A stretch of DNA of 64,000 nucleotides, from the IMG/VR virus record IMGVR_UViG_3300038410_000026, positions 1 through 64,000 of that record; one strand, given 5' to 3'. The stretch's first letter is position 1. Each line of letters opens with the position of its first letter. The notes beneath the pieces were generated by a model, which ran no database searches, had not been told where the DNA came from, and worked only from the letters and a program-made list of their open reading frames with translations. The position numbers and the translations under genes are program-made. This stretch comes from a virus. Positions 1 to 64,000 of the stretch are shown in pieces.

Positions 1-1644
1 CAAATCCCCTGGACTCGAAAAACTCTGCTTCATTCTCCGGTCCATTTTGTACAGAGCATTGCATTGGGCTTCGGTTGGCTGGTCATGCCGCCAGCGGGCA
101 TTTGTCAACACGGTTCCGATATAGTCCTTGGGGACCAATTGATCGCCCTCATGGAAAGCCATGTCGAGAGTTTTGTACGCCGAGATGAACGAACGGATGC
201 CGCTGATCGACTTCCAAATCTCAAACTGTCCCAGGTGGTTCTCACGGACGTAGAGCATGGTGCGATCCGGGAGCGAGAGATGGTAGGTGCCATCGGAGGC
301 GGTGAGCCAAGAGAACTTCGAGTAGGCCCGCACCTCTTCTGGGATCACTGGAGCCGAGAACAGGTCGATCCGCTCGACCGTGGCGCGAATCTCCTCAATA
401 TCCTCGCAGCTTTTCAGGTCCAGTCCTGGGTTTTGCGATTCCAGACGCTCCACTTCCTCGGCGGTTTCGGTGGCGCTTTTCCCTTTCAGGTTGAAGCTGG
501 CCCGCAGTCCAAACAGGGTGGACAGATTGATGAGCGAGTGCTTTCCGCAATTGTCAACAAAGTCAAGTACCACGGCCTTATCTTTCACATAGCCCTCGTG
601 TCCGGACCTGGACTCGGGAGCGGGGAAGGGCCTGAGGATTCTGCCGATCTGCTGAATGTAGAGCAGGGTCGATTTAGTGGGCCGTCCCATCAATCCGACT
701 GTGGCAATAGGAGCATCGAAGCCCTCATTCAGCACGCCGCAGGAGGCCAGCACCTTGAGCCGTCCAGCGCGAAATTCCTCGATCATGTGGCGGCGCTCTT
801 TGGTGGGGGTTTCTCCACTCAGGGCTTCTGCCGGGATTCCTTCCTGGTTGAAAGCGTCGGCCAGATCGTGCGAGTGTTTAATGTCAACGGTAAAAGCGAG
901 CGCCGGGGCGTTTTGCCCGTATTCCCTGTACTTCTGGACGATCAAGAGATTGCGCTCCGGGGTGTTGATGGCGTCTTCGAGTTCCCCGATGGCGAAGTCT
1001 CCCTGGCGGGTCGAGACATGGCCGATCTCGTGCTCGGTCCAGATGCGATACCCAATCACATCGGCCAGCCAATCATCCTCAATGAACTCCCGAATGTTTC
1101 TCTGGTAGGCGATTTTGTCGAAGAAAGCTTCCAGTCCGATATTGTCGGAGCGTCCCGGGGTGGCGGTCCAACCCACTAGGAGCTTGCCGTTTTCGGGAGA
1201 CTCTCCCTTCATGACCCCAAAATGGGTTAACACGGTTTCGTACTGCGACTTGTTGGTACAGTGATGCGCCTCATCGACCTGCACCAAGGCAAATCCCGAG
1301 GGATCGAACTTGGCGAGGCGCGGGCTCCCCTTTCTGCCTATGGATTGCACTGAGGCCACAATCACATCGGCGTCCGGGTCGGCGCGGTACTCGGCCTTTT
1401 CGATATCCACGCTGAGGTGGGGGTTATAGTGCTCGAATTTATCGACCGCCTGGAAGATCAATTCATCGCGGTGGACCAAGAACAGGGTTTGCTCTCCCCT
1501 CCGCAGGTTGAGTGCGGAGGGGAGATGGGCGGCGATCACGGCCTTGCCCGTACCCGTGGGAATCACCACCAGTTGCTTGGTGACTCCCCGGAGGGCGTTT
1601 TCGGTGATGGCTTCAATGCACTCCTGTTGGTACGGGCGTAGCAT
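1..1644 (-). CDS. DEAD/DEAH-box DNA helicase (partial)
   Basis: The minus strand reads open from an ATG at 1644 to the window edge (at least 547 codons), so the C-terminus is missing. The start MLRPYQQECIEAI is the usual Q-motif-like opening of SF2 helicases. Walker A is VIPTGTGKA near residue 28, the DEAH box (VQVDEAHHC) near residue 124, and motif VI is QQIGRILRPF near residue 331. The family resembles RecQ/UvsW/type III restriction-like translocases used by phages for replication fork and recombination work. It is the last gene seen of the leftward block and starts 13 nt after the preceding stop. Long plus-strand frames here are shadows. Confidence 0.9.
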   Translation of the reverse strand, partial: MLRPYQQECIEAITENALRGVTKQLVVIPTGTGKAVIAAHLPSALNLRRGEQTLFLVHRDELIFQAVDKFEHYNPHLSVDIEKAEYRADPDADVIVASVQSIGRKGSPRLAKFDPSGFALVQVDEAHHCTNKSQYETVLTHFGVMKGESPENGKLLVGWTATPGRSDNIGLEAFFDKIAYQRNIREFIEDDWLADVIGYRIWTEHEIGHVSTRQGDFAIGELEDAINTPERNLLIVQKYREYGQNAPALAFTVDIKHSHDLADAFNQEGIPAEALSGETPTKERRHMIEEFRAGRLKVLASCGVLNEGFDAPIATVGLMGRPTKSTLLYIQQIGRILRPFPAPESRSGHEGYVKDKAVVLDFVDNCGKHSLINLSTLFGLRASFNLKGKSATETAEEVERLESQNPGLDLKSCEDIEEIRATVERIDLFSAPVIPEEVRAYSKFSWLTASDGTYHLSLPDRTMLYVRENHLGQFEIWKSISGIRSFISAYKTLDMAFHEGDQLVPKDYIGTVLTNARWRHDQPTEAQCNALYKMDRRMKQSFSSPGDL

Positions 1645-1656
1645 GATCAAACCTCG

Positions 1657-2130
1657 TCAGCGCCTAGCGGTGGGCGCGTAACGTCCAGGGGATATTTTCC
1701 GCAGGCGCTTTTCTTTCACCAGTCTAGTGAGCAAAGTGTAAACGCTGGTGTTCCAGAAAGTGGGCGTATCGCACCGGAGGCGAGTTTTCAAATCATCTAT
1801 GTCGAAAGGATTCGGGAAGCCGGGAGAGTTGGCCACTTGGACGATGGCATCCCCAAAGTTTACCCCCTTCTTGCCTCCCTTTTGCAGTACGATTTTTTCG
1901 GACAGCGTAGGCATGGGTACAGTTTCGGCCTCTTCGGTTTCTGCTTCTGCTTCCACCTCAATTTGAGGTCTGCGAGTTTTCGGTATCAACTCCGCTGTCG
2001 ATTCCTGCACCAGATTGATGGTCTCCCGTACTGCGTCGATACGCCGATGGAGATCCGAATCGTGACGCAGTAATTCTTTGAGCGTGTCTTCGAGATCGTC
2101 CAGCATATTGCTGTGTCTTCCGCGCTTCAT
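1657..2130 (-). CDS. Hypothetical protein with C-terminal winged-helix-like segment
   Basis: 157 residues. An N-terminal helical region is followed by an acidic linker rich in Glu-Ala-Glu (about residues 58-72) and a C-terminal part of about 50 residues ending in LVKEKRLRKISPGRYAP, which has the look of a winged-helix wing. No family was recognised with certainty. The start overlaps the upstream gene by 4 nt (ATGA), which supports coupled translation, and the helicase follows directly. A DNA-binding helper of the helicase is possible but only inferred from position. Confidence 0.7.
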   Translation of the reverse strand: MKRGRHSNMLDDLEDTLKELLRHDSDLHRRIDAVRETINLVQESTAELIPKTRRPQIEVEAEAETEEAETVPMPTLSEKIVLQKGGKKGVNFGDAIVQVANSPGFPNPFDIDDLKTRLRCDTPTFWNTSVYTLLTRLVKEKRLRKISPGRYAPTARR

Positions 2131-2396
2131 TTGCTTGCTCCTTTGGTTTTAATGGTCGTAGTTGTAGTGGTTTTGGTTTCATGGTCTGCCAGCAGATCGT
2201 CGATCAGCACGCAGGCTGCGTAGATCTTCCGGCACAATGGTTTGCTGCAATCTTCCGGTGGCACGGGCGTAGATCTCGCCCCCTTGCCGGATCGCTTCGT
2301 ACCCTCGTAGAAATCGTGGCGGTCATGGAGTGATACCAAGGCCGACTCCAGGGCATCCGAGGCTACTTCGAGAGCTTCGATATATCTATCTGTCAT
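2127..2396 (-). CDS. Hypothetical protein
   Basis: 89 residues, not recognised. The N-terminal half is predicted helical (DRYIEALEVASDALESALV), a CSKPLCRK stretch lies in the middle and the C-terminus has a Thr-rich tract. It ends in a 4-nt overlap with the next gene. Its start lies 7 nt downstream of a perfect 16-bp palindrome (2403-2418), the same arrangement as at 13881 and 44341, so its expression may be controlled through that site. Confidence 0.6.
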   Translation of the reverse strand: MTDRYIEALEVASDALESALVSLHDRHDFYEGTKRSGKGARSTPVPPEDCSKPLCRKIYAACVLIDDLLADHETKTTTTTTIKTKGASK

Positions 2397-2402
2397 ATTT
2401 TA

Positions 2403-2418
2403 TGTCCAGATCTGGACA
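2403..2418. promoter_or_regulatory. 16-bp palindrome TGTCCAGATCTGGACA, copy 1
   Basis: Perfect palindrome, extended to 18 bp by flanking A and T. It lies between DUF932 and the 89-aa gene, 6 nt before the ATG at 2396, where the Shine-Dalgarno sequence would be. Near copies occur at 9926, 13890, 20552, 26137, 37336 and 44319. It could be a repressor operator or an RNA hairpin (UGUCC/GGACA) covering the ribosome site. Confidence 0.65.
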
Positions 2419-2441
2419 TGGGGGAACCGTCCCCATGCCGG

Positions 2442-3494
2442 TTAGGCCGCTTGGGCTAAGACTTTCCATTCCGAAGGAGCCAGCGTAATGACTTCTCCAG
2501 CCAAAGTTTCCATTTCGGTTGCCTTGTCGTAAGTCTCGGCTTCGCCTGCCGCCGAAGAAACGGCTTGCGCGAGACCATACTGGGTTAGTCCTACACCGTC
2601 TTCGACGAGGTGCTTGAGAACCAAGGTCTGCTCACCTTCGTTGAGTTCGTACCGTTTCCCCAGTTCTTTCACGGCATCGGTCGCCATTCGGGTAATGGCG
2701 CGGTCGGCGGCTCCCCGCATCCGGTCTACAATCAGTTCGAACCGCTCTTGGGTAAGGCAGGCGAGGATAATATCTCTGACCTTCAGAAAGAAAGCCTCAT
2801 CGTCGGCCTTGAGCGTGTCGTCGCCAAACAATTCACGAGCCTCTTCGTCGGACTCTTCGATCCGTCTGCCGACGTGGTATTTGCGCTTGCCCATTTCGGG
2901 AATCACCATGCCGTTCATGCACACCAAACGGTTTACGAAAGGCATGACGGAAACAGACCCGACCCCCACTTCGGAATTGGAGACGATGAAGCCGCTTTGC
3001 ACCGGATCGCCTACCTTGATCGCGGCGACAATTCGGGGAGCGGCCACCTTGAGATACATTTTCCGCTCAGTGATCTCCGAGGAGAGCACTTCGAGAGGCG
3101 TGGGGCTGTTCTTGAGTAGCGGCAGGACTCCCACGAGTAAATCGTAGTTATCCCGCCGCTGGTAACTGTCTGAAAGATAGGCTCTCACTCTGCCGTCCAG
3201 CGTGCGGACCATGCGGGTTTCCGGCTTATTCTGAAGCCAGTGGTTGACGTTGGTGGCTAAAAGCTGAGGGGCCGAAGCCCGCATTTGATCGTAGTACTTG
3301 GCCGGAATGGACAAGCGCAATCCGATCTGGTTGTGGGCATGTTCGGAGATCGGAAATTCTCCGATTTTGGAGATTGCGAGGGTGGCTTCCGGGGTCATTT
3401 CCAAGGCTGGGGATTTGACCACGAAATCACGTTTATTCTTCTGCTGGCGCTCCACTTCCTCAGCCAGCGAAAGCAGGGTTCTTCCGGTCTTCAT
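2442..3494 (-). CDS. DUF932 phage/plasmid protein
   Basis: 350 residues, matching the length and motifs of DUF932 (TIGR03299) phage/plasmid-like proteins, for example the central RTLDGRVRAYLSDSYQRRDNYDLL region and the following PFVNRLVCMNGM segment. The molecular role of this family is not established; it is common in phage and plasmid early regions. The start has a good site, GAAGGAGCAACAACC-ATG, the GGAGCAACA form that recurs before many genes of this block. Confidence 0.85.
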   Translation of the reverse strand: MKTGRTLLSLAEEVERQQKNKRDFVVKSPALEMTPEATLAISKIGEFPISEHAHNQIGLRLSIPAKYYDQMRASAPQLLATNVNHWLQNKPETRMVRTLDGRVRAYLSDSYQRRDNYDLLVGVLPLLKNSPTPLEVLSSEITERKMYLKVAAPRIVAAIKVGDPVQSGFIVSNSEVGVGSVSVMPFVNRLVCMNGMVIPEMGKRKYHVGRRIEESDEEARELFGDDTLKADDEAFFLKVRDIILACLTQERFELIVDRMRGAADRAITRMATDAVKELGKRYELNEGEQTLVLKHLVEDGVGLTQYGLAQAVSSAAGEAETYDKATEMETLAGEVITLAPSEWKVLAQAA

Positions 3495-3515
3495 GGTTGT
3501 TGCTCCTTCTATTAT

Positions 3516-3746
3516 CTATCGCTCCTTGTCGTTGTCTTCATTTCTCAAGACCATTCCGCAATTCTCACAGATGTAATCGCAATAATCATAGTCAGGGTGT
3601 TCATCGTCGTAGCTAAAACAGTTTCCTCTGCCATCCGGACCATCCCCCAGTTTGCCGTAAACTTCATAGGCTTCCGCTTCGGTTTTGGGGAAACAGCGCT
3701 GGCAGAAGTCCAGCGGTTCGCTTTGGCTGTTATAGATGCGCGGCAT
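3516..3746 (-). CDS. Small zinc-ribbon-like protein
   Basis: 76 residues with two CxxC knuckles, FCQRC at residues 14-18 and ICENC near residue 60, suggesting a structural zinc site; the middle is acidic and Tyr/Asp rich. AAGGCGG lies 7 nt before the ATG. It sits between a winged-helix-like protein and DUF932 in the leftward operon. Function unknown. Confidence 0.65.
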   Translation of the reverse strand: MPRIYNSQSEPLDFCQRCFPKTEAEAYEVYGKLGDGPDGRGNCFSYDDEHPDYDYCDYICENCGMVLRNEDNDKER

Positions 3747-3747
3747 G

Positions 3748-4068
3748 TCACGCCGCCTTTTTGCGCGATTGCAGCCTTCTCCGCAGGGAATTCTTGAGGA
3801 AATCGCTCACGGTGCGAGAAAGCGGTTGACCGGATCGCTTGCGCATGGGGATGCTGGAGTTCACGAACTGCTGGTAGGACTCGTGGCCCCGGTTGGTCAC
3901 GAGCATCCGGTCCCCATGAATGGCCGCGTAGCCCCGTGCAACCAGCATCGAGATCAGGGTGGTTTGGTTCATATCGCTCAATTGGTCCCTGGGAACTGTA
4001 CCGTTGTGGCTTTCGATCAGTTCTTTCAGGAAGCCGAATTGCCGATAACTCATCTGTACTGCTTTCAT
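3748..4068 (-). CDS. Putative winged-helix DNA-binding protein
   Basis: 106 residues. Residues 5-65 (SYRQFGFLKELIESHNGTVP followed by TLISMLVARGYAAIHGDRMLVTNRG) have the helix-turn-helix plus wing pattern of MarR-like proteins, and the C-terminus is strongly basic (RRRLQSRKKAA). AAAGGAGCACACT precedes the ATG. It may bind DNA as a small regulator; this is inferred from pattern only. Confidence 0.6.
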   Translation of the reverse strand: MKAVQMSYRQFGFLKELIESHNGTVPRDQLSDMNQTTLISMLVARGYAAIHGDRMLVTNRGHESYQQFVNSSIPMRKRSGQPLSRTVSDFLKNSLRRRLQSRKKAA

Positions 4069-4105
4069 AGTGTGCTCCTTTGTCCGTTTTCTTTATCGTG
4101 GTAAG

Positions 4106-5521
4106 TCATGTTTCAACCTCTGGTCGATAATCCTCTGGATGTTCGAAGCCATAGGACCATGCCAGTCCCTCTTGTATGGTCCTGGTGGTCGGTGGAACCC
4201 GAATCATGTACATCGCTCCTGTGGATGGGCAGTGTATTTTGATGGCTTTCATCCACCGATCAGGATCATTAGGTAGTTCAATCGCAAGTAAATCATTGGT
4301 TTCAGCGCATCCGTACTGCGGCTGACAGTCCAAAACCTTAGCTCCACAATCGAGCATGAAGCGGTCTTGCCCGTAGCGTTCGATCAACGCCCTTCGAACC
4401 TCAGCGTTTTGTTCAGACAGAATCTCCTTAACTGTTACGTCCGACTCGTAATAGCGGGTCGGGATTCGGACTCCGTGCCATACATGCAATCCCCATCCAT
4501 CGGGATAACGGATCGCCATCCGGGAAGGATGGTGCAAGCGTCCGCGTTCATCCCTGTGCAATTCGCATGGTCTTTCGGTAAGGATGACGGCATTTTCAAA
4601 TGGCCACCACCATCCGCAGGAACGCGACAGTCGGATTAGTCCGCTCATGGCAGAGCAGCACTTGATCCCACAGCGTAGGAAGAAATCATAAGCAGATACC
4701 CAATAGGCATCGTGCGAACCATACCTACATCGTTGACAACCTTCGATACTGGCATTCCGGGCCTGACCCCGGATTTGATTCCAGACCTGATCCCAGACTT
4801 GATCCCGGACCTGAGACCGGACCTGAGCCCAGACTTGATCCCGGACCTGATCCCCGACCTGAGCCCGGACCTGAGCCCGGACCTGATCCCCGACCTGAGC
4901 CCAGACCTGATTCCAGACTTGATCCCCGAACTGAGCCCAGACCTGATCCCCGATCTTAAACCAGACCTGAGCCCCGACCTGAGCCCAGACCTGATCCCCG
5001 ATCTGAAACCAGACCTGAGCCCCGACCTGAGCCCAGACCTGATTCCAGACTTGATCCCCGAACTGAGCCCCGACCTGAGCCCGGACCTGATCCCCGACCT
5101 GAGCCCGGACCTGAGCCCAGACCTGAGCCCCGAACTGAGCCCAGACCTGAGCCCCGAACTGAGCCCAGACCTGAGCCCCGACCTGATCCCGGATTTGATT
5201 CCAGACCTGATCCCGGACCTGATGCCAGAGTTGATCTCGAACCTTATCCTCGACCTGATCCGAAACCGCCTCCAAAACCTGCTGCTCAGTTTTTTTGTCA
5301 TTCATCAAGATGAATATGGATGCGCCGATTACTCCCGCAAAGGGGGATTGGAGCCATACGAATAGTCTTGGCTCCTTTAGTCCAGCGAGGCGATAAGCTT
5401 CCTTCACCGCTTCTTCAGCTTCCGACCTGTTCGCCGGATCGGTAGATAGACCATGCGCAATCCACTCATCTCTCACTATTGGAAGCAGAGCCGCCTGTTC
5501 GGCGGTGAGTTTTGTCAGCAT
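4106..5521 (-). CDS. DUF6745 protein with long tetrapeptide repeat
   Basis: 471 residues. After an N-terminal helical part (to about residue 85) comes a run of about 40 tetrapeptides of the form [AD]QV[WRG] (about residues 90-257), then a DUF6745 domain with hallmarks [50 protein letters not shown]6745 proteins with QV-rich repeats are known from bacteria; their role is unknown. The repeat is also a 12-bp DNA tandem repeat, so copy number can change without frameshift. The following gene (5527-5865) is a recurrent partner of DUF6745. Long ORFs on the other strand here are by-products of the repeat. Confidence 0.85.
4745..5250. repeat. 12-bp tandem repeat inside the DUF6745 gene
   Basis: About 40 copies of a degenerate 12-bp unit, plus-strand form (A/G)GACCTGA(T/G)CCC(C/A/G). 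Because 12 bp is four codons, all copies stay in frame and encode [AD]QV[WRG]. The variation is mainly at the third residue positions, giving W, R, G or F. Confidence 0.85.
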
Positions 5522-5526
5522 CGCTT

Positions 5527-5865
5527 TCAGTCCTTCACGTTGCGGATCTCTTCCGGGGAGTACTCCCTCTGAATCCTGATTTGGTATTTGCCCTTGGGGA
5601 CTAGAATTGGCCCATGTTCTTGATGAACGATGGACACCCCATCCTCGGCTGTGACGGAAAGATACATCCCGTTTTCGATCTCATAAACCTCTGCGGCCAG
5701 TAAATCTGCCACAGAATGGCTATGGCCTGTCGCCTCTCCGTAGGCAAGGATTCCGTTCTTCCGTGCCTTCTTTTTCCCGGACGGCAATCGCTCAACCGGA
5801 ACCAGCAGAACATCTCCCTGCCTCAATTGTCTTGATTGTTCGGATGCCTTCACTTTGTTGTCCAT
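5527..5865 (-). CDS. DUF6745-associated hypothetical protein
   Basis: 112 residues. The layout LRQGDVLLVPVERLP, GEATGHSHSV, HQEHGPILVPKGKYQIRIQREYSPEEIR is that of a small beta-rich protein commonly found next to DUF6745 genes in bacteria. Function unknown; the two probably act together. The stop lies 5 nt before the DUF6745 start, so they form one unit. Confidence 0.75.
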   Translation of the reverse strand: MDNKVKASEQSRQLRQGDVLLVPVERLPSGKKKARKNGILAYGEATGHSHSVADLLAAEVYEIENGMYLSVTAEDGVSIVHQEHGPILVPKGKYQIRIQREYSPEEIRNVKD

Positions 5866-5881
5866 TGTATCCTCACATTCC

Positions 5882-5971
5882 TCACATTTTTGTAATCAGG
5901 TAGGCCATCCCCACCATAGATAGAAAGATCACTATGATCATAAGCATAGTGTTTCGGATGTTGTTGTTCAT
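5882..5971 (-). CDS. 29-residue single-pass membrane peptide
   Basis: Reading MNNNIRNTMLMIIVIFLSMVG and on to the end ITKM gives one hydrophobic helix (residues 9-26) after a polar start. The ATG overlaps the stop of the upstream gene by 4 nt (ATGA), the same coupling used elsewhere here, which is the main support for translation. Role unknown. Confidence 0.55.
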   Translation of the reverse strand: MNNNIRNTMLMIIVIFLSMVGMAYLITKM

Positions 5972-6366
5972 ATCTCATCTCCTTCGCTCAACCTGGATAG
6001 GTAGCTTTGGCTCGCCGCGCTTACGGCGTAACCCTTAGCCGAGGAGGCAAACGATTTCGACCAATTCCATTTGTCCATCACATAGTTCTGAAACTCCTTT
6101 TCATCTAGCACAATGGATTCTTCGGATGACATCTCCATCATCTGGATAATGCGGTCGTAGTTCTTGGTCATATCCAGCGGTTGCGTGAGGGAAACATAGA
6201 AGTTACCCGTGATACCATCGCGTGCCATCCCGAGTTGCCGTTCCAGTTCAGCAATGGCTTCCTTGCGGTAGTTTTCGATGGCTTCCAGAAACACTGATCG
6301 GTGCTGTTCCCGATTCTCCTTCAATTTAACAAGCAGATCGGTTTTGTTAAATGTCAACCTTTGCAT
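5968..6366 (-). CDS. Hypothetical protein
   Basis: 132 residues, mostly helical, with a central VSLTQPLDMTKNYDRIIQMM segment typical of small uncharacterised phage proteins. No function assigned. The Shine-Dalgarno site (AGGAGCGAG, 4 nt before the ATG) is itself the last GAGCGAG block of repeat array 1, so array and gene are physically fused. Confidence 0.65.
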   Translation of the reverse strand: MQRLTFNKTDLLVKLKENREQHRSVFLEAIENYRKEAIAELERQLGMARDGITGNFYVSLTQPLDMTKNYDRIIQMMEMSSEESIVLDEKEFQNYVMDKWNWSKSFASSAKGYAVSAASQSYLSRLSEGDEI

Positions 6367-7113
6367 TTCTCGCTCCTGTCAATGAAAGTCTTCACTCGCG
6401 TCATGGCTCGCTCTACTCGCATGAAACATTCTTTCTTCATGGCTCGCTCACACCACCTGAAACCTTCACAGCGGCTGGCTCGCTCGCTTGTCTTGGAACA
6501 ATCTGTCCGCTTGGCTCACTCTCCACTACTGACACATTCTTCTTGTCTGGTTTCGTGGCTCGCTCTCGATTTTTGAAACGTTCCCATCCGATGGCTCGCT
6601 CACCTCGGGTGAAACATTCATCGTCCGTGGCTCGCTCATCAACGATGAGACTTTAGCGCGTTGCGGCTCGCTCCTGCCATGTGATACAATCATCATATTT
6701 GGCTCTCTCCTGTCTGTGGCTCGCTCTGGTAACTTGAAACATTCTCTCCTGTTGACTCGCTCAACTCTTCTGAAGCATTCTCACCCAACGGCTCGCTCAT
6801 CGCATGTGAAAAATTCATCACCATTGGCTCGCTCACACGACGTGAAACATTCTCTCCTATTGACTAACTCATGTCAGGTGAAACCTTCCCGCTCCATGAT
6901 TCGCTCAGCGCTTATGAAACATTCTTCAGTCTTGGCTCGCTCCCACCTGATGAAACCATCTGCCACTTTGGTTCGCTCGCTCCAAATGAAACATTCGCAT
7001 TCTGTGGCTCGCTCTCGTAGTTTGAAACATTCTATCCCATTGGCTCGCTCACAGGTCACGAAACGTTCACCAGATGTGGCTCGCTCTCTAAGTTTGAAAC
7101 CATCTACAGTCAT
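6366..7113 (-). repeat. 36-bp bipartite repeat array 1 (about 20 units)
   Basis: Read along the direction of transcription the unit is GAATGTTTCA, 8 variable bases, GAGCGAGCCA, 8 variable bases. This array is the most degenerate of the three, with altered blocks such as GAGTTAGTCA and several units of changed length. It fills the gap between the stop of the IS110-like gene (7110) and the start signals of the gene at 6366. One 45-nt stretch (6934-6978) is repeated with a single mismatch in array 3. Confidence 0.9.
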
Positions 7114-8045
7114 GGCTTCGATGCGACGGCGGCAACTTTCGGGTTGAAGTTGGGTGGAGGAACGAAATCCGTGTGGCCCAGAAACTTGATCACGAATGGG
7201 TCCGGGGGCATCTTCCCGTAGCGGTAGTAATAGGCGACCGCATGGTAATGGGACAGGAACATCTTCACCGCGAACCGCTTGGACCGTGCGTGGATCTGGG
7301 CGGGAGGCAGCATCGGCACGCCACCCTTTTTAGCTTCTGTCAACTCCATCAGGTTCTTGCCGGAGTCGAGATAGCGCTTTACCGTTTTGGGATCGTACTT
7401 CCCCTCGTACCAGTTTTTCGTATACTTTTTCTTGAACGTCCGTTTTTCGAGGATCACTTTGGACTGCTCGGAATACTCTCCAGCGAGATTACGCCTCCAT
7501 TCGTGCTCCTTGCGCCGGAGGTAGAGTTGCCCGTAGAAGTCTTCCGGGTTGCCTGAAACCTTGACGAACGATTCTCCGATTTTCCAGGCCAGCACTTTCA
7601 GGCGGGCGTTCCAAGGCCGCTTTTCTCCCTTCTTCCATTCCTGCGTCGGGTCCAACCCCGCGAACTTCCAGATCTGCCCCGCGTAGGGCCGGTCGGTGAT
7701 GTCGATATGGGCGAGCAACCCGGCTGCGATCACCGGGCCAATGCCGACAATCGATTGCGCCCACTCGGCTTCCGGATAACCCTCCGTCCATCGCTTCAAG
7801 GCCCGCACGATTTGGGCTTCGAGAGTTTCCATCTGGTCGAACAGCCACCTGATAACACTGTGCGGTTCACCGCTCTTTTCAAGGGCCTTGATCTGATTCC
7901 CCGCTGCCTTGCGGTACTCCTGAATGCCGTAGTAGGCATCCACCAGATACCGCGCTTCATCGGGCGACAGCGTGGCTGCCGCCTCTTTGAGATCCCGGCT
8001 TAACCGGATAATTGGGTCTAGGTTCGTAACGCTCGTAACGCTCAT
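7110..8045 (-). CDS. IS110-family C-terminal-like (Transposase_20) protein, probably not an active transposase
   Basis: 311 residues. A helical/coiled-coil N-terminal region (to about residue 105) is followed by a helix-hairpin-helix signature, SIVGIGPVIAAGLLAHID, and KFAGLDPTQEWKKGEKR, matching the C-terminal domain of IS110/IS116/IS902 transposases. The N-terminal DEDD RuvC-like domain of IS110 is absent, and the position where IS110 enzymes carry the catalytic serine (the SG after the GL.P motif) reads KKG. No terminal repeats of an insertion sequence were seen. It is flanked on both sides by 36-bp arrays. Full IS110 enzymes use a bridge RNA, so an RNA- or DNA-binding domesticated derivative is a reasonable inference. 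AAAGGAGCAAGGAAT precedes the ATG. Confidence 0.75.
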   Translation of the reverse strand: MSVTSVTNLDPIIRLSRDLKEAAATLSPDEARYLVDAYYGIQEYRKAAGNQIKALEKSGEPHSVIRWLFDQMETLEAQIVRALKRWTEGYPEAEWAQSIVGIGPVIAAGLLAHIDITDRPYAGQIWKFAGLDPTQEWKKGEKRPWNARLKVLAWKIGESFVKVSGNPEDFYGQLYLRRKEHEWRRNLAGEYSEQSKVILEKRTFKKKYTKNWYEGKYDPKTVKRYLDSGKNLMELTEAKKGGVPMLPPAQIHARSKRFAVKMFLSHYHAVAYYYRYGKMPPDPFVIKFLGHTDFVPPPNFNPKVAAVASKP

Positions 8046-8070
8046 ATTCCTTGCTCCTTTTCTTCTTGTT

Positions 8071-8980
8071 TGGCTCGCTCAATCCTCTTGAAACATTCTG
8101 ATTTCGTGGCTCGCTCTCAATGTTTGAAACATTCCTTAATCTTGGCTCGCTCGCTTATCGTGAAACATTCACGAGGCATGGCTCGCTCGCTTCGGTTGAA
8201 ACAATCTACTTCAATGGCTCGCTCATATCCCGTGAAACATTCCTGTTCATTGGCTCGCTCCCGCGACCTGAAACATTCCCCATCAACGGCTCGCTCGCTT
8301 CGCTTGAAACAATATACTTCAATGGCTCGCTCTCGATATTTGAAACCTTCACTCCCAGTGGCTCGCTCACGTTTCATGAAACATTAAGCTTCACTGGCTC
8401 GCTCCCAATTTCTGAAACCTTCTCTACCAATGGCTCGCTCATATATATTGAAACAATCCACATGTTTGGCTCGCTCCCGTTCTATTAAACATTCACTAGG
8501 CTTGGCTCGCTCCCCTGACGTGAAACATTCAGATCAGTTGGCTCGCTCACTTTTCATGAAACATTCTCTCGTCATGGCTCGCTCACATCCAATGAAACAT
8601 TCACGCCCGATGGCTCGCTCGCCGTCCATGAAACATTCCCTCGGCGTGGCTCGCTCCGGAGGCTTGAACATTCTCTCATTTTGGCTCGCTCTTGAATTAT
8701 GAAACCATCTCCATCCCTGGCTCACTCGCTTATCATGAAATATTCTCATTGGCTGGCTCGCTCAAACCTGATGAAACATTCTCGTGATCTGGCTCGCTCT
8801 CGATCTCTGAAACAATCCCCATCAACGGCTCGCTCACATCCAATGAAACATTCTCATCTTGTGGCTCGCTCACTCCTTCTGAAACCTTCGCCTTTTTTGG
8901 CTCGCTCATCTCATGTGAAACATTCACACAGTATGGCTCGCTCTCAGCTTATGAAACTATCTGTTGTCCTGGCTACCGCC
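8071..8980 (-). repeat. 36-bp bipartite repeat array 2 (25 units)
   Basis: The best preserved array: period exactly 36 bp with one 35-bp unit near 8650. On the plus strand each unit is TGGCTCGCTC, N8, TGAAACATTC, N8. The variable words are nearly all different, but some recur (on the sense strand ttgaagta twice, ttgatggg twice, ttggatgt twice). It starts inside the stop region of the gene at 8973 and ends 26 nt before the IS110-like ATG, so it would be the leader of that gene if co-transcribed. Confidence 0.93.
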
Positions 8981-10127
8981 TTTCAACCGCAAAATTGATG
9001 CGCGGCTTGGCCACGATCCCAGGCCAGTCGAAGGACTTCCGCATCTGCTTGATTTTATTGCGGATAACTGTATCGTTGGAGACTAGGGCGTCAAGCGGAA
9101 CCATTCCTTCCGCCACGGCTTTGACCAGCGCCTGAAAGTCGGTGACTTCAAAATCTCCCCATTCTTCCCGAACGCGGGTGCCATCCAGTTTCGGCGTGGT
9201 ATCCGAGATAATTGGGGCTTGGAGATCTGTGGCCTGCTGCCGCAGGATCTGGCCCTCCACCACCATCCCCTTGCGGATCAGGCTGCGGGCTTCTTTGAGT
9301 TGGGCCTCTTTCAGCGCCTCGGTAGATTCGACCAGGGCCTGTTGCTGCGCTTGTACGATTCGTTTCTTTTGCTCGCTGTAGGCTGCCATGGCCGATTTCA
9401 CCTTATCGATCATCGAATCGATGAAAGCGGCGGGTCCATTGTAAGCGTCCTTCAGGATCTTGAAGGTAGCCCAGGCCGAGGAAGTTTTCGGCTTCCAGTA
9501 TTTATCCCATTCATCTTTGAGCTTTACCAGTTCTACGAGCAGGTCGTTGGCGCGGCGGAAGCTGTGATCGTCTCGCACATCGAGCATCGAGATGGCGATC
9601 TCAAAGCGGTCGCGGTCGCTGGCTTTGATGATCTCTCCGGCTGCCCGGACCACGGCTCTGGTCTGGTCGTCTGGCTCTACTTCCGCTTTCACCGCCGCCA
9701 CTTCAATGTCTTTCAATCCCATCCGTCTAGCCATATCTTCAGCCTCAGAATCATGGTGCATGATCCAGATCAGTCGCCGCCTGAGGGGCAGGTCATGTGC
9801 CCAAGCGTGATACATCCGAAAGTCTGGCCACTGGTAACGCGGTAAAGGGTCAAGCATAGTTTCAGTTGCGCCCCGCAAGTGGGCCATTTCGTGCGAAGCG
9901 GCCAAGGCCAATGCCTCCGGTTCTGTGTCCAGATCTGGACGTGGCAGGAAGATAGCCATCCGGTCGCCCCCGATGATGGCGTAGCCCAGCGGATCGGGAG
10001 TTTTCCCATGCGTGATGTGAACGATGATACTTCCCTGTTTCGTCTCCGATAGCTCCCGTTCCGCCGCCAGCTTCAGGATTCTCCTTAGATCCTTCGTCCG
10101 ATATTTACTGGTGTTAAAAATGGTCAT
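8973..10127 (-). CDS. Zinc-metallopeptidase-like protein with C-terminal phage domain
   Basis: 384 residues from the ATG at 10127 (AAAAGGATTACGCT-ATG). HEMAH near residue 80 fits an HExxH zinc site in a SprT/M-type peptidase-like fold. After a helical region comes a long coiled-coil (about residues 240-290, Gln/Ala/Glu rich), then a domain with DGTRVREEWGDFEVTDFQAL and a final KPRINFAVE that resembles C-terminal modules of uncharacterised phage recombination-associated proteins. It lies just downstream of the annealing protein and nuclease genes. The combination is unusual; substrate unknown. An upstream in-frame start at 10202 lacks a good ribosome site. Confidence 0.65.
   Translation of the reverse strand: MTIFNTSKYRTKDLRRILKLAAERELSETKQGSIIVHITHGKTPDPLGYAIIGGDRMAIFLPRPDLDTEPEALALAASHEMAHLRGATETMLDPLPRYQWPDFRMYHAWAHDLPLRRRLIWIMHHDSEAEDMARRMGLKDIEVAAVKAEVEPDDQTRAVVRAAGEIIKASDRDRFEIAISMLDVRDDHSFRRANDLLVELVKLKDEWDKYWKPKTSSAWATFKILKDAYNGPAAFIDSMIDKVKSAMAAYSEQKKRIVQAQQQALVESTEALKEAQLKEARSLIRKGMVVEGQILRQQATDLQAPIISDTTPKLDGTRVREEWGDFEVTDFQALVKAVAEGMVPLDALVSNDTVIRNKIKQMRKSFDWPGIVAKPRINFAVERR
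9926..9941. promoter_or_regulatory. Palindrome copy TGTCCAGATCTGGACG
   Basis: 15 of 16 bases match the palindrome of 2403. This copy is inside a coding region, so it is either an intragenic site or a chance survivor; the other good copies lie between genes. Confidence 0.45.
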
Positions 10128-10540
10128 AGCGTAATCCTTTTCTTTTTGACCGCTTCCAAAAATTTCTCCCACACTAGCCTTCGGTTTCCCTTGGACATCC
10201 AATTTATGTTTCGCTTTAGGGCCAATTTCAGTCCAGCGATCATTTTGTCAACGTCATTGACTGAGCAGTATGATGCAGAAACTCTCCTTGTAATTTTCGC
10301 GTTGCCTAGGGGATGGAAAAGATCGACGCAGATGATGGCGGATTTTACCCGCATCATATCCGGCTCTTTCCAGTTTGAATAATCTTGATCGAACTGGTCT
10401 CCATCTTTGCGGTAGTCTGTCAGGATTCGGAAGTCCTCCTCCCTCTTGACTCGGACCATGCGGAAGACGTGAACCACCGTAGCGGGTGCGGTCAAACCTT
10501 CGAGGCGAACCACGGTTGGTACATTGAACTCAATTGTCAT
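10124..10540 (-). CDS. Hypothetical protein in recombination operon
   Basis: 138 residues from the ATG at 10540, chosen because of AGGAGCAACAC just before it. Beta-rich first half (VVHVFRMVRVKREEDFRIL), then a helical second half ending in a basic tail (KKKRITL). No family recognised. It overlaps the nuclease gene upstream and the metallopeptidase-like gene downstream by 4 nt each, so the three are translated as a set. Confidence 0.65.
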   Translation of the reverse strand: MTIEFNVPTVVRLEGLTAPATVVHVFRMVRVKREEDFRILTDYRKDGDQFDQDYSNWKEPDMMRVKSAIICVDLFHPLGNAKITRRVSASYCSVNDVDKMIAGLKLALKRNINWMSKGNRRLVWEKFLEAVKKKRITL

Positions 10541-11160
10541 GTGTTGCTCCTGTTCAATCGATGCTTGTTCTTCCAGTGCCAAAAGTCCATGGCGGCGAAG
10601 GCTTCCCGTGGCCCGTCTTTGCCTTCTACTAGCGTGTATCCGCCGTCGTCTTTAAGCTGCACGATGTAGGTTCCCTTTGCTTTCACGCCCATGGATTCAA
10701 GCAGCGCCCGGTAAAGAGCCACCTGTAGGTGGTGCTGCGGGGCCACAGTGCTGCCGCTCTTAACGTCCAGGACCACAGGGCCTGCCTTCATCACGCCGTA
10801 GTAATCGAGAGTGCCCGCCACTTGCCGGTCATGGTGGGCCACTACCTGTTCGATCAGCAGCACTTTAAAGCCAGTGTCCTTGAGGAACAACTCAAAGCCT
10901 CGGATGTAAGGCAGAATGAGGGGGTGGGTGCCCTCAGGCTCCCATACCCCCTCCACGAGATACCGGCAACCGATATGGATCGCCGTCCCCCTGGCCGCAT
11001 ATTCACCCACGTTTGCCGGAAAGTATTGCGGCACCAGATCCTGCACCAATTTGGTGACCGGGACGTACCGGACGCCTGTGATGGAATTCACATAACTATG
11101 AGTATCTTCGGAAAACACCACCCCCGGATCAAGTGAAGAGGGCAGATTGGGCGGCTTCAT
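10537..11160 (-). CDS. PD-(D/E)XK exonuclease (RecB/Cas4-like)
   Basis: 207 residues. The nuclease core is visible: RGTAIHIGCRYL (first helix, with conserved His), AGTLDYYGVM (catalytic Asp) and VVLDVKSG (the D-x-K pair), followed by HHLQVALYRALL (the Q..xY helix). This is the RecB-type nuclease fold used by phages with a single-strand annealing protein for end resection and recombination. The start overlaps the RecT-like gene by 32 nt, strengthening the pairing. Confidence 0.85.
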   Translation of the reverse strand: MKPPNLPSSLDPGVVFSEDTHSYVNSITGVRYVPVTKLVQDLVPQYFPANVGEYAARGTAIHIGCRYLVEGVWEPEGTHPLILPYIRGFELFLKDTGFKVLLIEQVVAHHDRQVAGTLDYYGVMKAGPVVLDVKSGSTVAPQHHLQVALYRALLESMGVKAKGTYIVQLKDDGGYTLVEGKDGPREAFAAMDFWHWKNKHRLNRSNT

Positions 11161-12616
11161 TCTCCTGCTCCCCTTTTTTGAGTTCCGCGAAAGACGTTAT
11201 CAGGTGGTCGGAATTCTTTTCTCCCAGCTTCTCAAACCCGATCCCATAATCGTGCAGCGCCCTTTTATCCAGTTCCGCAAGCAAGGACACAAGGGGCTCC
11301 CCGCTTTCGTCCCGGATATGCACTACCTGATAAGCTTCCCGGCTTTGTTTCGCCATTCGCAGGAAGGCCACCAGTTCTGGAGCGGGCGCTTTGGTCAGGT
11401 CCAAGTGGTCGGTCCATTCCTTCAGTTCTTCTGGGGTGAGCGAGCGGGCTTCAGACACCTGAATCGCTCTCTGCAACTCTTCTGCGGATAGCTGCGGGTA
11501 GGTTTTCTCCAGCACCCGGATGCGGGGATCTAGCTGGACGGTTGGCAGAGTGGCGAGAGATTTGGATTGGCGCTCCACGGCCATGTGACGGCCCAACTGG
11601 TATGGTTCCTCCATCAATGCTTGCTTGGCTTTGGCGAGAGCTTCTTCGAGCGCCGCAACGGGCATCACAAATTCCTCTGGGGTGGCGTCACGCGGGATGT
11701 TCTTGACATTCAGATATCCCTTGACAAAATTGATCACCACACTTTGGGCTTGCCTGCCATCCTCCAGCCAAGGCATCAGGGCGGCTTTGACTTTCGACAT
11801 GCGGGCCTTGATCTGGTCTCCCAGGCTTTCCACCTTGGCCGGTTCAGGTTCAACCGGCTTTTCCTTGGGAGGCGGGGCTACTTCAGCCGCTAGATGTGTC
11901 GGCGTAGCGGGTGCCACAGCCTGAGTCGGAGGTGCGGCGGGCGGCAGAGGCGCGGCGGGCGGCGGAGGCTCTGCTTCCGCCTTTTTCCCTACGGGGTATA
12001 GTTCGAGCGGCTTTGGCTTCTCCTCCTGCGGTTCGGGTTCCCGACTCCGAATTTCTTCCAGTTCCGATTCGGTTTCATACATTCCCCCCCGCACTCCCAA
12101 CACCCGAAATGCCTGCGAAATTGTCCGCGCTCGGTACATGGTGCCTGGGCGCAATGTATATTGACTGTCGGGCCTGTCCAGTCCAGCCCGTCGTGCATCC
12201 TCCGGCCCGAAGCGAGAGACATACTCAAACCCGTCCGGGCGGGTAAATTTCATCTCGCAGCCGTCGTTGCCGTCCTTGATGATATCTACCTTCACCTTGT
12301 CCCGGAGGATCAACTTCATCATCAGGGGATATCGCAGGAAGATCTTTCCCTTAACGATATCAATTGATTGCAAGGATTCCATGGGTGGGATGCCCAATTC
12401 GTAGCCGGTCAACATCTTGGCCATGGCGTTGGCTTTTACAGCCACAACGTTACTTCCCATGTCGGAGGTATAAAGCGCTGATCCGACGAGGTATTCGGCC
12501 ACCGTCACCATGTAGTTCATGCTGTCTGGCGACGGGAGCCCAACCTCCTTGCCAGCTTCTTCTGAATAGGTCCGCTGCTTGGGAGCGACTGATACAACAG
12601 CAGATGTATCGCTCAT
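11129..12616 (-). CDS. RecT-like single-strand annealing protein with long C-terminal extension
   Basis: 495 residues. Residues 30-170 have the RecT-type pattern, notably AMAKMLTGYELGIPPMESLQ and a following KGKIFLRYPLMMKLIL, then the YRARTISQAFRVL helix. A Pro/Ala-rich linker (about 205-265) leads to a charged helical C-terminal half absent from short RecT proteins. Such proteins pair DNA strands at resected ends made by the partner nuclease encoded next. The long extension may bind other replication proteins; that is inference. Confidence 0.8.
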   Translation of the reverse strand: MSDTSAVVSVAPKQRTYSEEAGKEVGLPSPDSMNYMVTVAEYLVGSALYTSDMGSNVVAVKANAMAKMLTGYELGIPPMESLQSIDIVKGKIFLRYPLMMKLILRDKVKVDIIKDGNDGCEMKFTRPDGFEYVSRFGPEDARRAGLDRPDSQYTLRPGTMYRARTISQAFRVLGVRGGMYETESELEEIRSREPEPQEEKPKPLELYPVGKKAEAEPPPPAAPLPPAAPPTQAVAPATPTHLAAEVAPPPKEKPVEPEPAKVESLGDQIKARMSKVKAALMPWLEDGRQAQSVVINFVKGYLNVKNIPRDATPEEFVMPVAALEEALAKAKQALMEEPYQLGRHMAVERQSKSLATLPTVQLDPRIRVLEKTYPQLSAEELQRAIQVSEARSLTPEELKEWTDHLDLTKAPAPELVAFLRMAKQSREAYQVVHIRDESGEPLVSLLAELDKRALHDYGIGFEKLGEKNSDHLITSFAELKKGEQENEAAQSALFT

Positions 12617-12870
12617 CTTTTCTCCTTTAATCGCTTGATCAATGTGTCAATTTCCTCTAGGCTCATGCGGTCATAGCCTTCACTGTCCACAAATTCTTTG
12701 GTCATGGTGGTCACATAATAGCCCGATTTGATCACACTCAGCCCAACTAGGATGTGGGCCAACTCCTGATGGCTGAGTGTGATAGTCACGTCATGGATGT
12801 AGCTGGTCGCCAGTAAAGATAATGGCTCGTTGCCTGCTATTTTCCTGGATGGCATGTGGCGGATTTTCAT
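12613..12870 (-). CDS. Hypothetical protein
   Basis: 85 residues, not recognised. Middle region SYIHDVTITLSHQELAHILVGL suggests a strand-helix; the end IDTLIKRLKEKR is a basic helix. Four-nt overlaps with both neighbours show it belongs to the operon led by the promoter at 13496-13524. Confidence 0.65.
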   Translation of the reverse strand: MKIRHMPSRKIAGNEPLSLLATSYIHDVTITLSHQELAHILVGLSVIKSGYYVTTMTKEFVDSEGYDRMSLEEIDTLIKRLKEKR

Positions 12871-13430
12871 TTGGCCACCTTTTTCGCCTTCTTCTTGCGC
12901 TTGTTTGGTGTGAGTGCCAGCAAATCCGATACCTTTCCCTGTATTGCCAGCTTAATCAACTTCAAATTTCCGCCTTTTAACGGTTTGCCGGAATAGGAAA
13001 GGTAATCTTTCGGATCGTTAGAGAATGTCACCTCATCCATCACGATGGATTTGTATTTCCGGATCGCCCCAGCCGTATAGTCTAGTCCATAAGCCAGTGC
13101 ATTTCCAGACAGTTTCACGCGGGCTATCACAGTGTCGTCCTTGTCCAGTCGGCTGGCAAACACCGCAGCACCCGCGAGGGTGCTCATCACATGAATTCCT
13201 ACAGGGTATGCCTTCTTGGTCAATTCGGTTGAACAGTCGGAATCTGTTAATTTCTTCATTACCGGGTTAGCCATCACATCCACTTCTGTTCCCTGATAAG
13301 GGGTTTGGAGCACCACCCCTCTGATCGGAAACCCTGGCTGATGCAAATCTAGTAGCGTCTCCAAGAGCATCACCTTATAGCCGTATCTGGGGATACGGGC
13401 AGGAATTTTCTCCAGCTTCATTAGGCACAT
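12867..13430 (-). CDS. Hypothetical protein, paralog of 13916-14446
   Basis: 187 residues. It shares with its neighbour the opening MCL(M/I), a YGYKV strand, YP.G.HV near residue 78, an Ala-rich helix, and TVIARV...; this pattern recalls uncharacterised phage proteins and suggests tandem duplication. The C-terminus is very basic (NKRKKKAKKVAK). It is the first gene after the strong leftward promoter at 13496-13524. Confidence 0.65.
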   Translation of the reverse strand: MCLMKLEKIPARIPRYGYKVMLLETLLDLHQPGFPIRGVVLQTPYQGTEVDVMANPVMKKLTDSDCSTELTKKAYPVGIHVMSTLAGAAVFASRLDKDDTVIARVKLSGNALAYGLDYTAGAIRKYKSIVMDEVTFSNDPKDYLSYSGKPLKGGNLKLIKLAIQGKVSDLLALTPNKRKKKAKKVAK

Positions 13431-13495
13431 CTATGCTCCTACGTTTCTGTTTTGTTTTCAACTCATTGCGGACAATAGAAAAGTTTCCGAAAACA

Positions 13496-13524
13496 ATTTT
13501 ACTTGCAAATCTAACGTTTGTCAA
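13496..13524 (-). promoter_or_regulatory. Sigma70-like leftward promoter
   Basis: On the minus strand: TTGACA, 17-bp spacer, TAAAAT. An A-rich box GATTGAAAACAAA lies upstream and is shared with the promoter at 20270. The predicted start is near 13489, about 60 nt before the gene at 13430, so it should drive the recombination operon. Confidence 0.75.
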
Positions 13525-13581
13525 CAAGTTTTTTAGCCTTTGTTTTCAATCATTTGAGAGTCAACCGAAATTGAAAGTGAT

Positions 13582-13881
13582 TCAGTTTTGGACGGGGGTT
13601 CCGTAGAGGAACCTTCCGACAAAATCTTGAGCGCCCTGCTTGAGGTTTTCAGTCATCATTACCGCTGCTGGCATCAGGGAGAACACCGTTTCCCCTAGCT
13701 CATTAACTTCATCCGATATGACCACAATGAAAGTCACCTCTTCTCCGTTCAGTCTGCCTCGCAGGAGGCCAAAGTTTCCATAACGGCCATCCCGTAGCCC
13801 CTTAAAGATTCTGATATCTTCTGCGGGGATTTGGCCTACGGAATAGATTTCTTGTCTTTCTTTCTTGCGTTTGTTTTCCAT
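13582..13881 (-). CDS. Hypothetical protein
   Basis: 99 residues with a basic N-terminus (MENKRKKERQ) and a beta-rich core (FGLLRGRLNGEEVTFIVVISDEV). No family recognised. The start is preceded by the 16-bp palindrome at 13890-13905 in the spacing GGACATAAAAGTT-ATG, as in the genes at 2396 and 44341. The 3' end lies before promoter 13496. Confidence 0.6.
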   Translation of the reverse strand: MENKRKKERQEIYSVGQIPAEDIRIFKGLRDGRYGNFGLLRGRLNGEEVTFIVVISDEVNELGETVFSLMPAAVMMTENLKQGAQDFVGRFLYGTPVQN

Positions 13882-13889
13882 AACTTTTA

Positions 13890-13905
13890 TGTCCAGATCT
13901 GGATA
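13890..13905. promoter_or_regulatory. Palindrome copy TGTCCAGATCTGGATA
   Basis: 14 of 16 positions match the palindromic consensus on the plus strand; read on the coding strand it ends CTGGACATAAAAGTT-ATG, placing it 8 nt before the start of the gene at 13881. Confidence 0.6.
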
Positions 13906-13915
13906 CAGATTTCTT

Positions 13916-14446
13916 TTACTGCGCCTTAACTTTTACTGTGCTCTTCCGTACACTATCGAGAATCTCTTTGACTTCCTGTTTCCTTTCTGCGGCAAGCGGC
14001 TTACCTTCCGCGTTCATATAGTCCGAGATATTGAGGGACAGGCGGATATAGCGGACCACAAGGCAGGAGCCGGCGTGTTCCTTGTAAGTCTCATCCGTTC
14101 CTTTAACGAATACACTGCGGTATTCTACCCGAGCGATGACAGCGGTGCTCCGGGTTCGGTAATCCCCATATACGTAAGCCAGCGCCTTGGCCGCTTCCAA
14201 GGAGCGAAAGACATGAAATCCATTGGGGTATCGCAGAGGGTCGCCAAGGACATCACCGGAAACAATGGTTCGTTGATTTTCACTCCCCAAAATCCGTCGA
14301 ATCCATCTTCCAGGCCGGAGCCCCATCATCAGATAGGGAGTCTTGAACTCAGGCGGCTGCATATAGGGCAGTGGTTCAATCACTTTGTACCCGTACCCAA
14401 CAGTTTCATTGGCTGGGTAGCGTTTCGTAACTTGGATTAAGCACAT
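13916..14446 (-). CDS. Hypothetical protein, paralog of 12867-13430
   Basis: 176 residues. Shares MCLI, GYGYKVIEP, RYPNGFHVF, an AKALAYVYG helix and TAVIARVEY with its neighbour two genes downstream. The family is unnamed; the shared core looks like a small alpha/beta domain. Good Shine-Dalgarno (AAAGGAGT) about 8 nt before the ATG. Confidence 0.65.
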   Translation of the reverse strand: MCLIQVTKRYPANETVGYGYKVIEPLPYMQPPEFKTPYLMMGLRPGRWIRRILGSENQRTIVSGDVLGDPLRYPNGFHVFRSLEAAKALAYVYGDYRTRSTAVIARVEYRSVFVKGTDETYKEHAGSCLVVRYIRLSLNISDYMNAEGKPLAAERKQEVKEILDSVRKSTVKVKAQ

Positions 14447-14473
14447 TCGTTTTACTCCTTTAGTTTCAATAGC

Positions 14474-14707
14474 TTACGGTAGTTTATAGCTAACGTGAAG
14501 TCTGCCAAAACAGTTCATGATCTCTATCAGTTTCCTTTCCGGCTGTCCTGCTGCCTCAATTGTCCAGAGCGAGATGTTGTCACGTTCAATTTTCAGCTTC
14601 ACCTTCACTCTGTTCGAGATTGACTCCGGCAAGGAAAGATAACTTTCTAGCACCAAGTCCAGTGTGTGGACGATGGGTTTCTGTTGCATTGTCGGCTGTT
14701 CAGTCAT
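14474..14707 (-). CDS. Hypothetical protein
   Basis: 77 residues, not recognised; alternating strands (NRVKVKLKIERDNISLWTI). Its start region overlaps the -10 of the oppositely directed promoter of the gene at 14719, so the two genes are divergent with overlapping control signals and may exclude each other. Confidence 0.5.
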   Translation of the reverse strand: MTEQPTMQQKPIVHTLDLVLESYLSLPESISNRVKVKLKIERDNISLWTIEAAGQPERKLIEIMNCFGRLHVSYKLP

Positions 14708-14712
14708 AATGT
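14684..14712 (+). promoter_or_regulatory. Promoter giving a leaderless mRNA
   Basis: TTGCAT, 17-bp spacer, TAATGT, then 6 nt to the ATG at 14719. Transcription starts usually fall about 7 nt after the -10, so the first base of the mRNA would be the A of the ATG. There is no Shine-Dalgarno sequence. Confidence 0.6.
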
Positions 14713-14718
14713 TTCCGT

Positions 14719-15093
14719 ATGCCTTTCGCTCAAGAGCGCCATGGCCCCCTCTTTATGGGAGAGGGCAAAGTTGCCCGTCAAATATGGGAAATGTTCTTTC
14801 AGCAGGGGATGAACACTCGCCAGATCGCTGATGCCATTGGACATAAGCAGACCACCTACGTTGCCAAGGTGGTTGCTTTCTATCAGCGCACCCCAATGGC
14901 CCGCTTTTGGCAGCGTCTGGAGGAGATTGAATCTCTGCTGCTCGAACAAAACGTCATGCTTCGCCAATTGTGCCGCCTCCCGCAATCGGTGATTGATCGC
15001 CGAGTCCAAGAGCTTTTGAAGGACGAGGAGCGGCGGGTTTCAGAGACAACGCCACCCCCTCGGCAGAAACGACTGTTGGAGCGTTCCCCTTAA
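14719..15093 (+). CDS. Putative helix-turn-helix regulator, leaderless
   Basis: 124 residues, the only rightward gene in this stretch. Residues 17-55 (KVARQIWEMFFQQGMNTRQI then ADAIGHKQTTYVAKVV) form a helix-turn-helix-like segment, followed by a long helix with Leu/Glu and a charged tail. It converges with the HTH gene at 15124-15471. Opposed orientation, own promoter and DNA-binding look suggest a regulator of the leftward block. The minus-strand frame here lacks a normal start. Confidence 0.6.
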   Translation: MPFAQERHGPLFMGEGKVARQIWEMFFQQGMNTRQIADAIGHKQTTYVAKVVAFYQRTPMARFWQRLEEIESLLLEQNVMLRQLCRLPQSVIDRRVQELLKDEERRVSETTPPPRQKRLLERSP

Positions 15094-15123
15094 TATCGCT
15101 TCCGCCAGTTTCGTAGCTCAAAT

Positions 15124-15471
15124 CTACTCAGGTTTGGCCTGATCTTCTTGTCGGGCGGGTTGGGCACCTGTTTTGTTTACCGCGAGAAAATCACGGACGG
15201 TTCCATATCTCACGCTCAAAGCGGCTGAAATGTCAATGGCGTCTTTACCTTCCTCGGCCATGCGAAGGGCCATTTCCCTTTGTAGCGTGGTCATGGCGCG
15301 AGAACCGGGTCCAGAGGCCCGCTTCTGACGCCTGCCGCCCACTTGGAGAATCCCAATTGAGACGGCTTGGCGGGTCACTCCCGCGCCGCGAGCTATTTCA
15401 TCTAGTGAGATGCCGTCTTTCTCGTGCATCTCTTTCCATTGGCGATACCTTGCTAACGTTTGCCTTTTCAT
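15124..15471 (-). CDS. Helix-turn-helix protein
   Basis: 115 residues. Residues 20-45 (ISLDEIARGAGVTRQAVSIG) are a clear HTH, and residues 68-95 (RMAEEGKDAIDISAALSVRY) look like a second one. Two HTH units in a short chain are typical of small sigma-factor-like or transposase-derived DNA binders. The DNA target is unknown. Confidence 0.65.
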   Translation of the reverse strand: MKRQTLARYRQWKEMHEKDGISLDEIARGAGVTRQAVSIGILQVGGRRQKRASGPGSRAMTTLQREMALRMAEEGKDAIDISAALSVRYGTVRDFLAVNKTGAQPARQEDQAKPE

Positions 15472-15473
15472 AT

Positions 15474-15677
15474 CTATACCCTTTGGTGGGGGTATTTCCC
15501 CTTGATGTTTTCGGCGAAGAATCGCCCCTTTGAAGGTGCCGCCATGAAGTTTTCGTAGACTTCCTGCGGTACACCCTCATAGGTATAGACTCCGCCATGG
15601 TGGAACTCCACTTCTAGCGTGGGGGGATCATATCCGATGCTGGCGATGTTGCTGCTTTCCACTTCTTTCCGTTGCAT
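15474..15677 (-). CDS. KTSC domain protein
   Basis: 67 residues that match the whole KTSC domain: VESSNIASIGYD, LEVEFHHGGVYTYEGVP, APSKGRFFAENIKGKYP. KTSC is named for its lysyl-tRNA synthetase C-terminal association and is common as a solo protein in phages and bacteria; its role is not established. It ends 2 nt before the next start, so is in the operon. Confidence 0.85.
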   Translation of the reverse strand: MQRKEVESSNIASIGYDPPTLEVEFHHGGVYTYEGVPQEVYENFMAAPSKGRFFAENIKGKYPHQRV

Positions 15678-15738
15678 ATCACCTCTCCAGATGGGTTGGG
15701 AGGGGGCTGTCCAGGCCCCCTCGTGGTGAATTTGATGG

Positions 15739-17250
15739 CTACTCGTTGTCGGTAGCCAATCCTCTGCCGTCCGTCACTCCCGTAACTTTACGGAAGTGCA
15801 AGTCTAATTTATCGGACCCAACGTGATCTACCGCCTTAATGACCCCTCTGGCGATGTAGTTGCCGACGATATGGCTCATCTTTTCGAGATCCGAGGGCTC
15901 CGCCACCTGCTGGCGGTTGACCATTTCAGCGTGCTGCTTGATGGATTTTGCGGCGATCTGGATCGCCTCTGTGCCGATCTTGAGTGATGTTGGCAGAACC
16001 GGGAGAAGATGGTTATCTCCCCCAAGCTCCATGGGCATGGCGGTGAGAGCGGAGAGTTTGGCTCTCTTCATCACCTCGGCGATAATCGCGGGGATATATC
16101 CCTGCACCGCTTTGCCGACCGCCACAGGGTCGAAATTCATGCGGTCTATCTCATCGCCCCCATAGTGAAGCACCAGTCTGGCTGCCGCTTCAGCGTCCGG
16201 AGGTTGGATGTGAATCAGATGGTCCAAGCGTCCCGGTCGCAGGGCTGCTTCGGGAATGTTTTCGATGTGGTTTGTGGTGAAGATCACCATGACTTCGGCG
16301 TCTTTGGTGTCTACGGCGTCGAGAACCGTCTTGAGATCGTCCCAGTCTTCGAGTTGATCGAGATCCTCGGCGAATATCACCGCTTTGCCGTACTGGCGCA
16401 CGAATGGGTAAGCTCGGGTTAACAGGTTCACATTCCTGAGATACAAGAATGTGATGCCCAGTTGTTCACAGAGCATGGCTATCTTGTTGGCGCAAAGTGT
16501 TTTGCCAACCCCATAAGGACCAAACAGGGTTATGCCCCGCTTGAACCCTATTCCGAGGTCGGCAAGCTCTCGGTGCCGATAGAGGGGGGTAATGATCGAG
16601 TCTCGGATCATGCGTTCTGTGTCTCTGGATAGAATCAAGTCCGTCGTGTCCGCTCCGATGGAGTGAAACTGTGGTTCCAGATATTCATTTCTGGTCATAG
16701 GGTCCACTTTCGTTTCGACCGTGATGGCCTTTCCTCGGAACAGGGATTGGGTCGCCAAGATCTCCCTGGTGGCCTTGGCGATCTCTTTGATCAAGGGCAG
16801 CTCCTTTTTCTTTACTTGTCCCTGAATAAATATCCCCCGCGACCAGTCTGGTGCCGTAGAAACAGTTGACTCCTCGCTCAGTCCTGGAAAATTGAATTCG
16901 CCGAGGTAAACGTCAACCGTGTTTCCTGAAGCGTCGATGGGAACAGCGTAGAAAAATGACTCCTTCATCTGTTCCTTCATGGCGACGAATCCGAATCGTT
17001 CCTTTAGGGCCACCGACAGCGCGTGCGCCACGTCGAGCGGATAGCCATTGATCAGTTCCTGCACTTTGACCAGCCGCTCCTGGTCTTTCCAGGCCTCGGT
17101 AAGCCAGTGAACGGCTTGCGGAAGGCTCATGTTTTCAGGCAGAATGACCTGTTTCGTTTCAGCGCTACGAACGATTTCTACATTGTCCGTAGTCAGGTTT
17201 TCTTGTTCCAGAGTGAAGGGGTTAGTGAACTTCTTGTTGACGGTTGCCAT
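15739..17250 (-). CDS. AAA+ ATPase
   Basis: 503 residues. The ATPase core occupies about residues 225-400: Walker A GPYGVGKT, Walker B KAVIFAEDLD, sensor 1 MVIFTTNHIENIP and the arginine-finger region AALRPGRLDHLI. The closest look is to ClpA/FtsH/CDC48-type classic AAA proteins, preceded by about 220 residues without a recognised domain. It could remodel a replication or virion complex. AAAGGAACGACA precedes the ATG. Confidence 0.85.
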   Translation of the reverse strand: MATVNKKFTNPFTLEQENLTTDNVEIVRSAETKQVILPENMSLPQAVHWLTEAWKDQERLVKVQELINGYPLDVAHALSVALKERFGFVAMKEQMKESFFYAVPIDASGNTVDVYLGEFNFPGLSEESTVSTAPDWSRGIFIQGQVKKKELPLIKEIAKATREILATQSLFRGKAITVETKVDPMTRNEYLEPQFHSIGADTTDLILSRDTERMIRDSIITPLYRHRELADLGIGFKRGITLFGPYGVGKTLCANKIAMLCEQLGITFLYLRNVNLLTRAYPFVRQYGKAVIFAEDLDQLEDWDDLKTVLDAVDTKDAEVMVIFTTNHIENIPEAALRPGRLDHLIHIQPPDAEAAARLVLHYGGDEIDRMNFDPVAVGKAVQGYIPAIIAEVMKRAKLSALTAMPMELGGDNHLLPVLPTSLKIGTEAIQIAAKSIKQHAEMVNRQQVAEPSDLEKMSHIVGNYIARGVIKAVDHVGSDKLDLHFRKVTGVTDGRGLATDNE

Positions 17251-17333
17251 TGTCGTTCCTTTCGCTTTTGGAGCAAGTTGCTCCGGGAGCCGCCATGTCC
17301 GGATTTTGACGTGATGGCCCCCGCAGCCTCCTG

Positions 17334-17873
17334 CTATTGCACGGTTTCGGTCTTCTTGCGGCGGCGAGGTTTGGGCTTCGGCAAGCCGATGCCCTTCACC
17401 GCCGCAAATTTACTGAGAACGATTTGCTTTTCTGGGCTTTCCGCGAGCGAATCTAGGGCCACTTCCAACTCAATCATGGCCATATCCTTCCCGTCGATGT
17501 TCATCTCCCGCTCAAGCTCCTCTGCCGCTTTTTGATCAGCGGCTTCGGATTTGACAAGCTCATTGTGAAAGTGGAACATCGCTCCGATGATCGCGCACAC
17601 GGCTGAAATTGAGTTATACTCTGCTCCCATTTGAGCCACTCCCTGCACGATCCTCTGGGCGACTCCGCAATGGTTGATCACGTCGATCACTTCGGCTCCA
17701 AAAGTGCCGTCCTCGCACCCCATCAGCTTGTTGAATTCTTCCTCGAATTCTTCGATGGTAGGACTTTCATCGGGGTTTTCCTTTTTCTTCAGGATGAAAT
17801 CTCTAACTTCGACAATCCTTTCACCGAATAAGTGAAAGATATCGTGGACATTCTGTTTGGTAAGGCTTTCCAT
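17334..17873 (-). CDS. Hypothetical helical protein
   Basis: 179 residues, largely helical and acidic, with a hydrophobic stretch ISAVCAIIGAMFHF (about 98-111) and a basic tail KPKPRRRKKTETVQ. It resembles the next gene upstream in the position of its hydrophobic helix and may be a diverged copy. Start has AAAGGAGCAACACA-ATG. Role unknown. Confidence 0.65.
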   Translation of the reverse strand: MESLTKQNVHDIFHLFGERIVEVRDFILKKKENPDESPTIEEFEEEFNKLMGCEDGTFGAEVIDVINHCGVAQRIVQGVAQMGAEYNSISAVCAIIGAMFHFHNELVKSEAADQKAAEELEREMNIDGKDMAMIELEVALDSLAESPEKQIVLSKFAAVKGIGLPKPKPRRRKKTETVQ

Positions 17874-17885
17874 TGTGTTGCTCCT

Positions 17886-18179
17886 TTAGTTAATTAGGGT
17901 TTCACCTAGCGAATCGTTCGCTGCGCTTACGGCGGAACGCTGCTCCGCCTCGATACGGTTAGCTACCCGAAAGCAGATAGCGCATAGGAAGCTGGCTGTA
18001 CGGATGAGGCTACGCGAGTGGAGCAGGATCTCGCCTAAGATCTTCCCAATCACGTAACCCTTCTCAGAATGTTCGATGGCGGACAGAAGTTCGAAGAAAT
18101 CATCCGGGGGAACAGGGTTTTCGTGGCACTCTTTTCCTTGTAGCTCAAGCGCTCTTTCTACATTGTCTTTCGTTATCAT
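17886..18179 (-). CDS. Hypothetical protein
   Basis: 97 residues from the ATG at 18179, selected because the identical site AAAGGAGCAACACA-ATG is used by the neighbouring gene at 17873. A hydrophobic helix (SLIRTASFLCAICFRV) lies in the second half. Probably a paralog of 17334-17873. Confidence 0.6.
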   Translation of the reverse strand: MITKDNVERALELQGKECHENPVPPDDFFELLSAIEHSEKGYVIGKILGEILLHSRSLIRTASFLCAICFRVANRIEAEQRSAVSAANDSLGETLIN

Positions 18180-18207
18180 TGTGTTGCTCCTTTCCTTGTT
18201 TGTTTTG

Positions 18208-18624
18208 TTATACATACGGCATGTAGGTATCGACCATGGCCGCTCGCCTCGCCCACGTTACAGCGCCTTCATTCCGCAGATCAGTTGACGTTTCCCCATA
18301 TTGGCGCAACGCTTCCCGCAACGCCCGCATGAAATTCTGCTGGAGCGTCCGGTGCTGCGACAGCATGGCCCGCAGGAAGGCTTCCGTAACTTCCTTCGAG
18401 GACTCAGCGCTGATATCGTTCGTGTGCTCGATGAGCGCACGGATCTGTTCAACTAGCTGCTCGATCCGATCCATGCGGCGATTGTACTTTTCTGAGCACG
18501 GGTTCTTGTCGTCGTCCACATGGACGTATTCCCTGTCGCGGGACCGCATCACCGGAACATAGTTTTCCTCTGCCGTGATCGGCCTGCCGCAGCCTGCGCA
18601 AACCATTTCAGTTTCAGTGTCCAT
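18208..18624 (-). CDS. Zinc-finger-bearing helical protein
   Basis: 138 residues. The first 45 residues have CAGC, then H and C in VHVDDDKNPC, a plausible single zinc knuckle; the rest is a long helix-rich region with many Arg and Gln. It overlaps the HigA-like gene by 11 nt. Function unknown. Confidence 0.65.
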   Translation of the reverse strand: MDTETEMVCAGCGRPITAEENYVPVMRSRDREYVHVDDDKNPCSEKYNRRMDRIEQLVEQIRALIEHTNDISAESSKEVTEAFLRAMLSQHRTLQQNFMRALREALRQYGETSTDLRNEGAVTWARRAAMVDTYMPYV

Positions 18625-19018
18625 GTTTCTCCTTCAGTTTATTCAGTTCTAATTCCGCATCGAGGCGGAGCTTTCGTTCTAGTTCGAGTTGTTTCCAGAG
18701 CAATCCCGCGTAGGGATATTTCTTGACAGCTTCATTATGGGCCAGTTTCTGATCCGACTGGAATATGGTAGCTCCGGTTTTGTGGAACTCCCACCATTCC
18801 GCTCCATCTACGAAGGCGTGGACGCAGGCATCCTTCGCCAGAGCAAGTTCTTCGCTCATCTGTTTCGATGTGATCCCGTGGGCTTCCGCGATGTCTCTCA
18901 GCGAGGCAAGAAAGGTTTCTGGATCATCTGCTCCAGCCATTAAGTAGTGGGCTGATTCTTGTGGATCTTTTAGGCTCTCCAATAGCCCTTCCCTGTATGG
19001 TCGTGATCGTTTTGGCAT
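18614..19018 (-). CDS. HigA-like (addiction-module antidote type) DNA-binding protein
   Basis: 134 residues from the ATG at 19018 (GCAGGAGTGAGT-ATG). Residues 8-62 match the addiction-module antidote family of HigA type: LKDPQESAHYLMAGADDPETF followed by LASLRDIAEAHGITSKQMSEEL. No HigB-like toxin is adjacent, so it is an orphan that could act as a regulator or neutralise a host toxin. The C-terminal half is an extra helical extension ending in a charged coiled-coil. Confidence 0.7.
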   Translation of the reverse strand: MPKRSRPYREGLLESLKDPQESAHYLMAGADDPETFLASLRDIAEAHGITSKQMSEELALAKDACVHAFVDGAEWWEFHKTGATIFQSDQKLAHNEAVKKYPYAGLLWKQLELERKLRLDAELELNKLKEKHGH

Positions 19019-19085
19019 ACTCACTCCTGCTCTATTGTGTTTTTCCCTCAATCATGACCTTCTTGGTTCTCTTCGATAAATGGCA

Positions 19086-19340
19086 TTAGAGTTTCACCAC
19101 GAATCCATTACGAACCACCGCTGCCGATGTGCTTCCGTCGTAGGTAGTTATCTGTCCTACCCCAATAGAATCAGATGGCGTCTTCCGAGCAAAGAACTTG
19201 CTTATGGCTTCGTATGCCTTGACAAGACTTACAAAACCACGGACTGATCCGTCTGCGAACATGACGAGAAACCCGGCTCCGCCCCGCTCCACTACGCACG
19301 TTCCAAGGTTCTTTACCTTCGGCTTCTGTGCTTGTTTCAT
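19086..19340 (-). CDS. Hypothetical protein
   Basis: 84 residues, beta-rich (GTCVVERGGAGFLVMFADGS), not recognised. It lies between the small membrane proteins and the HigA-like gene in the leftward block. Confidence 0.6.
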   Translation of the reverse strand: MKQAQKPKVKNLGTCVVERGGAGFLVMFADGSVRGFVSLVKAYEAISKFFARKTPSDSIGVGQITTYDGSTSAAVVRNGFVVKL

Positions 19341-19361
19341 GTCTCTACTTCATCCATGGCC

Positions 19362-19490
19362 TCACCTCGTAGCCCGCTCCAGTATCTCAACGATCTTGTT
19401 GTACCCTCCGTCCCCGATCCACTTTACCAGCCACATCAGGCCGAACGTATAGAGCGCGGCGATGATGACGGTTTTAGCGGTGTCGCTCAC
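19362..19490 (-). CDS. 42-residue membrane peptide
   Basis: GTG start read as VSDTAKTVIIAALYTFGLMW and ending LERATR. One hydrophobic segment (residues 7-21). The GTG overlaps the stop of the upstream small membrane protein by 4 nt (GTGA), which supports translation. A pair of small coupled membrane proteins in a phage could be a holin/antiholin or superinfection factor; this is inference. Confidence 0.55.
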   Translation of the reverse strand: MSDTAKTVIIAALYTFGLMWLVKWIGDGGYNKIVEILERATR

Positions 19491-19660
19491 CACGGTTCTC
19501 CCTTCGGTCTGATGGTCAGCATCAGGAACACCCCCATCAGGATGATCCCAAAGTACAAGTAGGCTGCTTCGACCGGGCTATGTAGCCTCATGAAATCCAC
19601 TCCCGCGAGGCAGAATGCCCCGATAAATAGGGAAATTATAGCCATTCCCTTGCTTGACAT
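19487..19660 (-). CDS. Small two-helix membrane protein
   Basis: 57 residues from the ATG at 19660 (AGGAGCAACACTGAT before it). Two hydrophobic segments: MAIISLFIGAFCLAGV and AYLYFGIILMGVFLMLTI, joined by a short polar loop. Length and topology are holin-like, but the lysin gene is far away. Translationally coupled to the 42-aa peptide. Confidence 0.6.
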   Translation of the reverse strand: MSSKGMAIISLFIGAFCLAGVDFMRLHSPVEAAYLYFGIILMGVFLMLTIRPKGEPW

Positions 19661-19661
19661 A

Positions 19662-20216
19662 TCAGTGTTGCTCCTCGAAATGCCGCCGCACCTTGGAGGG
19701 GGTGACGGGAAAGCCGAATTTATAGCCGCACACATCCCCGTGATGGGAAGTGTGAACGCAGGTGGGAACTCCCTTTTTCAGCCGGATCAGGGGCCGCAGG
19801 CTGGCATCTTCCGGCATTCCGTTGCCCCGGTCGAATTCTATGGGTCGCTCCGGCATAGCGGCGATGGTCCCGAGGTGAATGCTCGGTACTGTGCCGTGCT
19901 GCGAAAGCTCGTACCGGGATTCGTCCTTGCGGTGAAGCGCCGAAAGAACCGTCGTCGCCTGGAGATCTGTGAACCGTCCAGGATGAAGTTTCCCATCTGT
20001 CAACATTTTGACGGCGGAAACCTTCTCGTTCCGCGTGATGGGAATATCGGGCACCACCCGCACCTTGAAGTGTGGATAGCGGCCGTTGAGGATTTGGCGT
20101 TCAGTCTGGGCGTCAGCCCAGTTCATTCTGCGAGTATGGTTGATCCAGCCGTCTGTGGGCAGGAAGACCTGGACGGCATAAGTAGCGAGCGAGGCTCGCA
20201 AGTTTTTCTTCGCCAT
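19662..20216 (-). CDS. Hypothetical protein with C-terminal zinc-like site
   Basis: 184 residues, first gene after the promoter at 20270-20298. No overall family was recognised. Near the end CVHTSHHGDVCGYKF and the final HFEEQH could bind a metal. GAAAGGAGCAACG precedes the ATG. Confidence 0.65.
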   Translation of the reverse strand: MAKKNLRASLATYAVQVFLPTDGWINHTRRMNWADAQTERQILNGRYPHFKVRVVPDIPITRNEKVSAVKMLTDGKLHPGRFTDLQATTVLSALHRKDESRYELSQHGTVPSIHLGTIAAMPERPIEFDRGNGMPEDASLRPLIRLKKGVPTCVHTSHHGDVCGYKFGFPVTPSKVRRHFEEQH

Positions 20217-20269
20217 CGTTGCTCCTTTCGTTACGCTTTCGGATTCGATTGCGAAATCGATTTGAAATC

Positions 20270-20298
20270 AGTTTACCAAACGTTTTTTAGTTTGTCAA
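20270..20298 (-). promoter_or_regulatory. Sigma70-like leftward promoter
   Basis: Minus strand TTGACA, 17-bp spacer, TAAACT, with an A-rich upstream box GATTGAAAACAAACG nearly identical to that of the promoter at 13496. Predicted start about 45 nt before the gene at 20216. Confidence 0.75.
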
Positions 20299-20345
20299 CA
20301 TTTTTTTCTCGTTTGTTTTCAATCACTTGCGGGAGATTTTGCAAT

Positions 20346-20630
20346 CTAAACTTTCGCTTTTCTTTCAGTAGTATAGCCGTAAGTAGTGCGGTAGAAAGTT
20401 GCTAGAGTTATTGAAATCGAAAACGTTAGCGAAAACGTTAGCGAAAGCAATATAGTTCCCCTATACGTAGTATAGGGGAAGGTAGGGTATACTGGGGCAG
20501 GAAGTTTCGTGCTGGTTTTCTGGGTTTCGAGGGGCTTAAAGTGGTAATCTGTGTCCAGGTCTGGACATTCGGCATGGGTCGGAATGGGGGCTGAAATCCG
20601 GGTGAATCCAGCCCCAAGGAACGTATTCAT
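20346..20630 (-). CDS. Doubtful ORF, 94 codons
   Basis: An ATG overlapping the stop of the 43-aa membrane peptide (TGATG) opens a 94-codon frame. Composition is odd (Thr/Ser/Pro-rich) and the frame runs across a copy of the 16-bp palindrome and an 11-bp hairpin, which is more like regulatory DNA. Keep as a possibility only. Confidence 0.25.
   Translation of the reverse strand: MNTFLGAGFTRISAPIPTHAECPDLDTDYHFKPLETQKTSTKLPAPVYPTFPYTTYRGTILLSLTFSLTFSISITLATFYRTTYGYTTERKAKV
20420..20480. promoter_or_regulatory. Direct repeats and 11-bp hairpin
   Basis: Two tandem copies of GAAAACGTTAGC (about 20418-20441) are followed by a perfect inverted repeat, TTCCCCTATAC (20456-20466) and GTATAGGGGAA (20470-20480), with a 3-bp centre. 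It lies upstream of the promoter at 20270. It may be an operator cluster or an attenuator. Confidence 0.45.
20552..20567. promoter_or_regulatory. Palindrome copy TGTCCAGGTCTGGACA
   Basis: 15 of 16 bases match the palindrome of 2403; the single change sits at the centre, so both half-sites are intact. Confidence 0.55.
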
Positions 20631-20761
20631 CACAGTCCTCGGCGGATCTGAATATGGGCTATGAGGAGCGAAAGCAGACCCCATAGCGCTAGAGCGATGA
20701 GGGCTCCAATGGCGAGGAGCCCCAGGTCGGAGATGGGAAGCGGAAATGGATTTTGGGTCAT
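20630..20761 (-). CDS. 43-residue single-pass membrane protein
   Basis: ATG at 20761, 2-4 nt after the stop of the 163-aa gene. After MTQNPFPLPISDLG comes a strongly hydrophobic stretch of about 22 residues (LLAIGALIALALWGLLSLLI) and a basic end (QIRRGL), giving inside-positive single-pass topology. Too short to classify. Confidence 0.55.
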   Translation of the reverse strand: MTQNPFPLPISDLGLLAIGALIALALWGLLSLLIAHIQIRRGL

Positions 20762-20765
20762 GGCG

Positions 20766-21257
20766 CTAGATCTCTTTTGGCTGTTCACTGTGAGTTTCGG
20801 CTATGGCTTGTTTGGCAATAGCGCTGAGGGATTCGAGATGAGCGAGGAGGAGCTTGACGTCCTTCGGCCTGCCATGGAGCACATCGTTGATGGCGATTTC
20901 AAAGTGAACCACCGCCGTTTCGAAGGCTTCCGGCGTGGGGAGAGAAGAGGCTATGGTTTTGGGCGCTTGATCGACTTGGTTGTCGGGATGCTCCGCAAGC
21001 CATTCATTGAATTGGGAAAACACAGTGACCAAAAGCCCTTTGACGGCATTCTGGGGTCCTCCAAACTCAGATTTGTCGATTCCCATGAGAACTGTCCCTA
21101 GAATCAGTCGTTCAGTGTCGGGGCAGGTTCTGAAAACCTCGAACATTTCAGTTTCGATGGGGGTCATCTCAGTTCGTCCGGATTGAACGGCACGGCCAGC
21201 TTCCCGAATGATGCGTTGGGCCAACTCCCTAGCTTCGTTAGCCTTAAATTTCAACAT
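20766..21257 (-). CDS. Hypothetical helical protein
   Basis: 163 residues, not recognised. Helical N-terminus (NEARELAQRIIREAGRAV), Pro-rich middle (TIASSLPTPEAF), acidic helical end. Start preceded by AAAGGAGTAAACC. Lies in a run of small unknown genes between promoters 23.7 kb and 20.3 kb. Confidence 0.6.
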   Translation of the reverse strand: MLKFKANEARELAQRIIREAGRAVQSGRTEMTPIETEMFEVFRTCPDTERLILGTVLMGIDKSEFGGPQNAVKGLLVTVFSQFNEWLAEHPDNQVDQAPKTIASSLPTPEAFETAVVHFEIAINDVLHGRPKDVKLLLAHLESLSAIAKQAIAETHSEQPKEI

Positions 21258-21260
21258 GGT

Positions 21261-21518
21261 TTACTCCTTTGCTTTGATAGGTTTGGGCGGGGTTGTAATC
21301 TCGCGGAGAGCGGCTAAACCGCCCTCGGCGTAAAGTTTGCGAACATGGCGGGTGGCGGGATCTTGCTGCTCTGGAAATAGGCTGTCGAAGTGTTCCAGCC
21401 CGTCATCCCATCGGTAGACAGTGGGGCTACGGACAGCCTTGCGACGTTCGAGAAACGCTGTCCGCAGCATGATGAAAGTAGCGGCAATATAGGCTATTGC
21501 CCTTTCGGTTCCTGTCAT
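21261..21518 (-). CDS. Hypothetical protein
   Basis: 85 residues from the ATG at 21518, chosen for GAGG 6 nt before it; a GTG at 21542 overlapping the previous stop is the alternative. An N-terminal hydrophobic segment (AIAYIAATFIMLRTAFL) may be a membrane anchor; the rest is charged. Confidence 0.55.
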   Translation of the reverse strand: MTGTERAIAYIAATFIMLRTAFLERRKAVRSPTVYRWDDGLEHFDSLFPEQQDPATRHVRKLYAEGGLAALREITTPPKPIKAKE

Positions 21519-21538
21519 GTTATCCTCTTTAGTTTCAA

Positions 21539-21877
21539 TCACTTGTCATTGTAAATGACGCCTATTTCGCGGAGATGCCGTCTGTCGGAAGCGTTCCAGT
21601 TGACGGGAGATTCCGATTCACAGCGAAGGGCATAATCTACGGCTTCGGGGAAGGTCGTATCGTAGTAACAGGCGACCTCATAGTAGGTCCCAAAGTCGTG
21701 CGAATTGGAGCGGATACGGAGTTCCGCTCCATGCGGTTCCGGCCCTATCTCGCGCCGAATGGCAACGATGAACTGACGGCATTCAGCGCGGGCTTTCAGC
21801 GGGTCATAGTGTGGAGTGCCTGCCTGCTGGCATTGCTCTTCGGCTGGCACTGCCCCGATTTCAATGTAATCTTCCAT
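21539..21877 (-). CDS. Hypothetical protein
   Basis: 112 residues, not recognised. Contains paired Tyr-rich strands (GTYYEVACYYDTTFPEAV). Stop and next potential start overlap, so it belongs to the leftward operon. Confidence 0.6.
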   Translation of the reverse strand: MEDYIEIGAVPAEEQCQQAGTPHYDPLKARAECRQFIVAIRREIGPEPHGAELRIRSNSHDFGTYYEVACYYDTTFPEAVDYALRCESESPVNWNASDRRHLREIGVIYNDK

Positions 21878-21895
21878 AGCTGTATATCCTTCAAT

Positions 21896-22147
21896 CTATT
21901 GACTAGCAAGCGCTTCCCGGTGAAGTGCAACCTCATCGGGGGTTTCTGGACGGCAGTTTATGACCGTCCAGCAAACCATATTTCGCCAAACTTTGTGCCA
22001 TCCCGAAGCCGTGTTCGGGCGCACACGCCGCTCCTGCTCGCAGAGCAAAGCTGCTTCGGCGTCAGTAAAACTTTTGCCGTCTACGGTGTCTCCGTAGACG
22101 GCGGAGATTGAATTCCGAAGATCTTGCGCGGAGAGGGGATTAGCCAT
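21896..22147 (-). CDS. Hypothetical protein
   Basis: 83 residues. Predicted helical, with SGWHKVWRNMVCWTVINC in the second half. Overlaps the upstream gene by 8 nt. No family recognised. Confidence 0.6.
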   Translation of the reverse strand: MANPLSAQDLRNSISAVYGDTVDGKSFTDAEAALLCEQERRVRPNTASGWHKVWRNMVCWTVINCRPETPDEVALHREALASQ

Positions 22148-22721
22148 TGGGACCTTCGGGTTTATGAGGTTCCCGGATCGCGGCCAGCTTGGCCGCTCCG
22201 TAGAGGTTTTCTACGTTACCGTGGAGTACGGCAACGTAGAATTCGGAGTCCCGGTTGCAGACGATAGAATCGTCCTCGGCGTGCCGGAGTTGAATCCAGC
22301 ATTCTTCCATTCCCGCAAAGGCGAGGATGGCTTGCTCGGTGGTGTGGGCGGTGAAATAGCGGCGGATTTGGAATTCGGTCTCTAGGTCTTTGCTGTAGTA
22401 ATGGCGGATGGCGTAGAAGTTCCCTTTTGGGGGGAAGGCGATAGCGGAGTCGTAGGAGATGCAGACGTAGGACCCGTCTGCAAAGTGGACTGGCTCCGGA
22501 GTGACATACGACGGCTGAGGGCCGTCTGGCTGGATGAACGTCACGACGCCCCCCAGTGAGCGAGCGACGTGAATGGCTACCGCCATGAAGCGGGACGGTT
22601 CCGTCCCATATTCATAAGCGGTTGGATCGAAATCCCCTTGCTCCGTGCGGCAGAGTTCAGTTGCCGCAGCACAGCAGATTTCGGCTAACAATGGCTTATG
22701 GTAGGCCATAATGTGTGGCAT
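22140..22721 (-). CDS. Hypothetical protein
   Basis: 193 residues from the ATG at 22721 (AAAGGAGAAAAAAC before it). An alpha/beta protein without a recognised family; HHYYSKD-type and SDFYVA-type segments suggest alternating strands. Located between the Csx16-like gene and a run of small unknown genes, a typical place for anti-defence genes, but no such role can be read from the sequence. Confidence 0.6.
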   Translation of the reverse strand: MPHIMAYHKPLLAEICCAAATELCRTEQGDFDPTAYEYGTEPSRFMAVAIHVARSLGGVVTFIQPDGPQPSYVTPEPVHFADGSYVCISYDSAIAFPPKGNFYAIRHYYSKDLETEFQIRRYFTAHTTEQAILAFAGMEECWIQLRHAEDDSIVCNRDSEFYVAVLHGNVENLYGAAKLAAIREPHKPEGPNG

Positions 22722-22760
22722 GTTTTTTCTCCTTTCGGGCTGATAGCCCATGAAACAACA

Positions 22761-23165
22761 TCAAGATTTTGCGGCCTCTGTGCGGCCAGTACCGCCGCAG
22801 ATGCCGCAGAGGTGGTCACCGTTTTCGTAGTCAACAATGTACCCCTCCCCTTGACAAGAGGGGCAATTGGGGTCCTCGTCGAGCGACTCGACCCGATATC
22901 GGGCAAGGCGGGCTCCAGCCGCTTCCATCTCGGGGAGTCCGTACTCGGCCCCGCGTGGGGGCGGGCCGTCGAATTCAACGGCGATGACTTCTTCGGCCAA
23001 CGCCGCTAAGTGTAGCGGGATATTTCCCGCTACAATAGCCCCCATCACATCAATGGGGGCGGCGGACGCGATTACCTCGGCGTCCGCAAACTCCGGAGCA
23101 CGGTTCCGGATAAAAGCTATGGCAGCCGCGTGGCGGCTGACAATAACTCTTCTAGGGCTTTCCAT
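22761..23165 (-). CDS. Csx16-like protein with C-terminal CxxCxGxG zinc site
   Basis: 134 residues. Residues 4-94 follow the Csx16 (VVA1548) pattern: VIVSRHAAAI at the start, VAGNIPLHLAALAEEV in the middle, then PPPRGAEYG and EMEAAGARLARYRV. Csx16 is associated with type III CRISPR systems and has been proposed to belong to the ring nucleases that remove cyclic oligoadenylate; a phage copy could blunt that signal. The end carries CPSCQGEG and CGICGGTG, a DnaJ-type zinc pair not part of the basic family. It stands just downstream of the terminator at 23201, which ends the gene before it. Confidence 0.65.
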   Translation of the reverse strand: MESPRRVIVSRHAAAIAFIRNRAPEFADAEVIASAAPIDVMGAIVAGNIPLHLAALAEEVIAVEFDGPPPRGAEYGLPEMEAAGARLARYRVESLDEDPNCPSCQGEGYIVDYENGDHLCGICGGTGRTEAAKS

Positions 23166-23200
23166 GTAACCCTCCTTCTCCTTCTAGATCTGTGGACATG

Positions 23201-23234
23201 AAAAAAGCCGTGGAACCGTTAAGTCCCACGGCTT
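23201..23234 (-). terminator. Rho-independent terminator
   Basis: On the minus strand GCCGTGG (23232-23226 side) pairs with CCACGGC, followed directly by TTTTTT (23206-23201). It lies 14 nt after the stop of the gene at 23248 and would limit read-through into the Csx16-like operon. Confidence 0.8.
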
Positions 23235-23247
23235 CAGTAGGTTGCCG

Positions 23248-23727
23248 TTATACACCGCTCTTGAGGATCTCCGCTGCGAGACTGGTGAGATCCTTCTCGC
23301 TCCGTTGTGTGGGCATCTGCCCTCTGAGGTACAGCATGTACCCCATCTTGGCTGGATGGCCCTCTACGAGACCCTTGGCTACCATCGCCTTTTGCAAGGC
23401 CACTGGGTCGATGCCGAATTGATGCCTTATCATGGAGTTCAACCCGGATATCCTGGTATGAACCCCCCTCGACTTGCTGCCATTGGCAGCAGCCAGATAA
23501 GGGATGGCTTTCAGGACGAAAGCCTCGACTGGAGAGATGGCAGCTTTGGGAGCCACTTTGGCCGGTTTCGGGGCGGCTTTGGCCGCTTTGGGTTCTGCCA
23601 TGGGACCACCAAGCACGGTGATCCCGAAATACTCTGCGGTGTCTTTCAAGGAGCCCAGGTCTTTGTAGACGCTGAGCACTTGCTCACGGGGCATTCCCGT
23701 AGCTTTCACTAACTCTGCTAACGTCAT
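23248..23727 (-). CDS. Putative DNA-binding protein (first gene of the leftward block)
   Basis: 159 residues. N-terminal segment LAELVKATGMPREQVLSVYK looks like a small HTH; an Ala/Lys/Pro-rich linker (about 45-62, repeated AAPKPAKVAPK) leads to a second domain with HTH-like GIDPVALQKAMVAKGLVEG. Two DNA-binding-like modules joined by a basic linker suit a nucleoid- or regulator-type protein. It is transcribed alone, ending at the terminator at 23201. GGAG lies 8 nt before the ATG. Confidence 0.6.
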   Translation of the reverse strand: MTLAELVKATGMPREQVLSVYKDLGSLKDTAEYFGITVLGGPMAEPKAAKAAPKPAKVAPKAAISPVEAFVLKAIPYLAAANGSKSRGVHTRISGLNSMIRHQFGIDPVALQKAMVAKGLVEGHPAKMGYMLYLRGQMPTQRSEKDLTSLAAEILKSGV

Positions 23728-23739
23728 GGTTCAATCTCC

Positions 23740-24270
23740 TGCCGAATTTTTTCGGCCCCCCAAACTTCGCCGAAATGCAATCGATTGTCAAGCGTTTTCT
23801 CGTAACTTGTTGATTCTGAATGAGAAATAGTTCTGGATACTTGATTGCAAGATAGAACGCAATTTACAGTGAAACCGTAATGGCAATCTCAGTTACCGTG
23901 ACAGTAGAACGGAGGTTCCCGTTCCGATTGTTTATCGCGGCAAAAGTGGCCCAGGGGAGGGGCCTCGCAAGCGGCGGGCGCTTATAGAACTGTTTAGTTC
24001 CTCGCGCCCTCCATAAAAATCCATAAAAATCCATAAAAACATCAAACAACTTAAATCAACAAAAATTCAAAACAACTTAAAACTGCAAAATTGAAACATC
24101 CCATCAAACAACTTTCCAAATCTTTCCATCCAGATTTAGGATGCGCCTATGATCTTCGCTTTGTGCTGGGGAGGAGAGAGGAAAGAGGGAAGGGAAGGTA
24201 TGTATATAAGGATAAGGGAGCTATGGGAGGGAGGTCTGGCTCCCTGTGGTTATGCCTATGAAGGATTCCG
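23740..24270. other. AT-rich divergence zone, candidate replication origin
   Basis: About 530 bp with no convincing gene. It holds three tandem copies of ATCCATAAAA (about 24010-24039), an A-rich, T-poor stretch to about 24120 with several CAAACAACTT-like words, and a purine-only-like tract (about 24168-24233, GGAGAGAGGAAAGAGGGAAG). Leftward genes end their upstream side here and rightward genes begin about 1 kb to the right. Repeats plus easily melted DNA at a transcription divergence point are usual for phage origins; no known initiator box was recognised. Confidence 0.4.
23763..23791 (-). promoter_or_regulatory. Possible leftward promoter with weak -10
   Basis: Minus strand TTGACA (perfect -35), then at 17 bp GAAGTT, a poor -10. 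A GCCGAA-AAAA-TTCGGC inverted repeat lies between it and the ATG at 23727. It may need an activator. Confidence 0.35.
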
Positions 24271-24272
24271 CA

Positions 24273-24488
24273 CTAGAATTTTCTCCTGGTTTGCCTTCTC
24301 ACTGCCCGCACGGCGGTCATACGGCCACAGCGGGCGCACTCGACCGAGCGCCACTTGGCCGGGTAGACGGTCACCTGTATATATCCGCAAAAACAGCACT
24401 TATGCCGGGCCACCGCCCATCCACCGGCCATGTGATGTTCATGCCGCCTACTACCTTCTCCGTCAATGGGTGTGCCTCCACGTTGCAT
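24273..24488 (-). CDS. Small zinc-ribbon protein
   Basis: 71 residues. CCFCGY and ECARCGRM form two CxxC knuckles about 19 residues apart, so a zinc ribbon is likely; the C-terminus is Arg-rich (RAVRRQTRRKF). AAGG lies 6 nt before the ATG. It follows another Cys-rich gene in the same direction. Confidence 0.5.
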   Translation of the reverse strand: MQRGGTPIDGEGSRRHEHHMAGGWAVARHKCCFCGYIQVTVYPAKWRSVECARCGRMTAVRAVRRQTRRKF

Positions 24489-24546
24489 CGGCTACCTTGG
24501 TTTTCCCTTCCGGCCTCACCGCTTATCTCGACGATCATACCGATCT

Positions 24547-24954
24547 TCAGGGAATGGTTTCGCGGTCGAGGGAGGAATCCTTCTTCGATCTAGATCTTTC
24601 CTTGTACCCTAACCGAAGGACCCTTTCCCGGATGCTCTCGCAGGGGTCTGGTCCTATGTACCAAACAGGGACCCGGCCAGTCGTGGCAAATTCGGCAAAC
24701 TGCGCTTGGATCGTCTCCATACAGTCCGGGAAATAGCGATGACACCCATCGAAGGTGTCTTTACCCCCCAGGCTTCCACCGCAACGCTGGCAAAGGGCGG
24801 TCGATGATGGATCGCCGTGGACGATGTGTTTACCCTTCTTCATGGCTTCATCTCCTTGCGTTTCCAGGCACTGGCAATGCTCCGCGCAACAATAACAGCC
24901 CTCGCAGGTGATCTCGCGCTCACAGCCCGTCCGAACCCACGTTCCGCACCACAT
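24547..24954 (-). CDS. Cysteine-rich hypothetical protein
   Basis: 135 residues from the ATG at 24954, chosen for GGAGGT 5 nt before it; an internal ATG at 24843 with AAGGAG 8 nt before it could make a 98-residue form. The N-terminus has CEGCYCCAEHCQC and the middle CQRCGGSLGG, consistent with metal binding. Function unknown. Confidence 0.5.
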   Translation of the reverse strand: MWCGTWVRTGCEREITCEGCYCCAEHCQCLETQGDEAMKKGKHIVHGDPSSTALCQRCGGSLGGKDTFDGCHRYFPDCMETIQAQFAEFATTGRVPVWYIGPDPCESIRERVLRLGYKERSRSKKDSSLDRETIP

Positions 24955-25245
24955 CGCCGACCTCCGTAGCCATTGTCTGGGCAGACATCGGCCTAGTATA
25001 TCACCCAAAATATATACCGGCGCACCAAACACACTCCAGACCCCCTCCCGGCAACCCCCCTATAATAAGGATACGTCCTCCCTGCCGCACTTCCTTATAG
25101 CCTTGCAAGCCTTTTAGCACAGCCCCACGGTCCCGAGGCAGCCAAAATCCCGGCAAAACACCCGCTCCTATGACATTTTCTTTGTATTTTATGCAAGCCT
25201 TTCCACCCCAGGAGTACGGCTGGCCAGTGGCCAAAACCAGCATTT
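24955..25245. other. Gap between divergent genes
   Basis: No convincing gene. It contains an AT-rich block GGTATATATTTTGGGTGATATACT (minus strand, about 25016-24993, written here as two overlapping parts would exceed need) that looks like promoter DNA for the Cys-rich gene, but no clear -35. Confidence 0.3.
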
Positions 25246-25263
25246 TATAGCCTGCTGGCTATA
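25246..25263. promoter_or_regulatory. Inverted repeat, possible operator
   Basis: TATAGCC, 4-bp centre TGCT, GGCTATA: a perfect 7-bp dyad just upstream of the promoter of the XRE-like regulator at 25309. A nearby pair of TGGCCA words (about 25221-25232) adds to the symmetry. Autoregulation is a plausible use. Confidence 0.4.
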
Positions 25264-25271
25264 TTTTCCTC

Positions 25272-25301
25272 TTGCGTCCCTATCGGTGCTAGGTGTACAG
25301 T
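25272..25301 (+). promoter_or_regulatory. Rightward promoter, probably leaderless
   Basis: TTGCGT, 18-bp spacer, TACAGT, then 7 nt to the ATG at 25309. There is no ribosome site, so the mRNA probably begins at or next to the start codon. Confidence 0.5.
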
Positions 25302-25308
25302 ATAGGCT

Positions 25309-25650
25309 ATGGCAATAGAGACGCAAACAGGAGATGGGCCGGAGCAAGAGCAGAAGCGCAGGGAACGCTTCAACAGGCGTATCCTGCTCTCGGAGCAGGC
25401 CCGCCTGGAAGCCATCGAACTGATTTCAAAGCTGGTCTACATGCGCCGCGATCTGCTGAAGATCCCCCAGGGAGAGCTTGCCTCCGCCATGGGGATCGAA
25501 CAGCCTTCACTTGCCAGATTCGAAACTGGCCGCTACGGCGGGCAGGGCGTCCCGCGTCTGGACACCATCATGAGGTACTGTCTCGCCCTCGGGGTCAAGC
25601 TTGTAGTCGATGCCTCGGGAGCGCCCTCCAACCTGCCGCCAGCCGCCTGA
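25309..25650 (+). CDS. XRE-family HTH regulator
   Basis: 113 residues. Residues 37-100 hold an XRE-type helix-turn-helix: RRDLLKIPQGELASAMGIEQ then PSLARFETGRY and a following LDTIMRYCLALGVKLVVD strand typical of HigA/MqsA-like antitoxin-regulators. It is the first rightward gene after the divergence zone, with a leaderless promoter and a dyad upstream, fitting an early repressor. The next gene is of toxin-antitoxin-like type. Confidence 0.8.
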   Translation: MAIETQTGDGPEQEQKRRERFNRRILLSEQARLEAIELISKLVYMRRDLLKIPQGELASAMGIEQPSLARFETGRYGGQGVPRLDTIMRYCLALGVKLVVDASGAPSNLPPAA

Positions 25651-25663
25651 GAGAGGTAGGCCC

Positions 25664-26131
25664 ATGCCAAAGATGGAATGGATAAAATCTTCCACCAGCG
25701 GAACCATCCTGAGATATTGCGACATGAGCACTGAGCGGATCGTGGGGGAAGTGTTCTCGGGAACCGATGGGATACACTTTGCTTCCTGCGGAAATATAGC
25801 TTTCGGCCAGTTCCTCAGTTTGCAGGCAGCCCAGTTGGCCGTCCAGGATCACTATGCGAATGAGGTGATCTACGAGCTTGTGGGTCGTTCCAGCCAATCG
25901 GCAATCGCCAAACAAATCCAACAGCTTCGTGAGCTAAAGCCGGGGTGGGATTCCTATCGCGCCAAACCCATCACGGAGGCGGCGCTGCGGATGGCCGAAG
26001 CCATTATGGGCACGACCGCGACTTCGGTGCCAACGGCTGATGGCGGAATCCAGCTTGAATGGCATACTGCTGGAGTCGAGGCCATCATCGATATCAATCC
26101 GGATGGAACAATCAACTATGGTGATTCATAA
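25664..26131 (+). CDS. Hypothetical protein with WDSY/DGG-type C-terminal domain
   Basis: 155 residues from the ATG at 25664 (GAGAGGTAGGCCC before it). Residues 86-150 (LRELKPGWDSYRAKPITEAA, then VPTADGGIQLEWHTAG) match a widespread small domain seen beside regulators in bacteria and phages, with no assigned activity. It follows the XRE-like gene by 13 nt and may be its partner. Confidence 0.65.
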   Translation: MPKMEWIKSSTSGTILRYCDMSTERIVGEVFSGTDGIHFASCGNIAFGQFLSLQAAQLAVQDHYANEVIYELVGRSSQSAIAKQIQQLRELKPGWDSYRAKPITEAALRMAEAIMGTTATSVPTADGGIQLEWHTAGVEAIIDINPDGTINYGDS

Positions 26132-26136
26132 ATCTG

Positions 26137-26152
26137 TGTCCAGATCTGGACA
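26137..26152. promoter_or_regulatory. Perfect palindrome TGTCCAGATCTGGACA
   Basis: Exact copy of the 16-bp palindrome, 5 nt after the stop of the previous gene and 18 nt before the next ATG, on the rightward arm. Confidence 0.65.
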
Positions 26153-26170
26153 TGGAGCGAGGGGAGAAAA

Positions 26171-26377
26171 ATGACAAAAGGAAGCTCCAAGGCATCTATG
26201 TTCCCTAAGATAATGTATATCTATCGCATGTATGATAACTATCATGGTCCACTCTTCGACGCCCTTCCGTCCATCGACAGGTTTAGCGAAGAGACGGTAT
26301 ACCAGGATGGCGATGCGGTCGCGGTCTATGAGTTCAAAGAGATCAAGCGGTTGAAGAAGACGGTTGCGCTGGAGTAG
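26171..26377 (+). CDS. Small hypothetical protein
   Basis: 68 residues, not recognised; Tyr-rich first third (MYIYRMYDNYHGPLF), then a DAVAVYEFKEIKRLKK end. GGGGAGAAAA precedes the ATG. Confidence 0.6.
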   Translation: MTKGSSKASMFPKIMYIYRMYDNYHGPLFDALPSIDRFSEETVYQDGDAVAVYEFKEIKRLKKTVALE

Positions 26378-26417
26378 GGGAACAGTTGCACCATCTCCTA
26401 AATTTGCTCTGTTTGTA

Positions 26418-26702
26418 ATGGATATCCGGGAAGCATTGACGATCCTGATTTCTCGCTACCGCGTTGCGGCGCAAGTCGTCGAGTACGAATACGATCCCGC
26501 TGGCAGTAGTTATAGCCTTGCGCCATCGCCTCGTGATCTTGAAGTGCTGCGATGCTTCGGAGTCGAGATCAAGGAGGACGATCTCTACCTGACAACGTAT
26601 CAATCAAAGGAACACTTTTCTCTTGATCCAAAATCGGTTCGCCTGATCGTGGACACAATCATGGAGAAAATGGAACATTCGGGACTTAAAAATGTTTCCT
26701 GA
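26418..26702 (+). CDS. Small hypothetical protein
   Basis: 94 residues if started at the ATG at 26418; a TTG at 26364 would add 18 residues. No clear ribosome site at either. MDIREALTILISRYRVAAQV and ending helix LIVDTIMEKMEHSG are plausible coding. Function unknown. Confidence 0.45.
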   Translation: MDIREALTILISRYRVAAQVVEYEYDPAGSSYSLAPSPRDLEVLRCFGVEIKEDDLYLTTYQSKEHFSLDPKSVRLIVDTIMEKMEHSGLKNVS

Positions 26703-26713
26703 AAGTCAGACAT

Positions 26714-26929
26714 ATGGGCTCATCCACGACTCTAGTAATTATCGTTACCATGATCTGCTGGAGCATTCCGGTCATGCTCTACTTTTTGATAGATAGCGTT
26801 GGAAGGCAGGCTAGCCGCTATGGCGAACTGCGAGTCAAGGACTTCCTGCTCATGATTTTAGCGGCTATCTTCATGTTGGGTATGCCGGGATGGCTGTATT
26901 TCGTGATTCGGTATTTAGGTAAGGTATGA
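26714..26929 (+). CDS. Small two-helix membrane protein
   Basis: 71 residues with two hydrophobic segments, TLVIIVTMICWSIPVMLYFL and FLLMILAAIFMLGMPGWLYF, and a charged loop between. Holin-like size and topology; the SleB-type lysin gene is the next protein gene, after array 3. The first array block begins immediately after its stop codon. Confidence 0.6.
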   Translation: MGSSTTLVIIVTMICWSIPVMLYFLIDSVGRQASRYGELRVKDFLLMILAAIFMLGMPGWLYFVIRYLGKV

Positions 26930-28302
26930 GAATGTTTCGATAGATATGGAGCGAGCCACGTTCGGGGAATGTTCCAAAAAAGTTGAGCGAGCCATCGAAT
27001 GAGAATATTTCATGCCGAGTGAGCGAGCCAGTATTGGGGAATGTTTCGACAGATCTGAGCGAGCCATTTCGCGTGAATGTTTCACGATAAGCGAGCGAGC
27101 CAGAGATCGGAAATGTTTCACGTGGTGCGAACGAGCCATTGATCGTGAATGTTTCATGATGGCAGAGCGAGCCAGTGCTGGGGAATGTTTCATTGCGATG
27201 TGAGCGAGCTACGGAGCGAGAATGTTCTGCAAAAGTGAGCGAGCCAAGACTCAGGAATGTTTCAAGCCACGAGAGCGAGCCAAGGCGAGTGAATGTTTCA
27301 GATATTCGGAGCGAGCCATAGGATCTGAATGTTTCATACGGGGGAAGCGAGCCAGTGAAGCCGAATGTTTCAAGTTGCAGGAGCGAACCAAGAAGAAAGA
27401 ATGTTTCACGAAAAGCGAGCGAGCCATAGGATCTGAATGTTTCATATGCAGGAGCGAGCCAAGCCGGAGGAATGTTTCAAACTGCAAGGGCGAGCCATTG
27501 GATGTGAATGTTTCACGAGTTCAGAGCGAGCCATTCCAAAAGAATGTTTCATGACCTGTGAGCGAGCCATTTCACGTGAAAGTTTCACGCCACGCGAGCG
27601 AGTCAAGAGAGTCTAATGTTTCATGATTATAGAACGAGCCAATGACGGGGAAGGTTTCGATAGATGTTAGCGAGTCATTGACGGGGAATGTTTCACATGC
27701 TGTGAGCGAGCCATTGATCGGGAATGTTTCATGAGAAGCGAGCGAGCCATGTCGATGGAATGTTTCAACAGATGTGAGCGAGCCATGCCTGAAGAATGTT
27801 TCATAAAGCGTGAGCGAGCCATTTCAGCGGAATGTTTCATTGCGAGTGAGTGAGCCGTACAAAATGACTGTTTCATGTAGATAGAGCGAGCCATTGAGCA
27901 TGTATGTTTCATGATGCGTGAGCGAGCCATTGGTAGAGAATGTTTCAGCAGTAGTGAGCGAACCATGGAGCGGTAAGGTTTCAGCGAGCATGAGTTAGTC
28001 AATAAGAGTGAAGGTTTCACTGGAATTGAGCGAGCCATTGGCACAGAATGCTTCAAGATAGATGAGCGAGCCAAAGTGGCAGATGGTTTCATCAGGTGGG
28101 AGCGAGCCAAAAGTCGAGAATGTTTCATGAGAAGCGAGCGAGCCAGCAGCGCTTAACGTTCCATTGTAGATGAGCGAGCCATTGGAAGAGAAGGTTTCAG
28201 AAATTGGGAGCGAGCCAAAATGAACGAATGTTTCATCTGAAGTGAGCGAGCCACTGCCAAGGAATGTTTCGTGAGGCGTGAGCGAGCCAAGGACAAAGAT
28301 GG
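26930..28302 (+). repeat. 36-bp bipartite repeat array 3 (about 38 units)
   Basis: Plus-strand unit GAATGTTTCA, N8, GAGCGAGCCA, N8. This is the reverse complement orientation to arrays 1 and 2, so all three read the same way along their local transcription. A few units have 7- or 9-base words or altered blocks. Recurrent words include taggatct (twice) and tgagaagc (twice). Both strands carry long open frames with 12-residue periodicity because 36 is a multiple of three, but stops and indels interrupt them and there is no ribosome site. Confidence 0.93.
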
Positions 28303-28389
28303 TATTCAAATGTGCGGAGCGCTAGGAGCGTAATCCGCTCCTCGGATGTAACTGGATGCTCTGGTGAATCAACTCTTGGAAGGTAAGCA

Positions 28390-29016
28390 ATGGCCAAAAA
28401 AGATAGTGAAAATGCTCCGAATGTCCTAGGCATACGGCTGGGAGTGTCCGACGCTTGGACTTCCTGGATTTTAGAGCATCACGTAAATCTAACAGAGTTA
28501 GTCAAGGACTCGATCAAGCAAAGCTTCGAGGATTGGCTTTCCAGGACCGGAGATGAAATTCTCAAACAGATTGTACTGGTGGCCATGGCTCCTCCAGGGC
28601 CACCATCTATTGGTTTTATGGATTTATACGATGATTTCATCGCTGCTCTGACTGTCTGGCGCGAAGCGCGTGGAGAGCCACCGGATGGTAGGCTTGCAGT
28701 TGCCATGGTAATCCGGAACCGCATGAAAGATCCCCGCTGGCCGGATTCCGCATCCAATGTCTGTTTGCAGGCCAAGCAGTTCTCCTGCTTCAATTTGGGA
28801 GATCCCAATTCGGTCCTTTTCCCTACTGCCACTGGCGATGAGAGTTGGAAGTCTTCCTGTGTAGCCTGGATGAAATCTAAGCATTTGAGTCTGGCCTCGG
28901 ATGATCTCACCCATGGGGCCAATCATTATCTGAACCCGAACGCAGGCAGGCCGAATTGGCTTGACTCGTCCAAGGTGACCATGAAGATCGGAAACCATAC
29001 GTTTCTGAAACTGTGA
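28390..29016 (+). CDS. SleB-type cell wall hydrolase (endolysin)
   Basis: 208 residues. The C-terminal 130 residues match the Hydrolase_2/SleB family: LTVWREARGEPPDGRLAVAM with catalytic Glu in the REARGE motif, VIRNRMKDPRWPDS, then QFSCFN. The enzyme cuts peptidoglycan and is a common phage endolysin. An N-terminal part of about 75 residues has no known domain and could be a cell-wall binding or anchor region. GGAAGGTAAGCA precedes the ATG. Confidence 0.85.
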   Translation: MAKKDSENAPNVLGIRLGVSDAWTSWILEHHVNLTELVKDSIKQSFEDWLSRTGDEILKQIVLVAMAPPGPPSIGFMDLYDDFIAALTVWREARGEPPDGRLAVAMVIRNRMKDPRWPDSASNVCLQAKQFSCFNLGDPNSVLFPTATGDESWKSSCVAWMKSKHLSLASDDLTHGANHYLNPNAGRPNWLDSSKVTMKIGNHTFLKL

Positions 29017-29023
29017 GGATATT

Positions 29024-29131
29024 ATGCCGTTCAATCGAAGGAAGTTCCTAACTTTCGAATTCAGCGCACTACCCTTAGCTCCGACCATCAGCCGTCCTCC
29101 TGCGCCGAACTATACTAATCCGAAATTGTAA
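29024..29131 (+). CDS. 35-residue peptide
   Basis: MPFNRRKFLTFEFSALPLAP and a Pro-rich end. GAGG lies 5 nt before the ATG and the gap after the lysin stop is 7 nt, so it is probably translated. Role unknown. Confidence 0.4.
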   Translation: MPFNRRKFLTFEFSALPLAPTISRPPAPNYTNPKL

Positions 29132-29200
29132 ACTTTATTGGAAGAACGGTCAATTTAATAGCTGGTAAACGTGTATTATCCTTGTTATCCTTGATTTCAA

Positions 29201-29842
29201 ATGAAGCCCCGTAGGGTGCGTGCTTTCCAAGCCGGTATCGGCCTCCGATGCTCAGTACTAATCCGTACATTTTCATTGATGTTGGTGATTGGAATGGGGT
29301 TACTAGCTCAAGAGAAAAGCCAGTACGTAATTGTATACGATACCGTCAATGGGGTTGCGGCCCTATCCATGGCGGAACTGAAGGCAACCGATATCATTAA
29401 AGATCTTCAATCTAGGATAGCCTTACTGTTGGCGCAGAACATCACCCTCCAGGGCCGCGTGACGGCCCTGGAGTCGAAGATAGGGTTGGCGCTGGTCTTC
29501 TCGTCGCCCTTGGCCGTCACCCCCACCGGCATCGCCTATCTGCAAAAATGTCCCAGTGGGCAGGGCTACTTCTTCGATGGCACCATCGGGCGTTGGGCGT
29601 GTTCTCCCATGGGATTGCAGAACGCCGGAGTGGGAGCGATTACCGCCGACAAGGGCACAAAAATGTGGGTGGACGCTAATGGGACCACCCATGTCGCCAT
29701 CGATTATCCCCTGAACCCCGGTCCCGCTCCGGGAACCGAATATAGCCAGTGCGCACTCGGGCAGTGGACGGCTGATGCCCAATACCTCTACGTATGTGTA
29801 GCGAGTGGACACTGGAAACGAGTTGCGTTTGGTACATGGTAA
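29201..29842 (+). CDS. Exported coiled-coil protein with C-terminal receptor-like domain
   Basis: 213 residues. An N-terminal signal-like helix (SVLIRTFSLMLVIGMGLLAQ) is followed by a coiled-coil (about 60-95, SMAELKATDIIKDLQSRIAL then LLAQNITLQGRVTALE). The rest has Trp/Gly-rich strands with Cys pairs. Fits a membrane- or envelope-linked trimer; no family name. Confidence 0.6.
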   Translation: MKPRRVRAFQAGIGLRCSVLIRTFSLMLVIGMGLLAQEKSQYVIVYDTVNGVAALSMAELKATDIIKDLQSRIALLLAQNITLQGRVTALESKIGLALVFSSPLAVTPTGIAYLQKCPSGQGYFFDGTIGRWACSPMGLQNAGVGAITADKGTKMWVDANGTTHVAIDYPLNPGPAPGTEYSQCALGQWTADAQYLYVCVASGHWKRVAFGTW

Positions 29843-29863
29843 ATCCGCGTCCAGAGAGAACAA

Positions 29864-30889
29864 ATGAAGCCCCAGAAGTTACCCATCAAACTGGCCATCG
29901 CCTATAAGAATTTCGCCGCTCATGCCGGAATCTCCCACATCGGCCTGGGCGTGAGCGCCCTGAATATCTGTAAGGTATTGAGAGATCAGGGAATTAATGT
30001 AATCGTCTGGCCGATAGTCTCACCTGCCGATTTGCTGCAACACTTACGCACCGACAAGGATGTCACCCATGTCGTCGTTTCCGCTCCGTGGATACCCATC
30101 GCCGACTGGATCAACATCACACGCACTTATCCTGACCACATATTCGCGGTCAACTGCCACTCGAATGTCGGTTTCCTCTTTGCCGATCCGAGGGGGATGG
30201 AATTGCTGCGCGAAGGGCTGAAGCTGGAGTTGGGAACCTGGAACTTTCACATTGCTGGCAACAGCAGGAAGTTCCAGCGGTGGATCGAGGATACCTACGA
30301 GCAGCCGTGCAGCTATCTGCCGAATCTCTATCACCTTCAGAAAGTCCGCATCAACCGCCCGCTGTTCAGTGGTGGTGTATTGAGGGTCGGATGTTTCGGC
30401 GCTGCCAGACCGCTCAAGAACTGCATCAGCGCGGCGGCTTCCGCTTTGGAGATGGCTGCTGATATGCACGTCTCGCTCGAATTCTGGATCTCGGGCGGCA
30501 GAAGCGAGGGATCTCAGGGGATTCTAAACTCCATGCAGGCGATGTACCGGGATCTGCCGCACGCCAAGCTTGTAATCCAGAACTGGCAGACTTGGCCGGA
30601 GTTCCGGGTGACCGTGCGGCACATGAACCTGCTCCTGCAACCGAGCCATTCCGAGTCCTTTAATATGGTGACCGCCGATGGCGTAGCAGAGGGGATACCG
30701 AGCGTTGTCAGCGATGCGGTGGATTGGGTGCCAGAACACTGGAAGGCGTGTATGGATGACGTTGGAGAAATAGCCAGAACGGGCCGGTGCCTATTGGGCG
30801 ATATTCACGCCCCAGCAGATGGGTTGGCTGCGCTTGAAGACCATAATCTCCACGGGGTTATGGCCTGGAAGGAGTTCCTCACATTATGA
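29864..30889 (+). CDS. Glycosyltransferase (GT-B, family 4-like)
   Basis: 341 residues. N-terminal GISHIGLGVSALNI fits the sugar-acceptor Rossmann half; the C-terminal half has LRVGCFGAARPLKN (the donor-domain start) and LLLQPSHSESFNMVTADGVAEGIPSVVS, the standard E-x7-E nucleotide-sugar motif. It may glycosylate phage DNA, virion or host surface polymers. A degenerate GTCCAGA half of the 16-bp palindrome precedes the start. Confidence 0.85.
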   Translation: MKPQKLPIKLAIAYKNFAAHAGISHIGLGVSALNICKVLRDQGINVIVWPIVSPADLLQHLRTDKDVTHVVVSAPWIPIADWINITRTYPDHIFAVNCHSNVGFLFADPRGMELLREGLKLELGTWNFHIAGNSRKFQRWIEDTYEQPCSYLPNLYHLQKVRINRPLFSGGVLRVGCFGAARPLKNCISAAASALEMAADMHVSLEFWISGGRSEGSQGILNSMQAMYRDLPHAKLVIQNWQTWPEFRVTVRHMNLLLQPSHSESFNMVTADGVAEGIPSVVSDAVDWVPEHWKACMDDVGEIARTGRCLLGDIHAPADGLAALEDHNLHGVMAWKEFLTL

Positions 30890-31086
30890 AGACCAAACTG
30901 TTGACCATCTCGTTTCTGATAGACTCAAAGATACACAGGGAATCCTATTACTACGACTACGATCCGTCGAGTCCTCAGCCCAACTTCTTCATCTTGAACG
31001 GTGTGGCATATCTCACTGAAAGATCAGGGATAGTCCGATACTTCCCGTTATCGCATATACTCGGGATGCAAGTCGGAGACGGGTAG
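30886..31086 (+). CDS. Small hypothetical protein
   Basis: 66 residues, coupled to the glycosyltransferase by a 4-nt overlap (ATGA). Aromatic-rich (YYYDYDPSSPQPNFF). Its stop codon lies within the left inverted repeat of the 590-bp unit at 31080, so the unit may have altered its C-terminus. Confidence 0.6.
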   Translation: MKTKLLTISFLIDSKIHRESYYYDYDPSSPQPNFFILNGVAYLTERSGIVRYFPLSHILGMQVGDG

Positions 31087-31107
31087 TGTCCTAGTTCGAC
31101 ACGATGC

Positions 31108-31176
31108 AAAAAAGCGCCTGAGCTTTTGGGGCCTAAACCCCAAATCGAGACGCTAGGCGACTCATCTCAGACGCAT
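31108..31176 (-). ncRNA. Candidate small RNA with self-closing stem and U tail
   Basis: Minus-strand RNA of about 68 nt: GCGUCUGAG at its 5' side pairs with CUCAGGCGC just before UUUUUU (31113-31108), a 9-bp stem with one G-U. Inside is a second perfect hairpin, UUUGGGG/CCCCAAA (31144-31125). A sigma70-like promoter ends about 5-7 nt upstream of the stem. No reading frame is present. Confidence 0.5.
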
Positions 31177-31180
31177 TTCT

Positions 31181-31210
31181 ATAATAAGAGAAATTACAAG
31201 ATTCCGTCAA
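31181..31210 (-). promoter_or_regulatory. Promoter of the small RNA
   Basis: Minus strand TTGACG, 18-bp spacer, TATTAT. The predicted start at about 31174 coincides with the first base pair of the RNA stem. Confidence 0.6.
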
Positions 31211-31279
31211 CAGAAATCAGATTAAAGAGTCTTCAAATATGTGTTAGGATTGGAATTGGGGGAAGAAGGGGACGCCGAA

Positions 31280-31603
31280 ATGGATACTTCTGAAGCTGTC
31301 CTTGGACAAACATCGCATGGCCCCGTTCGCCTGCCGACAGGTGCGGTCGGAGTTTCCGGCCAAGTCGCTGTAGAGGCGCTCTCTAAGAAGGCGGCCGAGC
31401 AGTTCATACAGGCCCGCATCCGTCAGGATATATTCTCACTAGCCGAGGGGACCGTAACCATTCAATGGCCAGCCGCGCTCAGTGCTGAGAGCTTTCAGGA
31501 TCTCGCCGACTGGCTGGATATTGTGAAGAGGAAGATCGGAAGATCCGTCAAGGCTGCTGAACCCGGTCTTAATTTCGGCGACCCGAGCATGTACAAGCCG
31601 TAA
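31280..31603 (+). CDS. Hypothetical cargo protein of the 590-bp unit
   Basis: 107 residues from the ATG at 31280 (AAGGGG 7 nt before). The C-terminal part, TVTIQWPAALSAESFQDLADWL and a basic helix, resembles a short motif seen in small uncharacterised plasmid and phage proteins. Function unknown. It is the only gene between the inverted repeats. Confidence 0.55.
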   Translation: MDTSEAVLGQTSHGPVRLPTGAVGVSGQVAVEALSKKAAEQFIQARIRQDIFSLAEGTVTIQWPAALSAESFQDLADWLDIVKRKIGRSVKAAEPGLNFGDPSMYKP

Positions 31604-31682
31604 GGACAGTGCGAAATTTCCCTCTCCCGACCGCCACCAAGGATCAATGCAACATTAGGACACTACCCGGAACCGTGGGCTT

Positions 31683-31991
31683 TCATTCTGCCGGAATGGC
31701 AGCCTCCAACTCCGCAATTTCTTTCCGGAGAGCTTCCCGCTTCTCCTCGGCGGTCTTCAGAGACTCTAGCCGGATCTTGGCCTCACGCAACCGCTTGGCC
31801 ATAACGTCGGTCTTGCGGGTGCGAACCTCACGCTTCAATTCAGAGATCCGTTCATCGAGCCACACCGGGGCATCGGTAGAAAGCTCCATGTAGCACCGCT
31901 TCAAGGAGGTAGCTGTGCCATAAAGATAAACCACCTCTTCGAGCGACAAGCGAATCAGGTCCAGGTTCTTTAGCTCATCCAATTCCAGCAT
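31683..31991 (-). CDS. Coiled-coil protein downstream of Ro60-like gene
   Basis: 102 residues from the ATG at 31991, preceded by GAGGAGG and overlapping the Ro60-like stop by 17 nt. About residues 50-98 form a charged coiled-coil (DVMAKRLREAKIRLESLK). The overlap suggests it works with the Ro60-like protein, perhaps as an assembly partner. Confidence 0.65.
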   Translation of the reverse strand: MLELDELKNLDLIRLSLEEVVYLYGTATSLKRCYMELSTDAPVWLDERISELKREVRTRKTDVMAKRLREAKIRLESLKTAEEKREALRKEIAELEAAIPAE

Positions 31992-33465
31992 GTTCAACCT
32001 CCTCTTTCTTCTGGGCGAAGACATCTTTCAACTCCAGTAGCGGCGTCTCCATGATCTCGTCGATCAGCGAGTAACGCGATGTTCGCATGGTCTTGATCAG
32101 ATTGGGCAGCGAGTAGTAGTCTACGTTGCTGCCGCTCAGATCAAACTTCTGGCAATCGATCCCGGCCCGCACGAGCGTTTCGGAGAAAACATCCTCCGAA
32201 TCACCGCTCAGTCGGTACAGGTAAACCGTGGGCTCAACGCCTGTGTTTTCAGCATACTTCTTGTAAACGTTGTAGAAGTACGGAGGATTGTTCTCTCCGC
32301 CGTCCGAAATTACAGCTATACCGTTGATTTCAAGACCATTATCGATTGCATACTGCAAGCCGCAGCCGATGGAAGTTCCGCCGCAAGCCCTGACGTGCTT
32401 AGTCGAGGCGCTAAGTTCACTGTAAGTCTTGCCCGTAACCTCTATGTAGCGCGGATAAACATCGAAGAATACCAAATGCACCTCTCCCTGGACCAACTTG
32501 GCCAGGGTGGATGCGATCATGCGAGATGCTTCGATGGCCACACTCATGGAACCGGACTTATCGCCGAGCACTAGCCAGTTGCCTTCGATGCCGCCAAGGG
32601 TCTTAATCTGCCGCTCCTGAAGGCTATCCAGCTTCTTGCTCAGAACCTCATCGCCGATGGCTTCTGCCGCCCGCGTGGTTTTGAAGGTGACTTTCTTGCT
32701 TTTCGATGCCTTCTCCAGCGCCGATTCGTAGGCTGCCCGCAGCGCCGCGTTGGATTTCACTCCTAGGCGCTCCAGCAGCTTGGTGTTGGTCACCAATTCT
32801 GTGGGCGTCATACGGTTGATGAGCGCCAACACGAGGTCGGGATCTTTCCGTTTTTCGCCCAAGGCTCCCGTGGCGACCAGAAAGGGGATCTTGCGATCCA
32901 TGATCTCGGAGGCGGCTTCCTGGACCGACATATTCTTGAGGTTGGCGATGGCTTCAAATACCGTCCCTTTAGGCTTATCTCCCTTGAATAGAATGAGATC
33001 CGCCATGGCGGAAGGCTTGGCGTGGGTCAGGGCGTACAGTTCCTTTAGCTTCTTGCGATGCTGTACGGCGGTCCTTTCCCAACGCGCCCAGTTCGATTCG
33101 AGCGTCTTTAGGTAGTTTCCGATCACCCGATCCAGAAGTTTCGCCCGCCCCGGCAGTTTGATCTCCTTGGCAAAACGCAGCGCCCGTACCAGATTGCGCG
33201 GATCTAGCAGCGAGAGATGCGCGAGGGAATTCTCGACGAATTCTTGCGGGAACTCTCGCGTGGCGAGAGATACCACCGGAAGGGCCACCTTGGAGTCCCG
33301 GATCTGTCCTTTCTTGCGGTTCCAGGCAATTAGGTGCGCCAGGAATTCCGGCTCCTGTTTGGCCGCAATCTGTCCCATGGGCACATATTCGGCCAGCTTT
33401 CCATGCGCCGACCGCGAGAGTTCGGCGATGATTTGGGTCTTTTGGACCCCGGTTTCTTTCTTCAC
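31975..33465 (-). CDS. Ro60-like TROVE/VWA protein (Rsr type)
   Basis: 496 residues from the GTG at 33465, chosen for AAAGGAGCGACA before it. The first 320 residues are helical-repeat-like with TROVE signposts: ALTHAKPSAMADLILF (compare LSHLKPSS in Ro60) and DLVLALINRMTPTELVTNTK (compare the LL.EMP.TALLRN helix). The C-terminal VWA domain has an intact metal site, DKSGSMS, with GGTSI and SDGGE. Ro60 is a ring that binds Y RNAs and misfolded RNA in RNA quality control. It is on the minus strand inside a rightward arm, and its long leader contains tRNA-like modules that could be its RNA partners. Confidence 0.75.
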   Translation of the reverse strand: MKKETGVQKTQIIAELSRSAHGKLAEYVPMGQIAAKQEPEFLAHLIAWNRKKGQIRDSKVALPVVSLATREFPQEFVENSLAHLSLLDPRNLVRALRFAKEIKLPGRAKLLDRVIGNYLKTLESNWARWERTAVQHRKKLKELYALTHAKPSAMADLILFKGDKPKGTVFEAIANLKNMSVQEAASEIMDRKIPFLVATGALGEKRKDPDLVLALINRMTPTELVTNTKLLERLGVKSNAALRAAYESALEKASKSKKVTFKTTRAAEAIGDEVLSKKLDSLQERQIKTLGGIEGNWLVLGDKSGSMSVAIEASRMIASTLAKLVQGEVHLVFFDVYPRYIEVTGKTYSELSASTKHVRACGGTSIGCGLQYAIDNGLEINGIAVISDGGENNPPYFYNVYKKYAENTGVEPTVYLYRLSGDSEDVFSETLVRAGIDCQKFDLSGSNVDYYSLPNLIKTMRTSRYSLIDEIMETPLLELKDVFAQKKEEVEHAGIG

Positions 33466-33498
33466 TGTCGCTCCTTTTAGTGCGGCAAGTCCCGGATG

Positions 33499-33520
33499 CA
33501 ATTGGCTGTCGGACCAATTG
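33499..33520 (-). promoter_or_regulatory. RNA hairpin before the Ro60-like gene
   Basis: CAATTGG, 8-nt loop TCCGACAG, CCAATTG, a perfect 7-bp stem 34 nt upstream of the GTG start. The sense strand reads GGTCCGA across stem and loop; Y RNAs carry a GGUCCGA element in the Ro-binding stem, so autogenous binding is worth considering. Confidence 0.45.
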
Positions 33521-33600
33521 AAAGATGGTGACATGTAAGCTACCGGAGTAGCCGCAACTTCAATGGCGCAAGTCGAACCGGCGTCCAAGGCCCCCGTGAG

Positions 33601-33690
33601 ATTTTTCTTGGGGGGCCTTTCGGATTCGAACCGAATCGCAACCCTTACGGGCTACTTTGCCAGCGTGTATCCGGTTCAGTAGCGCCAAAC
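33601..33690 (-). ncRNA. tRNA-like module A
   Basis: Minus strand: a tRNA T-arm look-alike, TTCGG-TTCGAAT-CCGAA (about 33636-33617), is followed by a strong hairpin AAGGCCCCC/GGGGGCCTT (33617-33585 region). Upstream is AGCCC-GTAA-GGGTT, a GNRA-capped hairpin. No complete acceptor stem or valid anticodon arm could be drawn, so this is not a normal tRNA. Confidence 0.45.
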
Positions 33691-33809
33691 TTAACGGCGA
33701 AAAGTCGGAGTTGAGTTGGTTTGCTCAAAAGGATAAGCATGTACTCGGCTCCAGTATTCGCCGGTCTTGATTCCGGAAAGTCGTCGTGCCGTAGTTGCCA
33801 TACCGTTAG

Positions 33810-33890
33810 GCGATATCTCCCGTGGGGGATACCCGGATTTGAACCGGGATACATGTAGGCACTCCAGTATCCGGAAACCTCCAATCCCGG
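33810..33890 (-). ncRNA. tRNA-like module B
   Basis: Minus strand T-arm look-alike CCCGG-TTCAAAT-CCGGG (about 33847-33831) followed by the hairpin TATCCCC-CACG-GGAGATA with one mismatch. Just upstream GGATAC/GTATCC can pair. A related sequence, CCGG..ATACTGGAG....TACATG..TATCC, recurs at about 33730-33765, suggesting internal duplication. Confidence 0.4.
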
Positions 33891-33896
33891 CAAGTC

Positions 33897-33993
33897 AGTG
33901 AAGAAGTCCCACCGAAATGGGTGTCCGGATTCGAACCGGAAATTTCTGATTATAAGTCAGATGCTCTACCGTTGAGCTACATGTATCTTCACT
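33897..33993 (-). ncRNA. tRNA-like / Y-RNA-like module C
   Basis: Minus strand. D-arm GCTC-AACGGTA-GAGC, anticodon-like arm TCTGA-CTTATAA-TCAGA (would read UAU) and T-arm TCCGG-TTCGAAT-CCGGA are all intact. The 7-bp acceptor is not: the flanks ATACATG and CACCCAT mispair at three central positions, there is no CCA, and a UUCG-capped hairpin CCCAT-TTCG-GTGGG follows. Instead an outer 8-bp stem, AGTGAAGA/TCTTCACT (33993-33986 with 33904-33897), closes the whole unit. Bacterial YrlA-type Y RNAs are known to mimic tRNA in this manner; a decayed tRNA-Ile is the alternative. Confidence 0.55.
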
Positions 33994-34012
33994 AGTAGCC
34001 GGGAAACTTTTT

Positions 34013-34069
34013 ATCCCCGGCTGCCGATCAAATCTTCCGTGATTCGGCAGAATCACCGCAGCCGGGGAT
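34013..34069 (-). ncRNA. Long-stem RNA element at the 5' end of the Ro60-like leader
   Basis: ATCCCCGGCTGC (34013-34024) and GCAGCCGGGGAT (34058-34069) are a perfect 12-bp inverted repeat. Inside on the minus strand is a second hairpin, GTGATTC-TGCC-GAATCAC, and a one-sided 14-nt bulge. A long terminal stem with an internal bulge is the general plan of Ro-binding RNAs; no T-tract follows, so it is not a simple terminator. Confidence 0.5.
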
Positions 34070-34101
34070 CGGGCTCAGGCTCACTTCTCTATCGCTTCTC
34101 A

Positions 34102-34131
34102 AGGGTACAGCCTTAGGATGCTTCCTGTCAA
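34102..34131 (-). promoter_or_regulatory. Promoter of the Ro60-like leader
   Basis: Minus strand TTGACA, 18-bp spacer, TACCCT (the key TA and final T of the -10 are kept). A start near 34095 would give a transcript with about 630 nt of structured RNA before the Ro60-like gene. Confidence 0.45.
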
Positions 34132-34186
34132 CAAAAATCTTATGTTGAGCGCAAAAAATTTTATGCTACAGTTGGTAAGAGGGTAT

Positions 34187-34450
34187 ATGACAGATGGAAG
34201 TGGATCTAACGGTCTCGACAAGCCGCGCTCTGGAAAACCAGCGCCAGCAGGCAGCATCGGCAGCAAGATGCGCATTGCCCGTATGATGGCGGGTTTGCGG
34301 CAAGGGGATCTGGCCAACAGGATGGAGATATCCCAGGTGACGGTCTCCTCGTGGGAAACCGGAAGGACGCATCCCAATGCGCTTCAACTGGAACGCTTCG
34401 CAAGTGTATTGGGGATGGATTTAGTCATCGAATTCCGCTCGCGCCAGTAG
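34187..34450 (+). CDS. XRE-family HTH protein
   Basis: 87 residues from the ATG at 34187 (GAGGG 3 nt before; an upstream in-frame ATG at 34118 is less likely). KMRIARMMAGLRQGDLANRM and SQVTVSSWETGRTHPNALQL are a textbook XRE helix-turn-helix. Divergent from the Ro60-like transcript and convergent, with 67-nt overlap, to the cREC gene. Probably a local regulator of this island. Confidence 0.75.
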   Translation: MTDGSGSNGLDKPRSGKPAPAGSIGSKMRIARMMAGLRQGDLANRMEISQVTVSSWETGRTHPNALQLERFASVLGMDLVIEFRSRQ

Positions 34451-34755
34451 GGTGAATGGGTTCGCAGGAATCCTAGCATTCTGGCCGATCCAAGGGGGTT
34501 CTGGGAATGAATCTGTACTCCTCCTTCCGGCCAAGATTGGTTTTTCCACATCCAGATCAGGACATCAAGGCCCGTCTTCTGATCCTCCCAGAAGCCCATC
34601 GAGGCCATCGGCGTCAGGTCGTGATCAAGTGAAGCGCACCAGACTTCTCCCGATTGCAACAGCTTGATCGCCTCTTCAACGGTTTTCACCCAAGTCCAGC
34701 CGCACCGGCCATGCTCCCAGGGATCGCGGGTATCGTCCAAAAATAGCTTGATCAT
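34384..34755 (-). CDS. cREC (cyclic-phosphate processing receiver-like) protein
   Basis: 123 residues. The opening IKLFLDDTRDP, then SLDHDL, TGLDVLIWM and GGVQIHSQNPLGSARM are the signatures of the cREC family, a receiver-like fold predicted to act on cyclic phosphates at RNA ends and found in RNA-repair neighbourhoods. It is coupled (4 nt overlap) to the membrane coiled-coil gene upstream. The last 22 codons overlap the oppositely directed XRE gene. Confidence 0.7.
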   Translation of the reverse strand: MIKLFLDDTRDPWEHGRCGWTWVKTVEEAIKLLQSGEVWCASLDHDLTPMASMGFWEDQKTGLDVLIWMWKNQSWPEGGVQIHSQNPLGSARMLGFLRTHSPYWRERNSMTKSIPNTLAKRSS

Positions 34756-35522
34756 TGGACGGTTTTCACGGTCGGGGTGTTGGTGACGCGAGTGGCCCCA
34801 GGAATCAGGACTCGTAACGCGGTAGGGATAGCTTGACTGGTTAGGTTGTGCCAGAAGCTGGCCTTGGTGGGCTTGAACATATCCCGGATATACCCCATGG
34901 TTTCAGCTACTTCTGCTGTCCCCTTATGCAATTCCTCGGTGCTGCCAGCGAGTTCCGCTACCATCTTCTTGACGTTTTCATCTCTAGCTAGTTGATCGGA
35001 ATGCTCTAGGATCGATTGAAGCACTTTCATGTTTTGGTTGGTTTGATCGGTCAGGACTTGTAGGTTGCGTCCGGATTGCTCCAGTACTGCTGAGAGTTTT
35101 GGCAACAATTCACTGTTGATATTGTGGTCGGAATGCTCGATCAGGGAGCGGGTTGAGAGCATGGTATCGTGCAGGTCTGTCAACACGACGTTGGCTTTGG
35201 CTACCGCCGCCGCCGCGTCCTTTGCTGACTTGTCCCAGTATTCTCTTTGGTTTAGGGAAGCTCTCCGCCATTCATCGGCGCTCAGGCCAAGTTGCACCAG
35301 GACGGCATTGGTGTTGGCCAGCACGCCAGAGAATCCGCGTGGATTTTTGGGATCGATGTAGCTGTTGAGATTAGCTGAAACCTGATCAAGTGACTGTGCG
35401 GAATGATCGATCCGGGCATTGATTTGAAGCAGGACTGCGGTTGCGGCCACCATGAAGGCGATGATGGCCAGAGCGGAAGCGGCGTGCAGCCATTTAAGCA
35501 ATACGTCTAGGGAGAACTTCAT
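34752..35522 (-). CDS. Membrane-anchored coiled-coil protein
   Basis: 256 residues. One N-terminal transmembrane helix (LHAASALAIIAFMVAATAVL) and a long periplasmic or cytoplasmic coiled-coil (about residues 40-205, with repeated LDQVSANLNS-type heptads) recalling the stalks of chemoreceptors or MlaD-like proteins, but without their signature domains. It has its own leaderless promoter and leads the cREC gene. Confidence 0.65.
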   Translation of the reverse strand: MKFSLDVLLKWLHAASALAIIAFMVAATAVLLQINARIDHSAQSLDQVSANLNSYIDPKNPRGFSGVLANTNAVLVQLGLSADEWRRASLNQREYWDKSAKDAAAAVAKANVVLTDLHDTMLSTRSLIEHSDHNINSELLPKLSAVLEQSGRNLQVLTDQTNQNMKVLQSILEHSDQLARDENVKKMVAELAGSTEELHKGTAEVAETMGYIRDMFKPTKASFWHNLTSQAIPTALRVLIPGATRVTNTPTVKTVQ

Positions 35523-35528
35523 GCCAGA

Positions 35529-35557
35529 ATATTAAGCGTGTTGACATTTGTAGTCAA
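35529..35557 (-). promoter_or_regulatory. Promoter giving a leaderless mRNA
   Basis: Minus strand TTGACT, 17-bp spacer, TAATAT, then 6 nt to the ATG at 35522. No ribosome site. Confidence 0.65.
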
Positions 35558-35739
35558 TAATATTGCAACGGATTTTGCTTGCAAAACGCCGAGCGGCGTT
35601 TTAATATGTGGCCAAGTGCTGGCGAAAGGAGGTGCGAGAGATCCCGCCGCCTGGACTCTGCTACCATCCCTCCTCCGTATGGTAGACGACGAGAGCCAAC
35701 GTCAGTCGGGCGGCGGGTTCTATCGCTGTAATCATATCA
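35558..35739. other. Gap with terminator-like hairpin and orphan ribosome site
   Basis: Holds AAAACGCC-GAGC-GGCGTTTT (35583-35602), which could stop transcription from either side, an AAAGGAGGT at about 35628 without a good start after it, and CTACCAT/ATGGTAG dyad near 35660-35685. No convincing gene. Confidence 0.4.
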
Positions 35740-35949
35740 ATGATATACGCTGAAAGACTAGCGAAGCGTGCGTTTGAGACCTGGGTGGCCAGCGGAAAGG
35801 CACCGGGCCGGAGACGTACCAGGACTTGGGAGCAGTTGTGGCCGTCCGAGCGGTTTGGATGGCAGCAGGTAGCCATGGCAGTGATAAAGGAAGCAGAAGA
35901 GAATCCACCTTCGTTTGCTATAATTTGCAAGGAAGAGGACCATGCCTAA
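35740..35949 (+). CDS. Small hypothetical protein
   Basis: 69 residues; EAERLAKRAFETWVAS-type helix, then WEQLWPSERFGWQQVAMAVI, which is common in small phage proteins of unknown role. No good ribosome site. Overlaps the next gene by 8 nt. Confidence 0.55.
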   Translation: MIYAERLAKRAFETWVASGKAPGRRRTRTWEQLWPSERFGWQQVAMAVIKEAEENPPSFAIICKEEDHA

Positions 35950-36442
35950 AATTGATCCGTACAGCATAGACGTGTACATGGAATTAGACGAATGGTTCCG
36001 AGAAGATCTGACGGAAGCGTTCCGGGAGCGATATGGCCTTGCGCCACAGTTCTATAGCACCGTGATTGGGTTTCCGTTCCGAGATGTGAAGAACGGGAAC
36101 AGCTACGTGATGATCTGGACCATCGTGATCAACGATATGTCCATGCCGGTGACGGCTGGAGACTACTATCAGGCTTCCGTGGATGGAGATCCGGAGAAGC
36201 TGGCCGGGATCTTGGGGCGTCAATTCAAGCTGTCGCCGGTCCCTTCGCCTCCATTTCCGATCCCGGAGTATGACCCGCATCCCATCGGAAGCCCCATCAG
36301 TTCAGATCCTACGGGCAGGTCTTTTCACCCGTCCGCTACGGACAACTGGCCCACTGGCAAAAATTTCACCGATCCAGTGACCTTGAAGGTATATCGAAAA
36401 ATTGGCGGCATAACAGGTCCGTACTGGTTCTTGAAGAACTGA
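35942..36442 (+). CDS. Hypothetical protein
   Basis: 166 residues. N-terminal two-thirds alpha/beta with VMIWTIVINDM, followed by a Pro-rich segment (SPVPSPPFPIPEYDPHP). Not recognised. GGAAGAGGACC precedes the ATG. Confidence 0.6.
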   Translation: MPKIDPYSIDVYMELDEWFREDLTEAFRERYGLAPQFYSTVIGFPFRDVKNGNSYVMIWTIVINDMSMPVTAGDYYQASVDGDPEKLAGILGRQFKLSPVPSPPFPIPEYDPHPIGSPISSDPTGRSFHPSATDNWPTGKNFTDPVTLKVYRKIGGITGPYWFLKN

Positions 36443-36543
36443 AAGGAGAAAACGGAATGATAACCGACGACGGGTTGGCCATCATGAGGCAGGAGGCGCT
36501 GGCCAAAGAAGGTTTTCTGAAAGGAGAAATCGGAATGATAACC
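36439..36543 (+). repeat. Duplicated ribosome site and start codon
   Basis: CTGAAAGGAGAAA(A/T)CGGAATG and the following ATAACC occur at 36439-36465 and again at 36517-36543, exactly 78 bp (26 codons) apart and in frame. The gene at 36457 therefore has two equivalent initiation sites. Confidence 0.7.
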
Positions 36544-37335
36544 AAAGGACTCGAAGCAGCAAAATTCGAGGAAACAAACGAAAATAACGAGTTAGTTAGG
36601 AGGATGAAGGGCAAGCGCTTCATCGAATCAGAATTTGCCAAGGAATCCAGGATGAAGCAGGAGGCGATGGCCAGAGAAGGTCTCGTGGGGCGTTACGAGG
36701 ACCAAGCCTGGACAGGCCCCGACTCTCCTTTCATATTCCGTACGGTCACCACCGATACGGTCACCACCAACGGAACAAGCTCCGATCCCTTTTTTCAATG
36801 GCAACCGGAGGCTTTTCAGCACAGCCCGCAGCGAGATCATGCAGTTTTTCCTGAAACTCCCGTGGCTGTGGCGGCTCCACGGGCTGAGGCCGATGAGGAG
36901 TATCTGGGGCTGGCACAGGAATTGGGGATCTCTTCGGCAGCGGTAGACCGCGAAAGGCTCCTGCGGATTCTCGAAGATGAGGGCATCCCTATCTACGATC
37001 CCGAAAAAGTAAACAAATGGATGGATCACAAGACCCCCCAGGGGAAGACCTGGAAATGGTTTCCGGTGCGGAGTAAGGATCTCGTGCCATCTTTATTCGA
37101 TCTCGGGACTAGGATGCAGCGCCTTGGAGTGGGGACCTACCGGCACAGGATTCCGATGCCGGTGCTTGAGACCATCGCCAAGATCTCGCACCGGATGGAA
37201 GAGGCGGTCTTTTTCATCACCGACTATGAGGATAAAAGGCCAGACCCCTTCCTAGCGGTTAGCACCAAAAGCATGGCCAGCGCCGGTGAACTGTTCATAA
37301 TCGAACGCTGGGACGAACCGGGGTTCCGCAGGTAA
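36457..37335 (+). CDS. Hypothetical protein with two in-frame starts
   Basis: 292 residues from 36457 or 266 from 36535, both with AAAGGAGAAA about 6-7 nt before the ATG. The N-terminus repeats a short motif, MRQEALAKEGF and MKQEAMAREGL. A middle low-complexity part precedes a C-terminal domain (about 145-290) with YDPEKVNKWMDHKTPQGKTW and TYRHRIPMPVLETIAKI. No family recognised. Confidence 0.6.
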   Translation: MITDDGLAIMRQEALAKEGFLKGEIGMITKGLEAAKFEETNENNELVRRMKGKRFIESEFAKESRMKQEAMAREGLVGRYEDQAWTGPDSPFIFRTVTTDTVTTNGTSSDPFFQWQPEAFQHSPQRDHAVFPETPVAVAAPRAEADEEYLGLAQELGISSAAVDRERLLRILEDEGIPIYDPEKVNKWMDHKTPQGKTWKWFPVRSKDLVPSLFDLGTRMQRLGVGTYRHRIPMPVLETIAKISHRMEEAVFFITDYEDKRPDPFLAVSTKSMASAGELFIIERWDEPGFRR

Positions 37336-37351
37336 CATCCAGATTTGGACA
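37336..37351. promoter_or_regulatory. Palindrome copy CATCCAGATTTGGACA
   Basis: 13 of 16 positions match the palindrome. It fills the whole gap between the stop at 37335 and the ATG at 37351, which it overlaps. Confidence 0.45.
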
Positions 37352-37593
37352 TGACGGCTCTGTTGTATAAACAGGATGGGAGAATGCGATTGGCGGTGGT
37401 GGCGAATCCGCCTCCGCCTACACTACTCGAATGGGAAAATGCACGCTTAGATAGCGGGTTTAACGCCTGTTTTGAATTGCCGATGTTTCCCGTGAAACCT
37501 CCCGTGGTCGAGATGGAGCTAGTGGGGTGCGATGACGAGGTGGCCGTCTATGAGGAGAAAGTGCCGGTTCTGCCACCTGGAAGGAAAGGATGA
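37351..37593 (+). CDS. Small hypothetical protein
   Basis: 80 residues from the ATG at 37351. Pro-rich segments (VVANPPPPTLLEWE and MFPVKPPVVEMEL). No Shine-Dalgarno apart from the palindrome. Not recognised. Confidence 0.5.
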   Translation: MTALLYKQDGRMRLAVVANPPPPTLLEWENARLDSGFNACFELPMFPVKPPVVEMELVGCDDEVAVYEEKVPVLPPGRKG

Positions 37594-37751
37594 ATGAAAT
37601 GATCGTATCCATTGATCAGGTGGCGGCTGCGGCTGCTCTCATGTTCACCGTTGGGGCGTTGCTCGACATCCATTTGAGCGGCAGTGCGAGAAGGGATCTT
37701 GAGAGATTGACAGAAGAGTACAGAAAGCGAATCTCGGTCTTCAGGAAATAA
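37590..37751 (+). CDS. 53-residue hydrophobic peptide
   Basis: ATG at 37590 overlapping the previous stop, or ATG at 37599 with AAAGGA 8 nt before it (50 residues). One hydrophobic stretch (VAAAAALMFTVGALLDI) then a charged helix (RRDLERLTEEYRKR). Probably a small membrane protein. Confidence 0.5.
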   Translation: MNEMIVSIDQVAAAAALMFTVGALLDIHLSGSARRDLERLTEEYRKRISVFRK

Positions 37752-37808
37752 AAGAGGGCGGATTGACATCCGCCCAGAAACGAAAGGAGCAACACAGAAC
37801 CGAAAGGT

Positions 37809-38066
37809 GTGTGTCAACTGTATTCTACGTCGTTTTGGCCGCGAGTGCAAGCGGTGTTTACGGTTCAATATCGTTGTCCATACAGGGCTTACTGGTACGA
37901 TCATGGAGAATTTGCAGAGTTCTCAACGGCCTCCAGCGCTGCCGTTGGCCTCTATTTCAAGGAGAGGAAGATAGCTTGTAGAGTAGTGGATGAAGAAGGC
38001 CGCATGATGTACCAGATTCCAAACGAGATTCCTAGAGCGGGGACGATTCCGCAATGTGGAAGGTGA
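37809..38066 (+). CDS. Hypothetical protein
   Basis: 85 residues from a GTG. Central strands (FTVQYRCPYRAYWYDHGEF, LYFKERKIACRVVDEEG) look coding, but the start is uncertain. The stop overlaps the start of the next gene by 13 nt. Confidence 0.45.
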   Translation: MCQLYSTSFWPRVQAVFTVQYRCPYRAYWYDHGEFAEFSTASSAAVGLYFKERKIACRVVDEEGRMMYQIPNEIPRAGTIPQCGR

Positions 38067-38650
38067 TAGCGGCTCTATTCTGCTCATCTTGCCTTTATAG
38101 TCAAGTAGAGATGACCGCTTCTCCGGTGTCCAGGGACGCCGTTAAGCGCATGTTTGGACGGCGGGCGGTAAAGGTCATTCAGTTGTGGACTATCACCTTG
38201 AACAACAAGACTCCCAACGCGGTTGGCATTGGCGAGGGGGCCATCCTGAGAAATATGTCCGAATTAAAACCTTATAGCCATGAGATGGCCAGCATTTTGA
38301 TTCAGGACGCCGAGAAGAAAAGCCCCTGGTCCATCGCGGCGCGAGTCGTATCGGATCTCGTTCTGATCAGCAGCGTACTCGGGACTGGAGGCATCGTGGC
38401 CATGCCGGATCAGGCACTGGCCGGTATGGCTCTGTTTTCATCGAATGCTCCCTATCTGAGCAACCGGCTGCTGGCGGCAAAACCCAATATCCTGCAAAAC
38501 TTCGAGGCGATTTCCCTTAAGGGAGTGGTTACGCTGGAGCCGGGAGAAGGAGCCGTGACTGCGGCCTTTACGGCTCCATGGCTCAATCCATCCCCCCGCA
38601 ACTACACCATCGACGTTTCCCAGTCCAAAACCATTCAACTGATCCGCTAA
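38054..38650 (+). CDS. Exported hypothetical protein
   Basis: 198 residues. MWKVIAALFCSSCLYSQ is a short signal peptide with Cys residues where a lipoprotein-like cleavage could be. A later hydrophobic segment (VLISSVLGTGGIVAMPDQAL) may be a second membrane region. The mature part is beta-rich. No family recognised. Confidence 0.6.
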   Translation: MWKVIAALFCSSCLYSQVEMTASPVSRDAVKRMFGRRAVKVIQLWTITLNNKTPNAVGIGEGAILRNMSELKPYSHEMASILIQDAEKKSPWSIAARVVSDLVLISSVLGTGGIVAMPDQALAGMALFSSNAPYLSNRLLAAKPNILQNFEAISLKGVVTLEPGEGAVTAAFTAPWLNPSPRNYTIDVSQSKTIQLIR

Positions 38651-38952
38651 TGGCTCTGCGCTTATTGAACGCAAGGGATGTTAAGACCAGGATGAAAGCG
38701 GGAACGTTGGCTCTCAAAACTGGAAAACCTCGTATTCCCAGATATTTAAGTCAGGCGCAGAAAAAGCGGATCAGCCGTTCGGTCGCGCTTTGCGAGCTTT
38801 ATTTCAAAGACGGAATGGGAGTGGAAGAGATCGCTGCCAAGATCGGGAAGACTCATCAGCGAGTCAGCCAGATCCTCAATTTCGGAGTCAATTTCCTGAT
38901 CGATGAAGGCTACATTTATGTTTCTATCGTTCCTTCGGAGCCAGAAGCATAA
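38650..38952 (+). CDS. Sigma-region-4-like HTH protein
   Basis: 100 residues from the ATG overlapping the previous stop (TAATG). SVALCELYFKDGMGVEEIAA and KIGKTHQRVSQIL give an HTH like that of sigma70 region 4 or LuxR-type proteins. It precedes the structural region and could be a late-gene regulator; inferred. Confidence 0.65.
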   Translation: MALRLLNARDVKTRMKAGTLALKTGKPRIPRYLSQAQKKRISRSVALCELYFKDGMGVEEIAAKIGKTHQRVSQILNFGVNFLIDEGYIYVSIVPSEPEA

Positions 38953-39113
38953 GGCTCCGAGTCGGATTTGAAACGCTTGAGTTCCGAAGCCATGGCGTCG
39001 AAGGCGCGACCAAAATTCCGATGGTTCAAACTCTGGATGAATTCCATCGTTTTGGGATCTACGCGACCGAACACCAGGACTCTTTTCCTGTCTTCAGGTA
39101 GCTTGGGGCGCAT
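38916..39113 (-). CDS. Small putative DNA-binding protein, leaderless
   Basis: 65 residues on the minus strand. The pattern RVLVFGRVDPKTMEFIQSL and an Ala/Leu helix resembles ribbon-helix-helix proteins. Its very good promoter 8 nt upstream supports it being real, though it overlaps the rightward gene end by 37 nt. Confidence 0.55.
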   Translation of the reverse strand: MRPKLPEDRKRVLVFGRVDPKTMEFIQSLNHRNFGRAFDAMASELKRFKSDSEPYASGSEGTIET

Positions 39114-39121
39114 TTGTGATG

Positions 39122-39150
39122 ATTTTATTTAAAACTTCGATTTGTGTCAA
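39122..39150 (-). promoter_or_regulatory. Sigma70 promoter for the gene at 39113
   Basis: Minus strand TTGACA, 17-bp spacer, TAAAAT, 8 nt before the ATG, so the mRNA should have 0-3 nt of leader. It also faces the start of the rightward gene at 39160. Confidence 0.7.
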
Positions 39151-39159
39151 CAAGACAAT

Positions 39160-39588
39160 ATGGGCACGATTTCCATTGTTGCGATAACAATTGCCGTTAC
39201 CGTATCGTTGGCGGCGATTGTTTATGTGGTTTATGCGGCGCTTCGCGCTCTACTTGATTTACGTAAACATCTTGAGAGCCTGTGCGCTGCTGTCCAAAAG
39301 GAAACCGAGGCGGTGATCGACTCCGGACAGAACATGGGAAAGCTGGTGATGTTCTCACAGGATCTCCGCAAGCTCGTCGAGATGCAGGCCGAGCAATTAA
39401 AGGCCACCCAAGAGACCATCAAGCTGCTGCACAACTCTCTGTTTTCAGAAGACAGCAAGGGCTACATCCCGTACTCCGAGGAGGCAGCGAACAAGGCGGC
39501 GGATCTGTTTGAGGAGATGGCTTCCGATCCCGAGATTCAGAGAAAGAAGAACCGGGACGTGTGGAAGAATTTGAGGTACAGCGAATGA
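39160..39588 (+). CDS. Membrane-anchored helical protein
   Basis: 142 residues from the ATG at 39160. One N-terminal transmembrane helix (SIVAITIAVTVSLAAIVYVV) followed by a coiled-coil (about 30-95). No strong ribosome site. Possibly a spanin-like or envelope protein; uncertain. Confidence 0.6.
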   Translation: MGTISIVAITIAVTVSLAAIVYVVYAALRALLDLRKHLESLCAAVQKETEAVIDSGQNMGKLVMFSQDLRKLVEMQAEQLKATQETIKLLHNSLFSEDSKGYIPYSEEAANKAADLFEEMASDPEIQRKKNRDVWKNLRYSE

Positions 39589-40313
39589 CAAGAGAGAAGT
39601 TTATCCGTGTCACCAAGCGGATTCTGGATCGCACGAAGGAGGGAGAATCGACAGCGGCAGTAGCCGAAAGGATTGCCGACGCGCTGGAGATGCTGATGGA
39701 CATTGAAGGCGATGCGCCCGCTCCAGAAGCAGAGCCGGTCGATTGGCCGGTTGTCGAAATGGAGCCGCCCAAAAAACCTCCTGTACGTGCCGAAATTGTC
39801 TCGATTCCAGACTCACCCGCCGTGATCCCATCTTCTGGCCAGCCGATTACCATCTACAGTACCCGTCCTCAAACCGAGCCGAGCAAGCCTCAGTTCTTTT
39901 CTCAACAGGAAATCATGGATCGCGTAAAATTCGCAATCGATCTTTTTCAGAGAGCCACCCCAGGAAAGATCGTTGTGGTCCCTGATGGCACCAACACCGA
40001 GCTAAGTCTTGACAGAGACATCGTTTCAGACGTAGTTTCGGGAACCATCAAGATCACCTATAGCCTATCCGGCCAAGTGGCCCCTTCTCCTAGCGACCCC
40101 TATAAAACAGAGCCAATGTCCATAGACCGGATAGCCTACGAAGTCGTATCGGTGCTCGAAGACCCGCTTCCTTCTCCTGACGACCTAATGGTAAAAATCA
40201 GGCAGAGGGCGAGAGAGGTGTTCCGAGCGGGGCCGAAAGAGATCCGGAGTTCCACTCCGGTACGAACTGGCTCGTTGAGGTTTGATTCCTCTTCTCCGCA
40301 CACGGAAGTCTAG
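39585..40313 (+). CDS. Hypothetical protein
   Basis: 242 residues from an ATG overlapping the previous stop by 4 nt. An N-terminal helical part, a Pro-rich linker (EPVDWPVVEMEPPKKPPV), and a middle strand-rich part (GKIVVVPDGTNTELSLDR). No family recognised. Confidence 0.55.
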   Translation: MTREKFIRVTKRILDRTKEGESTAAVAERIADALEMLMDIEGDAPAPEAEPVDWPVVEMEPPKKPPVRAEIVSIPDSPAVIPSSGQPITIYSTRPQTEPSKPQFFSQQEIMDRVKFAIDLFQRATPGKIVVVPDGTNTELSLDRDIVSDVVSGTIKITYSLSGQVAPSPSDPYKTEPMSIDRIAYEVVSVLEDPLPSPDDLMVKIRQRAREVFRAGPKEIRSSTPVRTGSLRFDSSSPHTEV

Positions 40314-40335
40314 CCGCTCCAATCGTATATTTTTC

Positions 40336-40365
40336 TTGAGTCAGTACCGATAGTACGATTAGACT
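40336..40365 (+). promoter_or_regulatory. Promoter before the packaging operon
   Basis: TTGAGT, 18-bp spacer, TAGACT. An AATCGTA/TACGATT dyad (about 40321-40360) overlaps it. The transcript would begin with the structured leader at 40366. Confidence 0.5.
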
Positions 40366-40455
40366 GTCCACGAGGGCCTATGAAAGCATGACTTCTCTTT
40401 TGCGAGGGGTATGCTCTGCGCGTATAGATGCGCAGCCGGAGTATGGACTAGCCCT
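40366..40455 (+). ncRNA. Structured leader RNA, possible pseudoknot
   Basis: GUCCA (40366-40370) pairs with UGGAC (40444-40448). Inside are two hairpins: CAU(G)ACUUCUC/GAGGGGUAUG (40387-40413, one bulged G) and CUGCGC/GCGCAG (40416-40435). AGGGC (40373-40377) can also pair with GCCCU (40451-40455), crossing the first stem. The fold precedes the holin-like and terminase genes. No known riboswitch was recognised. Confidence 0.45.
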
Positions 40456-40494
40456 TTACCCTATAAAAACAAAACGGATAAAGGACGATGCCAA

Positions 40495-40779
40495 ATGAAC
40501 CTCCTGCTTTTCCTGCTTCCTTTCGTGGCGGCTCAATCGGTAGATCTGGTTCCCGACAAGCTCGAAAAGATCGGGATCATCGGTTTGATGGGAGTAGCGA
40601 TATGGGTGCAATACCGAGAAAACCGCGCCAAGGAGGCACACAATCTGAAGATGGCAGAAAGCCTCACATCTACCTTGGCGGTAATCGAATCGATGACGGA
40701 GGCCCTGGAGAGGCTTTCAAAGAAAATCGAGGGATGTCCCCAGTGGAGAGACTCATTGACGAATTCCACCGAAAAATGA
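40495..40779 (+). CDS. Holin-like membrane protein
   Basis: 94 residues from the ATG at 40495 (AAAGGA 8 nt before). A hydrophobic N-terminus (LLLFLLPFVAAQS) and a second segment (GIIGLMGVAIWVQ), then a charged coiled-coil tail. Size and layout are holin-like, next to the packaging genes. Confidence 0.55.
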   Translation: MNLLLFLLPFVAAQSVDLVPDKLEKIGIIGLMGVAIWVQYRENRAKEAHNLKMAESLTSTLAVIESMTEALERLSKKIEGCPQWRDSLTNSTEK

Positions 40780-40817
40780 TTACAATGAAAGACAGGATCG
40801 ATAAAATCGCCACCTGA
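40776..40817 (+). CDS. 13-residue ORF coupling two genes
   Basis: MITMKDRIDKIAT. It overlaps the holin-like stop by 4 nt (ATGA) and its stop touches the start of the terminase-small-like gene (TGATG). It may only pass ribosomes between the two. Confidence 0.3.
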   Translation: MITMKDRIDKIAT

Positions 40818-41212
40818 TGGCCAAGAAGAAACCTACGGCTCTAGCTGTAGTCCCTTCTGTTGAGAAGGAGAAGCTGCCTTCCGAAGTTACCTCCTCCAAG
40901 CTTTATCAGCGTAAAAAAGTCAACAAAAACAACCTGCCCAATTACCAGGAGCGGATGCTCCTGCTGTTTGCCCCTCACATCATTCCCGAGACGATGAAGT
41001 CGATTTATTCCCAGGTGAAGGAAGGGAACAAGGACGCCATTCAGTTGGCGCTCCAGATCTATAACTTCATCCAGCGTCAGGGCGGAGTTTCGGTTGTCAA
41101 CAATATCTTCAACCAGAACAACAACTCTTCCGCCAATGAACGCGCCTTTGACGCCATCGCCCGCCGCCTCGGAGAATCCGTAGAGACCATCACTCTCAAG
41201 CCGGAGAACTGA
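40817..41212 (+). CDS. Putative small terminase or pre-terminase protein
   Basis: 131 residues just before the large terminase. A basic N-terminus, central helices (ETMKSIYSQVKEGNKDAIQL) and an Asn-rich patch. Position fits a small terminase subunit but no HTH signature is clear. Confidence 0.5.
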   Translation: MAKKKPTALAVVPSVEKEKLPSEVTSSKLYQRKKVNKNNLPNYQERMLLLFAPHIIPETMKSIYSQVKEGNKDAIQLALQIYNFIQRQGGVSVVNNIFNQNNNSSANERAFDAIARRLGESVETITLKPEN

Positions 41213-41213
41213 T

Positions 41214-43376
41214 ATGCCGCGAGACGCGGGCGTCACCGAATTGATCGAATACTTCGATCAGCCCGAGCGTGCCGAGCAGTTGGACAAGCTGACCGCCAAG
41301 GAGATGCGCGTCATCGAGGCAGAGATTGAGCGTTGCCAGCGCGATTTCGTTTATTGCGCCCGCAACTATTTTTGGATCACGGATAAGGATGGAGTGGATC
41401 AGCTATTCGACCTGTGGGAATCGCAGGAGTTAATCCTCGAAAAACTGGATTACCTTTCGCAGCGTAAGCGGCCTCGCCGCCTCATGGTCATCAAGGCCCG
41501 CCAGCTTGGTTGCAGTTTGTTGATCGAGGCTCTGATTGCGTGGCAGACGATGTTCTACCCCAATCAGAATGCGCTGATCGTATCCCATTCGGACGATCAT
41601 GGCGGCTACCTGTTCTCGCTGATGCTGCACATCTACGATCAGATGCCGTGGTGGCTCAAGCCCATGCTCGCCACGCGCAAGTACGACACGGGCCTCCATT
41701 TCGCCAATCCAAACCTCGACATGCGCCGCATCAGCCCAGGGATGAACTCCAAGGTTGTGGTGCAGTCGGCCATGCAGACCACGGGCGTCGGCCAAGGCTA
41801 TCGTCTGTCGGCTGTCCATGCCAGTGAATACTCGGACTGGGAGGAGCGCCGGGCCAAGGAGATCATCGATGGCGATCTCCGCTATGCACTATCGGAAAAG
41901 CCCAAGACCTTCGCCATCCTCGAAACGACAGCCAAAGGAGCGGGCACCTACACCGAGAGCCTTTGGCTGGCTAATGTGAAGCTGGCAGAAAGAGCCGAAT
42001 GGTATCCGCTCTTTCTGCCCTGGTTCTTTGAAAAGGGGCGCTTTATTCCCCCGGAAACCGGGTGGGTAGTGCCAGAACGCGAAGCGGCCATGCGTGACCG
42101 CGTGAGCAAGGAATGGGTGCGGTGCGACAATCCGAAGTGCGGACGTTTCAAGGAATCTCATTTCCTGGGAGACCCATTGTTCGGCTTCCCCTGTCCGGAC
42201 TGTGCTTCAGGCATACTGCGGGAATACATATTGCAGGACGATCAGCTTTGTTGGATGTGGCAGGAGCGCATCAACAAGGAAGCCAAGGGTTCGGAGTCGG
42301 TCAAAGAATTACGCCAGGAACTTGCCACAACGCCCGAGGAAGCGTTTCAGTTGACAGGAATCCAGGTTTTTCCTGCCGATTGCCATGAATGGGTGAACGA
42401 GACCGTTGAGCAGTATCCTTTGGCCGTGGGAAACCTCGATGACAAGGGACGCTTTCACGGACCCAAGAGTTGGAAAACCGGAGAGTGCTGGCAGGAGTGG
42501 TGCAGGGCGGATCATCGCTATGAGCCGGAGCACCCGTTGAAAATCTGGGAGTGGCCCGATCTGAAGCGCCGTTATGTGGTTGGCGTGGATGTATCGGAGG
42601 GGATCGGGGACAGTGATTCCGATTCCGACTTCTCGGTGGGCTGGGTCAATAAGTTGGGAGAAAACGGCGGTCCAGATGTGCATGTGGCCACTTACCGCTC
42701 AAACCGCATCGACCCAGGGGCTTTCGCGGTTCCTGTAAACTTTTTGGGGCGCTGGTATAACGATGCCCTGATGAGCATCGAGTACAACATCTTCCAGACC
42801 ACCGCAGATCTGGTCAAGAACTACTTCATGTATCCGAACCTGTTTCGCTGGAAGCATCCGGATAACGACAAGATGTTGAGCCACAAGGTTCATTGGATGA
42901 CCCAGATAAACACCAAGTCGAAGCTGTGGCAAACCGCCATCAAATGGTTACGGGCAAGGCTGTGGGTTGTCCGAGATCCCATTTTCGCGGAGGAAATGAA
43001 GAGGTTTCAGAAGGAAGACTACGAGGACAAGAAAGCTTCGGCGGCATCGGGAAGCCATGACGACGTGATTATGGCGGCTATGATCGCCCTTTATACCAGT
43101 CACGATCTCGATTGGGATGAGGCCGGGGTAGGGACTCCCCAGCATATTGCCAGCGATGCCGTTCTGCCTTCCGCCAACTGGATGATGCGCTGTCGGCGCT
43201 GCGACCATGCTTTTCCGGCAGACAAGCCATCGGTTCCAGGATGTCCGAATTGCGGTTCGATCATGCTATCTGGGCGCAAGATGGAATCGGAAAGCGCAGC
43301 CCGGACCCTTGATTTTCAGGAAATGGCATATAAAGGTCGAGGAAGTAGCGAGAATTTCGATTACGATCTATTGTGA
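41214..43376 (+). CDS. Terminase large subunit
   Basis: 720 residues. ATPase motif I is the deviant KARQLGCS near residue 88, typical of large terminases; the RNase-H-like nuclease domain has VGVDVSEGIG with acidic residues near residue 460 and GSHDDVIMA near residue 616. The C-terminus adds a zinc ribbon (RCRRCDHAF...CPNCGS). An internal CDNPKCG...CPDC pair near residue 300 is a second metal site. The enzyme packages and cuts the genome. GGAG lies 7 nt before the ATG. Confidence 0.93.
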   Translation: MPRDAGVTELIEYFDQPERAEQLDKLTAKEMRVIEAEIERCQRDFVYCARNYFWITDKDGVDQLFDLWESQELILEKLDYLSQRKRPRRLMVIKARQLGCSLLIEALIAWQTMFYPNQNALIVSHSDDHGGYLFSLMLHIYDQMPWWLKPMLATRKYDTGLHFANPNLDMRRISPGMNSKVVVQSAMQTTGVGQGYRLSAVHASEYSDWEERRAKEIIDGDLRYALSEKPKTFAILETTAKGAGTYTESLWLANVKLAERAEWYPLFLPWFFEKGRFIPPETGWVVPEREAAMRDRVSKEWVRCDNPKCGRFKESHFLGDPLFGFPCPDCASGILREYILQDDQLCWMWQERINKEAKGSESVKELRQELATTPEEAFQLTGIQVFPADCHEWVNETVEQYPLAVGNLDDKGRFHGPKSWKTGECWQEWCRADHRYEPEHPLKIWEWPDLKRRYVVGVDVSEGIGDSDSDSDFSVGWVNKLGENGGPDVHVATYRSNRIDPGAFAVPVNFLGRWYNDALMSIEYNIFQTTADLVKNYFMYPNLFRWKHPDNDKMLSHKVHWMTQINTKSKLWQTAIKWLRARLWVVRDPIFAEEMKRFQKEDYEDKKASAASGSHDDVIMAAMIALYTSHDLDWDEAGVGTPQHIASDAVLPSANWMMRCRRCDHAFPADKPSVPGCPNCGSIMLSGRKMESESAARTLDFQEMAYKGRGSSENFDYDLL

Positions 43377-43383
43377 GGAGCCT

Positions 43384-43920
43384 ATGGCGAAAGGCAAGGA
43401 AGTTACATTTTCTGTTGACATTAACCTATCTGAACATAATGTCAACTTATTGCTGGCTTCAGCTAAACAGTCCGGACCCAGTTCTCAAATCATCGGACGC
43501 ATGGCGGCGGGGGTCCTGACTGAAATCGCAGAAGGTGGGGTGCTGCTTCCTAAGTCGGTGGTAGACCGGATCGTGGAGATGATGGGCAGCTTATCCAACC
43601 CCCGTGACCTGATCCCGGTGGTTGAAAAAGCATATAACCGCAAAGACGGGCAGGTGGCCGCTGAATGGCGCATCGATCCGATCTATATGCCTTATCTCGA
43701 AGATGCGGCCATCTCGCAGGGCAGAACCGTGCAGCAGCTAATCCAGGATTGCATGGACACGGCCATGGACAAGGGGTGGTTGTACGAGCTTGATCCGCAG
43801 CCCCACAGGCTCTTGATCACAGCCGAAGACATGGAAGCATTGCGTGGGGCGCTGGGCAAGGATGATGTCCACGGCTCTGATCTCGTGGAATACATTCTTC
43901 AGCAGCGAGAGGCAGCCTAA
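43384..43920 (+). CDS. Hypothetical protein between terminase and portal
   Basis: 178 residues from the ATG at 43384 (GAGGAG before). Helical with IDPIYMPYLEDAAISQGRTV, which recalls uncharacterised phage head-region proteins and ribbon-helix-helix dimers. Overlaps the next gene by 1 nt. Confidence 0.6.
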   Translation: MAKGKEVTFSVDINLSEHNVNLLLASAKQSGPSSQIIGRMAAGVLTEIAEGGVLLPKSVVDRIVEMMGSLSNPRDLIPVVEKAYNRKDGQVAAEWRIDPIYMPYLEDAAISQGRTVQQLIQDCMDTAMDKGWLYELDPQPHRLLITAEDMEALRGALGKDDVHGSDLVEYILQQREAA

Positions 43921-44309
43921 TGCCGATTTACGAAGCACTATGCGAACGGTGCAACGTAAAAACCGAATGGTATGCCAAGTCGCGTACCGACGAGAATAAG
44001 CCCTGCCGATGCTGCGGAGGCGAAACGAGACGTTTGGCGAGCGCGTTTGGTGTGATCTGGACGGGCGCAATTACGCCGAAGTACACCGATCACAACAAAC
44101 CCGATTCGGCTGGTCCGCACTGGGCCTATCGGGTGCGAAGCTCGAAGAGCGGAAATCCCGAGCCGGTGCTGATCGACACGTGGGCCAAGCAGAAGCAGTT
44201 CTGCAAGGAAGAAGGATTGGTGGTTCCGTCTGATTTGCCGTCCAATGCGGAGGTTTCTGCGGATGGAAAGAAGCTCCAATCGGCTGGCATGTCCGGACAG
44301 TGGATATAA
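43920..44309 (+). CDS. FmdB-type zinc-ribbon protein
   Basis: 129 residues. MPIYEALCERCNVKTEW and KPCRCCGGETRRL are the FmdB/CxxC zinc ribbon, commonly found near phage terminase genes. The rest is a variable tail. Confidence 0.7.
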   Translation: MPIYEALCERCNVKTEWYAKSRTDENKPCRCCGGETRRLASAFGVIWTGAITPKYTDHNKPDSAGPHWAYRVRSSKSGNPEPVLIDTWAKQKQFCKEEGLVVPSDLPSNAEVSADGKKLQSAGMSGQWI

Positions 44310-44318
44310 AGAAAACCA

Positions 44319-44334
44319 CGTCCAGATCTGGACA
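44319..44334. promoter_or_regulatory. Palindrome copy CGTCCAGATCTGGACA
   Basis: 15 of 16 positions match. It ends 6 nt before the portal ATG (GGACATAAACT-ATG), the same spacing as at 2396 and 13881. Confidence 0.6.
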
Positions 44335-44340
44335 TAAACT

Positions 44341-46209
44341 ATGGCTACTTTGGAGTTGGTTCCTCGCGGCCCGGTGGCTTATGGCCGCAGCGGAAACATG
44401 GACTATGCCGATGACTATCGGCGGAAAATGATCAAGTGGCGGGATGCTGCCCGCGACGAAGCCATCAATACCGTTCGTCTCAATCCAGAATTCACGGATG
44501 TCGGCAAGTACATCGATTGGATTGAAGGACGCCAGTGGAGAGAAGATCGACCGAAGTACCGTTCCCGCTTCTTCGACAACCGGGTAGCCCGCCTCCGCGT
44601 TGATTCCATCAGCTTGTTGACCGACATCCGGCCCGCGCTTGAAGTGACGGCGGCAGTGCAGGCATACGAAACCCAAGCCAAACTCTGCGAGGCCATCGTC
44701 AAGCATGAGTGGTACAGGCTGAACCTAGATCTTGAAATCGGTAAGGTTATCGATCACGCTCTGTTTTCAGTGGGTTACTGGAAAATCGGCGCTCTGATGC
44801 CGGGGGTTATGACGATATCCCCTTGCGGTATGGATAAAGTCTTGCCCATCATGCCGGGAGACAGTCTTCAGGAATCAGTGGGTGTTTTATATCGTGGTTA
44901 CAAGCCAATACAATATTTCCGTGCGAAATGGGGGGAGAAGGCCAACGGTCTTGAGAAGTACGCCACCAGCATCACCTGGACCAATAGTTCAAACGAATAC
45001 GTAAGGCCGGGTCACATCACCGAATACACCTGGAACTCGCTCTCCCCACAGATGAAGCGGCACCTCGGTATGCGCTCCATGCGCAAGCAACCCCAGGACC
45101 GCAGCCCCTTTCCGGTGATCGAACACGAAGAATATTGGATTGACGATCCCGAGATCAACGATTCCGAGGTGGAGGTGACGGTCAAAGATCCGGATATGTC
45201 GCCATCCGATCACAACTATTGGTATCTGGTCCCCGCTGGCGGAAGGCTATGGCCGCGCAAGCGGCTGATCGTTTTCGGCGGCGACAAGATCATGTACGAC
45301 GGCCCGAGCCCTTATTGGCACGGGCTTTACCCCTTTGCCGAACTGATTCTGAATCCCATGGTCTGGGCTCCGGGCGGTCTGTCGAAGTATCGGGACATGA
45401 TGCCCATCGCAAAGGCTCTCAACGAGGTGGGTGCCGGGACGCTAGATGTGGTGAAGCGGGCCATTAACCCGGTGGTGGTCACCAAGGAAGGCGCGATCCG
45501 CCAGCAGACCTTCGAGCAGTTTCAGCCGGATATGCCGGGAGGCAGGCTGAAGATGACCCCCAACTCCTCGGTGTCTCAGGACCTGCGATACATCGATCCG
45601 CCCAATATACCGGCCTATGTGGGGACCTTCCATCAATACATCAACCAGGAATTCGACCGTCTCTCCGGGACATTGGATATAAACAAATTGAGCGGTAAGA
45701 AACAGGTTCCTGGGGGCGACACCATCGAACAGATGCGGGATTCCATGCAGACCGGATTCCGGTTGGAGTCGCGCTACATGGAGCCTTTTCTGCGCGACGT
45801 TGGAGCACAGTTCATCTCGAATATCTTTCAGTTCTATACGCGCCAGCAGCGCATGAGGATTCTCGGGGCGGACGGTCTTACCTGGGAAGACTTCGACTAC
45901 GATCCGGACAACATGACCCCCTGGTCTGAACCACGCTATGATCACTGGAAAAAGTTCGTCATCCGTGTAGCTCCGGGGTCTTTGCATGGTGGAGCCAAGG
46001 ATCGCAACAAGCAGGTGGCCATCGCCCTATTCCGCTTGGGAGCAATCTCCCGCAGGCATCTGCTCCGCACGCTAGATTTTCCGGATGGGTTAATCGAGAA
46101 GGTCGAGCAAGAACTAAAAACGGAGCGAGAATCACTGCCTCCTATGGCCACTGGCAAGGGCCGCGTCCCCCGCATGACTCGCAGCGCCCGCAACGCCAGC
46201 CCCTTCTAG
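44341..46209 (+). CDS. Portal protein
   Basis: 622 residues. It follows the large terminase and precedes the scaffold-like and capsid genes. Signature segments are WIEGRQWREDRPKYRS, a hydrophobic region near 140-160, AKALNEVGAGTLDVVKRAI and QMRDSMQTGFRLESRYMEPF, as in the portal of podovirus- and siphovirus-type phages. Portals form the dodecameric DNA gate. Its start may be regulated by the palindrome at 44319. Confidence 0.85.
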   Translation: MATLELVPRGPVAYGRSGNMDYADDYRRKMIKWRDAARDEAINTVRLNPEFTDVGKYIDWIEGRQWREDRPKYRSRFFDNRVARLRVDSISLLTDIRPALEVTAAVQAYETQAKLCEAIVKHEWYRLNLDLEIGKVIDHALFSVGYWKIGALMPGVMTISPCGMDKVLPIMPGDSLQESVGVLYRGYKPIQYFRAKWGEKANGLEKYATSITWTNSSNEYVRPGHITEYTWNSLSPQMKRHLGMRSMRKQPQDRSPFPVIEHEEYWIDDPEINDSEVEVTVKDPDMSPSDHNYWYLVPAGGRLWPRKRLIVFGGDKIMYDGPSPYWHGLYPFAELILNPMVWAPGGLSKYRDMMPIAKALNEVGAGTLDVVKRAINPVVVTKEGAIRQQTFEQFQPDMPGGRLKMTPNSSVSQDLRYIDPPNIPAYVGTFHQYINQEFDRLSGTLDINKLSGKKQVPGGDTIEQMRDSMQTGFRLESRYMEPFLRDVGAQFISNIFQFYTRQQRMRILGADGLTWEDFDYDPDNMTPWSEPRYDHWKKFVIRVAPGSLHGGAKDRNKQVAIALFRLGAISRRHLLRTLDFPDGLIEKVEQELKTERESLPPMATGKGRVPRMTRSARNASPF

Positions 46210-46244
46210 TTTCTGTAAACAATTAGAAATAAAGGCACTTACGC

Positions 46245-46273
46245 TTGACAAAGCCAGAAGTGTAACTTATTTT
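46245..46273 (+). promoter_or_regulatory. Promoter before the head genes
   Basis: TTGACA, 17-bp spacer, TATTTT. It lies after the portal stop and before the Arg-rich micropeptides, and should boost the scaffold and capsid genes. Confidence 0.7.
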
Positions 46274-46314
46274 GTTGGTGTCAGCGGCGGTGCGTGACAG
46301 AAAGGGGGTTCTGC

Positions 46315-46353
46315 ATGGCAAGACGAAGGCGGCGTGGCAAGAAAGCGCGGTAG
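46315..46353 (+). CDS. 12-residue arginine-rich peptide
   Basis: MARRRRRGKKAR. AAGGGGG lies 6 nt before the ATG, a strong ribosome site. Nine of twelve residues are Arg or Lys. A similar peptide is encoded at 46452. It could bind DNA or RNA in the head, as the phiX174 J protein does, but this is only inferred. Confidence 0.55.
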   Translation: MARRRRRGKKAR

Positions 46354-46375
46354 TGCTTCTGCCCGAGCGGAGCGC

Positions 46376-46430
46376 GGGACGTAATCTTACGTCATGCGTC
46401 TGATCGCGTCCCGTCTCGATTCAAGACGGG
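46376..46430 (+). promoter_or_regulatory. Hairpins between the micropeptide genes
   Basis: GACGTA-ATCT-TACGTC (46378-46393) and CCCGTCT-N7-AGACGGG (46410-46430) are perfect; CGGGACG/CGTCCCG (46375-46381, 46407-46413) competes with both. No T-tract, so not a simple terminator; may be an RNA switch or processing site. Confidence 0.45.
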
Positions 46431-46451
46431 AATTAAACAAGGAGGTGGAAT

Positions 46452-46493
46452 ATGGCACGTCGAGGCCGTCGCCGTGGTCGGAAACATCGCTAG
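46452..46493 (+). CDS. 13-residue arginine-rich peptide
   Basis: MARRGRRRGRKHR, a near copy of the peptide at 46315. AAGGAGGTGG lies just before the ATG, among the strongest ribosome sites in the window. Confidence 0.55.
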   Translation: MARRGRRRGRKHR

Positions 46494-46507
46494 AAAAGGA
46501 ATCCGCT

Positions 46508-46570
46508 ATGGCTAATCCAAGGCAGTTGGCCCGAAAGGGAAAGAAAAGAATGTCGAAGAGGTGTTACTGA
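46508..46570 (+). CDS. 20-residue basic peptide
   Basis: MANPRQLARKGKKRMSKRCY, with AAAAGGA before it. The stop overlaps the next gene by 1 nt (TGATG). Confidence 0.5.
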   Translation: MANPRQLARKGKKRMSKRCY

Positions 46571-46884
46571 TGGCAAGAGGCAAGGGTCAGTATCAGATTG
46601 TGGGCGATGAGCAGAAACTGAGCCACAAGCCGGTTAGCTCTCCGTCCGCGAATCCGAAGAGTGGGCAATCGCAACTCGTAGGAGATTCGGTTTCCCTTTC
46701 GCGCACGCCCGTACAATCACCCTCCGCCAATCCTCGCAGCGGACAATTCGATTTGGTCGGGGATACTGTTTCGCTGAATCGTACTCCCGTGAAGGGATGG
46801 GGTTCGGCTGCGAATCTTCCGATGTCTGAACGCGCTATTCAGCAGTCGAACACGGCTGCTGGAAAAGGCGGCAAGAAGAAGTAA
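46570..46884 (+). CDS. Repeat-containing small head-region protein
   Basis: 104 residues from the ATG at 46570. Three copies of a SPSANP(K/R)SGQ...LVGD.VSL(S/N)RTPV motif of about 27 residues fill the first 75 residues, then a basic end. Repeats of this sort suggest a structural or decoration role. Confidence 0.6.
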   Translation: MARGKGQYQIVGDEQKLSHKPVSSPSANPKSGQSQLVGDSVSLSRTPVQSPSANPRSGQFDLVGDTVSLNRTPVKGWGSAANLPMSERAIQQSNTAAGKGGKKK

Positions 46885-47280
46885 ATGGCTGATACCCTGC
46901 CCTTCCCGGCTACCCCTCCAGCCGTGCGATCCCAACAGACCGCAGCGCCCGCTCCGGTCTTCATGATGGCTGGCCGAGACCAGATGATGGCACAGCGGCC
47001 AGGAATGCAGCAGCAACCCGGCGCAGCGGGGAATCCGATTCAGCAGTTGAAGTCCAAACTGGGCGAACTGGAAACCCTGACCGGGGACCTGATGATTCTG
47101 CTGAGGACCGTGCATCCGCCGTCCGGAGCGTTGCTTGTTCCGATTGCGCAGGCTGGAAAGGCTTTAATGTCGCAGGTTGCGGAAATTGAGCAGAGAGCGA
47201 GCGGGGCGCTTCCCTCGGGTTCTGAGGGTGCTCCGGTTCCGACACCTGCGGAGGGGGCTCCGAGAAGGGCAGCGGCCTAA
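46885..47280 (+). CDS. Hypothetical head-region protein
   Basis: 131 residues: a Pro/Ala-rich first part, a helix-rich middle (QQLKSKLGELETLTGDLMIL) and an Ala/Pro tail. Lies directly before the scaffold-like gene. Not recognised. Confidence 0.55.
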   Translation: MADTLPFPATPPAVRSQQTAAPAPVFMMAGRDQMMAQRPGMQQQPGAAGNPIQQLKSKLGELETLTGDLMILLRTVHPPSGALLVPIAQAGKALMSQVAEIEQRASGALPSGSEGAPVPTPAEGAPRRAAA

Positions 47281-47295
47281 AGAGAGAGGGATGGA

Positions 47296-48183
47296 ATGGG
47301 AGTTTTTGACGACATCTTGGAAAACGTCGAGGATGACGACAAGGAAATCTTCGACAAGTACCCGCAGCTTAAAGAAACGGTAGATGGCTTAGAGGCCCGT
47401 TACTCTGATGCCGACAACCGCCTGAAGGGATGGGAAAGCTGGGCGCTCAAGCACTACAACTACGACAGCGGGAAAACCACTGAGCAGATCGCAGCCGAGC
47501 GGAAAGCCCAAGAGATGGAAGCCAGAGCCAGGGCGCTGGAAGCTTTAAAGGATACGGAAATGACATTCGATGAAATCCTCGAAGGATTGAGGGGACAGGG
47601 ATTTGTCAAGCGCGACGAGATCCCCGAAGTGGTTAAGCAGGCCACTTCGGGCTTGGTGTCTCGGGAGGAATACAGCAATTCTCAAAACCAACTGGCCTTG
47701 GGATTTGAGTACATCTACAAGAAGACCGCCCATCTCCCGTCCAAGCACATGAAGGAATTCGGCGATCCGATGAACATGAATGACTTCATGGACCATTGGC
47801 AGAAGTCCGGGATCAAGGACCCGGATCAGGCTTACGAATCCTTCATCTCTCCCTTGAAGCAGGAGCGCGACAAGGTGGCGGCGGAGAAGCGGGAGAAGGA
47901 ATACCAGGATCGGGTCGAAGCCGCCCGCAAGGAAGGCGAGGAAAAAGCTCGCCGAGAAATGTCGATGGGGCAGGGTGGAAGGATTCCCAGCGACCAAGGC
48001 GGAACATCCGGGATGGGGATGTTGGAGCGACAGATTATGCAGAAGCGCACGCAATCCGGGGCACAGAAGGATAATCCCCCCGAAATCCCTGACAGCGTGA
48101 AGCTTGGCGACGGGACACTGGCCCAACTCGGGTACGAAAAGTACCTGAAAGGAGAACTCGGAGCGGACAACAAAGTTCAATAG
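47296..48183 (+). CDS. Scaffolding protein-like
   Basis: 295 residues, highly charged and helical, with coiled-coils at about 50-90 and 195-225 (ERDKVAAEKREKEYQDRVEA) and Gly-rich C-terminal part. Position immediately before the major capsid gene and composition fit a scaffold protein. GAGGGATGGA precedes the ATG. Confidence 0.7.
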   Translation: MGVFDDILENVEDDDKEIFDKYPQLKETVDGLEARYSDADNRLKGWESWALKHYNYDSGKTTEQIAAERKAQEMEARARALEALKDTEMTFDEILEGLRGQGFVKRDEIPEVVKQATSGLVSREEYSNSQNQLALGFEYIYKKTAHLPSKHMKEFGDPMNMNDFMDHWQKSGIKDPDQAYESFISPLKQERDKVAAEKREKEYQDRVEAARKEGEEKARREMSMGQGGRIPSDQGGTSGMGMLERQIMQKRTQSGAQKDNPPEIPDSVKLGDGTLAQLGYEKYLKGELGADNKVQ

Positions 48184-48197
48184 GCTCCGAATGAACT

Positions 48198-49166
48198 ATG
48201 GCGCTGACTTTAACTGAGATCAACGCTTACACTCTCCAGTATATTGTTCCGAAGACCACTGATGTGATCTTCCTGAACAGCCCGGTTTTCACCCGGCTGC
48301 ACAGTCGGAACATGGAGAGGTTTTCGGGCGGCTTGCAGATTCAGCGGCCAATCATTGTTGGCCAATTGAACGGTGGTCCGCTTGGCCGTGGCGATCCGAT
48401 GAACATCGATTTCGTCACGACCGATACGGCACTCGTCGTGGACATGAAGGCGTACTACACCAACATCACGCTTTATGGATTCGACTCCATGAAGAACGAT
48501 GGGGAGCAGGCGGTTTTCTCCCAGGTGGAGTTGAAATTCCAGAACGCCTCGCTCACGATGGCGAAGCTGCTCGCAACAGACATGTATCTGAACGACGTGG
48601 CCCCTCGCACGAAGGCCCTGACTGGATTCCAGCAGTGGTACGACGACGGGAACACCTACACAACCATCGGGGGAATCCTCCGTTCGGATGTGCAGACGGT
48701 GGGCACGGTCGGCGGCTTGAACTCCTATGTGGCGACCTTGACCACATTCTCGCTCCAGGCGGTGAACACGGCCTATGGAAACGCATGGTTCGGCAACGAC
48801 CACGTAGATCTAATTCCGGCCACGCAAAATGGCTGGAACCTGATGTGGAACGCCATGCAGCCCCTCCAGCGTTATTACGACAAGGAATCGGATGTCGGCG
48901 TAGCTGGCTTCCAGTCCTTCCGTTTCAACGCTGCCGAGGTGGTGGTGGACAAGTATATGTCAACCGGAACCAACGGAGTCATGTATGGGTTCAACACCAA
49001 ATACATCGAGTGGTATTTCTCCACTAATCCCAAGTTCCAGTTCGGGTTCACCGGATTTAAGGAAACGAACAATACCATCGATGTGGCGGGCCAGTTCCTG
49101 GTCGGCTCAAATATTGTGGTGCCGAACCCGCGCAGCGGCTTCAAGCTACTTTCTACGCTGTTCTGA
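48198..49166 (+). CDS. Major capsid protein
   Basis: 322 residues. TEINAYTLQYIVPKTTDVIF at the start, a central FQQWYDDGNTYTTIGGILRS and the C-terminal SGFKLLSTLF are the marks of HK97-fold coat proteins of this size. It lies after the scaffold-like gene and before the decoration-like genes. No separate protease gene was seen. Confidence 0.85.
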   Translation: MALTLTEINAYTLQYIVPKTTDVIFLNSPVFTRLHSRNMERFSGGLQIQRPIIVGQLNGGPLGRGDPMNIDFVTTDTALVVDMKAYYTNITLYGFDSMKNDGEQAVFSQVELKFQNASLTMAKLLATDMYLNDVAPRTKALTGFQQWYDDGNTYTTIGGILRSDVQTVGTVGGLNSYVATLTTFSLQAVNTAYGNAWFGNDHVDLIPATQNGWNLMWNAMQPLQRYYDKESDVGVAGFQSFRFNAAEVVVDKYMSTGTNGVMYGFNTKYIEWYFSTNPKFQFGFTGFKETNNTIDVAGQFLVGSNIVVPNPRSGFKLLSTLF

Positions 49167-49180
49167 GGAGGTGAAAGACT

Positions 49181-49609
49181 ATGGTAACCAGTGGAATTGC
49201 GACAGATCTTGGCGGTCAAGTAACCTTCCGGCGCTTCACCATCACCTACGCTGATCTGACGGATGCCGATACTTCGCAGACCATCAACCTGTTCACTCTG
49301 CCGAAAGGCGGAATTATCCTTGGTGTTCGCATCAAGCATTCGACCGCTTTTTCGGGTGGTACGGTGGCCACCTGCACGGTTTCGGTGGGATCTGCTGCCG
49401 GTACGGCTACCGATTTCGCTTCGGCCTACGATATCTTTTCGGCTGCCGGAGATACGGCCTTCCAGGTCACATCCGAATTCAAGGCTGTAACTTACGTAGC
49501 CGACACGGTGACTGCCACTGTCACCACAACGGTAGGGAACGTGACTGACACTACGGCTGGATCTGTGGATATCGATGTCTGCTTCCTGAACGTGACTACT
49601 CCGCTGTAA
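49181..49609 (+). CDS. Head decoration or fibre-like protein
   Basis: 142 residues, beta-rich with many Thr and Val (VTATVTTTVGNVTDTTAGSV). GGAGGTGAAAGACT precedes the ATG. Composition fits a capsid-surface or virion protein; no family name. Confidence 0.6.
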   Translation: MVTSGIATDLGGQVTFRRFTITYADLTDADTSQTINLFTLPKGGIILGVRIKHSTAFSGGTVATCTVSVGSAAGTATDFASAYDIFSAAGDTAFQVTSEFKAVTYVADTVTATVTTTVGNVTDTTAGSVDIDVCFLNVTTPL

Positions 49610-49631
49610 AGCTGAGGGAGGTGATCCAAAA

Positions 49632-49841
49632 ATGTCGATTGAAGCTTATCACGCGCCGTTTTCACCGGCAGGAACGAGCCAGTATTGGGGGACGGCAGCC
49701 CCAGCAGCCGCAACAGACGGAGCCTATCAGTTGGGAGATATCGTGTGGAACACGGTCCCCACTTCCGGCCAGCCCATCGGTTGGGCTTGCAGCGTAGCCG
49801 GAAGCCCTGGGACCTGGATAGCGATGGCGAACTACGCATAA
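49632..49841 (+). CDS. Small virion protein
   Basis: 69 residues, Trp-containing beta pattern (GDIVWNTVPTSGQPIGW) found in small phage head-fibre or decoration proteins. Its ribosome site GGAGGTGATCC is complementary to the entire 3' end of 16S rRNA, which suggests very high translation. Confidence 0.6.
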   Translation: MSIEAYHAPFSPAGTSQYWGTAAPAAATDGAYQLGDIVWNTVPTSGQPIGWACSVAGSPGTWIAMANYA

Positions 49842-49850
49842 GAGGCTCAC

Positions 49851-50471
49851 ATGGCAGCTATTTCAGAATTCAAGAACAATCAGCCGCAGAGCGCGGTTCA
49901 GTATGGGACCACGGCAACGGCGGCTCTCTTGGAGGGGGCCGGAACTTCATCCAGCCCCTACTCTAGCGGCACCACTGCCGACAAGAATTTCATCGGCTAT
50001 TGGCTGAAGACCACCGCCCTCAGCGGCACCACCAGGGGCGTGTATCTCCGGCTCTATATTGCCGGGGCCGGATGCTCTGGCGAGGCTGCCCGCATTTTTA
50101 CCACGGTCAATGGCGTAGCGGGAGGCACCGGAGGTATCCATGGCGCTCACATCACGGGCAGCCTGGATGCCACTGGAACCTGCGGTGGACTGTTGGTGGG
50201 ATGCCGAGCGACCCTTGGAGTCAGCGAGGCTACCCGGAGTTTGTCCGGAACCTTCGCCGCGCTTCAGGTGGACAGCGACATCGGCACGGGGAACACAATG
50301 CCCGGAACCACCAGCTTCATCCGGGTGGCGAACAACAACTCGGTGGCGATTGCGAACCTGTTCGAGATTCCCACCGGGGTTGTGACCAGAAAGGGCTCCG
50401 CTCCGAGCGCGAGCGATGGTCTGGCATGTAGGATCAATGGAGCTTTGGCCTACATCATGGTCGGGACATAG
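49851..50471 (+). CDS. Virion structural protein, beta-rich
   Basis: 206 residues, Gly/Ala/Thr-rich, with TGSLDATGTCGGLLVGCR and GTFAALQVDSDIGTG. The pattern recalls head- or tail-fibre trimers. No family recognised. Confidence 0.6.
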   Translation: MAAISEFKNNQPQSAVQYGTTATAALLEGAGTSSSPYSSGTTADKNFIGYWLKTTALSGTTRGVYLRLYIAGAGCSGEAARIFTTVNGVAGGTGGIHGAHITGSLDATGTCGGLLVGCRATLGVSEATRSLSGTFAALQVDSDIGTGNTMPGTTSFIRVANNNSVAIANLFEIPTGVVTRKGSAPSASDGLACRINGALAYIMVGT

Positions 50472-50475
50472 GCGG

Positions 50476-50814
50476 ATGCGGAAGCTGGATGTTTCGGATT
50501 ATCCGTGCGAGGTGTTAAGGGCGACTCCGGAAAATCCCGAAGGGGTCCTCATCACCGAGCCGTATGAAGTGAAGAAGTCCATCGTGGGCGTGATGTTTTC
50601 CCAGGAGCGCTTGGATGCCCACGAGCTTTTGGAGCGGGACGATCTGGCGAAAAAGGTTCTCTCATCCAATGGGTTCATTCTCTTGGAAGAAGCGGAATAC
50701 ATCAGAATTAAGGCTGCGTTTGAGGCGTTTCGAGGGTTCCGCAGGATCGACGTGGATCTGGTGCGAAGGGTAATGAATGCACCTGAGATCAAAGTCCGGG
50801 AAGCTGATTCCTGA
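50476..50814 (+). CDS. Hypothetical head-region protein
   Basis: 112 residues from the ATG at 50476. The C-terminal half is helical (AAFEAFRGFRRIDVDLVRRV). Last gene before the terminator at 50839, so probably the end of the head operon. Confidence 0.55.
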   Translation: MRKLDVSDYPCEVLRATPENPEGVLITEPYEVKKSIVGVMFSQERLDAHELLERDDLAKKVLSSNGFILLEEAEYIRIKAAFEAFRGFRRIDVDLVRRVMNAPEIKVREADS

Positions 50815-50838
50815 TCCGGTAGACCAAACATCAAGAGA

Positions 50839-50870
50839 GGGCCGGTGGCATCGAGCTTCCGGCCCTTTTT
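50839..50870 (+). terminator. Rho-independent terminator after the head genes
   Basis: GGGCCGG, 13-nt loop, CCGGCCC, TTTTT. It separates capsid genes from the connector and tail genes. Confidence 0.85.
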
Positions 50871-50889
50871 GCTAGTTGAAGGAGAAAAG

Positions 50890-51198
50890 ATGGGTCCAGT
50901 AACGATAGTCGTAAAGGTATTGGCGGCGGGAACCCCAGTTCAGGTCACTACGGACAGTACGGTTGTTGCTTCAATGCTCAATTTCCATCCGGTAGCTGCC
51001 AATGCGGGCAACGTCTATGTCGGATCTTCCGGTCTGAACAAGACTTCATTCGCCAATGTAATCACCGAAATCGCCAAGACTGGGCCTGACTTCCAAATTA
51101 TTCCCGGAGCGGGTGCCAGTGCATTGGTGGTTTCCGAGTACTGGATCGATGCCGTAAACACCAACGATCAGGTCACCGTGACGTACTGGACGCTCTGA
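50890..51198 (+). CDS. Small virion protein
   Basis: 102 residues from the ATG at 50890 (AAGGAGAAAAG before). Beta-rich (TIVVKVLAAGTPVQVTTDST). First gene after the terminator; probably a virion protein of the connector region. Confidence 0.55.
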   Translation: MGPVTIVVKVLAAGTPVQVTTDSTVVASMLNFHPVAANAGNVYVGSSGLNKTSFANVITEIAKTGPDFQIIPGAGASALVVSEYWIDAVNTNDQVTVTYWTL

Positions 51199-52352
51199 TG
51201 GCACAGTGGGGAGACAAGTTGTTTTCGATGCGAGGGCGGGTGATCCAATTTCGCCCTGGCGTATCGAAAGATCAAGTGGACGGCTGGATCAATGACCGCA
51301 TCCGGCAAGCCATAGACTCGCGCATCTTTTGGTCCGATCTGCTGCAACCGGGTCTTATCGCGGTTCCGGACATGTACAACACCGGAACGGCTACCACCGC
51401 CAACGGTTCTGGAACGGTCGCGGGAACCTTGACAGCGTGGCCGATTGACGACAAGGTGAACACCACGCTCGCAGCAGCCGTGGATGAAATCGGATATTTC
51501 CCCGCCACTCCGACATCTATGACCGGCATCACGGCGGATACAATCCTGCTGGTAGACAACGGCGGATCAAACCAGGAAGTCGTTCCGGTGATCCGTGTGG
51601 ACACCACACAGTTCATCGGAAAGTTCTCCAAATATCATGATGCTGGCGAAACGATTACCTGTTCTTCTTTGGTAGGCAGGCAATTCCGGGTTTCTTCGAG
51701 CTATCCGATTTTCACGGTTCAGGCCGTGACTTCCGCCACCAGCCTGCTGCTCGACAATCCCTGGAGTAGCACCGGATTGACCGATGTAGCCTACCAAATC
51801 ATCGGGATGTATTACACCCTGGCCACCGATATCAAAGACATTCTGACCGTTGTGGACACCCAATACGGGGGCTGGCCGTTGCGTTATCACGTTTCGATTT
51901 CGGAACTGAACTGGCGCGATCCCCAGCGCACTTCTTTCGGGCCACCGCAGATGCTGGCCGATCTGGCTCCCAATGCTTGCGGCAACATGCAGTACGAGCT
52001 TTGGCCGACACAGTACGCAGCCCGTCAGGTCTGGTATCTCTATCGCAAGCAATGGCCAGAACTCGTGAATGATAACGACGTTCCGCCGTGGTTTATCAAT
52101 CCCATGGTGTTCGTTCACGGTGCGATTGCTGACGCCTTGCGCTGGCGTAAGGGCAAGGAAGACCCTTTCTTCAATCCCGATCTGGCGGAAGTATTTGAGC
52201 GTAAGTTCCTGATGGGCCTGGACGACGCGAAGAATGCCGACGAGTCCAAGTCGCCCAACCAGTATTCGTTCGACTACACCAAGATCTTCGGAGCCGGAGG
52301 AGCCAATTTCTGGGTTTCCCACGATCCGGATGTCTGGAATTGGGAGATGTAA
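51198..52352 (+). CDS. Head-tail connector-like protein
   Basis: 384 residues. The start VIQFRPGVSKDQVDGWINDR and the end, which runs through INPMVFVHGAIADALRWRKG, suit adaptor-type proteins that follow the capsid gene. A beta-rich insert occupies the middle. It overlaps both neighbours by 1 nt. Confidence 0.55.
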   Translation: MAQWGDKLFSMRGRVIQFRPGVSKDQVDGWINDRIRQAIDSRIFWSDLLQPGLIAVPDMYNTGTATTANGSGTVAGTLTAWPIDDKVNTTLAAAVDEIGYFPATPTSMTGITADTILLVDNGGSNQEVVPVIRVDTTQFIGKFSKYHDAGETITCSSLVGRQFRVSSSYPIFTVQAVTSATSLLLDNPWSSTGLTDVAYQIIGMYYTLATDIKDILTVVDTQYGGWPLRYHVSISELNWRDPQRTSFGPPQMLADLAPNACGNMQYELWPTQYAARQVWYLYRKQWPELVNDNDVPPWFINPMVFVHGAIADALRWRKGKEDPFFNPDLAEVFERKFLMGLDDAKNADESKSPNQYSFDYTKIFGAGGANFWVSHDPDVWNWEM

Positions 52353-52708
52353 TGCCACCTCGTTTCATGAGAAATCGAGCCATGCCAATGCCGGTAGAGC
52401 CAGCAACCGTGCCCCCTGAACGGAAGGATATGCTGACGGAGCACCTTTCTCCTGCCAATCGGCAGGATGTTCCATTCAATGCTCCCATGCACGAGTTTCT
52501 GGGAGCCACCGCCCGCTTGCAGGAAGAAAAGGCGGAGATGCGGTATCAGAAGAAAATGAACCAAATGGTCGATCCGGTTCATGACGAACAGTTGTGGCAG
52601 AGGAAGATGCGAGATCACGAGATCATCCACAACTATCGACGCACGGTGACCGACATGCGCGGAACGCAAACCAAGACCCGAGAGGGCATGACGATCCCGA
52701 AGCCGTAG
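52352..52708 (+). CDS. Hypothetical helical protein
   Basis: 118 residues from the ATG overlapping the previous stop (TAATG). Met- and charge-rich with a helix RLQEEKAEMRYQKKMNQMV. Located among connector genes. Confidence 0.5.
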   Translation: MPPRFMRNRAMPMPVEPATVPPERKDMLTEHLSPANRQDVPFNAPMHEFLGATARLQEEKAEMRYQKKMNQMVDPVHDEQLWQRKMRDHEIIHNYRRTVTDMRGTQTKTREGMTIPKP

Positions 52709-52709
52709 T

Positions 52710-52928
52710 ATGCCCAGAAAAGCGAGCAGAGGCGAATTGGAGAGCCTGTCCAGGTATTTTCTCTCTCCGTCCAGACGCAAGACAGGCGGAATGAGAGTAC
52801 GGACTAGAAAACAGAAAGGCTTCGCCGAGCGCGTAGAGGCTGCCGACCGGGGCCGGAAGCGGATGCAGGCACGGATGCGGAAGACAGCGAGGGTGCGCTT
52901 TCGGCGAAGAAGAGGTTCCAGGCGGTAG
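52710..52928 (+). CDS. Small strongly basic protein
   Basis: 72 residues with more than a third Arg or Lys, ending VRFRRRRGSRR. One nt from the previous stop. It may bind DNA in the head; function not known. It echoes the Arg-rich micropeptides at 46315 and 46452 in character only. Confidence 0.55.
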   Translation: MPRKASRGELESLSRYFLSPSRRKTGGMRVRTRKQKGFAERVEAADRGRKRMQARMRKTARVRFRRRRGSRR

Positions 52929-53579
52929 ATGCCGTCTTATACTTTGGCGGATCTGGAGCAGCGTGTTTACTCCAGGCTGGAAAATAATTCGGTTTTTTAC
53001 CCGCAGGCAGAAGTCGATGCGGCGGTGAACGAATGTCTTCGCGTTCTGAATTTACATACCGGGTTTCTCCAGAATTCCGTGGTCATCACATCGGAAGCTG
53101 GTCGGGTTTTTTACGACATTCCGTATCCTATGCTATTCCCCATTGCCGTAACCCTCGCGGGTCGGCAGTTGAAACGATCTTCCCTGCCCTCGATGGCATT
53201 GAAATTCCGGGACTGGACGAGGCACGCCAGTTCGACCTTCGGGCCAGTTGCGGACTGGATGCCCCTCGGTATCCGGAAGTTGGCGATCCATCCCGCCGAT
53301 TCAACCGGGGGCAGGGAACTTAAAATTTATGGAGTCATTGAGCCGACAGTTTTGGTGGGAGCTACTGACGCCATCATTCTTCAGGACGAGTACGTGGACA
53401 TCTTGGAAGAATATGCTGCGCATATCATACAACTAAAGGAGGGGGGCAAGATCTTCTCCGATGCTTCCCTCCTCTTTTTGAGGTTCCAGGAAAAGATGCG
53501 GGAATACGCACGATGGAGGAACTACGTTCAGCCACGGTACTTCGTGGAGGTGGAGAGTGTGAAGATCGCTGGAGGGTAG
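52929..53579 (+). CDS. Head-tail adaptor-like protein
   Basis: 216 residues. TLADLEQRVYSRLENNSVFY, EVDAAVNECLRVLNLHTGFL and the final EYARWRNYVQPRYF are the pattern of podovirus-type head-tail adaptors. Neighbours are also connector-like. Confidence 0.6.
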   Translation: MPSYTLADLEQRVYSRLENNSVFYPQAEVDAAVNECLRVLNLHTGFLQNSVVITSEAGRVFYDIPYPMLFPIAVTLAGRQLKRSSLPSMALKFRDWTRHASSTFGPVADWMPLGIRKLAIHPADSTGGRELKIYGVIEPTVLVGATDAIILQDEYVDILEEYAAHIIQLKEGGKIFSDASLLFLRFQEKMREYARWRNYVQPRYFVEVESVKIAGG

Positions 53580-53594
53580 GGCCAATACCCGGAA

Positions 53595-54407
53595 ATGATT
53601 TCCGTATCCAATATCTACAGCCAGATCTGCACGATACTCATGGAGCCTCTGCCAACCGGACTGAGCACCGGCACCCTTACCGAGCAAGACTTTCTCAACA
53701 TTTTCAGCGACATCATCCAGGATTTCGTCGAGAGGGCCAGCCTGATCAAGCAGTTGATTAACATTCCCGCAGAAAGCGGTGTGAACTTTTACACGCAGCC
53801 GGATTATGCGCTTTCAATCCAGGAGATTCTCTACGACGAAAAGTACATGTATCTGACCGACTCTCTTGAACTGGATGCTTTGCTGCAAATCTGGAGAAAT
53901 ATGACCGAGGCGGTTCCCCGTCGCTGGGTGCAGGATCGCACCATGGTAAACACCTTCGAAATCGTGGGCGCTCCCCTCTGGGATGGATACACGGTTACGA
54001 TGACTGCCCCATTGTACGGGACCCTTTCCAGTATAAGCTCAGTTAATGATTTTACCTTTACAACTTCAGCCCCGCTGTACGGGACCATTTCCTCTTATAC
54101 CGGCCCGATGTACCTCGAATCCGGGGGCGGAATGCTGTTGGGCACAATCTCGGATATGGTCAGTTCAAACCATAACCTCGTCCTGGTTTCTCCGGTGAAG
54201 CCGTCCGGGATAGATTTCAGCCTGTCCAATATCATTGAATTCGTTTTGGACAGTTTCACTCCCTATATCAAATACGGAATCCTAGCCAAGATTTTTGAGA
54301 TCGACGGGGAGATGCGGGATGTCTTGCGGGCAAGGTACTGCAAGGCCAGATATGAGGAAGGAATCTTGTTGGCGAAGGCCATCGCAGCGGAGGCAGTGGA
54401 GGCGTAA
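53595..54407 (+). CDS. Head-tail connector/tail-region protein
   Basis: 270 residues. Helical ends (LTEQDFLNIFSDIIQDFVER and LRARYCKARYEEGILLAKAI) enclose a beta insert. Probably a second adaptor or a tail-completion protein. Overlaps the next gene by 1 nt. Confidence 0.55.
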   Translation: MISVSNIYSQICTILMEPLPTGLSTGTLTEQDFLNIFSDIIQDFVERASLIKQLINIPAESGVNFYTQPDYALSIQEILYDEKYMYLTDSLELDALLQIWRNMTEAVPRRWVQDRTMVNTFEIVGAPLWDGYTVTMTAPLYGTLSSISSVNDFTFTTSAPLYGTISSYTGPMYLESGGGMLLGTISDMVSSNHNLVLVSPVKPSGIDFSLSNIIEFVLDSFTPYIKYGILAKIFEIDGEMRDVLRARYCKARYEEGILLAKAIAAEAVEA

Positions 54408-54667
54408 TGCCATCTAGCAACACCATCACACCGCGCAAGCTTTATGTCGAGGATCTGGATCTGACCACCAATGCGAGCGGTGCCACGGCTTCGACCAACG
54501 TACTGGGCGCTCCCTCTAATCCAGTTACGGTCAACAAAATCGACATGGTGCGGCTGACGCAATTCACCCAGGCCGCTAATGATGCGGCGGCTGCGGCGGC
54601 TGGCGTAAATCTGGGTGAAGTCTATTACAACACCACGAATTCCAAGCTGCACGCAAGGCTGACCTGA
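54407..54667 (+). CDS. Small virion-region protein
   Basis: 86 residues. NSKLHARLT at the end and the YYNTTNSKLH motif are seen in tail-fibre head domains of phages. Overlaps the large tail gene by 1 nt. Confidence 0.55.
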   Translation: MPSSNTITPRKLYVEDLDLTTNASGATASTNVLGAPSNPVTVNKIDMVRLTQFTQAANDAAAAAAGVNLGEVYYNTTNSKLHARLT

Positions 54668-57600
54668 TGGCGATCAATCCTCCAGGCGAGTACCAGCCAA
54701 TCACGGTTCCTTTCGGGGACCGGGGTTGGGTATTGAAGCTCGATCCATCTCTTCTTCAGCAGGGACAATATCAGCTTGTCCGGAACATGGTCAGCTTGCA
54801 GGAGGGATCGATCCGGACCCGCAATGGGTATCGGGCGTTGAACACTGATCCTTTCCTGCTGATCATCGAGGCTGGAAACGTGGATTACATCCACAGCATC
54901 GGCTATCTCATCACGGGGGCCGATCTCTCCTCGAATTACCGTTACATCGGGGGAAACCAGTATATCTTCCGGATGGACTCCAATGTTCCTCCCGGAAACT
55001 ATGATTTAATCGCCGACCTGAACAACACGGAGTTCGGCAAACGATGGTCGATGGTCGGTTATCGCAAGAATTCTTCCGGATATCCATACGCTTACTTCGC
55101 CACCACGAGCTTCATGCTCAAGGACCCACTCACCGACAACACTACGGGGGCCTTGTTGGGTCAAGCCAATCCCGCTGCGGACGCGAAGCAGATTCAGAAG
55201 TGGGGGATCGACGCTCCCCCGACTCCGGTGATCTATGTAGGAGCGAATGGCGGAGGGCTGCTCGATCCGGTAATTTCCACCTACAACTACGTCATCACAC
55301 GAAAAAACCCCTTCACGGGAGTAGAGAGCAACCCTTCCATCCCTATGGCAGTCGAGATCGGAGATCCGGTCCTGACTCCCATGAACCCGAATTCTTCGAT
55401 CAGTCTCCTGATCGATCCCTATACCTGTTCGCTGCAATATCCAGACCCATCAAATACAAACGTTCTTTTTAAGGACCCGCAGGTTTATGGCAAGCAGACC
55501 ATCTGCCTATACCGCAAGGGCGGCTCCTTTTCCGATGGACTGTACCGATTCGTGAGAGCATTCGATTCCGACGATACCGGGAACCCTCCCACTATCCCCG
55601 ATTTCACTGGGATCTTCCCCTGGACGGACAATGTTCCCGATGCTGACATTATTGACGGTCGCATAGTTGATTTCGACAACTTCTGTCCTGTAGTGAGCAC
55701 CACTCCAGTTCCGATTGTCGCTGACATTATTGCTCTCGACCCAGTTCCCGGAGCTCCCGTCAAAACCTTTTACGTGAAGCTCGATGTTCACCAGGGATTT
55801 TATCCCAGCCATTCGACCATCCGGGACATCTTGCGCATCGGCAGCACGGTTACGGTAGGCTCCGGTGAGCTTAAGGAGCGGGCCATCGTGCGAGCCTTCC
55901 GGGACACCAGCCCGAATGATACGGTCGTCCTTTACCTTCAGAAGACGCATACCGTACCAGCCGATCCGAGCATCCAGCCATACGAAAAGCTGACTTGCGA
56001 TGCCAATACGAACCAGCCCTGCCGATTCTCGGCTCTGGCGTATGACTCTTTGTTCCTGGCTGGAGACGAAGCCAACCCCAATATTCTCTACAAATCCAAG
56101 ATCGGCAGGCCGGAATACTTTCCGGTTATCAATCTCACCGATGGCACTCCCGGAAACGTCGAAGTGGGTTCGCCATCGAACCCGATCATGAACATCTGCG
56201 AGTTCAACGGCAGCCTTATTTCATTGAACAAGGCTCGCATCTACGTGGTGCCGGTTTGGGGCAACCAGATGGGCGCTCCCCAGGAGACTCCAGCGCAGCG
56301 CGGATTGATCGCCAGTTGGGCATGGTGCAAGGGGGACAACTTCCTCGCCTATGTTGCCTATGACGGAGTGTATATCTGGAGCGGAAGCGACAGCATCAAG
56401 ATCAGCGAAGAGATCGATGCTCTGTTCAAGGGGGAATGGATCACGGTCGATGGGGAGAACATCGCCCCCATGAATCTGAGCGATCAGATCCCCGAAGGGG
56501 AATTCCTCTCTCCGGCAGATCGCATCAACATGGAGTACTTCCGCAACCAATTGCTCCTCGCCTATCAGGACATTAACGGAGGAGTTCAGCGGTTGCGATG
56601 GCACGAGCTATACCGGCGCTGGTCGCTCGACTCGGTTTCTCCCACTGTGATGAAGCTCGAAGCGGAAACGGGCAACCTGCTCTTTGCCACCGCTGATCCT
56701 GCCAACGGAGATACGATTGCGCATCTGAATTTGGATGATGTTCCGGCTACTCCTACATCCACTTCGACATCCGATGGATGGACTAGCTCTCAAGCTGACG
56801 GAGCCTCCATCGACTGGAAGCTGGTGACGGCCTCCTACACCCTAGGTAGTCCCACCCTTCAAAAGCAGTGGGGAGATATCATCCTCGAATTAAACAACCC
56901 CGCCGATACGGTCACCGTAAACATGTATTACGACTACGGGGCGGTGGATGCGGTGGATGTTTTCACGATAGCTCCAGCCACGGGCCGACGCCGATACACC
57001 TTGCCCTTCAATGCTGGAGCGGCGCGGGAAGCCTATGGCATGACCTTCATGTTCACGGGCAGCACCAAGCAGCCTACCACGCTCTATTCAATGACGTTCA
57101 CGGCCCTGCCCCTGACCAGCATCATGAAGGGCAGGGCCTATGACTGGGACAACCTGGGCTACCCGCACGACAAAAAACTTCAGCAGTTGTCCATAGAGTA
57201 CGACGTGGGCGGATCTCCGGTGACGCTCAATCTCGATACGGTCAGCGGAATCGGCGGAGCCACCGAGACGCAAGCGAAGCAGACTTTTGATCTGGTCAGC
57301 CCTGCCGCCACCTTTCCCACTGGCCCGGTGAGGGCCAGAACCTCCTTCCCGATCAACGATGGAACGATTGTGAAGCTGGCGCGGCTGCGTCCCACGATTC
57401 CGGCGCTCGAATTCAAGATCTGGTCGTACAACTTCGACTTCATCCAGTACCCGCCCGATATCGTTCCCTGGACCGAGTGGAGCGATCTGGGCTATCCCTG
57501 CGAGAAGATCCTGCGGGAGCTTCTGATTCAGGTGGATACCGGAGGCGTTGACGCCACCACCAGCGTGCAGGTCGATGGGGTGACGGCCCAGACTTTCAAG

Positions 57601-58140
57601 ATCAACTCCAGCACCAATGACCGCCATCTCATCCTGACGATGGACTCAGACATTATCGGCAAGAAGTTCCGGCTGGTAAATGTTCACGGAACGGGCGGCA
57701 AATTCCAATTGTTCGACTACAAGTTCAATTGGATTCCAGAGCCATGCGAGGTTATCCATTGGGATTCATACGAGCAGGCATACGGATACAACGGTTTCAA
57801 GTGGATCAAACAGATCTGGATCGAGTACATTTCCTGTTCCGGCATAGACTGTTACATCTATACCGACAACAAGCGGTTGCTGCTAAAGCAATCGCTTCCG
57901 AGGCATCCGTACCGGGCGATAGAGAGGTTTTACCTGCCTCCAATCAGCATGGAGGGAGTTCTGAACAAGAGCAAGATCTACCGTAAGGTGATCGATTCCT
58001 GTGATCCCTGCTGCGGATTCAAGATCTATAAAGACGGAACGCGGGTTGAATGGATGCCGGTGGGGGCAGACATGAGGCAAGGATACCAGCAGTTTGCCTT
58101 CTTCCAGGACATCCCCATAGTGGCGTTGGGGGCGCAGTGA
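54667..58140 (+). CDS. Large tail protein (nozzle/tail-tubular-like)
   Basis: 1157 residues. The start GQYQLVRNMVSLQEGSIRTR NGYRAL (positions about 37-60, interrupted here to stay short) is the pattern of tail-tubular B or nozzle proteins of podovirus-type tails, which form the lower part of the short tail as beta-propellers. Long beta-rich repeats with WHELYRRWSLDS (propeller-like) and paired DVGGSPV/DTGGVDA segments follow. A C-terminal Cys cluster (SCSGIDCYIY, SCDPCCGFKI) could bind metal. Confidence 0.65.
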   Translation: MAINPPGEYQPITVPFGDRGWVLKLDPSLLQQGQYQLVRNMVSLQEGSIRTRNGYRALNTDPFLLIIEAGNVDYIHSIGYLITGADLSSNYRYIGGNQYIFRMDSNVPPGNYDLIADLNNTEFGKRWSMVGYRKNSSGYPYAYFATTSFMLKDPLTDNTTGALLGQANPAADAKQIQKWGIDAPPTPVIYVGANGGGLLDPVISTYNYVITRKNPFTGVESNPSIPMAVEIGDPVLTPMNPNSSISLLIDPYTCSLQYPDPSNTNVLFKDPQVYGKQTICLYRKGGSFSDGLYRFVRAFDSDDTGNPPTIPDFTGIFPWTDNVPDADIIDGRIVDFDNFCPVVSTTPVPIVADIIALDPVPGAPVKTFYVKLDVHQGFYPSHSTIRDILRIGSTVTVGSGELKERAIVRAFRDTSPNDTVVLYLQKTHTVPADPSIQPYEKLTCDANTNQPCRFSALAYDSLFLAGDEANPNILYKSKIGRPEYFPVINLTDGTPGNVEVGSPSNPIMNICEFNGSLISLNKARIYVVPVWGNQMGAPQETPAQRGLIASWAWCKGDNFLAYVAYDGVYIWSGSDSIKISEEIDALFKGEWITVDGENIAPMNLSDQIPEGEFLSPADRINMEYFRNQLLLAYQDINGGVQRLRWHELYRRWSLDSVSPTVMKLEAETGNLLFATADPANGDTIAHLNLDDVPATPTSTSTSDGWTSSQADGASIDWKLVTASYTLGSPTLQKQWGDIILELNNPADTVTVNMYYDYGAVDAVDVFTIAPATGRRRYTLPFNAGAAREAYGMTFMFTGSTKQPTTLYSMTFTALPLTSIMKGRAYDWDNLGYPHDKKLQQLSIEYDVGGSPVTLNLDTVSGIGGATETQAKQTFDLVSPAATFPTGPVRARTSFPINDGTIVKLARLRPTIPALEFKIWSYNFDFIQYPPDIVPWTEWSDLGYPCEKILRELLIQVDTGGVDATTSVQVDGVTAQTFKINSSTNDRHLILTMDSDIIGKKFRLVNVHGTGGKFQLFDYKFNWIPEPCEVIHWDSYEQAYGYNGFKWIKQIWIEYISCSGIDCYIYTDNKRLLLKQSLPRHPYRAIERFYLPPISMEGVLNKSKIYRKVIDSCDPCCGFKIYKDGTRVEWMPVGADMRQGYQQFAFFQDIPIVALGAQ

Positions 58141-58508
58141 TGGACAGCAAGATCACGAATGTATTGCCGAAGCTGAGGAAAAAGGACTTGACTGACGACA
58201 GCTTGTTTAAGCTCAATCTGGCATTGAACATCCTGGCCAGTCAGCTTGCGGCAACCCAAGGCAATTCAGGGCAATCCATATTCGGGGCTGGTCCGTTTTC
58301 ATTCTCTGGTGCGGTGACGGTGGCTGGAAATGTTGACATCACCGGCAATACGACCTTGCGCGGCAATTCCGACGTGTTCAAAAACTTTCATCCCGTAAAC
58401 ATTCCGAATATTTCGGTCTTTGCCGACAATGCCGCTGCCCGCGCTGCCAAGCTCGTGCCGGGAGATCTCTACGTCACTCCGACCGGACAATTGATGAGGG
58501 TTTACTGA
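58140..58508 (+). CDS. Hypothetical tail-region protein
   Basis: 122 residues from the ATG overlapping the previous stop. Repeated GNVDITGNTTLRGNSDV strands and PGDLYVTPTGQLMRV are typical of tail-fibre tips. A 1-nt overlap joins it to the next gene. Confidence 0.55.
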   Translation: MDSKITNVLPKLRKKDLTDDSLFKLNLALNILASQLAATQGNSGQSIFGAGPFSFSGAVTVAGNVDITGNTTLRGNSDVFKNFHPVNIPNISVFADNAAARAAKLVPGDLYVTPTGQLMRVY

Positions 58509-59140
58509 TGGAAGCCCGCATGATTAACTTCACGTCTTCTCTGCTCGTGACGATAGTGCGCAGCAATGGCTCGCGCATTATTCTCGGCGCTCCCTTCGTT
58601 CGCAAAGAAATCGTGCAGCCCATCTCGTTCTGGCGAAGGCTGTGGTGGACATTGAAGGGCGAGGGCCTGATCAACATGGGCTTTCTGGCCTTCCTGGCAT
58701 GGGTGCTTCACCACAATCACGAGATCTCTCTACCGTTGTTTGGTTTAGTCACCAGCGCCGGAATCGATTATATGGCCGGAGATTTTGCGGCCAACGGGAA
58801 CGATGTTTCGAATTTCAACTACCATGAGTCCGGAATCGGGACAGCGGCAGAAAACGTCGCAGACACTGATTTACAGAGCAAGATTACTCTGTCCAGGGTG
58901 GCAGGAACCCAGACCAAGCCTGCGTCTGTAGGGTCATTCCAGAGCGTGGCCACCATCGGCCCCTATGGATCGACCTACTCCATAGCCGAATGGGGCCTGT
59001 TTTCCTCCGCTGGGTTTGGAAGTCCTCCCTCTGGAGGAACCCTCTGGGACCGGCGCAGAATCAGCCCCACAGCCGGAGTGAATGCCTCGGATTCGATCAT
59101 TTTTGACTATCTCTGCACAGGTCAAGCCGGAGGCTCTTAG
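58508..59140 (+). CDS. Membrane/virion protein, paralog of 61852-62556
   Basis: 210 residues. One hydrophobic helix (LINMGFLAFLAWVLHH) near residue 60, a DYMAGDFAANGND-type link and a beta-rich C-terminal domain with SIAEWGLFSS and TLWDRRRISP, shared with the protein at 61852. The repeated domain resembles tail-fibre or wac-like trimer heads. Confidence 0.6.
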   Translation: MEARMINFTSSLLVTIVRSNGSRIILGAPFVRKEIVQPISFWRRLWWTLKGEGLINMGFLAFLAWVLHHNHEISLPLFGLVTSAGIDYMAGDFAANGNDVSNFNYHESGIGTAAENVADTDLQSKITLSRVAGTQTKPASVGSFQSVATIGPYGSTYSIAEWGLFSSAGFGSPPSGGTLWDRRRISPTAGVNASDSIIFDYLCTGQAGGS

Positions 59141-59195
59141 ATTTCTATTGTGTTGACTTTTTCCGTAGTGTTTACTGCAACTTAGGAGGTTTTGC

Positions 59196-59633
59196 ATGAA
59201 GGCGTATTGTGCCAGCGGAGACGTGACCGGAGCGGCCTCGAAAACGGTAGTCGCCCTCATTTCGAGCGCCACTCGGCGTCCCAAACTTTTGCAGGTGATC
59301 ATCGGCTGTTCCGGTACGCCTGCTGACAACGTGGCCAAGGTGGCAATCAGAAAATTCACCGCTGACGGAACCGGAACCAGCGGCACGACATTTCAGGCCG
59401 ATTCATCCGATGGAGCGCCTTCGGTCACCACCAAGGTGAATTACACGGTGGAGCCAACGTATACGTCGGGAAACGTGGAGGAGATCAGCCTCAACCAGCG
59501 TGCCACCGTGATCTGGAATGCTCCCCTGGGGGCAGAGCCATCGGTCCCCATCGGCACGTCGAACGGCATCGGAGTGCAACTGATATCAGCCCCCACGCTC
59601 GCTTACAATGTGACGATGGTATGGGATGAGTGA
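59196..59633 (+). CDS. Virion protein, beta-rich
   Basis: 145 residues with Ser/Thr-rich strands (KTVVALISSATRRPKLLQVI). AGGAGGTTTTGC precedes the ATG. Located just after the first paralog. Function unknown; probably a decoration or fibre protein. Confidence 0.6.
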   Translation: MKAYCASGDVTGAASKTVVALISSATRRPKLLQVIIGCSGTPADNVAKVAIRKFTADGTGTSGTTFQADSSDGAPSVTTKVNYTVEPTYTSGNVEEISLNQRATVIWNAPLGAEPSVPIGTSNGIGVQLISAPTLAYNVTMVWDE

Positions 59634-59647
59634 CCCAAGGCGGAATT

Positions 59648-59875
59648 ATGGCTTGGAAAAAAGCACAAGATCCAACGTATCCTCTCGGATTCCGATATCA
59701 CGATCCCCTGCGCTGCATGAATTGTGGCCATCACCGGGACGAACACGATCCAGAGGTTGGCTGCACGGTGGATGGGGGTACTAAAACTATCGTGAGCGAG
59801 AGCGGGGAGAGAAGGTCGGCCTGTTCGTGTGAGGTGTACGTTCCCGCTCCGGATGCGGTTGACGCAGTGGCGTAG
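59648..59875 (+). CDS. Small zinc-site protein
   Basis: 75 residues from the ATG at 59648. CMNCGHHRDEHD followed by CTVDGG and ACSCEVY gives a plausible metal site of the kind found in small phage tail-region proteins. Function unknown. Confidence 0.6.
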   Translation: MAWKKAQDPTYPLGFRYHDPLRCMNCGHHRDEHDPEVGCTVDGGTKTIVSESGERRSACSCEVYVPAPDAVDAVA

Positions 59876-59883
59876 GAGTTGCT

Positions 59884-61830
59884 GTGCCCACTACGGCCTA
59901 CAGCATCAGCTTCGGCATTACGATGTCTGCCGAAGCCTATACCTATTACCTCGACAGCGAGGATGGAAATGATAACGCGGATGGGCTATCTCCCGGCTCC
60001 GCATGGCAGACTATTTCGAAACTGGATGGAATCACGTTGACTCCAGGGCAATCGGTTGGATTCAAGCGAGGTTGCGTTTGGAGAGAATCCCTGCTTCCCG
60101 GAGACAGCGGGAGTTCGGGCCACCTGATCACCTATGGGGCCTACGGTTCAGGAGACAGGCCGGAACTGAACGGATCTGATCTGGTGACTGGATTATCAAA
60201 TTCCGGATGGCTGACGGATTTCACACGCAGCAATAGTGGATCAGGAACCTACTATTCGAACGTCAATGTCCGGTCAGTCATAGAGGCGGACTCCGTAGAT
60301 TCAAGCGGAAGCAAGATCCGAATTACCATTCGTGCCAAGTCAGACCACAATCTAGTCATCACTGGAGCTTCCATCGGGCGCATGACGACCGGGGCGGTCT
60401 ACGACAGCGCCCCCACCAGAATTACCTGGGACAGCGGAGCTAATGGCACGACGGTCTCCTCCGGCCAGACCAAGCTGAGTGATGAAATCACATTTTCATT
60501 CGACAAAACGCTGCGCTATGGAATTCACTTGGCGGGCGCGATCCTGGGCGCGACCTATGACGATACGGTAGGAGGAACGGCTGAGTACGACAACTACAGC
60601 GGAACCGATGGGAGCCAAGATACGGCATTCAATATTGAGTTTTCGGGCGGGACGGTTTGGGCACTGATAAAGTTCGAGGTATATGGAACCAATCCGGCCA
60701 ATGTCTACAGCGCCAGCATCAGCGGAACCGCCACGCAGCTTTTCCGCAATAGTGTTCGCTGCACTCCGGTAGCTTCCATCGGAGATCTGGACACTCAAAA
60801 CGAATGCTACCTGGGAACTGCGGGGGTGGTGTACCTATACAGTACGTCAGATCCCAGTGGCGACACAGTTGAGGCATCTGTGCGGCCATGGGTGATCGAG
60901 GCCGATGGCGTCGATTATCTTTATTTCCGTGATCTATCGGCCCAAAAATCGGCTGGGGTCGGCTGGGGTTGTCACAATGCCTCCTACATCACAGCCAAAA
61001 ATCTAGACACCGGCTGGGGAGGCGGAGCGGGTCTTTATCCCTGTTTCGGCGGCGGGACAGATCACGTCACCGTCGAAGGCGGGACGACCCACGACAACGG
61101 CGGCTCCACCCTCTACGACCAGAACCAGATTGCCATGGGTGGAATCGGAGGAAGCTCGAATTCCAGTTACATCACAATTGATGGAGTTGACGTGGAGGGA
61201 ACCAACTATTCGTACTCCGACAACACCGCATTGCAGTTAGCCACTACGGACACCGGGTATTCGGTTACGAATCTGGTGATTAAGAATTGCATATTTCATG
61301 GCGATAGCGGAGGAACAGCAATCCGATCAGACGGCAAGGGCCACGGCGTCATCATTCACCACAACGTAGTTTACGGATTCGTAGACGGGATTCTTCACAT
61401 TGACGGGGCCGGAGGATCTGGAACAACTACGATGGAAGTATATCACAACACGATAACTACCAACAGCGGCGACGGTCTTGTCTTGGATGGCGCTACCTGT
61501 ACGGTAAAGGACAATATCCTGTACCAGAATGCGAGTAGCGGTGGGTATTACGAGATAAGAGTAACCTCGGCTGCAACCCTCACGAGCGACTACAACGACT
61601 TCTATCATTCAGCCGGTGGAAGCTATTTTTCCTATCAGGGAGTGGACCGGACCTTCGCTACGTGGAAAAGCTCTACTGGTGGAGATATCCACTCAAGCGA
61701 TGGCAACCCGCTATTCACTGATCCCAATAACCATATTTACACTTTGCAGGGCGGATCGCCCGCTCTTGAAACTGGAATCTATATATCTGGAATCAGCACA
61801 GCAGACCCACCAAATATGGGGGCTAAATGA
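59884..61830 (+). CDS. Tailspike with right-handed beta-helix (pectate lyase-like)
   Basis: 648 residues from a GTG (GGAG 5 nt before). Opening YYLDSEDGNDNADGLSPGSA WQTI (about 20-43, shortened here) is the standard start of pectate-lyase-like beta-helix proteins; many later coils of the form NLVIKNCIFHGDSGGTAIRS and VYHNTITTNSGDGLVLDG follow, with Gly/Ser-rich turns. Such spikes bind or cut host surface polysaccharide. The extreme N-terminus should attach to the tail. Confidence 0.8.
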   Translation: MPTTAYSISFGITMSAEAYTYYLDSEDGNDNADGLSPGSAWQTISKLDGITLTPGQSVGFKRGCVWRESLLPGDSGSSGHLITYGAYGSGDRPELNGSDLVTGLSNSGWLTDFTRSNSGSGTYYSNVNVRSVIEADSVDSSGSKIRITIRAKSDHNLVITGASIGRMTTGAVYDSAPTRITWDSGANGTTVSSGQTKLSDEITFSFDKTLRYGIHLAGAILGATYDDTVGGTAEYDNYSGTDGSQDTAFNIEFSGGTVWALIKFEVYGTNPANVYSASISGTATQLFRNSVRCTPVASIGDLDTQNECYLGTAGVVYLYSTSDPSGDTVEASVRPWVIEADGVDYLYFRDLSAQKSAGVGWGCHNASYITAKNLDTGWGGGAGLYPCFGGGTDHVTVEGGTTHDNGGSTLYDQNQIAMGGIGGSSNSSYITIDGVDVEGTNYSYSDNTALQLATTDTGYSVTNLVIKNCIFHGDSGGTAIRSDGKGHGVIIHHNVVYGFVDGILHIDGAGGSGTTTMEVYHNTITTNSGDGLVLDGATCTVKDNILYQNASSGGYYEIRVTSAATLTSDYNDFYHSAGGSYFSYQGVDRTFATWKSSTGGDIHSSDGNPLFTDPNNHIYTLQGGSPALETGIYISGISTADPPNMGAK

Positions 61831-61851
61831 TGTGCGAAAGGGAGAACAAGC

Positions 61852-62556
61852 ATGAGTAAAGAATTCAATCGATCTCTGATTGAAGGTAGTATCGATTATG
61901 TTGGGTCTCTGGACGCTGTGCTCATTCGGAGCGACGGTAGCTCCAGGGATCTGGGGCGGCTGTCGGATGGAAAGAAATTCCGGCTAATCGGTCGCCCGGT
62001 GCAGTGGTGGAGGGCTCTGTGGGCCGAGATGAGAAAGTGGGGAATCATCCCGGCAGCCATGGGATTCGCCGCCTTTCTCAAGGTCTATGGCGTCGTCGAT
62101 GAGCCGCACCGGATGTTAAAGCTGTTCGAAGATCCGCGTGTCCAGTCTCTTTTGCTGGGCCTTGGAAGTTTCGGACTGGTGGTGACAGGAGGCGCAAACT
62201 TCCTAGCCACCGACTTTGCTTCCGGTCAGGCAACTCCGCGCATCAGCGCGATGAACTTTCACGACAGCGGAACCGGAACCACCGCCGCTACCTCAACCGA
62301 CTCTGGTTTGCAGACCCAAGCAGGACCGACTACCAGGGCCACCGGGACGCAGAGTAATCCGGTCACTAACCAGTACCGATCCATCGGCACGATTGCCTAT
62401 ACCGGAACCCTGTCTATTACCGAATGGGGACTGTTCAATCAGGCGGCACAGGGCGGTACGATGTGGGATCGGCGCGTGTTCAGCGTGATCTCAGTGGGAG
62501 ACGGTGACTCAATTCAATTTACCTACACTCTAACTATCACTGCTGGAGGCACTTAG
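61852..62556 (+). CDS. Membrane/virion protein, paralog of 58508-59140
   Basis: 234 residues. Two hydrophobic segments (IIPAAMGFAAFLKVYGVV and LLLGLGSFGLVVTGGA) and a C-terminal domain with DSGTGTTAATSTDSGLQ, SITEWGLFN and MWDRRVFSV, matching the protein at 58508. GAAAGGGAGAACAAGC precedes the ATG. The duplication frames the spike gene. Confidence 0.6.
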   Translation: MSKEFNRSLIEGSIDYVGSLDAVLIRSDGSSRDLGRLSDGKKFRLIGRPVQWWRALWAEMRKWGIIPAAMGFAAFLKVYGVVDEPHRMLKLFEDPRVQSLLLGLGSFGLVVTGGANFLATDFASGQATPRISAMNFHDSGTGTTAATSTDSGLQTQAGPTTRATGTQSNPVTNQYRSIGTIAYTGTLSITEWGLFNQAAQGGTMWDRRVFSVISVGDGDSIQFTYTLTITAGGT

Positions 62557-62569
62557 AGATATTTTGGCC

Positions 62570-62598
62570 TTGCATACAGTTGCTTATGGTGCTACGTT
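62570..62598 (+). promoter_or_regulatory. Promoter giving a leaderless mRNA (homing endonuclease)
   Basis: TTGCAT, 17-bp spacer, TACGTT, then 6 nt to the ATG at 62605. Same architecture as at 14684. Confidence 0.5.
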
Positions 62599-62604
62599 AG
62601 CAAC

Positions 62605-63282
62605 ATGATATGCGAACAATGCAAGGCAGAATTCAGGCGGCGAGATCGAGGCAATCGCCCACGTTACGATCACGCATTTTGTTCTCAGGTGTGCTACACG
62701 CAATGGAAGATTGGCCGGATTCGGAAAGATCGCGGTCGGATGACCGTGGAGAGGGGATGTCCGACTTGCGGCCAACTCTTCCTTGCTGGTGGCCGGGGGA
62801 ACGCCTCGAAACACGCTGTTTTTTGCAGCCGTGATTGTGCGGACAAAGCTCGTTACCGGCACAGCAGAATCGGCAGTTCCCTGACTAACGCCCAGGCTGC
62901 TTATCTGGCTGGCCTGATTGACGGAAAAGGATCTATCATCCACTACTTGCGGAGCGATGCAGTAGCGCTTCGGCTCACCATTTCCCATACTTCTCGGCGT
63001 CTCCTGGAATGGGTTGCTTCCACAACCGGGATCGGCTCCATAGTTCGCTCCGAGAAAAGGAACCCCAAGCATAAAGCCGGATTCTGGTGGCAGGTCAATG
63101 CCGACGCCGCCGAATCCATCTTGCGTCAGATCCGTCCCTATTTGGTTCTGAATCGAGAACAGGCGGATCTAGCCATCGAGTCCCACGAAAATCTTCGTGA
63201 TCCAGCGCTGAAGGTGGATCGCTCGTGGCATACAGAGGCAGTTTCCTGGATGCGGCAGTTGAACCAGCGAGGCAATCTATGA
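62605..63282 (+). CDS. LAGLIDADG homing endonuclease with N-terminal zinc fingers
   Basis: 225 residues. The LAGLIDGKGS motif (about 96-105) is a form of the LAGLIDADG signature with the catalytic Asp kept. The N-terminal 85 residues carry two C..C...H...C-type units (CEQCKAEF, FCSQVC, CPTCGQLF, FCSRDC), as in phage-borne endonucleases. It is freestanding between virion genes and has its own leaderless promoter, so probably a mobile gene. Confidence 0.8.
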   Translation: MICEQCKAEFRRRDRGNRPRYDHAFCSQVCYTQWKIGRIRKDRGRMTVERGCPTCGQLFLAGGRGNASKHAVFCSRDCADKARYRHSRIGSSLTNAQAAYLAGLIDGKGSIIHYLRSDAVALRLTISHTSRRLLEWVASTTGIGSIVRSEKRNPKHKAGFWWQVNADAAESILRQIRPYLVLNREQADLAIESHENLRDPALKVDRSWHTEAVSWMRQLNQRGNL

Positions 63283-63752
63283 AAGTTATCGTACCGTTCG
63301 CCACCGCATCCCCAATGCTTCCGGCAGTCAGACTGGCCTTGCGCCAAGATGGGGTGAACGCCGAATACGTTCACATGACCAAGGATGATTCCTACTACAA
63401 CCTTTTGGTGGACTGTTGGCGAGCCGGAGAAACCTTCGCTATAGTGGAGCACGACATCGTGGTCTGGCCGGGAGGGATTCAAGAGCTTGAGAATTGCCCG
63501 GAGCAGTGGTGTACCATCCCTTACTACTGCTCCGTTGGCTGGATTTTAGACGGCCTAGGTTGCACCAAATTCGGTGCTGATCTGATCCGGAAATATCCGG
63601 CCTTCCTCGATGAGCCATTTCCTTCCTGTTGCAGCCATACGCGCTATTTCTGCGGGCTGGACCGGCTGATCGCTCACCGGATGCAGGAGCTTGAAATCGA
63701 ACCCCACGTGCATAATCCGGGGGTTGTGAATTTGAACGAAAAATGGACGTGA
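63279..63752 (+). CDS. Glycosyltransferase-like protein
   Basis: 157 residues from the ATG at 63279, overlapping the endonuclease stop by 4 nt. VIVPFATASPMLPAVRLALR and FAIVEHDIVVWPG (with EHD in place of the usual DXD) resemble a short GT-A-like glycosyltransferase. It may modify the virion or host surface. The function is inferred from weak pattern. Confidence 0.5.
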   Translation: MKVIVPFATASPMLPAVRLALRQDGVNAEYVHMTKDDSYYNLLVDCWRAGETFAIVEHDIVVWPGGIQELENCPEQWCTIPYYCSVGWILDGLGCTKFGADLIRKYPAFLDEPFPSCCSHTRYFCGLDRLIAHRMQELEIEPHVHNPGVVNLNEKWT

Positions 63753-63760
63753 GGAACTGA

Positions 63761-64000
63761 GTGGCTAACGCTTGGGTCCGTGAATCCGGCATCTTTACCA
63801 CATTGAGCGCCACTATCACGGCGGCGGCGAGCGGCAATACGCTCGTCATGTTCATTGCGTCCTACCGTAGCCCTGCCGCCAGAACGGTAAGTTCCCTCTC
63901 CTGCACCAACGTTACTTGGAATAAACTCTGTGGAACAGCCAACGGAACTATAGATTCCGAGATCTGGTACGGGACCGTGGCCGGTGGAAGCAGCGGAACT
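63761..64000 (+). CDS. Tail-fibre or virion protein (partial)
   Basis: GTG start with GAGGAA 4 nt before it; open to the window end (80 codons). Ser/Thr/Ala-rich beta-type sequence beginning VANAWVRESGIFTTLSATIT, in line with a tail-fibre or decoration protein. C-terminus outside the window. Confidence 0.5.
   Translation, partial: MANAWVRESGIFTTLSATITAAASGNTLVMFIASYRSPAARTVSSLSCTNVTWNKLCGTANGTIDSEIWYGTVAGGSSGT

What the first reader, a model, noticed from the sequence alone, without database searches (positions are those of the whole stretch)
6366..28302. Three arrays of a 36-bp bipartite repeat with variable 8-bp words
Seen directly: about 84 units in three intergenic intervals (6366-7113, 8071-8980, 26930-28302). 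Each unit has two conserved 10-bp blocks (GAATGTTTCA and GAGCGAGCCA, sense) separated by two words of exactly 8 bp, with nearly every word different. Period is fixed at 36. This is not an ordinary satellite (variable words), nor CRISPR (words too short, two different blocks), nor clear protein coding. It looks like an addressable array: constant recognition blocks with interchangeable 8-nt payloads, in RNA or DNA.
Basis: partly seen in the sequence, partly recalled or inferred. Interest (0 to 1): 0.92.

Follow-up and report, generated by a model that had tools for sequence, protein, structure and literature searches.

The report
Phage TIGR-TasA guide-RNA arrays
The three repeat arrays are banks of about 84 paired 8-letter guide sequences that work with one small RNA-binding protein (TasA) encoded between two of them, making this phage a member, with an unusually large guide collection, of the TIGR-Tas RNA-guided DNA-targeting family described in 2025.

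Summary
In detail: about 84 units of 36 bp (edge GAGCGAGCCA, 8-nt spacer A, loop GAATGTTTCA, 8-nt spacer B) lie in three arrays. The missing piece is the gene between arrays 1 and 2. It encodes a 311-aa Nop-domain protein with no nuclease domain. It passes NCBI's curated TIGR-Tas model (184 bits, cut-off 100) and fails the IS110 model. Its sequence and predicted fold match TasR and TasH best. So this is a TIGR-TasA locus: the arrays should be cut into 36-nt tigRNAs whose two spacers pair with opposite strands of one DNA site. Eighty relatives in IMG/VR mostly carry the same kind of array; their edge repeats covary as RNA pairs, and edge and loop change their end base together. Natural targets were not found in the phage, sister phages, parts of host genomes or by scans with selected sites. 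One extra result: across 1025 distinct units, mostly from relatives, units hit the same sites shifted by 2-3 bp or with spacers swapped, in the tandem geometry shown for TasR. That suggests units are made from contiguous target DNA. A codon-frame idea failed its pre-stated test.

The parts
8071..8980 (-). TIGR array 2, 25 loop repeats; starts at the stop codon of the upstream gene (8973-10202) with a 5'-truncated edge (GGTAGCCA) and ends with a full edge just before the tasA ribosome-binding site and ATG
7110..8045 (-). tasA: 311-aa Nop-domain protein without RuvC or HNH domain; insertion at about 206-245 relative to most relatives
6366..7113 (-). TIGR array 1, 19 clear loop repeats; begins inside the end of tasA (truncated edge GAAGCCA, the TGA stop lies at the first spacer) and ends with a truncated edge AGCGAG immediately before the ATG of the next ORF (5968-6366)
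26930..28302 (+). TIGR array 3, 38 loop repeats, same edge and loop repeats, 18 kb from tasA on the opposite strand; ends with a degenerate loop, a last spacer and truncated edge GAGCG, followed by a hairpin (AGGAGCG TAAT CCGCTCCT); no second tas gene in the record
6951..6978 (-). edge, spacer A and loop of the unit AAGTGGCA / TCAGGTGG in array 1, identical in both spacers to the unit in array 3
28064..28099 (+). the same unit AAGTGGCA / TCAGGTGG, with the same variant loop GATGGTTTCA, in array 3

Best explanation
A TIGR-TasA locus of a tailed phage, probably of Acidobacteriota. The arrays are transcribed on the strand that reads GAGCGAGCCA (edge) and GAATGTTTCA (loop), cut within each edge into 36-nt tigRNAs (half edge, spacer A, loop, spacer B, half edge), and bound by a dimer of TasA, which grips the GA and CA ends (box D and box C) of both repeats alike. 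Spacer A pairs with one strand and spacer B with the other strand of one 16-bp DNA site, so each unit addresses a site reading A followed by the reverse complement of B. TasA has no nuclease, so it most likely acts by holding and bending the DNA, for example blocking replication or transcription of competing elements. Shown here by sequence: the array anatomy, the Tas family membership, lack of a nuclease domain, covariation of the repeats, and, in relatives, units that tile the same sites in A + rc(B) geometry. Inferred from the characterised TaTasR, SpTasH and FpTasA: expression, 36-nt processing, RNP formation and DNA binding. Not known: natural targets, how spacers are gained, and the biological purpose.
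For: tasA lies between two arrays on the same strand. NCBIfam NF052498 TIGR_Tas_endo 184 bits vs cut-off 100; IS110 model 32 vs cut-off 140. Sequence search of PDB: TasR 9mty E 1e-14, TasH 21kl 6e-9; profile 1e-24 and 1e-15, with IS110 (IS621) at 2e-4. AlphaFold model (pLDDT 83.6): the top 11 Foldseek hits are all TasR or TasH, followed by IS110. Of 80 fetched IMG/VR relatives of TasA most carry period 34-37 dual-repeat arrays next to and on the same strand as tasA. Over 74 arrays, edge positions 3-8 pair in 98.6% (78% expected) with G-C, A-T and G-T, positions 4-7 in 100% (87% expected) with C-G and T-A, and the last base of edge and loop agree in 74 of 74 (A/A 52, G/G 20, C/C 2), as reported for the C/D boxes. 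Arrays start and end with truncated edges. Geometry.
Against: No expression or binding data for this phage. The loop GAATGTTTCA departs from the GAGAG core of most relatives. No natural target was found: 825 unit pairs against 1.29 Mb of phage loci gave no more exact or near matches in A + rc(B) than in control geometries or partner-shuffled units, nor did the phage's own 95 kb. The NCBI family name says 'endonuclease', which does not apply to a protein without a nuclease domain.
Confidence: 0.92

Rival explanations
1. The protein is an IS110-type RNA-guided recombinase and the arrays are bridge-RNA-like or att sequences used for integration.
For: Pfam Transposase_20 (E 2e-5) and PHROG 4285 'transposase'; IS621 and ISCro4 are the next structural hits.
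Against: Fails the IS110 model (32 vs 140 bits); no DEDD domain; the nearest sequences and folds are TasR and TasH; relatives carry long tigRNA-type arrays and not single bridge RNAs.
Confidence: 0.02
2. Box C/D-like guides for RNA modification rather than DNA binding.
For: Nop domain and C/D-like boxes are shared with snoRNPs.
Against: Compact tigRNA-type repeats, no K-turn; closest homologues bind DNA. No fibrillarin- or L7Ae-like gene was seen among the ORFs that were scanned, but not every ORF of the window was scanned.
Confidence: 0.03
3. A protein-coding or structural satellite repeat.
For: Period 36 is divisible by 3, and some frames stay open for about 100 codons.
Against: 4-31 stops in every frame of every array; 7- and 9-nt spacers shift the frame; the real coding 36-bp repeat nearby, 4663-5340, behaves quite differently.
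Confidence: 0.01
4. It is a TIGR locus, but array 3 is a relic or a decoy that is not used by TasA.
For: 18 kb away, opposite strand; a consensus scan found no sigma-70-type promoter; a few degenerate repeats.
Against: Same edge and loop sequences, shared spacers and one identical unit with arrays 1 and 2; 37 of 37 strictly extracted units identical in a second contig of the same phage, which differs at only six positions over 26 kb.
Confidence: 0.1

Closest known systems
TIGR-TasA systems with dual-repeat arrays (FpTIGR, Flavonifractor plautii; PMC12045711)
   Same: Solo Nop-domain protein, edge-A-loop-B arrays, 36-nt unit, arrays upstream and downstream of tasA
   Different: 8-nt instead of 9-nt spacers; about 84 units in three arrays (the paper: most often 5 to 15 units per array); one array is 18 kb away on the other strand; loop GAATGTTTCA
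TIGR-TasH of Salicola phage CGphi29 (SpTIGR)
   Same: Phage-borne, 16-nt total spacer, homologous Nop domain (PDB TasH, phmmer E 6e-9)
   Different: TasH carries an HNH nuclease; the protein here does not
TaTasR (PDB 9MTY)
   Same: Same Nop fold and the best sequence and fold match; edge and loop share box ends
   Different: TasR has a RuvC domain in its first ~120 residues that has no counterpart here; box ends UG...CCA instead of GA...CA
IS110/IS621 bridge-RNA recombinases
   Same: Related C-terminal RNA-binding domain
   Different: No DEDD catalytic domain and no bridge RNA here; below the family cut-off

Membership tests
TIGR-Tas | Nop-domain Tas protein encoded at the array | tested here: met
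   gene 7110-8045 between arrays 1 and 2
TIGR-Tas | Two distinct alternating repeats of 8-12 nt separated by short spacers of fixed length (paper: 9 nt, with exceptions; 16 nt in total in SpTIGR) | tested here: met
TIGR-Tas | Array flanked by 5'- and 3'-truncated edge repeats | tested here: met
   (array 2 ends in a full edge before tasA; the 5' end of array 3 is unclear)
TIGR-Tas | Rho-independent terminator after the array | tested here: inconclusive
   array 3 is followed by a hairpin without a T tract; array 1 runs into the next gene
TIGR-Tas | Box C/D ends that agree between edge and loop, and an edge stem supported by covariation | tested here: met
   74 arrays of relatives including the window's
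TIGR-Tas | Transcription and processing to 36-nt tigRNAs bound by Tas | not testable with these tools
   needs small-RNA sequencing
TIGR-Tas | Tandem targeting: spacer A on one strand, spacer B on the other, little or no gap | tested here: inconclusive
   No target found for the window's units; across all units, overlapping and swapped units in relatives favour A + rc(B) with no gap
TasA subtype | No RuvC or HNH domain | tested here: met
   311 aa; matches TasR only from TasR residue 123 and TasH from 96; no nuclease domain family in Pfam
IS110 transposase | Passes the family model and has a DEDD RuvC-like domain | tested here: not met
   32 bits vs cut-off 140, only part of the model matched, from position 166 on
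CRISPR | Single repeat type of 25-36 nt with spacers of similar length and cas genes | tested here: not met
   two 10-nt repeats, 8-nt spacers; PADLOC scan of TasA and four other ORFs found no Cas protein; the remaining ORFs of the window were not scanned against it

The most novel reading that the evidence does not exclude
TIGR-TasA arrays of these phages are an adaptive guide memory: new units are repeatedly made from contiguous 16-bp stretches of double-stranded target DNA, with one half copied from each strand, by an unknown machinery and without a polar leader end. Support: across 1025 distinct units, units of different phages, or of different places in one array, address the same site with a 2-3 bp offset or with the two spacers swapped, in A + rc(B), gap-0 geometry (shift 3 exact: 2 pairs, 0 in 15 shuffles and 0 in the other three geometries; shift 2 with at most 2 mismatches: 16 against a null mean of about 6 and 7, 4, 4 in the other geometries; swaps: 6 pairs in 3 families against 0.13). 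An offset in this geometry is hard to explain by mutation inside an array. It would follow that targets are real, shared DNA sites.
Probability: 0.3. Interest if true: 0.85.

Novelty: new member of a known kind. Interest (0 to 1): 0.5.

Why it matters
TIGR-Tas is a recently found RNA-guided DNA-targeting family whose natural targets, spacer origin and (for the nuclease-less TasA) function are open questions according to its discoverers. This phage has about 84 guides for one small protein, including an array 18 kb away that must work in trans if it works at all. Its family, with dozens of phages that share, lose, swap and perhaps re-make units, gives the comparative material to attack spacer origin. 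The hint that units tile shared sites is independent, sequence-only support for the tandem geometry in TasA systems.

Tried and rejected
Targets in the phage's own 95 kb and in sister phages, A + rc(B) with gap 0-2 and up to 2-3 mismatches against three control geometries and partner-shuffled units: no excess. Targets in parts of three Acidobacteriota genomes and one phage contig carrying tasA, using their 3-4-unit mini-arrays: 4 near matches in the predicted geometry against 0, 0 and 2 in controls, too few to claim. IMG/VR scans: the duplicated unit AAGTGGCA/TCAGGTGG has 60 gap-0 hits, most of them in one terminase motif (KWHHL), but the control geometry also collects hits in a common repeated motif, and 257 Acidobacteriota genomes hold none; unit CATGAGCT/TCGTCGTG gave chance hits; the 19-bp merged site of three L077 units gave none. 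Idea that spacer variants follow codon third positions of the targets: 38 of 71 variable columns fitted after the fact (22 expected), but a pre-stated test on newly fetched phages gave 6 of 20 (6.25 expected): rejected. Rfam found no known RNA family in the arrays. Near search of the phage collection with 24 kb of the window: no relative. Full-length TasA as a single query found no relatives in IMG/VR or the genome collection because its query patterns were not conserved; a 68-aa core did.

Full report
Observation. The three arrays exist at the stated places. Chaining the two 10-mers with up to three mismatches gives 19, 25 and 38 loop repeats in arrays 1, 2 and 3, alternating with edges, with 8-nt spacers apart from about six of 7 or 9 nt. 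A pattern search of the whole 95,392-bp virus record gives 75 matches against 0 for the reversed control. Stops in all six frames rule out coding. Arrays 1 and 2 read on the minus strand, array 3 on the plus strand.

What is next to it. Between arrays 1 and 2, on the same strand, lies a 311-aa gene (7110-8045). It matches the C-terminal part of IS110 transposases weakly (Pfam E 2e-5), but sequence searches of the PDB give TasR (9mty) and TasH first, a 30-sequence profile raises them to 1e-24 and 1e-15, and NCBI's curated TIGR-Tas model is passed with 184 bits against a cut-off of 100 while the IS110 model is missed by far. The AlphaFold model (mean pLDDT 83.6) has TasR and TasH as its eleven best structural matches. 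Matches begin at TasR residue 123 and TasH residue 96, so the nuclease domains of those proteins are absent: this is TasA. The gene order reads as one transcription unit: gene 8973-10202, array 2, tasA, array 1, gene 5968-6366, with array ends overlapping the stop codons before them. That it is one transcript is inference.

Anatomy against the published system. [quoted passage not shown] truncated edges at array ends; 36-nt tigRNAs; and C/D boxes that agree between edge and loop. Here the edge is GAGCGAGCCA and the loop GAATGTTTCA, judged from truncated edges at the array ends. Over 74 arrays, the window's included, edge positions 3-8 and 4-7 keep pairing through G-C/A-T and C-G/T-A exchanges, and the final base of edge and loop is the same in all 74. 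In the window the loop pair 3-8 is A-T where the edge has G-C.

Relatives. A scan of IMG/VR with a 68-aa core found 93 relatives, 80 kept; most have arrays of the same design next to tasA and on its strand. Six genome hits include Solibacteraceae and Bryobacterales MAGs, whose TasA proteins are the closest to the window's (54-56% identity) and carry mini-arrays of about three or four units; this suggests, but does not show, an Acidobacteriota host. A second IMG/VR contig of the same phage differs from the window at six positions over 26 kb and has the same 37 extracted units in array 3.

Array evolution. In the window 12 words are used more than once, mostly with different partners, and one unit is shared by arrays 1 and 3. 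Related phages share units in conserved order, with blocks gained or lost anywhere in the array rather than at one end.

Geometry from sequence. Writing each of 1025 distinct units as A + rc(B), gap 0, pairs of units from different phages, or from different places of one array, overlap with a 2-3 bp offset or are the same site with the spacers swapped more often than in 15 shuffles and in three control geometries. Examples: ACTTCTGCTCTCTTCT (L341) and TCTGCTCTCTTCTGTA (L064); three units of L077 on GCYAGYATACCTGATCCCA; a group site RGAAGCCYTCGTGRTA addressed in both spacer orders and 2 bp shifted. This fits the targeting rule measured for TasR and suggests that units are made repeatedly from shared DNA sites. 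Limits: few pairs, related sequences, the geometry was noticed while exploring, the rcA+B control reaches a similar sum at shifts 1-3 with one mismatch (6 against 7) though without exact overlaps, and swaps could also come from recombination between duplicated units. None of the listed pairs involves a window unit.

Targets. No natural target was established. The best single lead is the unit shared by arrays 1 and 3, whose predicted site equals a conserved codon string (KWHHL) of a terminase type that this phage itself does not use; the control geometry shows that such coincidences occur, so it is only a lead. Calling that gene a terminase rests on my reading of the motif, not on a family search.

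Mechanism, step by step. Shown here: array anatomy, family membership, missing nuclease, repeat covariation. Inferred from the characterised relatives: transcription, cutting inside the edge to 36-nt tigRNAs, a TasA dimer holding one tigRNA, spacer A and spacer B pairing with opposite strands. Inferred with less certainty: binding without cutting blocks replication or transcription of a rival element.

Verdict. A TIGR-TasA locus: known kind, new member, unusually rich.

Noticed in passing
window 31975-33588 (-): 537-aa protein with a match to PHROG 850 'RNA-binding protein' (E 2e-7) that to the eye resembles Ro60/TROVE with a von Willebrand A part; no Pfam, NCBIfam or PDB hit.
   Followed up: partly
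window 4106-5521 (-): 471-aa DUF6745 protein with a long 12-residue tandem repeat (AQVGDQVWxQ...); its DNA repeat (4663-5340) is also 36 bp long but is coding and unrelated to the TIGR arrays.
   Followed up: partly
L097 3848-4555 (Mycobacterium phage Greg gp72) and L096 3962-4696: Proteins of mycobacteriophages annotated as hypothetical or transposase pass the TIGR-Tas model (232 and 226 bits), yet no dual-repeat array was found within 4 kb; a laboratory-tractable TasA.
   Followed up: partly
L095 3965-4690 and 4677-4919 (Microcystis phage Mvi-JY20): TasA-like gene passing the TIGR-Tas model, followed by a dual-repeat array (ATGCGAGCC / ACGAAACCC).
   Followed up: partly
L102 4793-5800 (Woesearchaeota MAG) and L103 1200-2000 (Fervidicoccus MAG): Archaeal Tas genes with arrays: GAGCGAGCCA with an 8-nt loop GATGTTCA (period 34), and RTGCGAGCCA with ATGAGACCCA (period 36).
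   Followed up: partly
L341 unit 14 with L064 unit 1; L077 units 3, 8, 13; L040, L339, L341, L066: Units of different phages or of one array that address overlapping sites in A + rc(B) geometry, see novel case.
   Followed up: partly
window 33914-33987 (-): tRNA-Ile with anticodon TAT.
   Followed up: no
window 41214-43376, 44341-46209, 48198-49166 (+): Terminase large subunit, portal and a major head protein related to Myxococcus phage Mx8; no near relative in the phage collection.
   Followed up: no
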